Below, piece after piece: positions 1-21,378 of a stretch of 21,378 bases of DNA (the stretch's first letter is position 1; every line of letters starts with the position of its first letter). The translations under genes and the position numbers were made by a program. The notes beneath the pieces are model-generated. The model was not told the DNA's origin. It did no database searches and saw only the letters and a list, made by a program, of their open reading frames with translations. The stretch spans positions 1 through 21,378 of the forward strand of contig PXEK01000402.1 in the NCBI GenBank assembly GCA_003564735.1, given 5' to 3'. This DNA comes from Cryomorphaceae bacterium (lineage in GTDB: Bacteria > Bacteroidota > Bacteroidia > Flavobacteriales_G > Salibacteraceae).

Positions 1-623
1 ATTCTGTTTTTCAATCGTTGGAAGCGGTAAGCCGTAAGACAGGGCGTCTGCATTCGTTTTCTCGCAAAGATTGTGAATTCGGTTATCGCAGCAGTATTTT
101 TAAAACCTCGGCCAGAAACGAATATGTGATTACGGCCGTAGAGTTGCGCCTTTCCAAAAAACCGACACTCAATACATCGTACGGTGCGATAGAAGCAGAG
201 CTGGACCGCATGCAGGTGAAGAATCCCGATATTCAAGATGTTTCAAAGGCGGTGATTCACATAAGGCAGAGTAAACTTCCCGACCCCAAAGAACTTGGCA
301 ACAGCGGTTCCTTCTTCAAAAATCCTGTGGTTCCTGTTGAGTTTTATCGCGATTTAGTGAAAAACTTTCCCGAGATAATCGCTTACGAGGTGCCGGGCGG
401 AATGAAACTGGCGGCGGGCAAACTCATCGAAATGGCGGGCTGGAAAGGAAAGCGATTTGGCGATTGCGGCGTTCATGAGAAACAGGCGCTGGTATTAGTC
501 AATTACGGTAATGCAACGGGATGTGAGGTTTACGATTTGAGTCAAAAAATCACTGATGATATTCATCATAAATTCGGCGTTAAGCTGGAAAGGGAAGTAA
601 ACCTAGTCCCTGAAGAGTCTTAA
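1..623 (+). CDS. murB: UDP-N-acetylenolpyruvoylglucosamine reductase (MurB), 3' part
   Basis: MurB reduces UDP-GlcNAc-enolpyruvate to UDP-MurNAc with NADPH and FAD, a cytosolic step of peptidoglycan precursor synthesis. Only the C-terminal ~206 residues are present. The frame is open from base 3, and the TTG at 18 is merely an internal Leu codon, so the start and the N-terminal FAD-binding lobe lie left of the window. Visible family marks are the DCEFGYRSSIFK segment, GSFFKNP with the catalytic Ser (codon 309-311), the VPGGMKLAAGKLIEMAGWKG stretch and the terminal LEREV with the conserved Glu. The pattern fits the type I (E. coli-like) enzyme. A DUF2805 gene follows 36 nt downstream on the same strand, probably in the same transcript. 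Identification is secure; only the truncation by the window edge limits it. Confidence 0.96.
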   Translation, partial: SVFQSLEAVSRKTGRLHSFSRKDCEFGYRSSIFKTSARNEYVITAVELRLSKKPTLNTSYGAIEAELDRMQVKNPDIQDVSKAVIHIRQSKLPDPKELGNSGSFFKNPVVPVEFYRDLVKNFPEIIAYEVPGGMKLAAGKLIEMAGWKGKRFGDCGVHEKQALVLVNYGNATGCEVYDLSQKITDDIHHKFGVKLEREVNLVPEES

Positions 624-659
624 GCATAAACAAGTCTTTTTTTGTGCTGTTATAACGGC

Positions 660-953
660 ATGACTAAAAAGGAAATAAAGAAGTTGAGCAAAAAACTCAG
701 CGAGCGGGAGTTGGACCGAATCATTGAAATGGCTTGGGAAGATCGCACCCCGTTTGACGCCATTTATGATCAATTCGGGTTACCCGAAAAAGGTGTAATC
801 GAAATTATGAGAAGGGAGATGAGGCCGTCTTCTTTCAAAATGTGGCGGGAGCGTGTTCAAAATCGTGATACAAAGCATATCAAAGGCCAAAAACTTTCAA
901 ACACCTTTAAGTGTTCACGTCAGCGCCACATTTCAGGTAACCGAATTACTTGA
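660..953 (+). CDS. DUF2805 / TIGR03643 family small protein
   Basis: A 97-residue protein of unknown function. The core (RELDRIIEMAWEDRTPFDAI, QFGLPEKGVIEIMRREM, PSSFKMWRERV, TKHIKG) is what I recognise as the DUF2805/TIGR03643 family, a short helical, possibly helix-turn-helix-like protein of Bacteroidota and some Proteobacteria. I chose the ATG at 660; the frame can be extended to a TTG at 642, but that only adds six residues without conservation. The family usually ends near TKHxK; here about 18 further residues (through SGNRIT) look unconserved, so the 3' end may have drifted. No signal peptide or membrane segment. It follows murB closely and is convergent with the LysM gene, with only 44 nt between the two stop codons. 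Family call confident; role unknown. Confidence 0.85.
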   Translation: MTKKEIKKLSKKLSERELDRIIEMAWEDRTPFDAIYDQFGLPEKGVIEIMRREMRPSSFKMWRERVQNRDTKHIKGQKLSNTFKCSRQRHISGNRIT

Positions 954-976
954 GTTGTTTTTCTCGAGGAATTTTC

Positions 977-988
977 GGTTCTGACTAA
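977..988 (+). repeat. dispersed 12-mer, copy a (GGTTCTGACTAA)
   Basis: This is a one-mismatch copy of the dispersed GGYTCTGACCAA motif. It lies in the 44-nt gap between the convergent DUF2805 and LysM genes, preceded by TTTTC and followed by an A-run. No hairpin of its own is visible, so it is not simply a terminator stem. Confidence 0.6.
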
Positions 989-997
989 AAAAACAAT

Positions 998-2893
998 TTA
1001 ACGAACCAACACTTTTTCGTAATCATCAATTTCGTAGATGTAAAAGCCTTGGTTTTCAAAACCTGTGTAGCTGTCAATTCTGATGAAGTTAAAACGACTT
1101 GAGAGTCCGGTGCGAATATATGTCGGCAGTTTGTAATGCATAAACTCACCGTACTTCATGAGTCCTCCAAAAAAATACACACCCGCATCGTAAGCGGTAA
1201 GTACATCTTGGTGAGGATCTGCTTTATATTTTGACCGATAAGCCTGAATAAATCTGATAGTCGTCGTATCGTTGTAATTGACCCAACTATCGGTTACCAG
1301 TCTCGTATTCAAACGTTGAAAATACTCTGTATCTAAATTATCAAAGCGCCTCCAACTTTCCATACCGTACACTGTGACAGAAATCCCTTTCCCTTTCAGA
1401 ACCAAATCATTGAGTGAAGTCACGAACTCACTCATGTAGGCTTGGTCATTTGAAGGAACGAACAAAGTGTAATGCGTACTATCTTCAAACAATGACCTTA
1501 CATTCTTTTTTGAGGGCGTGTACAAACTCATTTCTTTTAGGCTGTCAGAACCCAGTTGAGCCGCACATATATTCGCATGTTTAAGCGCCGTGGCATACGT
1601 ATCTCGATCTTTAAACCTTCCGCTGTTCCAAATGACCAAGTTAGAATCAATGTGCTCACTTACCACATGATAGGCCAGTTGCATCAATTTTGACCCGGCT
1701 CCCGGCTTTATCTTAACGGCGTTATTTCTTTCAATCAATATTTTAGATGGTAATGAAACAGGGGATATCACAGGAATGGCCGACTCCTTCGCCAGATCGG
1801 CAAACCACTCAAAATTACTGCGGAACAACGGCCCGAATACCAAATCAAACTCGGGGAGTGAATCCTCAAAAGAGCGTTTGAGGGAATCGAGATTGGTCTC
1901 GGTATCATAAAGGTGAATATCTGCATTAAACCCCTTTTTTGTAAGTGAATCCGCAGCGGCAATCAACCCCCTGTAAAGGTTTAGTGCTGTTACGGAAGGT
2001 GAGGGTAAAATGAATTTTCCTTGTTCTTTGTACACTCTTTGGGCCGAATCATGTAACAATGACGAAAAGGGCATGAGCACACCAATTTGAAAAGTACGAT
2101 AACGGTCCAGCTGTTGGATGAGTGAATCGACCTTCAAGGTATCACGTTTTGTTCCTGTTTTAGCCGTATCCGCTATAAGAGTGTCCGCAACAGATGTGTC
2201 TGAAGCGGTTGGCAAAGGCATTACACTTACATTTTTCACGGGAATCCTAATGGTGGTTCCTTCTTTCAAACCCCGAGAAAGTCCGCCGTTTGCCCATTGA
2301 ATAGAATCAACAGAAACGTTGTATCTTTTCGAAATGGAAAAAAGCGTTTCTTTCTTTTTTACGATGTGAATTTCAAATGAGTCCACTTTTGGTGGCTGCA
2401 TCACCTCCGGTTCAGCGTCATCGCCTTGGGCATAGGGTATTTTTAAACGTATGCCGGGTTGAAGTCCGCGCTCTTCAATTTGCGGATTGTACTTTTTGAT
2501 TTCCTCAATATCGATACTGTACTTTTTACTCAACGAATACAGCGTTTCCTTTCGGTGAACTTCGTGAGTGAGATAGCCGCCACCATCGAGTGTGATATCG
2601 ATTCTCCTAAACTTTTTGCGGTTCATGGCATCTCGCGGAATCAAAACCGTTTGGCCAATTTTTAAATCGCGCTCTTTGAGCTCGGGATTGGCCTCCAGCA
2701 AATCATCAACCGAACAAAAGTACTTTTTCGAAATTCCGAACAAGGTTTGCCCGGCCTCAACCTTATGTACTAAAAACTTTTCACCGTTATGCTTTACGGT
2801 TTCGGGAGTATCTTGTGCTTCCACCCTCGTTGTGGTTAAACACATAACATTTAGGAAACAAAATAAAAGTACGTAAAGGCGTTTGTGCGTCAT
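998..2893 (-). CDS. Secreted LysM-repeat protein with periplasmic-binding (PBP1-like) domain
   Basis: A 631-residue envelope protein. An N-terminal signal peptide (hydrophobic residues about 6-20, probable cleavage near VEA/Q) is followed by three LysM repeats at roughly 41-86, 108-152 and 174-218, each with the GQTL/KETL...YNxSVDxI...IRIP pattern that binds peptidoglycan glycan chains. From about 270 to the end is a domain starting FQIGVLMPF that resembles type 1 periplasmic-binding folds of amino-acid ABC receptors. Such LysM-PBP1 proteins are common in Bacteroidota; no transporter genes are nearby, so a structural or sensory role is as likely as transport. The frame extends to an ATG at 2899, but the ATG at 2893 overlaps the guaA stop as ATGA, which favours translational coupling and is used here. 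Ligand unknown. Confidence 0.88.
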
Positions 2894-4419
2894 TCCCATT
2901 CAATTGTTGCCGGTGGTTTAGAGCTGATATCGTAAGTAACGCGATTAATTCCGCGCACATTATTGATAATCTTATTCGAAATTTGTGCCAAAAATTCGTA
3001 GGGTAGTTTACACCAGTCTGCGGTCATCCCGTCAGTACTCTCGACGGCCCTGAGCGCCACAGCGTTTTCATAAGTTCTTTCATCGCCCATTACCCCTACC
3101 GATTGAACGGGTAAAAGTATGGCTCCTGCCTGCCACACTTCATCATACAGCCCGGCGTTTCTCAACCCTTGAATGAAAATATGATCTACTTCCTGTAAAA
3201 TACGAACTTTTTCGGGCGTAATATCGCCGGGAATACGAATGGCCAATCCCGGGCCCGGGAAAGGATGCCGACCAATCAATCTCTCCGGCAAGTTCAGCTC
3301 CCGACCTACCCTTCTTACCTCATCTTTGAAAAGCGCATTTAAAGGCTCCACAACTTTCAACTTCATAAAATCGGGGAGTCCGCCCACGTTGTGGTGCGAT
3401 TTAATGGTAGCGCTGGGGCCTTTTACCGATACAGACTCAATTACATCAGGGTAAATAGTGCCTTGTCCCAACCATTTTACATCCTTTATTTTTCCGGCCT
3501 CATCGTCAAAAATCTCAATGAATGTATTGCCGATGATTTTTCTTTTTTTCTCGGGGTCTGTAACGCCCTTGAGCTTATCGTAAAACGGCTGTTTGGCATC
3601 GACACCTTTTATGTTTAACCCCAAGTCTTTGTAATCTTCTAAAACTTGTTCAAACTCATTTTTTCTCAGCAATCCGTTATCCACAAAAATGCAATACAAA
3701 TTCTCACCAATTGCTTGATGCAGTAAAGTAGCTGCTACAGAAGAGTCGACACCGCCCGATAAACCCATAACCACCTTATCATTTCCCAACTTTGCTTTTA
3801 AATCGGCAACGGTATCTTCAACAAAAGATGCGGGCGTCCAGTCGCATGCACACTTACAAATATCGACCAAAAAGTTTTTGAGTAGTACCTTTCCGTCAAC
3901 GGAGTGATACACCTCAGGGTGGAATTGGATTCCGTAAGTACGTTCATTCTCAAGTTTAAAACCCGCGACTTCTACATCCCCGGTACTGCAAATAAGTTGA
4001 GCATTAGGCGGTAGTTCCAGGATCGTATCCCCATGAGACATCCAAACTTGTGAGCCCGGTGAAATACCGTGTAACAAATCACTTTGAGCATTCACATGAG
4101 ATAAATTAGCTCTGCCGTACTCTCGAGTTTGTGAAGCTTCCACCTTACCTCCGTTATTTTTGGCAAGCCATTGAGCGCCATAGCAAACACCTAAGAGCGG
4201 CAACTTTCCTCGAATTTGACTTAAATCGGGACGCGGTGCATCCTTTTCTCTTACAGAGTGCGGACTTCCCGATAATATCACTCCTCTAACGGATTCGTCT
4301 ATTTCCGGAATATTGTTAAACGGGTGAATTTCGCAGTACACATTTTGCTCCCTCACCCTCCTGCCTATCAGTTGAGTATATTGGGAACCGAAATCTAAAA
4401 TCAATATTTTCTCTTGCAT
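2890..4419 (-). CDS. guaA: GMP synthase (glutamine-hydrolysing), GuaA
   Basis: GuaA converts XMP, ATP and glutamine to GMP in the cytosol, the last step of guanylate synthesis. The 509-residue protein has an N-terminal class I glutamine amidotransferase domain (start [12 protein letters not shown]; nucleophile Cys79 in GVCYGAQW; His167 and Glu169 in FHPEV), then the ATP pyrophosphatase P-loop SGGVDSS at about 221-227, and a C-terminal dimerisation domain ([12 protein letters not shown], ending [12 protein letters not shown]). The frame can be read back to a TTG at 4446, but that codon sits inside a TAnnTTTG promoter box (4444-4451), so the ATG at 4419 must be the start; 509 residues fits the family. 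It is first in a two-gene unit with the LysM gene, overlapping by ATGA. Very secure. Confidence 0.98.
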
Positions 4420-4443
4420 TCGATACGGAGTCTGTTTGGGGTG

Positions 4444-4451
4444 CAAATGTA
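4444..4451 (-). promoter_or_regulatory. -7 promoter box (TACATTTG) of guaA
   Basis: TACATTTG on the minus strand matches the Bacteroidota sigma-ABfr -7 consensus TAnnTTTG exactly. It ends 24 nt before the guaA ATG, giving a predicted leader of about 20 nt. A -33 TTG is not obvious. The box rules out the TTG start at 4446. Confidence 0.65.
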
Positions 4452-4595
4452 CAACTTAAAAAGTGTCCGTTAACGGATTGCCCCCCTCTTTGCGTTTGAG
4501 TTTTCGTTTCCTTTCCTTAGGGTGACCGCGGAAAAAGTGAATAGTAAAACAAAAAACAGTGTGTAGAGTAAACTGCGTGATTACGTATATTTTTT

Positions 4596-4603
4596 TATCT
4601 TTG
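4596..4603 (+). promoter_or_regulatory. -7 promoter box (TATCTTTG) of the TPR gene
   Basis: TATCTTTG matches TAnnTTTG and lies 46 nt upstream of the ATG at 4650. It faces away from the guaA box, so the 4420-4649 gap is a divergent promoter region. No clear -33 TTG is visible. Confidence 0.6.
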
Positions 4604-4649
4604 AGCCGCAAATGTCGACGTACCCAAGTCACACCTTTACACCCTTGAT

Positions 4650-4982
4650 ATGAGTAAAAAACGCTTAGAATTGATTTTGGAAATGTTGGAAAAAGATCCC
4701 AATGACAATTTTTTAATCTACGCCGCTGCCTTAGAATACCAAAAAGCGGGAGATGAAAAAAATGCTGTGGTCCATTTGGAAAAACTTACCAAAAATTTTC
4801 CCGACTACTTGGGAGCATACTATACTCTGGGTAAGATATATGAAAACACAGGGGAATTCGATAAAGCTGTGAGCACTTACAAGAAAGGTAAGGAAATAGC
4901 AAAAAAACACAAGGACGAAAAAACGATTGGAGAACTCACCGAAGCCTTAATGCTTTTGGATGATGAAGAAGACAATTGGTAG
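4650..4982 (+). CDS. Small TPR-repeat protein
   Basis: A 110-residue cytosolic protein (no signal peptide or membrane segment) built almost wholly of tetratricopeptide helices. Two TPR units can be traced at about 19-52 (NFLIYAAALEYQKAGDEKNA) and 53-86 (YLGAYYTLGKIYENTGEFDK), with the usual A/G and Y positions, followed by an acidic tail ending DDEEDNW. TPRs mediate protein-protein contacts; the partner cannot be told from sequence. Small stand-alone TPR proteins like this are frequent in Bacteroidota. It has its own promoter box at 4596-4603 and is monocistronic, convergent with the Hsp15-like gene. The 104-nt gap downstream shows no convincing terminator. Confidence 0.85.
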   Translation: MSKKRLELILEMLEKDPNDNFLIYAAALEYQKAGDEKNAVVHLEKLTKNFPDYLGAYYTLGKIYENTGEFDKAVSTYKKGKEIAKKHKDEKTIGELTEALMLLDDEEDNW

Positions 4983-5086
4983 TTTTCGATTTCTAAAGGC
5001 TGCTCACCTTATTTGTGCACTATTGATTTTTTACAAACGAACGCAATACCGGCTCCGGGTAATAAACTTTAAGCTATCTGTTTTAC

Positions 5087-5479
5087 TCAACTCTCCCCCT
5101 CCTCCATGTAGTACATAAAGTCCTCGAGGTCACGTCGATCTTTCTTAGTAGGACGCCCCAAGCCCTTCGCTCTCTCTTGTTTAAAGCGCGTCCGAAGAAT
5201 TTCCAATTTTTCCAACTCCTCACCTGAGGTTACGTCAAGTGCGTAATCTTCAACAAATTTAGCACCCACCCTTTTGCTCAAGGGCTGTAACACTTTAAAA
5301 CTAAACCATACACCGTGCTTTTTAGCAGAAACCACATCACCCTGACCAACTTCTTTGGCGGGTTTCACCAACTCCCCACCTATTTTAACTTTATTCTGTC
5401 GGCACATTTTGGTAGCCAGCGAGCGGGTTTTATACATCCTTATGCCCCACAAATACTTATCTACACGAACTCCTCCCAT
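5087..5479 (-). CDS. Hsp15-like S4-domain RNA-binding protein
   Basis: A 130-residue basic protein with an N-terminal S4 RNA-binding domain (VRVDKYLWGIRMYKTRSLAT, then QNKVKIGGELVKPAKEV) and a C-terminal tail GRPTKKDRRDLEDFM typical of the Hsp15/HslR family. In E. coli Hsp15 binds free 50S subunits carrying nascent peptidyl-tRNA and helps recycle stalled ribosomes; a similar role is likely but inferred. The ATG at 5479 is followed at once by the conserved VRVDKYLW, so the start is probably right. The upstream gene's terminator hairpin ends only about 12 nt before this ATG and no TAnnTTTG box is seen between, so expression may need readthrough or an unrecognised promoter. Confidence 0.9.
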   Translation of the reverse strand: MGGVRVDKYLWGIRMYKTRSLATKMCRQNKVKIGGELVKPAKEVGQGDVVSAKKHGVWFSFKVLQPLSKRVGAKFVEDYALDVTSGEELEKLEILRTRFKQERAKGLGRPTKKDRRDLEDFMYYMEEGES

Positions 5480-5491
5480 ATTATTAAGCGT

Positions 5492-5518
5492 AAAAAAAGC
5501 CGCGTACTGCGGCTTTTT
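5492..5518 (-). terminator. Intrinsic terminator after the small secreted-protein gene
   Basis: AAAAAGCCGC (5494-5503) and GCGGCTTTTT (5509-5518) form a 10-bp stem with a 5-nt loop. On the minus strand it is followed by a 7-T tract, the standard intrinsic terminator form, 46 nt beyond the stop of the gene at 5564-5887. The A/T symmetry would also allow it to work on the plus strand. Confidence 0.85.
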
Positions 5519-5563
5519 CTTTGAATTTTGTTGTGATTGGTAAACTCAAATGAGTAATTCTAA

Positions 5564-5887
5564 CTACTCTTCATTTTCAGCTATCAATTGCAAAAGAACT
5601 TCAGCTCTTTCATCACCAAAATGGTCGCGAATTTGTATATCGCGCTTTGCATAAATTTCTTGAACTGCTTCTTCATCAAGCTCATCATAAGCCGCATTTT
5701 TTAAATTCACATAAAAGTGAGCCATAATTTTAGTAATCTCCTCAGTTTCACTTTCATGCACATCCCCTGTGTTAAGAAGGTTTTCAACTACTATCATTGC
5801 TTTTTCATCAGGTGCTTGAGCATCCTGTGCTTGAACTGAAAATGAGAAGAAAGCAACGGCGGCCACGGTAAACAATAACTTTTTCAT
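5564..5887 (-). CDS. Small secreted protein of unknown function
   Basis: A 107-residue protein with a clear Sec signal peptide: MKKLLF, a hydrophobic core to about residue 18, then SVQAQ-D cleavage near residue 20-21. The mature ~87 residues are acidic and mainly helical in character (VVENLL, EITKIMAHFYVNLKNAAYDEL, EAVQEIYAKRDIQIRDHF, AEVLLQLIAENEE), with no cysteines and no motif I recognise. It is probably periplasmic. It has its own -7 box (5922-5929) and its own terminator, so it is a monocistronic transcript divergent from the FAD oxidoreductase gene. I cannot assign a function. Confidence 0.8.
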   Translation of the reverse strand: MKKLLFTVAAVAFFSFSVQAQDAQAPDEKAMIVVENLLNTGDVHESETEEITKIMAHFYVNLKNAAYDELDEEAVQEIYAKRDIQIRDHFGDERAEVLLQLIAENEE

Positions 5888-5921
5888 ATCACTTGTGTTT
5901 TAGAATTTTAATTATGAAACG

Positions 5922-5929
5922 CAAATATA
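5922..5929 (-). promoter_or_regulatory. -7 promoter box (TATATTTG) of the small secreted-protein gene
   Basis: TATATTTG on the minus strand fits TAnnTTTG and ends 34 nt upstream of the ATG at 5887, giving a leader of roughly 30 nt. It sits in a run of alternating TA, so chance matching is somewhat easier here. Confidence 0.55.
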
Positions 5930-6008
5930 TATATTTTTCTCGGATAACACACCCTTCTTTTCCAAAAATATCTCGTTTGTCTCCATTCCGGTTACAAATT
6001 AAATTCGC

Positions 6009-6016
6009 TATCTTCG
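6009..6016 (+). promoter_or_regulatory. Probable -7 box (TATCTTCG) of the FAD/Fe-S oxidoreductase gene
   Basis: TATCTTCG differs from TAnnTTTG at one position. It ends only 6 nt before the ATG at 6023, so transcription would begin at or next to the start codon. No later Met codon is plausible, since the next in-frame one falls deep in the FAD domain. A leaderless mRNA is therefore likely if the box is real. Confidence 0.45.
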
Positions 6017-6022
6017 TAACAC

Positions 6023-8962
6023 ATGAAGCAGAAGAGTCAGATTACTAAACCTAAGCATTTTGAAGGTGAATTTTATACCCAAAATGTACACAAAACAGCT
6101 TACGCAACTGATGCCTCAGCATACAAAGAACACCCTTGTGCCGTGGCCGTTCCCAAAACACCGGAAGACATAAAGAAACTTATTCAAACAGCCGCTGAAA
6201 ACAATTTAGGCCTCATACCCCGTGCAGGAGGTACATCATTGGCCGGGCAAGTTGTGGGGAACGGTATTGTGGTTGACGTTACAAAATACCTAAATATTAT
6301 ACTCGAAGTCAACACCGAGAAGAGGTTTGCAAGAATACAACCCGGAATTGTACGCGATGAACTTAACCGAGTATTGACAAAACAAGGGCTTTTTTTCGCA
6401 CCCGAAACTTCTACATCAAACCGCGCTACACTGGGCGGAATGACAGGCAATAATTCTTGCGGCGTGAACTCTATTAAATACGGCAACACCCGAGACAAAC
6501 TATTGGAGGTAAAAGCCATTTTATCTTCCGGTGAAGAAGTTACTTTTAAAGCACTGACGAAAGCTGAATACCAAGCCAAACTCCATGGAGAAACAAGTAC
6601 GCCGCACGAGCGCAAAATTTACGAGCACATCGATCAACTATTGACATCGAAACACAGCCGAACACTCATCGAACAAAACTTCCCCAAAAAGGAGGTAACA
6701 CGCCGTAACCACGGATATGCGCTTGATGCCCTGATGAACTTCACGACTTTCGGTGGTTCTGACCAAAGAATAAATTTATGTGACCTCATTGCAGGCTCTG
6801 AAGGAACATTGGCTTTCATAACGGAATTAAAAGTGGCTTTGGACCCTTTACCTAATCACAGTGAAGCTTTGGTGTGTGCACATTTTGACGACCTTTACGA
6901 ATCGCTGGAGGCCACGGTAACAGCCATGAAATACGAGCCTGAAGCCGTTGAACTCATGGATCACCACATCTTGGAACGCACCAAAAACAGCTTGAAATAT
7001 CGAGAAAATCGTTTCTTTCTTGAAGGTGACCCCGCAGCCGTTTTAGTAATTACACTATCCGGCGAAAATGACGATGCACGAGATGAAAAAATCAATGCGC
7101 TTATTGCCGATTTTAAGGAAAAAAATATCGGCTACAGTTTTCCTGTGATATCGGGTGCGGACAGTAAAAAAGTATGGGATTTGCGAAAGGCGGGACTGGG
7201 TTTGTTATCAAATAAACCGGGCGACTTAAAACCGGCGCCGGTGATTGAAGATACTGCCGTGGCCGTTGAAGATTTACCTTCATACATCAAAGATTTCAAC
7301 GCAACTTTGAGAAAATATAACTTAGAGTGCGTTCACTATGCCCACGCCGGTGCAGGTGAATTGCATTTACGACCCGTTCTCAACCTAAAAACCAAAGAGG
7401 GCAGGATTTTATTCAGAACCATACTCAAAGAGGTGGCCGGGCTGGTGAAAAAATACCGTGGGTGCTTGAGCGGAGAGCACGGCGACGGCCGACTCCGCGG
7501 GGAGTTTATACCGTTTATGCTTGGAGAAGAAATTTACGCGGAATTCAAAAAGCTGAAGCACGTTTGGGATCCTGCCGGAGTGATGAATCCGGGAAAAATA
7601 GTAAATACCCCACCAATGAACGAGTCGCTCCGTCAACCCGAGGGTTTCCATACGCCGGAAATACCCACAATATTCAATTGGGATACCAACCAAGGGTATG
7701 TGAGAGCATCTGAACAATGTAACGGCTCGGGAGATTGCCGAAAAAGCGCTCTCGCAGGCGGCACAATGTGCCCCACCTACCACGCCACAGGCGATGAAAT
7801 TCAGACTACCCGCGCCAGAGCCAACATTATTAGAGAGGTTTTTTCATCTCAAACGACGAATGATGCCTTTACATCACAAGAAATCAAAACCGTTACCGAT
7901 ACTTGCATAGGATGTAAGGGATGCAAGAGTGAATGCCCGTCAAACGTCGATATGACCCGACTCAAAGCCGAATTTGATTACGGTTACGGAAAACGAAAAG
8001 GGTTTTCACCTGCTTCTCGATTGACGGCAAACTTTGACACAGCCCTGGCCCTGGGCTCAACTGCACCAAAATTGTTCGATTTACTCACCCGCCCGACGGG
8101 AATAACCGGTCAAGTTTTACAACGGTTGGGCTTTTCAAAAAAACGAAAACTTCCCGTACCCTCAAAAGTACCGCTCACCAAGTGGTACCATCGCCATTAC
8201 AAACCACCTCGCAGACCATTAAAGGAAATATATCTTTTTGCCGATTTATTTACGACCTATCTCGATACCGAAATTGGTGTGAAAGCACTAAAACTACTTA
8301 CAGCACTCGATTACAAGGTTAATATTGTCCCTCACGCTGATAGCGGCCGAACCTACCTCTCGGCAGGCTTTTTGCCTCAAGCCAAACGTCGCGCCGAAAA
8401 AAACATAAAAGTTTTTTACAAGCTCGTAAGTGAAGATAAGCCGCTACTGGGCATCGAACCCTCTGCCATACTATCATTTAGAGACGAATACCCCGACTTG
8501 ATTAGTGAAGACCTAAGGGAAAAAGCAAAAACAGTGAGTAATCACGTATTTTTGATTGACGAGTTTTTTGCCGCAGAGTTTGAGGCCGGAAATATTAGTC
8601 CGGCTCAATTCACAAAAGATGAAAGAGAGATACTGCTTCACGGCCACTGCCATCAAAAAGCCCTTTCATCAATGAGTCACACCAAAAAAATACTGCAAAT
8701 CCCAAGAAACTATTCGACCCGACTCATCCCCTCAGGTTGCTGCGGTATGGCGGGATCTTTCGGTTACATGGATAAAAACCATGACCTTTCCATGAACATT
8801 GGAGAAACCGTACTTTTTCCTAAAATACGCTCTAACCTCCACAAAACCATTGCCGCTACGGGGCACAGTTGCAGGCATCAAATTCAGGACGGTACAGGCG
8901 TAAAAGCGCTACACCCGGTTGAAATTTTATACGACGCTCTACGACCCGATTTAAAAATATAA
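6023..8962 (+). CDS. FAD-binding and Fe-S oxidoreductase (D-2-hydroxyacid dehydrogenase type, YdiJ/DLD-like)
   Basis: A 979-residue two-part enzyme. Residues ~35-270 are a PCMH-type FAD-binding domain (PRAGGTSLAGQ at 67-76, GGMTGNNSCGVNSIKYGNTRD at 138-158, AGSEGTLAF at 257-265). Residues ~275-530 form the FAD-oxidase C-terminal domain (HAGAGELHLRP, SGEHGDGRLRGEF, MNPGKIV). The C-terminal half has Fe-S ligands Cys566/572/583 and the CxxCxxCxxxCP cluster at 628-638, then a CCG-type domain with HGHCHQKA (873-880) and SGCCGMAGSFGY (904-915). This is the architecture of D-lactate/D-2-hydroxyglutarate dehydrogenases such as E. coli YdiJ, which oxidise a D-2-hydroxyacid and pass electrons through Fe-S centres. 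The substrate cannot be read from sequence. The Cx5C spacing of the first cluster is, as I recall, normal for YdiJ relatives. The GNAT-nitrilase gene starts 22 nt after the stop. Confidence 0.93.
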   Translation: MKQKSQITKPKHFEGEFYTQNVHKTAYATDASAYKEHPCAVAVPKTPEDIKKLIQTAAENNLGLIPRAGGTSLAGQVVGNGIVVDVTKYLNIILEVNTEKRFARIQPGIVRDELNRVLTKQGLFFAPETSTSNRATLGGMTGNNSCGVNSIKYGNTRDKLLEVKAILSSGEEVTFKALTKAEYQAKLHGETSTPHERKIYEHIDQLLTSKHSRTLIEQNFPKKEVTRRNHGYALDALMNFTTFGGSDQRINLCDLIAGSEGTLAFITELKVALDPLPNHSEALVCAHFDDLYESLEATVTAMKYEPEAVELMDHHILERTKNSLKYRENRFFLEGDPAAVLVITLSGENDDARDEKINALIADFKEKNIGYSFPVISGADSKKVWDLRKAGLGLLSNKPGDLKPAPVIEDTAVAVEDLPSYIKDFNATLRKYNLECVHYAHAGAGELHLRPVLNLKTKEGRILFRTILKEVAGLVKKYRGCLSGEHGDGRLRGEFIPFMLGEEIYAEFKKLKHVWDPAGVMNPGKIVNTPPMNESLRQPEGFHTPEIPTIFNWDTNQGYVRASEQCNGSGDCRKSALAGGTMCPTYHATGDEIQTTRARANIIREVFSSQTTNDAFTSQEIKTVTDTCIGCKGCKSECPSNVDMTRLKAEFDYGYGKRKGFSPASRLTANFDTALALGSTAPKLFDLLTRPTGITGQVLQRLGFSKKRKLPVPSKVPLTKWYHRHYKPPRRPLKEIYLFADLFTTYLDTEIGVKALKLLTALDYKVNIVPHADSGRTYLSAGFLPQAKRRAEKNIKVFYKLVSEDKPLLGIEPSAILSFRDEYPDLISEDLREKAKTVSNHVFLIDEFFAAEFEAGNISPAQFTKDEREILLHGHCHQKALSSMSHTKKILQIPRNYSTRLIPSGCCGMAGSFGYMDKNHDLSMNIGETVLFPKIRSNLHKTIAATGHSCRHQIQDGTGVKALHPVEILYDALRPDLKI
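6755..6766 (+). repeat. dispersed 12-mer, copy b (GGTTCTGACCAA)
   Basis: An exact copy of the dispersed motif inside the FAD oxidoreductase gene, where it encodes GSDQ in a loop just before the conserved GSEGTLAF segment. It reads in the gene's sense direction. Confidence 0.7.
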
Positions 8963-8983
8963 TATCATACAAACACATATAAT

Positions 8984-10522
8984 ATGGCAACTAACGATAA
9001 ACTCGGTCAAATTGAAAATATAGAAATAGTACAGCTGGAACGAGTAGATTATGAAGACATCAAACAAGCCATGATTGAATCATATTCTAACCTGCAGGAA
9101 CCATTTTGGGAACGGGAAGAATTCAACAGCCTCATCAGTAAATTCCCTCAAGGCCAAATAGGCATTAAAGTAAACGGCGAATTAGCGGGTTGTGCCCTTT
9201 CTATAATCGTTGATTCTTCACAAATTGACAAAAAACATTCGTACAAAGAAATAACTGCAAACTACTCCTTTACAACCCACACCGACAAAGGCGACAAGCT
9301 TTACGGTGTCGATATTTTTATCAGACCCAAGTTTAGAGGTTTGCGACTGGCGCGCAGACTATATGACTACAGAAAAGAGTTGTGTGAGCAACTGAACTTA
9401 AAGGGAATTCTATTTGGAGGGCGCATCCCGGGTTATCACAAATACTCCGGAGAGATGACGGCCAAAGAATACATCGATAAAGTGCGCAATAAAGAAATTC
9501 ACGACGCCGTTCTCGACTTTCAACTCTCCAATGATTTTCACCCGGTACGAATCATAAAAAACTACCTCGAAGGTGATGACGGTTCACAAGAGTACGGTGT
9601 ACTTTTAGAGTGGGGTAATGTGTATTACGAACCCGAAAATACCAAAACTCTCCCCGGCAAAAGTATTGTTCGATTGGGCTTGATACAATGGCAAATGAGA
9701 TTGTATAAAGATTTGGACGAACTCATGCGTCAAGCCGAATTTTTCATTGATGCGCTGTCAGGATATAAATCTGATTTTGCTCTTTTCCCCGAGTATTTCC
9801 ATGCACCATTAATGGCTGAGTATAATGAACTCTCAGAGCCCGAAGCCATTAGAGCACTTACTGTATATAATGATCGTATAGTGCAAAGATTTTCAGAGCT
9901 TGCTATATCCTATAACATTAACATTATAACGGGTAGTATGCCGGAAATGGTTGACAACAACCTTTATAATGTGGGTTACTTATGTAAGCGAGACGGACAC
10001 GTAGAGCGCTACGAAAAAATACACGTTACACCCGACGAAACTAAAGTGTGGGGCTTACAAGGAGGAAACAAAATTCAAACCTTCGATACCGATTGCGGAA
10101 AAATAGGAATACTCATTTGTTATGACGTGGAATTTCCCGAATTGAGTAGGCTACTGGCCGATGAAGGGATGAACATACTTTTCGTACCCTTCCTCACCGA
10201 TACGCAAAACGGATATTCCAGAGTGCGACATTGCGCGGCTGCAAGAGCCATTGAAAATGAATGCTATGTAGCCATTGCAGGCAGTGTGGGCAACTTACCT
10301 AAAGTACACAATATGGATATTCAATACGCACAATCGGCATTGTTCACACCCTGCGATTTTGCTTTCCCGTCAGACGGAATTAAAGCGGAAGCGACACCTA
10401 ACACGGAAATGACGTTAATTGCCGATGCAGACTTAGACTTACTCAAAGAACTGAATTTATACGGCAGCGTGCAAAACCTGAAAAACAGAAGGACAGATAT
10501 TTACAAGGTGACTAAAAAATAA
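8984..10522 (+). CDS. Bifunctional GNAT acetyltransferase / carbon-nitrogen hydrolase (nitrilase superfamily)
   Basis: A 512-residue fusion. The N-terminal ~210 residues are a GNAT domain (VDIFIRPKFRGLRLARRLYDYRK at about 109-131, holding the acetyl-CoA loop; GILFGGRIPGYHKY follows). Residues ~228-505 are a nitrilase-superfamily domain with the catalytic triad visible: Glu270 in LFPEYFHAP, Lys345 in YEKIHVTPDE and Cys379 in GILICYDVEFPE. Length and order match the GNAT-nitrilase family exemplified by B. subtilis YhcX (about 513 residues). Nitrilase-superfamily enzymes hydrolyse amides or nitriles; the substrate here is unknown. The 22-nt gap and shared strand suggest co-transcription with the FAD/Fe-S oxidoreductase, ending at the hairpin at 10651-10679. 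No signal peptide, so cytosolic. Architecture secure, chemistry open. Confidence 0.94.
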   Translation: MATNDKLGQIENIEIVQLERVDYEDIKQAMIESYSNLQEPFWEREEFNSLISKFPQGQIGIKVNGELAGCALSIIVDSSQIDKKHSYKEITANYSFTTHTDKGDKLYGVDIFIRPKFRGLRLARRLYDYRKELCEQLNLKGILFGGRIPGYHKYSGEMTAKEYIDKVRNKEIHDAVLDFQLSNDFHPVRIIKNYLEGDDGSQEYGVLLEWGNVYYEPENTKTLPGKSIVRLGLIQWQMRLYKDLDELMRQAEFFIDALSGYKSDFALFPEYFHAPLMAEYNELSEPEAIRALTVYNDRIVQRFSELAISYNINIITGSMPEMVDNNLYNVGYLCKRDGHVERYEKIHVTPDETKVWGLQGGNKIQTFDTDCGKIGILICYDVEFPELSRLLADEGMNILFVPFLTDTQNGYSRVRHCAAARAIENECYVAIAGSVGNLPKVHNMDIQYAQSALFTPCDFAFPSDGIKAEATPNTEMTLIADADLDLLKELNLYGSVQNLKNRRTDIYKVTKK

Positions 10523-10650
10523 GACACCTCTGACAAATTTTATTCAATAATTCAAAGTCCTTTGGTCAATAAAACCATCAATTCCCTTGGATAACACAAG
10601 TCTTTTTATTGATATGTTCAAACCGAGCCAACATAAAAAAATGAGCAAAA

Positions 10651-10679
10651 AAAAAGCGGTGAAAAAATCACCGCTTTTT
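10651..10679. terminator. Bidirectional intrinsic terminator
   Basis: AAAAAGCGGTGA (10651-10662) pairs with TCACCGCTTTTT (10668-10679), a 12-bp stem with loop AAAAA. It carries T-runs in both directions. It lies between the convergent GNAT-nitrilase gene (+, ends 10522) and RRM gene (-, ends 10699) and can serve both. Confidence 0.88.
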
Positions 10680-10698
10680 ACATAAAGATGAAATCGTA

Positions 10699-10968
10699 CT
10701 AGAATCTTCTATCGTTTCTACGTTCTTTACGCTCTTCCGCCTGTTTTACAACTAAAGCACGACCATTCAACTCATGACCGTTCAAACTTTCGATAGCGTC
10801 GTTTCCTTCGTTATCGTTAGTCATTTCAACAAAACCAAAACCGCGTGAACGACCTGTGTCTCTGTCTAAAATAATTTTAACACTGTCAACTGCTCCGTAT
10901 CCTTCAAACAGTTCACTTAACTCATCTTCCTGAAGTTGGTAGTTCAGGTTTGCAACAAAAATGTTCAT
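10699..10968 (-). CDS. RRM-domain RNA-binding protein (bacterial glycine-poor Rbp type)
   Basis: An 89-residue single RNA-recognition-motif protein. RNP2 is IFVANL at residues 3-8 and RNP1 is RGFGFVEM at about 42-49, with the usual DxDTGRSRGFGFV lead-in and the AIESLNGHELNGRALVVKQA helix-strand segment. The basic tail RKERRNDRRF is short. It binds single-stranded RNA; Bacteroidota carry several such proteins and members influence expression of many transcripts, but targets here are unknown. The gene has a -7 box at 11074-11081 and hence a leader of about 100 nt, long for this window, which suggests post-transcriptional control as in other cold-responsive RNA-binding genes (inference). It terminates at the shared hairpin. 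Confidence 0.95.
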   Translation of the reverse strand: MNIFVANLNYQLQEDELSELFEGYGAVDSVKIILDRDTGRSRGFGFVEMTNDNEGNDAIESLNGHELNGRALVVKQAEERKERRNDRRF

Positions 10969-11360
10969 AATAAAAAAATTAAAAAATTAAATAAAGGGAT
11001 ATGAGCGCGTGATCATCAATAATCGCAGAAAAAAACTGAAATACAAGACTTCTCATCAAGTCATAAACCGCAACAAAGGTAAGGGATAAATTTCACAACC
11101 TACTAAAAATGAATATTTTTTTGACTTGAGATCTAACACAATACAAGTTACAATTCAACCCGGACTCAAAACAACTCAACAGCCTGTTTACTAGGTGTTA
11201 CCAAAAGACATCAACTAAACCCATACCCAAACAAACTAAGCCGACCTAATCACAATTTCAACGATTATAAATAAATAATTACGTTCAATGTTTTAAATTG
11301 AGCGTCAAAAACTTCCCGGGAAACTACATTGTACCATGTATCATAAAAACAGCTTTGGCA
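10969..11360. other. Intergenic stretch holding the RRM leader, promoter and a weak hairpin
   Basis: About 390 bases without a convincing gene. The left part (10969-11070) is the predicted RRM-gene leader, with an A/T-rich run next to the ATG and a small GACTT/AAGTC hairpin at 11047-11062. A -7 box follows at 11074-11081. The rest is A/T-rich. The only other structure is an imperfect hairpin ACGTTCAAT/ATTGAGCGT at 11281-11305, 56 nt beyond the GT2 stop, which could be a weak terminator for that gene. A plus-strand open frame at 11298-11573 is mainly antisense to the GT2 gene and is not credible. Confidence 0.6.
11074..11081 (-). promoter_or_regulatory. -7 promoter box (TACCTTTG) of the RRM gene
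   Basis: TACCTTTG on the minus strand matches TAnnTTTG exactly, with a GTTG (11096-11099) upstream, though at a short spacing of about 14 nt. It predicts transcription from about 11068, roughly 100 nt before the ATG. Confidence 0.6.
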
Positions 11361-12341
11361 TTACAAGAACCAAAAGTTATCTCCCTCAATCCACCCTCTC
11401 TTCAGCAGATAGGCTATCATACTAATTCTTTGACTAGTTGCGGGCCAAACCGTAATGAGTATTTGAGGATTCATTACCTCATCAAGATATGCTACAGGTT
11501 TAATTCCCTTATGCTCGGTAAGTCCTACCCGAGTAAAATGAATACCTCGCCGCTCAAGCACATCAATAGTTAAATCGGCTTTTACACCCTCACCCAAAAC
11601 CACAACAGGTCTACGTTCATGCCAATCCGTATCACACCAAAAATTAATTTTCAACTCAAAAAAACGCTGTTGACTGTAATCATTAGAGTTGAGAGAGGTT
11701 CTACTTTCATGGTGTCGCCACAAATGAGTAATCTTATCAATTCCCACGAAAGGCACCCCGGCGGCATACAGCTTCAAAATCAAGTGATAATCCTCAGGAT
11801 AACTCAACTCCTCAAAACACTGTGTTGGCCCAAGCAAAAAAGAAGACAACAACCAATTTGGCGAGGCAACGGCGCACTCCCTGTACATGAATCTGTGAAA
11901 ATCATTATTTTTCACACAGCTATTCAGCCATTTTTCATACTCCGTATAGCCCCTACTCACCGCTTTTTTTCCAAAATACTTCACCTTTCCCGTAACCAAA
12001 CTCCCCGGATTTTTCACGGCAGCATTGAATAAGGTTTCCAGTTTATCGGGAGGCATTAAATCATCAGCATCCATTCTAGTGATGTATTCCCCCTGAATGT
12101 GTAATATACCGGTTTGTAAAGCCGAAATAATGCCGCTTTTTTTATTGGTCAGAACCGAAATACGCTCATCCTCGATCGCAAATTCACGCACAATACTCGC
12201 AGATTCATCCTCGCTGCCATCATCAACAGCCAACAACTCCCAACGCGTGTAGGTTTGAAACTGTATGGTTTTCAAACATTCAGCAAGCCACGGCGCCGCA
12301 TTTTTAAACGGCATAACAATCGAAATCAGCCCTTTTTTCAC
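11361..12341 (-). CDS. Family 2 glycosyltransferase with C-terminal Rossmann-like extension
   Basis: A GT-A fold glycosyltransferase, about 326 residues. After the start come ISIVMPFKNAAPWL, the nucleotide-binding VDDGSEDES and the metal-binding RMDADD (DxD), all in the first ~120 residues; SYPEDYHLILKLY marks the acceptor-side motif. From about residue 245 there is a separate segment, PVVVLGEGVKADLTIDVLER, ending KRGWIEGDNFWFL, resembling a small nucleotide-binding Rossmann-like domain. Sugar and acceptor are unknown; a role in surface polysaccharide is usual for GT2 enzymes. The frame can be read to a TTG at 12353, but that codon overlaps a possible -7 box (TTTATTTG, 12351-12358 on the minus strand), so I use the GTG at 12341 (MKKGLISIVMPF); the ATG thirteen codons after the TTG would cut into the first strand. 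It is divergent from typA. Confidence 0.85.
   Translation of the reverse strand: MKKGLISIVMPFKNAAPWLAECLKTIQFQTYTRWELLAVDDGSEDESASIVREFAIEDERISVLTNKKSGIISALQTGILHIQGEYITRMDADDLMPPDKLETLFNAAVKNPGSLVTGKVKYFGKKAVSRGYTEYEKWLNSCVKNNDFHRFMYRECAVASPNWLLSSFLLGPTQCFEELSYPEDYHLILKLYAAGVPFVGIDKITHLWRHHESRTSLNSNDYSQQRFFELKINFWCDTDWHERRPVVVLGEGVKADLTIDVLERRGIHFTRVGLTEHKGIKPVAYLDEVMNPQILITVWPATSQRISMIAYLLKRGWIEGDNFWFL
12145..12156 (-). repeat. dispersed 12-mer, copy c (GGTTCTGACCAA)
   Basis: An exact minus-strand copy inside the GT2 gene, in a frame that encodes V-L-T-N rather than the GSDQ of copy b. It faces away from copy d, 328 nt to the right. Confidence 0.7.
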
Positions 12342-12389
12342 ACGACAAAACAAATAAATGTTTTCGTGTTACAACTAAATCAATTACCT

Positions 12390-12397
12390 TACTTTTG
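12390..12397 (+). promoter_or_regulatory. -7 promoter box (TACTTTTG) of typA
   Basis: TACTTTTG matches TAnnTTTG exactly. It predicts a start near 12402 and a leader of about 100 nt before the typA ATG at 12504. That leader carries a hairpin (CTGCC 12423-12427 with GGCAG 12435-12439) and copy d of the dispersed motif. Confidence 0.65.
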
Positions 12398-12484
12398 CAC
12401 CGCAAAATTTTAAAAAGTAAAACTGCCGAAAAGTGGCAGAAATTCAATAATCGGCACATCGGTCGAAAGTCTTTCTCCCCCCAC

Positions 12485-12496
12485 GGTTCTGACCAA
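12485..12496 (+). repeat. dispersed 12-mer, copy d (GGTTCTGACCAA)
   Basis: An exact copy in the untranslated leader of typA, ending 7 nt before the ATG. It is followed by AAAATTT. Being non-coding, it shows that the motif is not a by-product of a protein sequence. Confidence 0.7.
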
Positions 12497-12503
12497 AAAA
12501 TTT

Positions 12504-14315
12504 ATGAAATCTATTAGAAATATTGCCATTATCGCTCACGTTGACCACGGCAAAACGACTTTGGTTGATAAAATCATGTTCCGTTGCGAAACGGCGCAAA
12601 GTAAAAGTGATAACACTGAGTTGATTCTCGACAACAACGATTTAGAGCGCGAAAGAGGTATTACCATCGTTTCCAAGAATATTTCGGTTACGTATAAGGA
12701 CACCAAAATTAACATCATCGATACTCCCGGTCACGCCGATTTTGGGGGTGAGGTGGAACGCGTACTCAATATGGCCGACGGCGTTCTTTTACTTGTTGAC
12801 GCTTTTGAAGGTGCCATGCCGCAAACCCGTTACGTTCTCTCCAAGGCCATTGAATTGGGTAAAAAACCCATAGTAGTGGTAAATAAGGTCGATAAAGAAA
12901 ATTGCCGACCCGACGAGGTTCAAGAAGAGGTTTTTGATTTAATGTTCAACCTTGGCGCTACTGAAGATCAATTGGATTTCCCCACCATTTACGGATCGGC
13001 AAAAAACGGCTGGATGAGTACCGACCATAACGAACCTACTGATAATGTAGATGCTTTGCTCGATGCGGTACTGGAATACATTCCCGAACCTAAAGTTGAA
13101 GAGGGTAGTTTGCAAATGCAAATCACCTCTATTGACTTTAGCTCTTTTGTGGGTAGAATTGCCATTGGCCGTGTAAAAAGGGGAGAACTCAAAGCCGGCC
13201 AAAGGGTAACGTTGATGAAACGCGACGGAACAGCAAAAAAAGCAACGGTAAAAGAACTGTACGTTTTTGAAGGTCTGGGTAAAATTAAGGCCGATAATGT
13301 TACAGCGGGTGATATTGCTGCAATTACGGGGGTTCAAGATTTCGATATCGGTGATACGGTTGCCGATGCCGAAAATCCCGAAGCTCTACCTACCATTCCC
13401 GTAGATGAACCTACAATGAGTATGGTGTTTACGGTAAATAACTCTCCGTTTTTTGGTAAAGACGGTGAATTTGTTACTTCGCGTCACTTGCGCGAACGTT
13501 TGTTTAAGGAAACCGAGAAAAACTTGGCGCTTAAAATTGAAGAAACCGACTCTCCCGACTCATACAACGTATTCGGCAGGGGTGTGATGCACCTATCGGT
13601 TTTGATCGAAACCATGCGACGCGAAGGATATGAATTGCAAGTGGGTCAGCCACAAGTAATCATAAAGCACGTAGACGGTAAAAAAATGGAACCTATTGAA
13701 ATGCTTTACATCGATGTTCCCGAAAGTACATCGGGTAAAGTGATTGAAGTGGTAACCAAGCGAAAAGGCGAAATGAAAGTGATGGAAGAACGCGGTGATG
13801 TGATGCACTTGGAGTTTGAAATTCCATCGCGCGGCATCATGGGTATGCGTACTCAAATTTTGAACGTATCATCGGGCGAGGCCGTTATGGCACACCGTTT
13901 TTCAGAGTTTGGTGAGTGGCGCGGCGATATCCCTAAAAGAACTGCCGGAGTGCTTATGGCACACGAACCCGGGACGGTTATCGCCTATGCTCTTAACAAC
14001 TTACAAGACAGAGGTAAGTTTTTTGTGGAGCCGGGCGAAGAAGTGTATGAAGGGATGATTGTAGGCGAACATTCACGCGATAACGATTTATCGGTGAACG
14101 TGACCAAAACAAAAAAACTGACCAACATGCGAAGCGCGGGTGCCGATGATAAAACTAAAATAGCACCCAAAATTGATTTATCACTAGAAGAGAATCTCGA
14201 GTATATCGATGCTGACGAATATGTGGAAGTTACTCCCAAAAACATCAGACTTCGTAAAATTTACTTGAAGGAACACGAAAGAAAAAAATTCGCTAACAAG
14301 GTGGGAATAGGATAA
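12504..14315 (+). CDS. typA: Translational GTPase TypA/BipA
   Basis: A 603-residue ribosome-binding GTPase. The G motifs are all present: G1 AHVDHGKT (11-18), G2 RGIT (51-54), G3 DTPGH (73-77), G4 NKVD (127-130) and G5 GSAK (about 164-167). EF-G-like domains follow ([29 protein letters not shown]; ending [12 protein letters not shown] and the TypA-specific C-terminal domain with TPKNIRLRK). Length is normal. TypA assists 50S assembly and translation under stress, notably in the cold. The start ATG at 12504 is followed by the canonical [14 protein letters not shown]. The gene stands alone, with its own promoter, an approximately 100-nt leader and a strong terminator at 14349-14385. Confidence 0.98.
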
Positions 14316-14348
14316 CCTGTTATTTATAAGCGATTTTTCACCAAACTT

Positions 14349-14385
14349 AACGGGCGCTATAATTTGATAGCGCCCGTTTTTTTTT
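14349..14385 (+). terminator. Strong intrinsic terminator of typA
   Basis: AACGGGCGCTAT (14349-14360) pairs perfectly with ATAGCGCCCGTT (14367-14378), loop AATTTG, followed by a T-run to 14385. It begins 34 nt after the typA stop. Confidence 0.95.
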
Positions 14386-14400
14386 CGCCACTCTTCAGCC

Positions 14401-14571
14401 TTACTCCCGGCCCGTTCCGGTGAAATTATGAAACGTGTACAACACTCGGTTCTGAATATCTCTATAAACAAAGTAGCCGCGCGTAAAAACTTCCCTCGAA
14501 AAATTCACCGCACAACAATCCGGTACTTTTTTGCGCGTTGTAAAACAAGTTAAGATACATTCGGCATTCAA
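14401..14571 (-). CDS. Possible small ORF or gene remnant (56 codons)
   Basis: In the gap between the typA terminator and lptF/G, the minus strand holds an open frame from a TTG (14571) to TAA (14401). Its second half reads like real protein (SREVFTRGYFVYRDIQNRV, then LYTFHNFTGTGRE), while the first part is Cys-rich and less convincing. There is no ATG, no promoter box and no recognised family. It may be chance or the tail of a decayed gene. Listed only because the stretch is otherwise unexplained. Confidence 0.2.
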   Translation of the reverse strand: MNAECILTCFTTRKKVPDCCAVNFSREVFTRGYFVYRDIQNRVLYTFHNFTGTGRE

Positions 14572-14581
14572 ACAGGGCTCG

Positions 14582-14589
14582 TATCTTTG
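14582..14589 (+). promoter_or_regulatory. -7 promoter box (TATCTTTG) of the LptF/G-type gene
   Basis: TATCTTTG matches TAnnTTTG exactly. The longest open frame begins with a TTG (14587-14589) that is the last three bases of this box, so that codon cannot be the start. The predicted leader to the GTG at 14617 is about 20 nt. Confidence 0.7.
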
Positions 14590-14616
14590 CGCTTAGATAT
14601 ACTCAAAATCCCACGG

Positions 14617-16056
14617 GTGAAAATTTTAGATAAGTACATCATTAAAACGTTTTTGGGCCCTTTCGTCCTCACGTTTTTCATCTCACTGTTCATTCTCGAA
14701 ATGCAATTTCTATGGCAGTATTTTGAAGATATGGTGGGTAAAGGATTGGAGACCGAAGTACTGATCAGACTTTTCGCTTATGCCTCGGCATCACTGGTGA
14801 GTATGGCACTACCCCTGGCGGTTTTACTCAGTTCCATCATGACGTTTGGTAACCTGGGTGAAAAGTATGAGCTCGTATCCATGAAAGCCGCAGGTGTTTC
14901 GCTCAAACGGGTTATGCGTCCGCTTGTTATCTTCGTCATCCTACTTTCACTTGCGGCATTTCAGTTTTCCAACAACGTACTGCCGGTGGCCAATCTCAAA
15001 TTTAAGTCACTGCTTTACGATATCATGAAGCAAAGACCGGCACTCGACTTTAAACCGGGTATTTTTTACAAGGGCATTGAAGGATATGTAATCAGAATAA
15101 GCGATAAAGGGCAAGACGGTCAAACACTCAAAGAAGTTCTCATTTACGATCACACCTCTTCCAACAGCAACACCAATGTAATTAAAGCCGAAAGCGGTAA
15201 AATTTTCATGAGTGATGACGGTCAACACCTCATCATGGAGTTGTTCAATGGTCAGCGCTATGAGGACGCCGAAGGCAAACGCCACCCGTTCATTCGCAAT
15301 AAATTCGATAAGCATACCATTCGTTTTCCGCTCACCGGGTTTGACTTTCAACGCACAGATGAGGATTTGTTTAAAGACCATTATCAAATGCTCAACTTCA
15401 GTCAATTGGTTGAGGCCGTTGACTCCCTAACCGAGGTAAAGCGCAGCCGTATAGCCAACTACCACAACTCAGTGAGTCAGCGACTTGCCGTTTACCGCGA
15501 TACCCTTGACGCCGATCAGGATACCATAGCAGAGGACTATACCGTTGTGGACTCCTACGATGAAATGGATAATGATGGCAAACTCTCTGTGCTAGTGGCA
15601 GCGGCTAACTTAGCTCGCGCTTCAAAAACCTATTCCAACGCCATGAAAACCGAGGTGGAATCGAGAAAAAAACGCATCGCCCGACATAAAATCGAACAAC
15701 ACCGAAAATTCACCTTATCCATAGCGTGTATCGTACTGTTTTTTATCGGAGCCCCTATGGGAGCCATCGTTCGTAAAGGCGGGTTGGGTTTACCCGTCAT
15801 CATATCGGTCGTATTCTTTCTCATTTACCATATCTCCTCAATGACCGGGGAAAAACTCGTGAAAAACATTGAAATTGATGCTTGGGAAGGTATGTGGGTA
15901 TCAACATTTATTCTCACGCCTATAGGTGTTTTACTCACGTATAAAGCGACCTCAGACAGTGTGATTCTCGACAGCACGTACTACACCAAACTTACCGACC
16001 CCATATTTAAAAAAGTAATCAACCCGCTTACCCGAAAATTCTCCCGAAAAAAATAG
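14617..16056 (+). CDS. LptF/LptG family permease (YjgP/YjgQ)
   Basis: A 479-residue inner-membrane protein of the LPS-export ABC machine. The start MKILDKYIIKTFLGPFVLTF is the family signature; three N-terminal membrane segments (about 12-35, 52-75, 95-118) precede a periplasmic beta-rich region (LKEVLIYDHTSSNSNTNVIKAESGKIFMSDDGQ), a long charged/helical linker, then three C-terminal segments (about 365-385, 395-412, 424-445). With LptB2 ATPase it would extract LPS toward LptC/LptA; Bacteroidota often have this as a single separate gene, so LptF versus LptG is not decidable here. I take GTG at 14617 as start because the upstream TTG lies in the promoter box. The linker between about residues 290 and 360 is longer than in E. 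coli. A glycosyltransferase gene begins 4 nt after the stop, so the two are an operon. Confidence 0.92.
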   Translation: MKILDKYIIKTFLGPFVLTFFISLFILEMQFLWQYFEDMVGKGLETEVLIRLFAYASASLVSMALPLAVLLSSIMTFGNLGEKYELVSMKAAGVSLKRVMRPLVIFVILLSLAAFQFSNNVLPVANLKFKSLLYDIMKQRPALDFKPGIFYKGIEGYVIRISDKGQDGQTLKEVLIYDHTSSNSNTNVIKAESGKIFMSDDGQHLIMELFNGQRYEDAEGKRHPFIRNKFDKHTIRFPLTGFDFQRTDEDLFKDHYQMLNFSQLVEAVDSLTEVKRSRIANYHNSVSQRLAVYRDTLDADQDTIAEDYTVVDSYDEMDNDGKLSVLVAAANLARASKTYSNAMKTEVESRKKRIARHKIEQHRKFTLSIACIVLFFIGAPMGAIVRKGGLGLPVIISVVFFLIYHISSMTGEKLVKNIEIDAWEGMWVSTFILTPIGVLLTYKATSDSVILDSTYYTKLTDPIFKKVINPLTRKFSRKK

Positions 16057-16060
16057 CGTG

Positions 16061-17245
16061 ATGAATATTTTACAAATCTGTCACAAGCCCCCCTACCCCG
16101 ATACCGACGGCGGCACTATGGCTTCTTACAGTATTTTGCGCGGACTACGAGAGTTGGGGCATAACGTTAGTGTATTCGCCCTCACCACCCCTAAGCATCC
16201 TAAAAAAGAGGTTGGTGATCCCATATTGAACAACATTGACATACACTATGCGCACGTCAATACCCAAGTGCGACCGCTAAAAGCCCTGCGCGGCCTATTC
16301 GAAAAACACTCTTATCACATCAGTAGATTTTACAAGGAGGAAGCCGCCGCCAAACTAAAGCTCTTTCTCGAAAAAAACACCTTTGACCTCATCATATTTG
16401 AATCGCTTTTTACTGCGGTTTATTTACCTTTGGTCAGAACCAAAACCAATGCACCGTGCATCTACAGAGAGCACAACATCGAATCGGCTTTATGGAAACA
16501 ACGAGAGCAAAAAGCACCGCTCCCCGCATCACTCGTTTTAAAAAATTTCAACAAAAAACTCAACCGATTCGAGTTTGATATCGTAAACGAATTTGACGGT
16601 ATTGCTTGTATTTCGAAGAGTGATGCCCAAACGTTGGCTTCAAAAGGCCTTACTAAACCTGTAAAGTATATCCCGTTTTCTTACACGAATCGCGCCGCAG
16701 CCACCGAGAATCACGCCCCGCCAAATCCCGATAAAATCGGATTTATAGGTGCATTAAACTGGGAGCCAAACATTGAAGGTTTGAGCGTTTTTATAAGGGA
16801 GGTTTGGCCTATGGTTCATAAAAAACACCCGAAGCTCAAATTTCATATTGCCGGAAGAGGGAAAAACACAAAATTGGAAAAACTAAGTTCGAACAGTATC
16901 ACCTTTGAAGGGGAAGTCGCCTCAGCTCCACAGTTTATGAGGAGCTGCACTGTTTTAGTAGTACCCCTTTATGAAAGCAGCGGCGTGAGGGTAAAACTCA
17001 TTGAGGCCTCAGCGCTTGCCGTACCCGTAATCACCACTCCGGCCGGAATAAAAGGTTTGGAAATGCCCGCCGACGGAATTGCGGTTTGTGAGTCAGCACG
17101 GGAGTTCGCCTACCAAATTTCAAAAATGATTGAAAATCCGCACTACGCTCAAAAGCGTGGCGAAAAAGCGAAGAAATATATCGCCGAGTACCTCTATCCC
17201 GCACAAACCGCGCAACAGCTTATTGAATTTGTAAAAGGTCTGTAA
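16061..17245 (+). CDS. GT-B glycosyltransferase (GT4-like)
   Basis: A 394-residue cytosolic glycosyltransferase with two Rossmann domains. The N-terminal one begins MNILQICHKPPYPDTDGGTMASYSILRGLRELGH, where the PxxGG loop is typical of GT4 enzymes; YREHNIESALW follows. The C-terminal nucleotide-sugar domain starts at IGFIGALNWEPNIEG and includes FHIAGRGKN and VVPLYESSGVRVKLIEASALAVPVITT, with the E-x9-E carboxylates that contact the donor sugar. The frame includes a GTG at 16058 directly before the ATG at 16061; the ATG is chosen. It lies 4 nt after the LptF/G-type gene, which is suggestive of a role in LPS or another surface glycan, though donor and acceptor are unknown. Confidence 0.9.
   Translation: MNILQICHKPPYPDTDGGTMASYSILRGLRELGHNVSVFALTTPKHPKKEVGDPILNNIDIHYAHVNTQVRPLKALRGLFEKHSYHISRFYKEEAAAKLKLFLEKNTFDLIIFESLFTAVYLPLVRTKTNAPCIYREHNIESALWKQREQKAPLPASLVLKNFNKKLNRFEFDIVNEFDGIACISKSDAQTLASKGLTKPVKYIPFSYTNRAAATENHAPPNPDKIGFIGALNWEPNIEGLSVFIREVWPMVHKKHPKLKFHIAGRGKNTKLEKLSSNSITFEGEVASAPQFMRSCTVLVVPLYESSGVRVKLIEASALAVPVITTPAGIKGLEMPADGIAVCESAREFAYQISKMIENPHYAQKRGEKAKKYIAEYLYPAQTAQQLIEFVKGL
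16430..16441 (-). repeat. dispersed 12-mer, copy e (GGTTCTGACCAA)
   Basis: An exact minus-strand copy inside the GT-B gene. The coding strand therefore carries the complement, which encodes L-V-R-T. Antisense placement argues against an mRNA-level function for the motif. Confidence 0.7.
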
Positions 17246-17260
17246 CCCCAAAAGACCTTT
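17234..17260 (+). terminator. Possible weak terminator hairpin over the GT-B stop codon
   Basis: AAAGGTCT (17234-17241) and AGACCTTT (17253-17260) form an 8-bp stem with an 11-nt loop that contains the TAA stop. Only three T follow before C, so termination would be weak. The next gene has its own promoter box. Confidence 0.4.
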
Positions 17261-17330
17261 CACTTAACTACAGCATTAAAAGAGCGAGCAATTCAACATG
17301 AACAAACCTACCGTTACGCGTTTTATTATC

Positions 17331-17338
17331 TACTTTTG
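17331..17338 (+). promoter_or_regulatory. -7 promoter box (TACTTTTG) of the spoIIM-type operon
   Basis: TACTTTTG matches TAnnTTTG and ends 11 nt before the ATG at 17350, so the leader would be only about 5 nt. A GTTA at 17313-17316 is the nearest -33-like element. Confidence 0.6.
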
Positions 17339-17349
17339 GTATTTGAAAC

Positions 17350-19149
17350 ATGCGGGAAAAAGAATTCATAAAAAACAACGGCTCCAAGTGGCGCGAATTT
17401 GAAAATGAAGTGAATAAACGCAAGAGTGACCCTGAAAAACTCAGTAAACTCTACGTTCAAATTACCGATAACCTCTCATTTGCGCGCACCAACTTCAACA
17501 ACCGCACCGTGAGGTTTTACCTCAACACCCTTAGCCAAAACCTATACTTGACCGTACATAAAAACCGACTTCCCGAAAAAAAGAACGTTCAAAACTTTTG
17601 GATGGAAGAACTTCCCGCCACACTTTACCACACTCGAAAACAACTCCTCACCTCCCTCATCGTATTTCTTATCGCCGTCCTTATTGGCGTTTTTTCTACC
17701 CATCAAGACCCCGACTTTGCACGCGCCATATTGGGCAACAACTACATCAATAACACACTGGCTAACATTGAAAAAGGAGACCCCGGCGCGGTGTATAAAG
17801 ACCCTGACGCCTTAGTTATGTTCTTGCAAATTACCGCCAACAACATATACGTTTCGTTTCTGGTTTTTGTACTGGGCATCTTGGCGGGATTGGGAACCGT
17901 GGGACTCCTCATTTCAAACGGCGTTATGTTGGGTACTTTTCAATACTTCTTTTTCACCCAAGGCGTTGGTTTTGAATCGGCATTAATTATTTGGCAACAC
18001 GGCACCATAGAAATAGCAAGCATCGTTATTGCGGGAGGAGCCGGTATTGTATTGGGTCAAGGCTTTATTTTTCCCGGTTCATACACTCGGGCACAATCGC
18101 TGAAAAACAGCGCACAAAAGGGACTCAAAATCATGTTGGGGCTCGTGCCCATGTTTGTTTTGGCCGGACTCATAGAAAGCTTCGTTACGCGCCAAACCGA
18201 ATTGCACGTCATCATACGCTTGGGCGTAATCATACTTTCTGCGGTACTCATCATCGGCTACTACGTGGTAAAACCCCTTACCCTGCCCAAAGCTACGCTC
18301 GAAAAATACCGGTTTACCGGCGTTAAAAAGCAATACCCCGCACAACCGGTCAACCTTGAAACAGACAAAACGCAATCGCAACTCCTCAAGGAAACCTTTA
18401 GCCTTACCACCTCCGTTATTTCCCGACAAATACTGCCCTTTTTACTCATAGCCGCGGCCGGTGCGGGAATAATAATCGCCTTTTCGCCGGAGGTTTACAC
18501 CCATTTGGGGCAATCGGTAATATACAGTTTGCACGGACTCAACCTCTTTTTAAACTTTGCCGAAATGCCGCAACACTTTACGTTATTCACACTCACTACG
18601 GCCACCGCCGCTTTTTTCACCGCAAGAGCCGTGCAATCCAAATTAAAAGTCAACTACACCCTAAAACCCAAAAGCTATATTTTAGCCTACCTGATTACCG
18701 CTCTTTTTGCCTGCATATTTTTTATTTCGGGACAGCTGCAATTTATATTGGCCGTTTTACTTACTCCGTTGTTTTTCCACGCCCTTAACCTACTGTTTTT
18801 AAATCGATTCACAACCAAAGAATTACTCATGCCCGTCAAAAAGCCCTGGTTTATATTCGGCAGTTATCTCGGTCTCGCACTTTTATCACTGGGAATATTG
18901 ATTTTATTGAACCAACCCATCGTCGGACTCTACGCCGGTCAAGTGCTAAAAATCATTCCCGTTGAAGAGGAAACCGCCGCACAAATTGGGGAGTTTCTCC
19001 TGTTTTTCGTACAGCAATTTACCTTCACCATACTCAGCGCACTTTTCACCACCTACGCCTTTTTAGCCTATCATCACCAATGGGAAGCCCACACCGCCTC
19101 GGCCCTCATCAAAAAACTACAAAGCGTAAAATACCAATCACAAACATGA
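17350..19149 (+). CDS. SpoIIM-type (DUF95) membrane protein fused to a second membrane domain
   Basis: A 599-residue polytopic membrane protein. Residues 1-~325 match the Bacteroidota stage II sporulation protein M family: start MREKEFIKNNGSKWREFE, hydrophobic segment near 98-116, then the conserved NNIYVSFLVFVLGILAGLGT, QGVGFESALIIWQHGTIEI and GFIFPGSYTRAQSLKNSAQKG. The organism need not sporulate; the name is historical. Such proteins are usually about 320 residues. Here the frame continues through KTQSQLLKETFSLTTSVISR into a further ~270 residues with about six membrane segments (from about 350 to 575) that I recognise only loosely, as similar to a separate membrane protein often found in this cluster in flavobacteria. 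No stop or frame break separates the halves. It heads an operon with DUF4129 and DUF4350 genes (ATGA overlap at the end). Function unknown. Confidence 0.85.
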   Translation: MREKEFIKNNGSKWREFENEVNKRKSDPEKLSKLYVQITDNLSFARTNFNNRTVRFYLNTLSQNLYLTVHKNRLPEKKNVQNFWMEELPATLYHTRKQLLTSLIVFLIAVLIGVFSTHQDPDFARAILGNNYINNTLANIEKGDPGAVYKDPDALVMFLQITANNIYVSFLVFVLGILAGLGTVGLLISNGVMLGTFQYFFFTQGVGFESALIIWQHGTIEIASIVIAGGAGIVLGQGFIFPGSYTRAQSLKNSAQKGLKIMLGLVPMFVLAGLIESFVTRQTELHVIIRLGVIILSAVLIIGYYVVKPLTLPKATLEKYRFTGVKKQYPAQPVNLETDKTQSQLLKETFSLTTSVISRQILPFLLIAAAGAGIIIAFSPEVYTHLGQSVIYSLHGLNLFLNFAEMPQHFTLFTLTTATAAFFTARAVQSKLKVNYTLKPKSYILAYLITALFACIFFISGQLQFILAVLLTPLFFHALNLLFLNRFTTKELLMPVKKPWFIFGSYLGLALLSLGILILLNQPIVGLYAGQVLKIIPVEEETAAQIGEFLLFFVQQFTFTILSALFTTYAFLAYHHQWEAHTASALIKKLQSVKYQSQT

Positions 19150-19802
19150 GATTACGCATCCATTTACTTATGCTCCTTTCGCTGTTTTTGGTCAGAGCCG
19201 AACCCAATGCTCAGCCCTTATCTCCCGAAGAGTGGGAAAAAATAACCCGTGATTTAGATTATACCGAGGAGAAAGAAGAAATAGAATACAGTACCGAAGG
19301 TTGGGAACAAGACCACTCGTCAAGCGCCTTCTCTGAATTTTTAAATCAATTCTTAACCGTTCTTCCGTATATTGTTCTTACCCTGTTGGCCGGATTTATC
19401 GTTTACTTCATCATCTCGAAATACCGAGGGCCGGAGAAAAAATTGGAAAAAATCAAATCTGAAATTTCAACCGCCGAAGAAAATATTGAAGAGGCCGATT
19501 TAATTAAACTCCTCCAAAAAGCGAATAAAACCGGAGATTACCGACTCATATTGCGAATTTACTACTTGATGATTCTCAAATCACTAACACTTGAAAAGCA
19601 TATACGATACGCCCCTAAAAAAACAAACCGAGATTATTTGTACGAAATAAAAAACAGTGAAATCAAATCCCGCTTTAGTTCCATTACCATGGACTTTGAC
19701 CGATTGTGGTACGGAAAATCTCGCCTAAACGAAACCGAATTTGAAAAACAAAAAAGTCGTTCCATCAAGCTCTTAAGCGAGCTAAAAAATAATCCCGAAT
19801 GA
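19146..19802 (+). CDS. DUF4129 domain protein with signal peptide and one membrane segment
   Basis: A 218-residue membrane-anchored protein. Start ATG 19146 overlaps the previous stop as ATGA and yields a proper signal sequence (MRLRIHLLMLLSLFL, then VRAEPNAQ); the longer frame from 19080 lacks this and lies within the upstream gene. A charged extracytoplasmic stretch is followed by a membrane segment (LPYIVLTLLAGFIVYFII, about 73-91) and a C-terminal cytosolic helical DUF4129-like domain (ADLIKLLQKANKTGDYRLIL, RIYYLMILKSLTLEKHI, TNRDYLYEI, RLWYGKSRLNETEFE). This family accompanies SpoIIM-like, DUF4350 and often MoxR/DUF58 genes in Bacteroidota; its molecular role is not known. Copy f of the dispersed motif falls in the signal-peptide coding region. 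Confidence 0.85.
   Translation: MRLRIHLLMLLSLFLVRAEPNAQPLSPEEWEKITRDLDYTEEKEEIEYSTEGWEQDHSSSAFSEFLNQFLTVLPYIVLTLLAGFIVYFIISKYRGPEKKLEKIKSEISTAEENIEEADLIKLLQKANKTGDYRLILRIYYLMILKSLTLEKHIRYAPKKTNRDYLYEIKNSEIKSRFSSITMDFDRLWYGKSRLNETEFEKQKSRSIKLLSELKNNPE
19188..19199 (-). repeat. dispersed 12-mer, copy f (GGCTCTGACCAA)
   Basis: A minus-strand copy with C at position 3. It lies in the signal-peptide region of the DUF4129 gene, where the coding strand gives L-V-R-A and introduces an Arg near the cleavage site. Confidence 0.6.
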
Positions 19803-21040
19803 AAAGAGTCGGCACATATTTGATTTTGGGTTTCATCGGTTTGTTGACACTAACAGCGGGCTGCAAAAAAGCGTACAATTGGAACATTACTCTTCGTGAG
19901 GAGGGCAAACAACCCTACGATTTATACGTTTTCACCCAATTACTCAAAAATGCTGTCGGCTCTGACCAATATTATAATCCCGAATACGATTTACTCAACA
20001 CATTAGATCAAGTTCCCGCCAAAACCTTATACATATCAGCCGGTTTTTGGCAATCTTATTCGCCCGAAGAAATGAGCAGATTAAGGGAATTTGTAAACCG
20101 GGGCGGCTCCGTATTGGTGGTTTCAGGCGCGTTTCAACAAGTGCTTGCCGATTCCCTGTGCGATTTGAACCTTTTGGGACGACTACCCGCCGATTCCGTA
20201 CCACCGCAATCATTGCGCTTGAGTAGCTTTAACGATTCCATACCCATTCTGAAACATACCGGCAGCGGTAAAGCAAGCGAGATGTATTACAAAGTTCAAA
20301 ATCGCATTTCACCGGTGAATTGGGAGTATTATTCCGATTCAGTAATGCAAGCGGCAAAAGCGCGCAAACGACTGCTTCTAAACAATACATATCCGATTGC
20401 CATTGAAATGCCTTCGTGGAAAGGTAAAGTGATTTTTATGTCTGAAGCCTTGCCGCTCACCAATTACCACATGAAAAATGAAGACAACTTTGAGGTAATC
20501 AACAGTTTGATGGACGATTTTGATTTTGAAGCCGTGATTTTTGATAGAAGTCGGCGTTTTCAAAATATGCAACAGAGCGACTTTGACCAAAGTCCGCTCT
20601 TTTACTTCTTTAAATTCAAGGGATTCCGATTCGCCTGGCTCACCTTGTTGGCATTGGTACTGCTCTATTTGCTTTTCAACTATAAGCGGCGCACACGAGT
20701 TATGCAATTGATGCCGGACAAATCGAATAAAAGTTTGATGTACGTAGAAACCATTTCCTTAATGTACTATAAGAACAGAGCACATTTGGCGATAGCCAAA
20801 ATAGCCGCCAAAATATTTTTGTTTGACGTGCGGCGCAAGTACCGCATCAACACGTCAAAGCTCGACGACGATTTTGTGGAATTGCTCGCGGAAAAAACAA
20901 ACCTGCCCTACAAAAGCGCCAAGTTAATGCGAGATAAAATACACGCGCTCAAGGGTATTAACCAATTGTCAGAAGAAGGTTTCCTGAGCTTTTTCCAATT
21001 GCTGAATAGGTTCAAAAAAGTAATTCATGCGAACGGGTAG
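19799..21040 (+). CDS. DUF4350 domain protein
   Basis: A 413-residue envelope protein. The ATG at 19799 overlaps the previous stop as ATGA. Residues 4-22 are hydrophobic and end LTAGC-KK; this resembles a lipobox but has Thr at -3, so it is either a lipoprotein signal or a membrane anchor. The extracytoplasmic part (YDLYVFTQLLKNAV, TLYISAGFWQSYSPEEMSRLREFVNRGGSVLVVSG) has the Rossmann/GATase-like DUF4350 fold, followed by a membrane segment near 280-297 (FAWLTLLALVLLYLLFNY) and a cytosolic helical tail (LMYVETISLMYYKNRAHLAI to FFQLLNRFKK). Family partners in this cluster are often MoxR ATPase and DUF58 genes; none follows within the window. Copy g of the dispersed motif encodes GSDQ at residues 54-57. 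Function unknown. Confidence 0.87.
   Translation: MKRVGTYLILGFIGLLTLTAGCKKAYNWNITLREEGKQPYDLYVFTQLLKNAVGSDQYYNPEYDLLNTLDQVPAKTLYISAGFWQSYSPEEMSRLREFVNRGGSVLVVSGAFQQVLADSLCDLNLLGRLPADSVPPQSLRLSSFNDSIPILKHTGSGKASEMYYKVQNRISPVNWEYYSDSVMQAAKARKRLLLNNTYPIAIEMPSWKGKVIFMSEALPLTNYHMKNEDNFEVINSLMDDFDFEAVIFDRSRRFQNMQQSDFDQSPLFYFFKFKGFRFAWLTLLALVLLYLLFNYKRRTRVMQLMPDKSNKSLMYVETISLMYYKNRAHLAIAKIAAKIFLFDVRRKYRINTSKLDDDFVELLAEKTNLPYKSAKLMRDKIHALKGINQLSEEGFLSFFQLLNRFKKVIHANG
19958..19969 (+). repeat. dispersed 12-mer, copy g (GGCTCTGACCAA)
   Basis: A plus-strand copy with C at position 3, within the DUF4350 gene. It encodes the same GSDQ as copy b in an unrelated protein. Together with copy f it forms a back-to-back pair 759 nt apart. 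Confidence 0.6.
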
Positions 21041-21378
21041 AAAAAGAATTGTTGGTTTTCATTCCACTCGCAGTAACAAATTCACCTTTTTACTTTGCGA
21101 AGATTCACGTAACCACAGCACAGGTTATATTTTCGCCCCGTATATTTTAAGCCTATTTTGTCCCTAACGGGAAATGAGCTACCGTGAATAGGAAATCGGG
21201 GTCCAACCTCGGATGTGATTTCCGGCCGGAGGCCGGGATAGAAACGACGTAGCGGTTGTTACCGAGCCCTGACGAAGTACACTACGCCGAACGGCGTAAA
21301 GCGTAAAGCGTGAAGCGAAAAGCGAACGGCGTTCACTCGGTAATCGCCGCATACATTAAGTCATTATTGCATTTTCAC
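21041..21378. other. Gene-free GC-rich structured element (candidate ncRNA or REP-like repeat)
   Basis: No ORF of note. The left ~100 nt is ordinary A/T-rich spacer; from 21150 to 21350 the base composition shifts to G+C-rich and is full of inverted repeats: CCTATT 21152-21157 with AATAGG 21187-21192; TCCC/GGGA at 21161-21172; GGAAATC 21191-21197 with GATTTCC 21217-21223; CCGGCC 21222-21227 with GGCCGG 21231-21236; CGTAG 21248-21252 with CTACG 21282-21286; TTACCGAG 21259-21266 with CTCGGTAA 21336-21343. The last two cross, as in a pseudoknot or alternative folds. I see no match to tmRNA, RNase P, SRP or tRNA signatures. The CCCTAACGGG hairpin suggests a dispersed REP-type element as the main alternative. 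Strand undetermined. Confidence 0.45.
21291..21332. repeat. 7-bp tandem repeat array, six units
   Basis: Six consecutive heptamers in perfect register: ACGGCGT, AAAGCGT, AAAGCGT, GAAGCGA, AAAGCGA, ACGGCGT. The first and last are identical, bracketing four AAAGCGT-like units. It lies inside the loop closed by TTACCGAG/CTCGGTAA of the structured element. Confidence 0.7.

What the first reader, a model, noticed from the sequence alone, without database searches (positions are those of the whole stretch)
977..19969. Dispersed 12-mer GGYTCTGACCAA, seven copies in 21 kb on both strands
GGTTCTGACCAA occurs exactly four times (6755+, 12145-, 12485+, 16430-). GGCTCTGACCAA occurs twice (19188-, 19958+) and GGTTCTGACTAA once (977+). 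A given 12-mer is expected about 0.003 times in a window this size counting both strands, so four exact copies are far above chance. Copies sit in five unrelated genes in at least three different reading contexts (GSDQ, VLTN, LVRT/LVRA) and in two non-coding spots, sense and antisense to transcription, so neither protein conservation nor an mRNA signal explains them. The spacing (about one per 3 kb) resembles DNA uptake sequences or Chi-type recombination sites; a nucleoid or segregation protein site is also possible. Partial copies are seen at 14447 (CGGTTCTGA) and 1544-1552 (GTCAGAACC, minus strand).
Basis: partly seen in the sequence, partly recalled or inferred. Interest (0 to 1): 0.78.

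Follow-up and report, generated by a model that had tools for sequence, protein, structure and literature searches.

The report
Genus-specific directional DNA signal sequence
A short DNA word is repeated hundreds to more than a thousand times in the genomes of one little-known genus of Bacteroidota bacteria but not in the relatives checked, spaced in a direction-dependent way that suggests a signal for recognising or handling the cell's own DNA.

Summary
GGYTCTGACCAA occurs 349 times in the held 2.29 Mb draft genome, against 0 for the reversed pattern. The core GGHTCTGACC occurs 480, 1444 and 823 times in the three genomes held of the genus, and 1-25 times in the other 39 genomes of the order. 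The 12-mer reaches at most 9 copies in 394 other genomes drawn from the phylum. Species differ in dialect. Copies lie on both strands, in genes and between them. The core shows no consistent replication-strand, promoter or terminator preference. Same-orientation copies avoid each other within about 1-2 kb; opposite-orientation copies do not. Each strand thus carries its own more-even-than-random set, which implies a directional signal. It works most like a DNA uptake sequence. But the two pilus/T2SS families tested are found in only one of the three genomes, while orthologues in the other two keep copies, so membership is not shown. A long Chi-like site for AddAB is the main rival; an AddB-type nuclease domain is in 36 of 36 genomes tested.

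The parts
977..988 (+). GGTTCTGACTAA, one-mismatch copy, between ORFs ending at 953 and 998
1543..1552 (-). GGTTCTGACA, one-mismatch core, sense within ORF 998-2899 (LysM-type by eye)
6755..6766 (+). GGTTCTGACCAA, sense in ORF 6023-8962 (FAD/Fe-S oxidoreductase by eye; peptide GSDQ)
12145..12156 (-). GGTTCTGACCAA, sense in ORF 11361-12353 (glycosyltransferase by eye; peptide VLTN)
12485..12496 (+). GGTTCTGACCAA, intergenic, 7 bases before the start codon at 12504 (TypA/BipA-like by eye)
14448..14455 (+). GGTTCTGA followed by ATA: the GGTTCTGAAT form that is also over-represented in G002
16430..16441 (-). GGTTCTGACCAA, antisense in ORF 16058-17245 (glycosyltransferase by eye; peptide LVRT)
19188..19199 (-). 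GGCTCTGACCAA, antisense in ORF 19080-19802 (peptide LVRA)
19958..19969 (+). GGCTCTGACCAA, sense in ORF 19799-21040 (peptide GSDQ)

Best explanation
The 12-mer is the local dialect of a genus-specific chromosomal signal, GGHTCTGACC plus an A-rich 3' side. SHOWN for the three genomes held: 480 to 1444 core copies per genome and background counts in the relatives counted; dialect differences; placement without promoter or terminator preference; same-orientation repulsion. INFERRED: a protein recognises it on double-stranded DNA and acts in one direction over roughly 2-3 kb. Most likely it is an uptake-type self-recognition signal: fragments bearing it are preferentially taken up and recombined (ComEC and DprA are encoded), and copies built up by biased uptake plus homologous recombination. 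The receptor would have to be something other than the usual type IV pilus pilin in at least two of the three species.
For: Counts and genus restriction. Dialects around a shared core. No consistent strand bias of the core (85+/87- on 400 kb of one G001 contig). Intergenic copies ignore promoter/terminator context. Same-orientation pairs under 1 kb: 32 against 84 expected in G001 and 5 against 38 in G002; opposite-orientation pairs: 112 against 84 and 52 against 45. Same-strand gap CV 0.83 and 0.60, against minima of 0.86 and 0.69 in 2000 label permutations. In G000, 39 of 53 neighbouring pairs among 106 listed copies are opposite, p = 8e-4. Two motif-free gaps hold defence genes. ComEC in G001 and G002; DprA in all three, partial in G000. 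G000-G002 orthologues keep the core at 5 of 8 counted sites, 7 of them distinct; identical 10-mers are 4 of 8 at sites against 9% at random positions of the same genes.
Against: T2SSE and T2SSF (core parts of pilus-based uptake machines, recalled) are found in G001 but not over the cut-off in G002 (94% complete) or G000 (83%), yet those two keep the motif. ComEC and DprA also occur in the relatives without the motif and ComEC was not found in G000. Orientation dependence is not a feature of uptake sequences that I can recall. No receptor was identified. The largest motif-free stretch (20 kb fetched, G002) is a ribosomal-protein operon, not foreign DNA, and two gaps of about 16 kb in G001 are only mildly more than a Poisson spread gives. 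G001 has a sense excess inside genes, 207 against 143 (p = 7e-4; G002 113 against 90, p = 0.12). The exact 12-mer has weak, opposite strand biases in G001 and G002.
Confidence: 0.42

Rival explanations
1. A long Chi-like site: the genus's AddAB helicase-nuclease recognises the motif from one side, stops degrading and loads RecA, so the motif marks self DNA for repair.
For: A PDDEXK_1 (AddB-type) domain is present in 36 of 36 genomes tested, including the three of the genus. Orientation-dependent spacing fits a site read from one side. It needs no pilus, in line.
Against: Known Chi sites (recalled) are 5-8 bases, modestly enriched and co-oriented with replication. This one is 10-12 bases and more than 100-fold over a third-order Markov expectation for its main 10-mers, and its core has no significant strand bias. 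The domain is equally present in sister genera, whose sampled stretches (17-60 kb each) show no comparable word. The weak strand bias of the 12-mer in G001 (23 against 7) would fit Chi, but G002 goes the other way.
Confidence: 0.24
2. A binding site for a genus-specific chromosome-organising (nucleoid, domain or segregation) protein that needs regularly spaced, oriented sites.
For: More even spacing per strand, A-rich flank, many copies, no promoter/terminator context.
Against: Known segregation or terminus signals are strand-biased or confined to one part of the chromosome (recalled); here orientation is mixed locally. Copy number of 480-1444 is far above parS, matS or SlmA-type sites (recalled).
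Confidence: 0.15
3. A mobile or repeat element (tiny insertion, transposon end, invertible-segment end).
For: Close inverted pairs occur: 9 in 800 kb of G001 and 5 in 1.11 Mb of G002 under 60 bp. Gaps at sites exceed random in G002 to G001 (3 of 19 against 2%) and G002 to G000 (3 of 9 against 17%).
Against: Between close pairs (under 350 bp) BLAST finds only short matches of 15-34 bases, the longest being stretches shared by overlapping pairs. G001 sites are gapped in G002 no more often than random positions (9 of 56 against 15%). Only about 10-14 bases are shared.
Confidence: 0.04
4. A transcription signal (terminator, promoter, attenuator) or peptide-level conservation.
For: Some inverted pairs could form hairpins. 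G001 has a sense excess inside genes, 207 against 143.
Against: 350 of 367 sites in G001 and 203 of 319 in G002 overlap predicted genes, on both strands and in several frames. Intergenic copies are spread over convergent, tandem and divergent gaps as expected from length.
Confidence: 0.03

Closest known systems
DNA uptake sequences of Neisseriaceae (DUS) and Pasteurellaceae (USS)
   Same: 9-12 base core, hundreds to over a thousand copies, lineage-restricted dialects, both strands, in genes and between them, A/T-rich flank (USS), some inverted pairs (the known side is recalled, not looked up: paper tools failed)
   Different: Bacteroidota; two of three genomes lack the pilus families tested; spacing depends on orientation; core sequence unrelated apart from a TCTGA shared with the Neisseria DUS (recalled), which may be coincidence
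Chi sites of RecBCD/AddAB
   Same: directional, dispersed, self-marking; the enzyme's domain is encoded
   Different: much longer and far more over-represented, no significant strand bias of the core, confined to one genus (comparison recalled)
HIP1 of cyanobacteria
   Same: very abundant short dispersed word in a lineage
   Different: HIP1 is palindromic and denser (recalled); this motif is asymmetric
KOPS, matS, parS and SlmA sites
   Same: dispersed protein-binding DNA words
   Different: fewer, or strand- or region-biased (recalled); here orientation is mixed and copies are spread over most of the stretches examined

Membership tests
DNA uptake sequence (DUS/USS) | Extreme over-representation of one 9-12 base word | tested here: met
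DNA uptake sequence (DUS/USS) | No replication-strand bias | tested here: met
   Core: 193 against 174 (G001) and 144 against 175 (G002) relative to GC skew. The exact 12-mer shows weak opposite biases (23:7 and 86:121). GC skew is a proxy; origin not located.
DNA uptake sequence (DUS/USS) | Lineage-restricted with dialects | tested here: met
   three genomes of the genus
DNA uptake sequence (DUS/USS) | Scarcer in acquired islands | tested here: inconclusive
   Two defence-gene regions lack it, but so does a ribosomal operon; no overall statistic was made
DNA uptake sequence (DUS/USS) | Type IV pilus uptake machine with a sequence-specific pilin | tested here: not met
   T2SSE and T2SSF in G001, none over the cut-off in G002 and G000; drafts, so absence is probable, not certain; the pilin itself was not searched
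DNA uptake sequence (DUS/USS) | ComEC and DprA | tested here: met
   ComEC in G001 and G002, not found in the incomplete G000; DprA in all three, partial in G000; not specific to the genus
DNA uptake sequence (DUS/USS) | Motif raises uptake or transformation | not testable with these tools
   needs a cultured strain
Chi site | AddAB or RecBCD encoded | tested here: met
   PDDEXK_1 domain in 36 of 36; AddA not searched separately
Chi site | Replication co-orientation | tested here: not met
   core; the 12-mer alone in G001 is biased 23:7, in G002 the other way
Chi site | Short 5-8 base site | tested here: not met
   ten positions matter, position 3 loosely and positions 9-10 softer
Chi site | Recognition by the enzyme | not testable with these tools
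   needs biochemistry
Strand-biased segregation signal (KOPS type) | Leading-strand skew | tested here: not met

The most novel reading that the evidence does not exclude
A pilus-independent, directional self-DNA recognition signal in Bacteroidota: a 10-12 base site, read from one side by an unknown double-strand-binding protein, that arose at the root of one genus, diversified into dialects and is kept at about one site per orientation per few kilobases. It would be neither a classical uptake sequence nor a classical Chi.
Probability: 0.33. Interest if true: 0.87.

Novelty: new variant of a known kind. Interest (0 to 1): 0.74.

Why it matters
From memory, uptake sequences are established in two bacterial families, both Proteobacteria, and I recall no comparable signal in Bacteroidota. 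This could not be checked: all nine paper-tool calls failed. A genus that gained such a signal while the sister genera counted did not, and in which two species keep it without the pilus families tested, makes the origin and mechanism of such signals testable. The orientation-dependent spacing is a simple statistic that could separate directional from non-directional models in any genome with dispersed signals.

Tried and rejected
Mobile element: between close inverted pairs BLAST finds only short matches, the longest shared by overlapping pairs, and G001 sites are not preferentially gapped in G002, though two other directions have more gaps in small samples. Terminator or promoter: no preference. 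Peptide conservation: several frames, both strands. Hairpin requirement (GGT....ACC): rejected, because position 3 is A, C or T in like numbers in G001. Analogous words in sister genera: 15 genomes sampled at 17-60 kb each. On inspection the top words in G019, G004 and G009 are repeats within one stretch, those in G015 nearly so, and G026's is a CTAG-rich repeat on three contigs; G035's TCTTGACCA (5 in one stretch) was not pursued. ATGACTTCG in G005 gives 113 against 69 for the reversed control, so no clear signal (the pattern's gap counts some places twice). A Haemophilus or Neisseria control for the orientation rule could not be set up. Literature: searches failed, so no paper was seen; what is said of known systems is recalled.
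Full report
OBSERVATION. The seven copies exist as stated (shuffles mean 0.09, maximum 1, one mismatch allowed). In the window's own draft genome (G000, 2.29 Mb, 406 contigs, 83% complete) the exact 12-mer GGYTCTGACCAA occurs 182 + 167 times and the reversed control 0 + 0.

DISTRIBUTION. In one search (80 genomes including G000) the two same-genus genomes have 150 (G001) and 545 (G002) copies; the other 77 have at most 4. With the core GGHTCTGACC, the 42 genomes returned for the order (150 were asked for) were counted: G000 480, G001 1444, G002 823 (reversed control 2, 2, 0). The other 39 have 1-25, with controls of 0-14. In a draw of 395 genomes of the phylum, G000 included, the highest of the 394 others has 9 copies of the 12-mer (a 7.0 Mb genome). 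G002 is evidently the named record CAJXMT01, 'uncultured Cryomorphaceae bacterium isolate SRR4030052_bin.21': its locus L079 lies in a genome with the same counts as G002 and the same places where both lists can be compared. The G000-L079 comparison is therefore not independent of G000-G002. A second, distant named relative (47% identical protein) has 1 core copy in its genome, control 2.

ANATOMY. In stretches of G001 (800 kb, 367 core sites) and G002 (1.11 Mb, 319): the core is GG-H-TCTGA-CC. Position 3 is A 137, C 124, T 106 in G001 but T 250, C 60, A 9 in G002. The next two bases are GA 113, GT 81, AA 65 in G001 and AA 214, GA 43 in G002. An A-rich stretch follows (clearer in G002), and T is favoured 3-4 bases upstream. 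One-mismatch forms at positions 2, 4 and 8 are few (0-5 per letter); positions 9 and 10 are softer. In 400 kb of G001 the three main 10-mers occur 68, 56 and 48 times against 0.3-0.4 expected from a third-order Markov model.

LOCATION. G001: 17 of 367 sites intergenic, with 7.2% of the sequence non-coding by a crude ORF caller. G002: 116 of 319, with 9.7% non-coding. Sense and antisense both occur: 207 and 143 in G001, a significant sense excess (p = 7e-4), and 113 and 90 in G002 (p = 0.12). In the smaller set the only rare frame is one sense frame (1 of 172 and 1 of 101 sites), as expected where TGA would be read as a stop. In G001 antisense copies are somewhat commoner in the first part of genes, which I did not follow up. 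Intergenic copies fall in convergent, tandem and divergent gaps as expected from their lengths.

STRAND. On 400 kb of one G001 contig, where GC skew is negative in every 25-kb block, core copies are 85+ and 87-. Over all stretches the core lies on the G-rich strand 193 times against 174 in G001 (p = 0.35) and 144 against 175 in G002 (p = 0.09). The exact 12-mer is biased weakly and in opposite directions: 23 against 7 in G001 (p = 0.005), 86 against 121 in G002 (p = 0.018). I read this as no consistent bias, but it is not a clean zero.

SPACING. Core copies in the same orientation avoid each other. Pairs under 1 kb: 32 observed against 84 expected in G001, 5 against 38 in G002. Opposite-orientation pairs under 1 kb are 112 against 84 and 52 against 45. 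In G002 same-orientation pairs are in excess at 3-6 kb (122 against 92); in G001 hardly (265 against 247). Same-strand gap CV is 0.83 (G001) and 0.60 (G002); 2000 permutations of orientation labels give minima of 0.86 and 0.69. In G000, among 106 listed copies of the 12-mer (the first 100 of 349 plus the window's 6), 39 of 53 neighbouring pairs are opposite (p = 8e-4); 3 of its 18 neighbouring pairs under 2 kb are in the same orientation. Below 500 bp the outward-pointing arrangement is commoner than the inward one, 68 against 37 over both genomes (p = 0.003); at 500-2000 bp it is not (98 against 108). If the site acts on its A-rich side, close inward pairs would be redundant and outward pairs not, which would fit; this is a weak clue. 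GGHTCTGA not followed by CC shows no clear short-range repulsion, so the rule belongs mainly to the full core.

EVOLUTION. Among 116 G001-G002 orthologue pairs (at least 50% identical proteins), 7 of 56 G001 core sites are intact in G002 and 7 of 19 in the other direction. G000-G002 (22 pairs): 5 of 8 and 5 of 9; one of the 8 is a double count through overlapping ORFs, so 7 are distinct. Identical 10-mers at sites exceed random positions of the same genes: 5 of 56 against 2%, 5 of 19 against 2.5%, 4 of 8 against 9%, 4 of 9 against 6%. Sites in G001 lie in slightly less conserved stretches (flank identity 0.50 against 0.54). Their gap share is that of random positions (9 of 56 against 15%), so I infer that they mostly arose by base changes; G002 to G001 (3 of 19 against 2%) and G002 to G000 (3 of 9 against 17%) have more gaps, in small samples.

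FOREIGN DNA AND MACHINERY. The largest gap in the G001 stretches (16.5 kb) holds SspB, SspC and SspD-type and Pbe-type defence genes; a 13 kb gap in G002 holds a type IIG-like methylase and AbiEi. The largest gap of all (20 kb, a whole fetched stretch of G002) reads by eye as a ribosomal-protein operon with enolase. Family searches were run only on eight proteins of the first two regions. ComEC: 40 of 42 genomes, missing in G000 and in a 54% complete genome. DprA: 35 of 36. PDDEXK_1: 36 of 36. T2SSE over the cut-off: 15 of 42 genomes, G001 among them, not G000 or G002. T2SSF: 14 of 36, again G001 but not G000 or G002. G001 has a pilin-like/ATPase/PilC-like cluster on contig 13 (pilins by eye). 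If incompleteness acted independently, the chance of missing such a cluster in both drafts is about 0.06 x 0.17, near 1%. Motif-free relatives such as G003-G006 also carry T2SSE and T2SSF, so these genes do not track the motif.

INTERPRETATION. Copy number, genus restriction, dialects, lack of promoter or terminator preference and retention in orthologues point to a DNA-level signal under selection or drive. The orientation rule says the signal has a direction and a reach of a few kilobases. Uptake-type self-recognition explains most of this but not the missing pilus families; a Chi-like site explains direction and pilus independence but not length, enrichment or strand balance. I put uptake-type first (0.42), Chi-like second (0.24) and chromosome organisation third (0.15). 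Membership in the uptake-sequence family is not claimed, because the pilus criterion was tested and not met in two of three genomes.

LIMITS.

Noticed in passing
L165 (G001 contig 13) 5338-14347: Type IV pilus/T2SS-like cluster (pilin-like proteins by eye, T2SSE ATPase, T2SSF protein) in G001; neither family found over the cut-off in G002 or G000.
   Followed up: partly
L158 7653-19066 (G001 contig 2): Defence island with SspB, SspC and SspD-type genes and a PbeA-type helicase beside a PbeC/LmuB-like ATPase, inside a 16.5 kb stretch without the core motif.
   Followed up: partly
L064 7953-13442 (G002 contig 3): Region with a type IIG-like methylase and AbiEi, also without the core motif.
   Followed up: partly
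G002 stretches L059-L078; window 7413- and 14448+: A second form, GGTTCTGAAT, is over-represented in G002 (22 against 0.9 expected in 388 kb) and occurs in the window; its relation to the CC form is unclear.
   Followed up: partly
G001 and G002 core sites: Intergenic share differs sharply between species: 116 of 319 in G002 against 17 of 367 in G001, unexplained.
   Followed up: no
G001 core sites inside genes: Sense excess (207 against 143) and antisense copies commoner early in genes, unexplained.
   Followed up: no
G001 and G002, exact 12-mer: Weak strand biases against GC skew in opposite directions (23:7 and 86:121), unexplained.
   Followed up: no
window 8984-10522: ORF that looks like an acetyltransferase fused to a carbon-nitrogen hydrolase (by eye; no family search made).
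   Followed up: no
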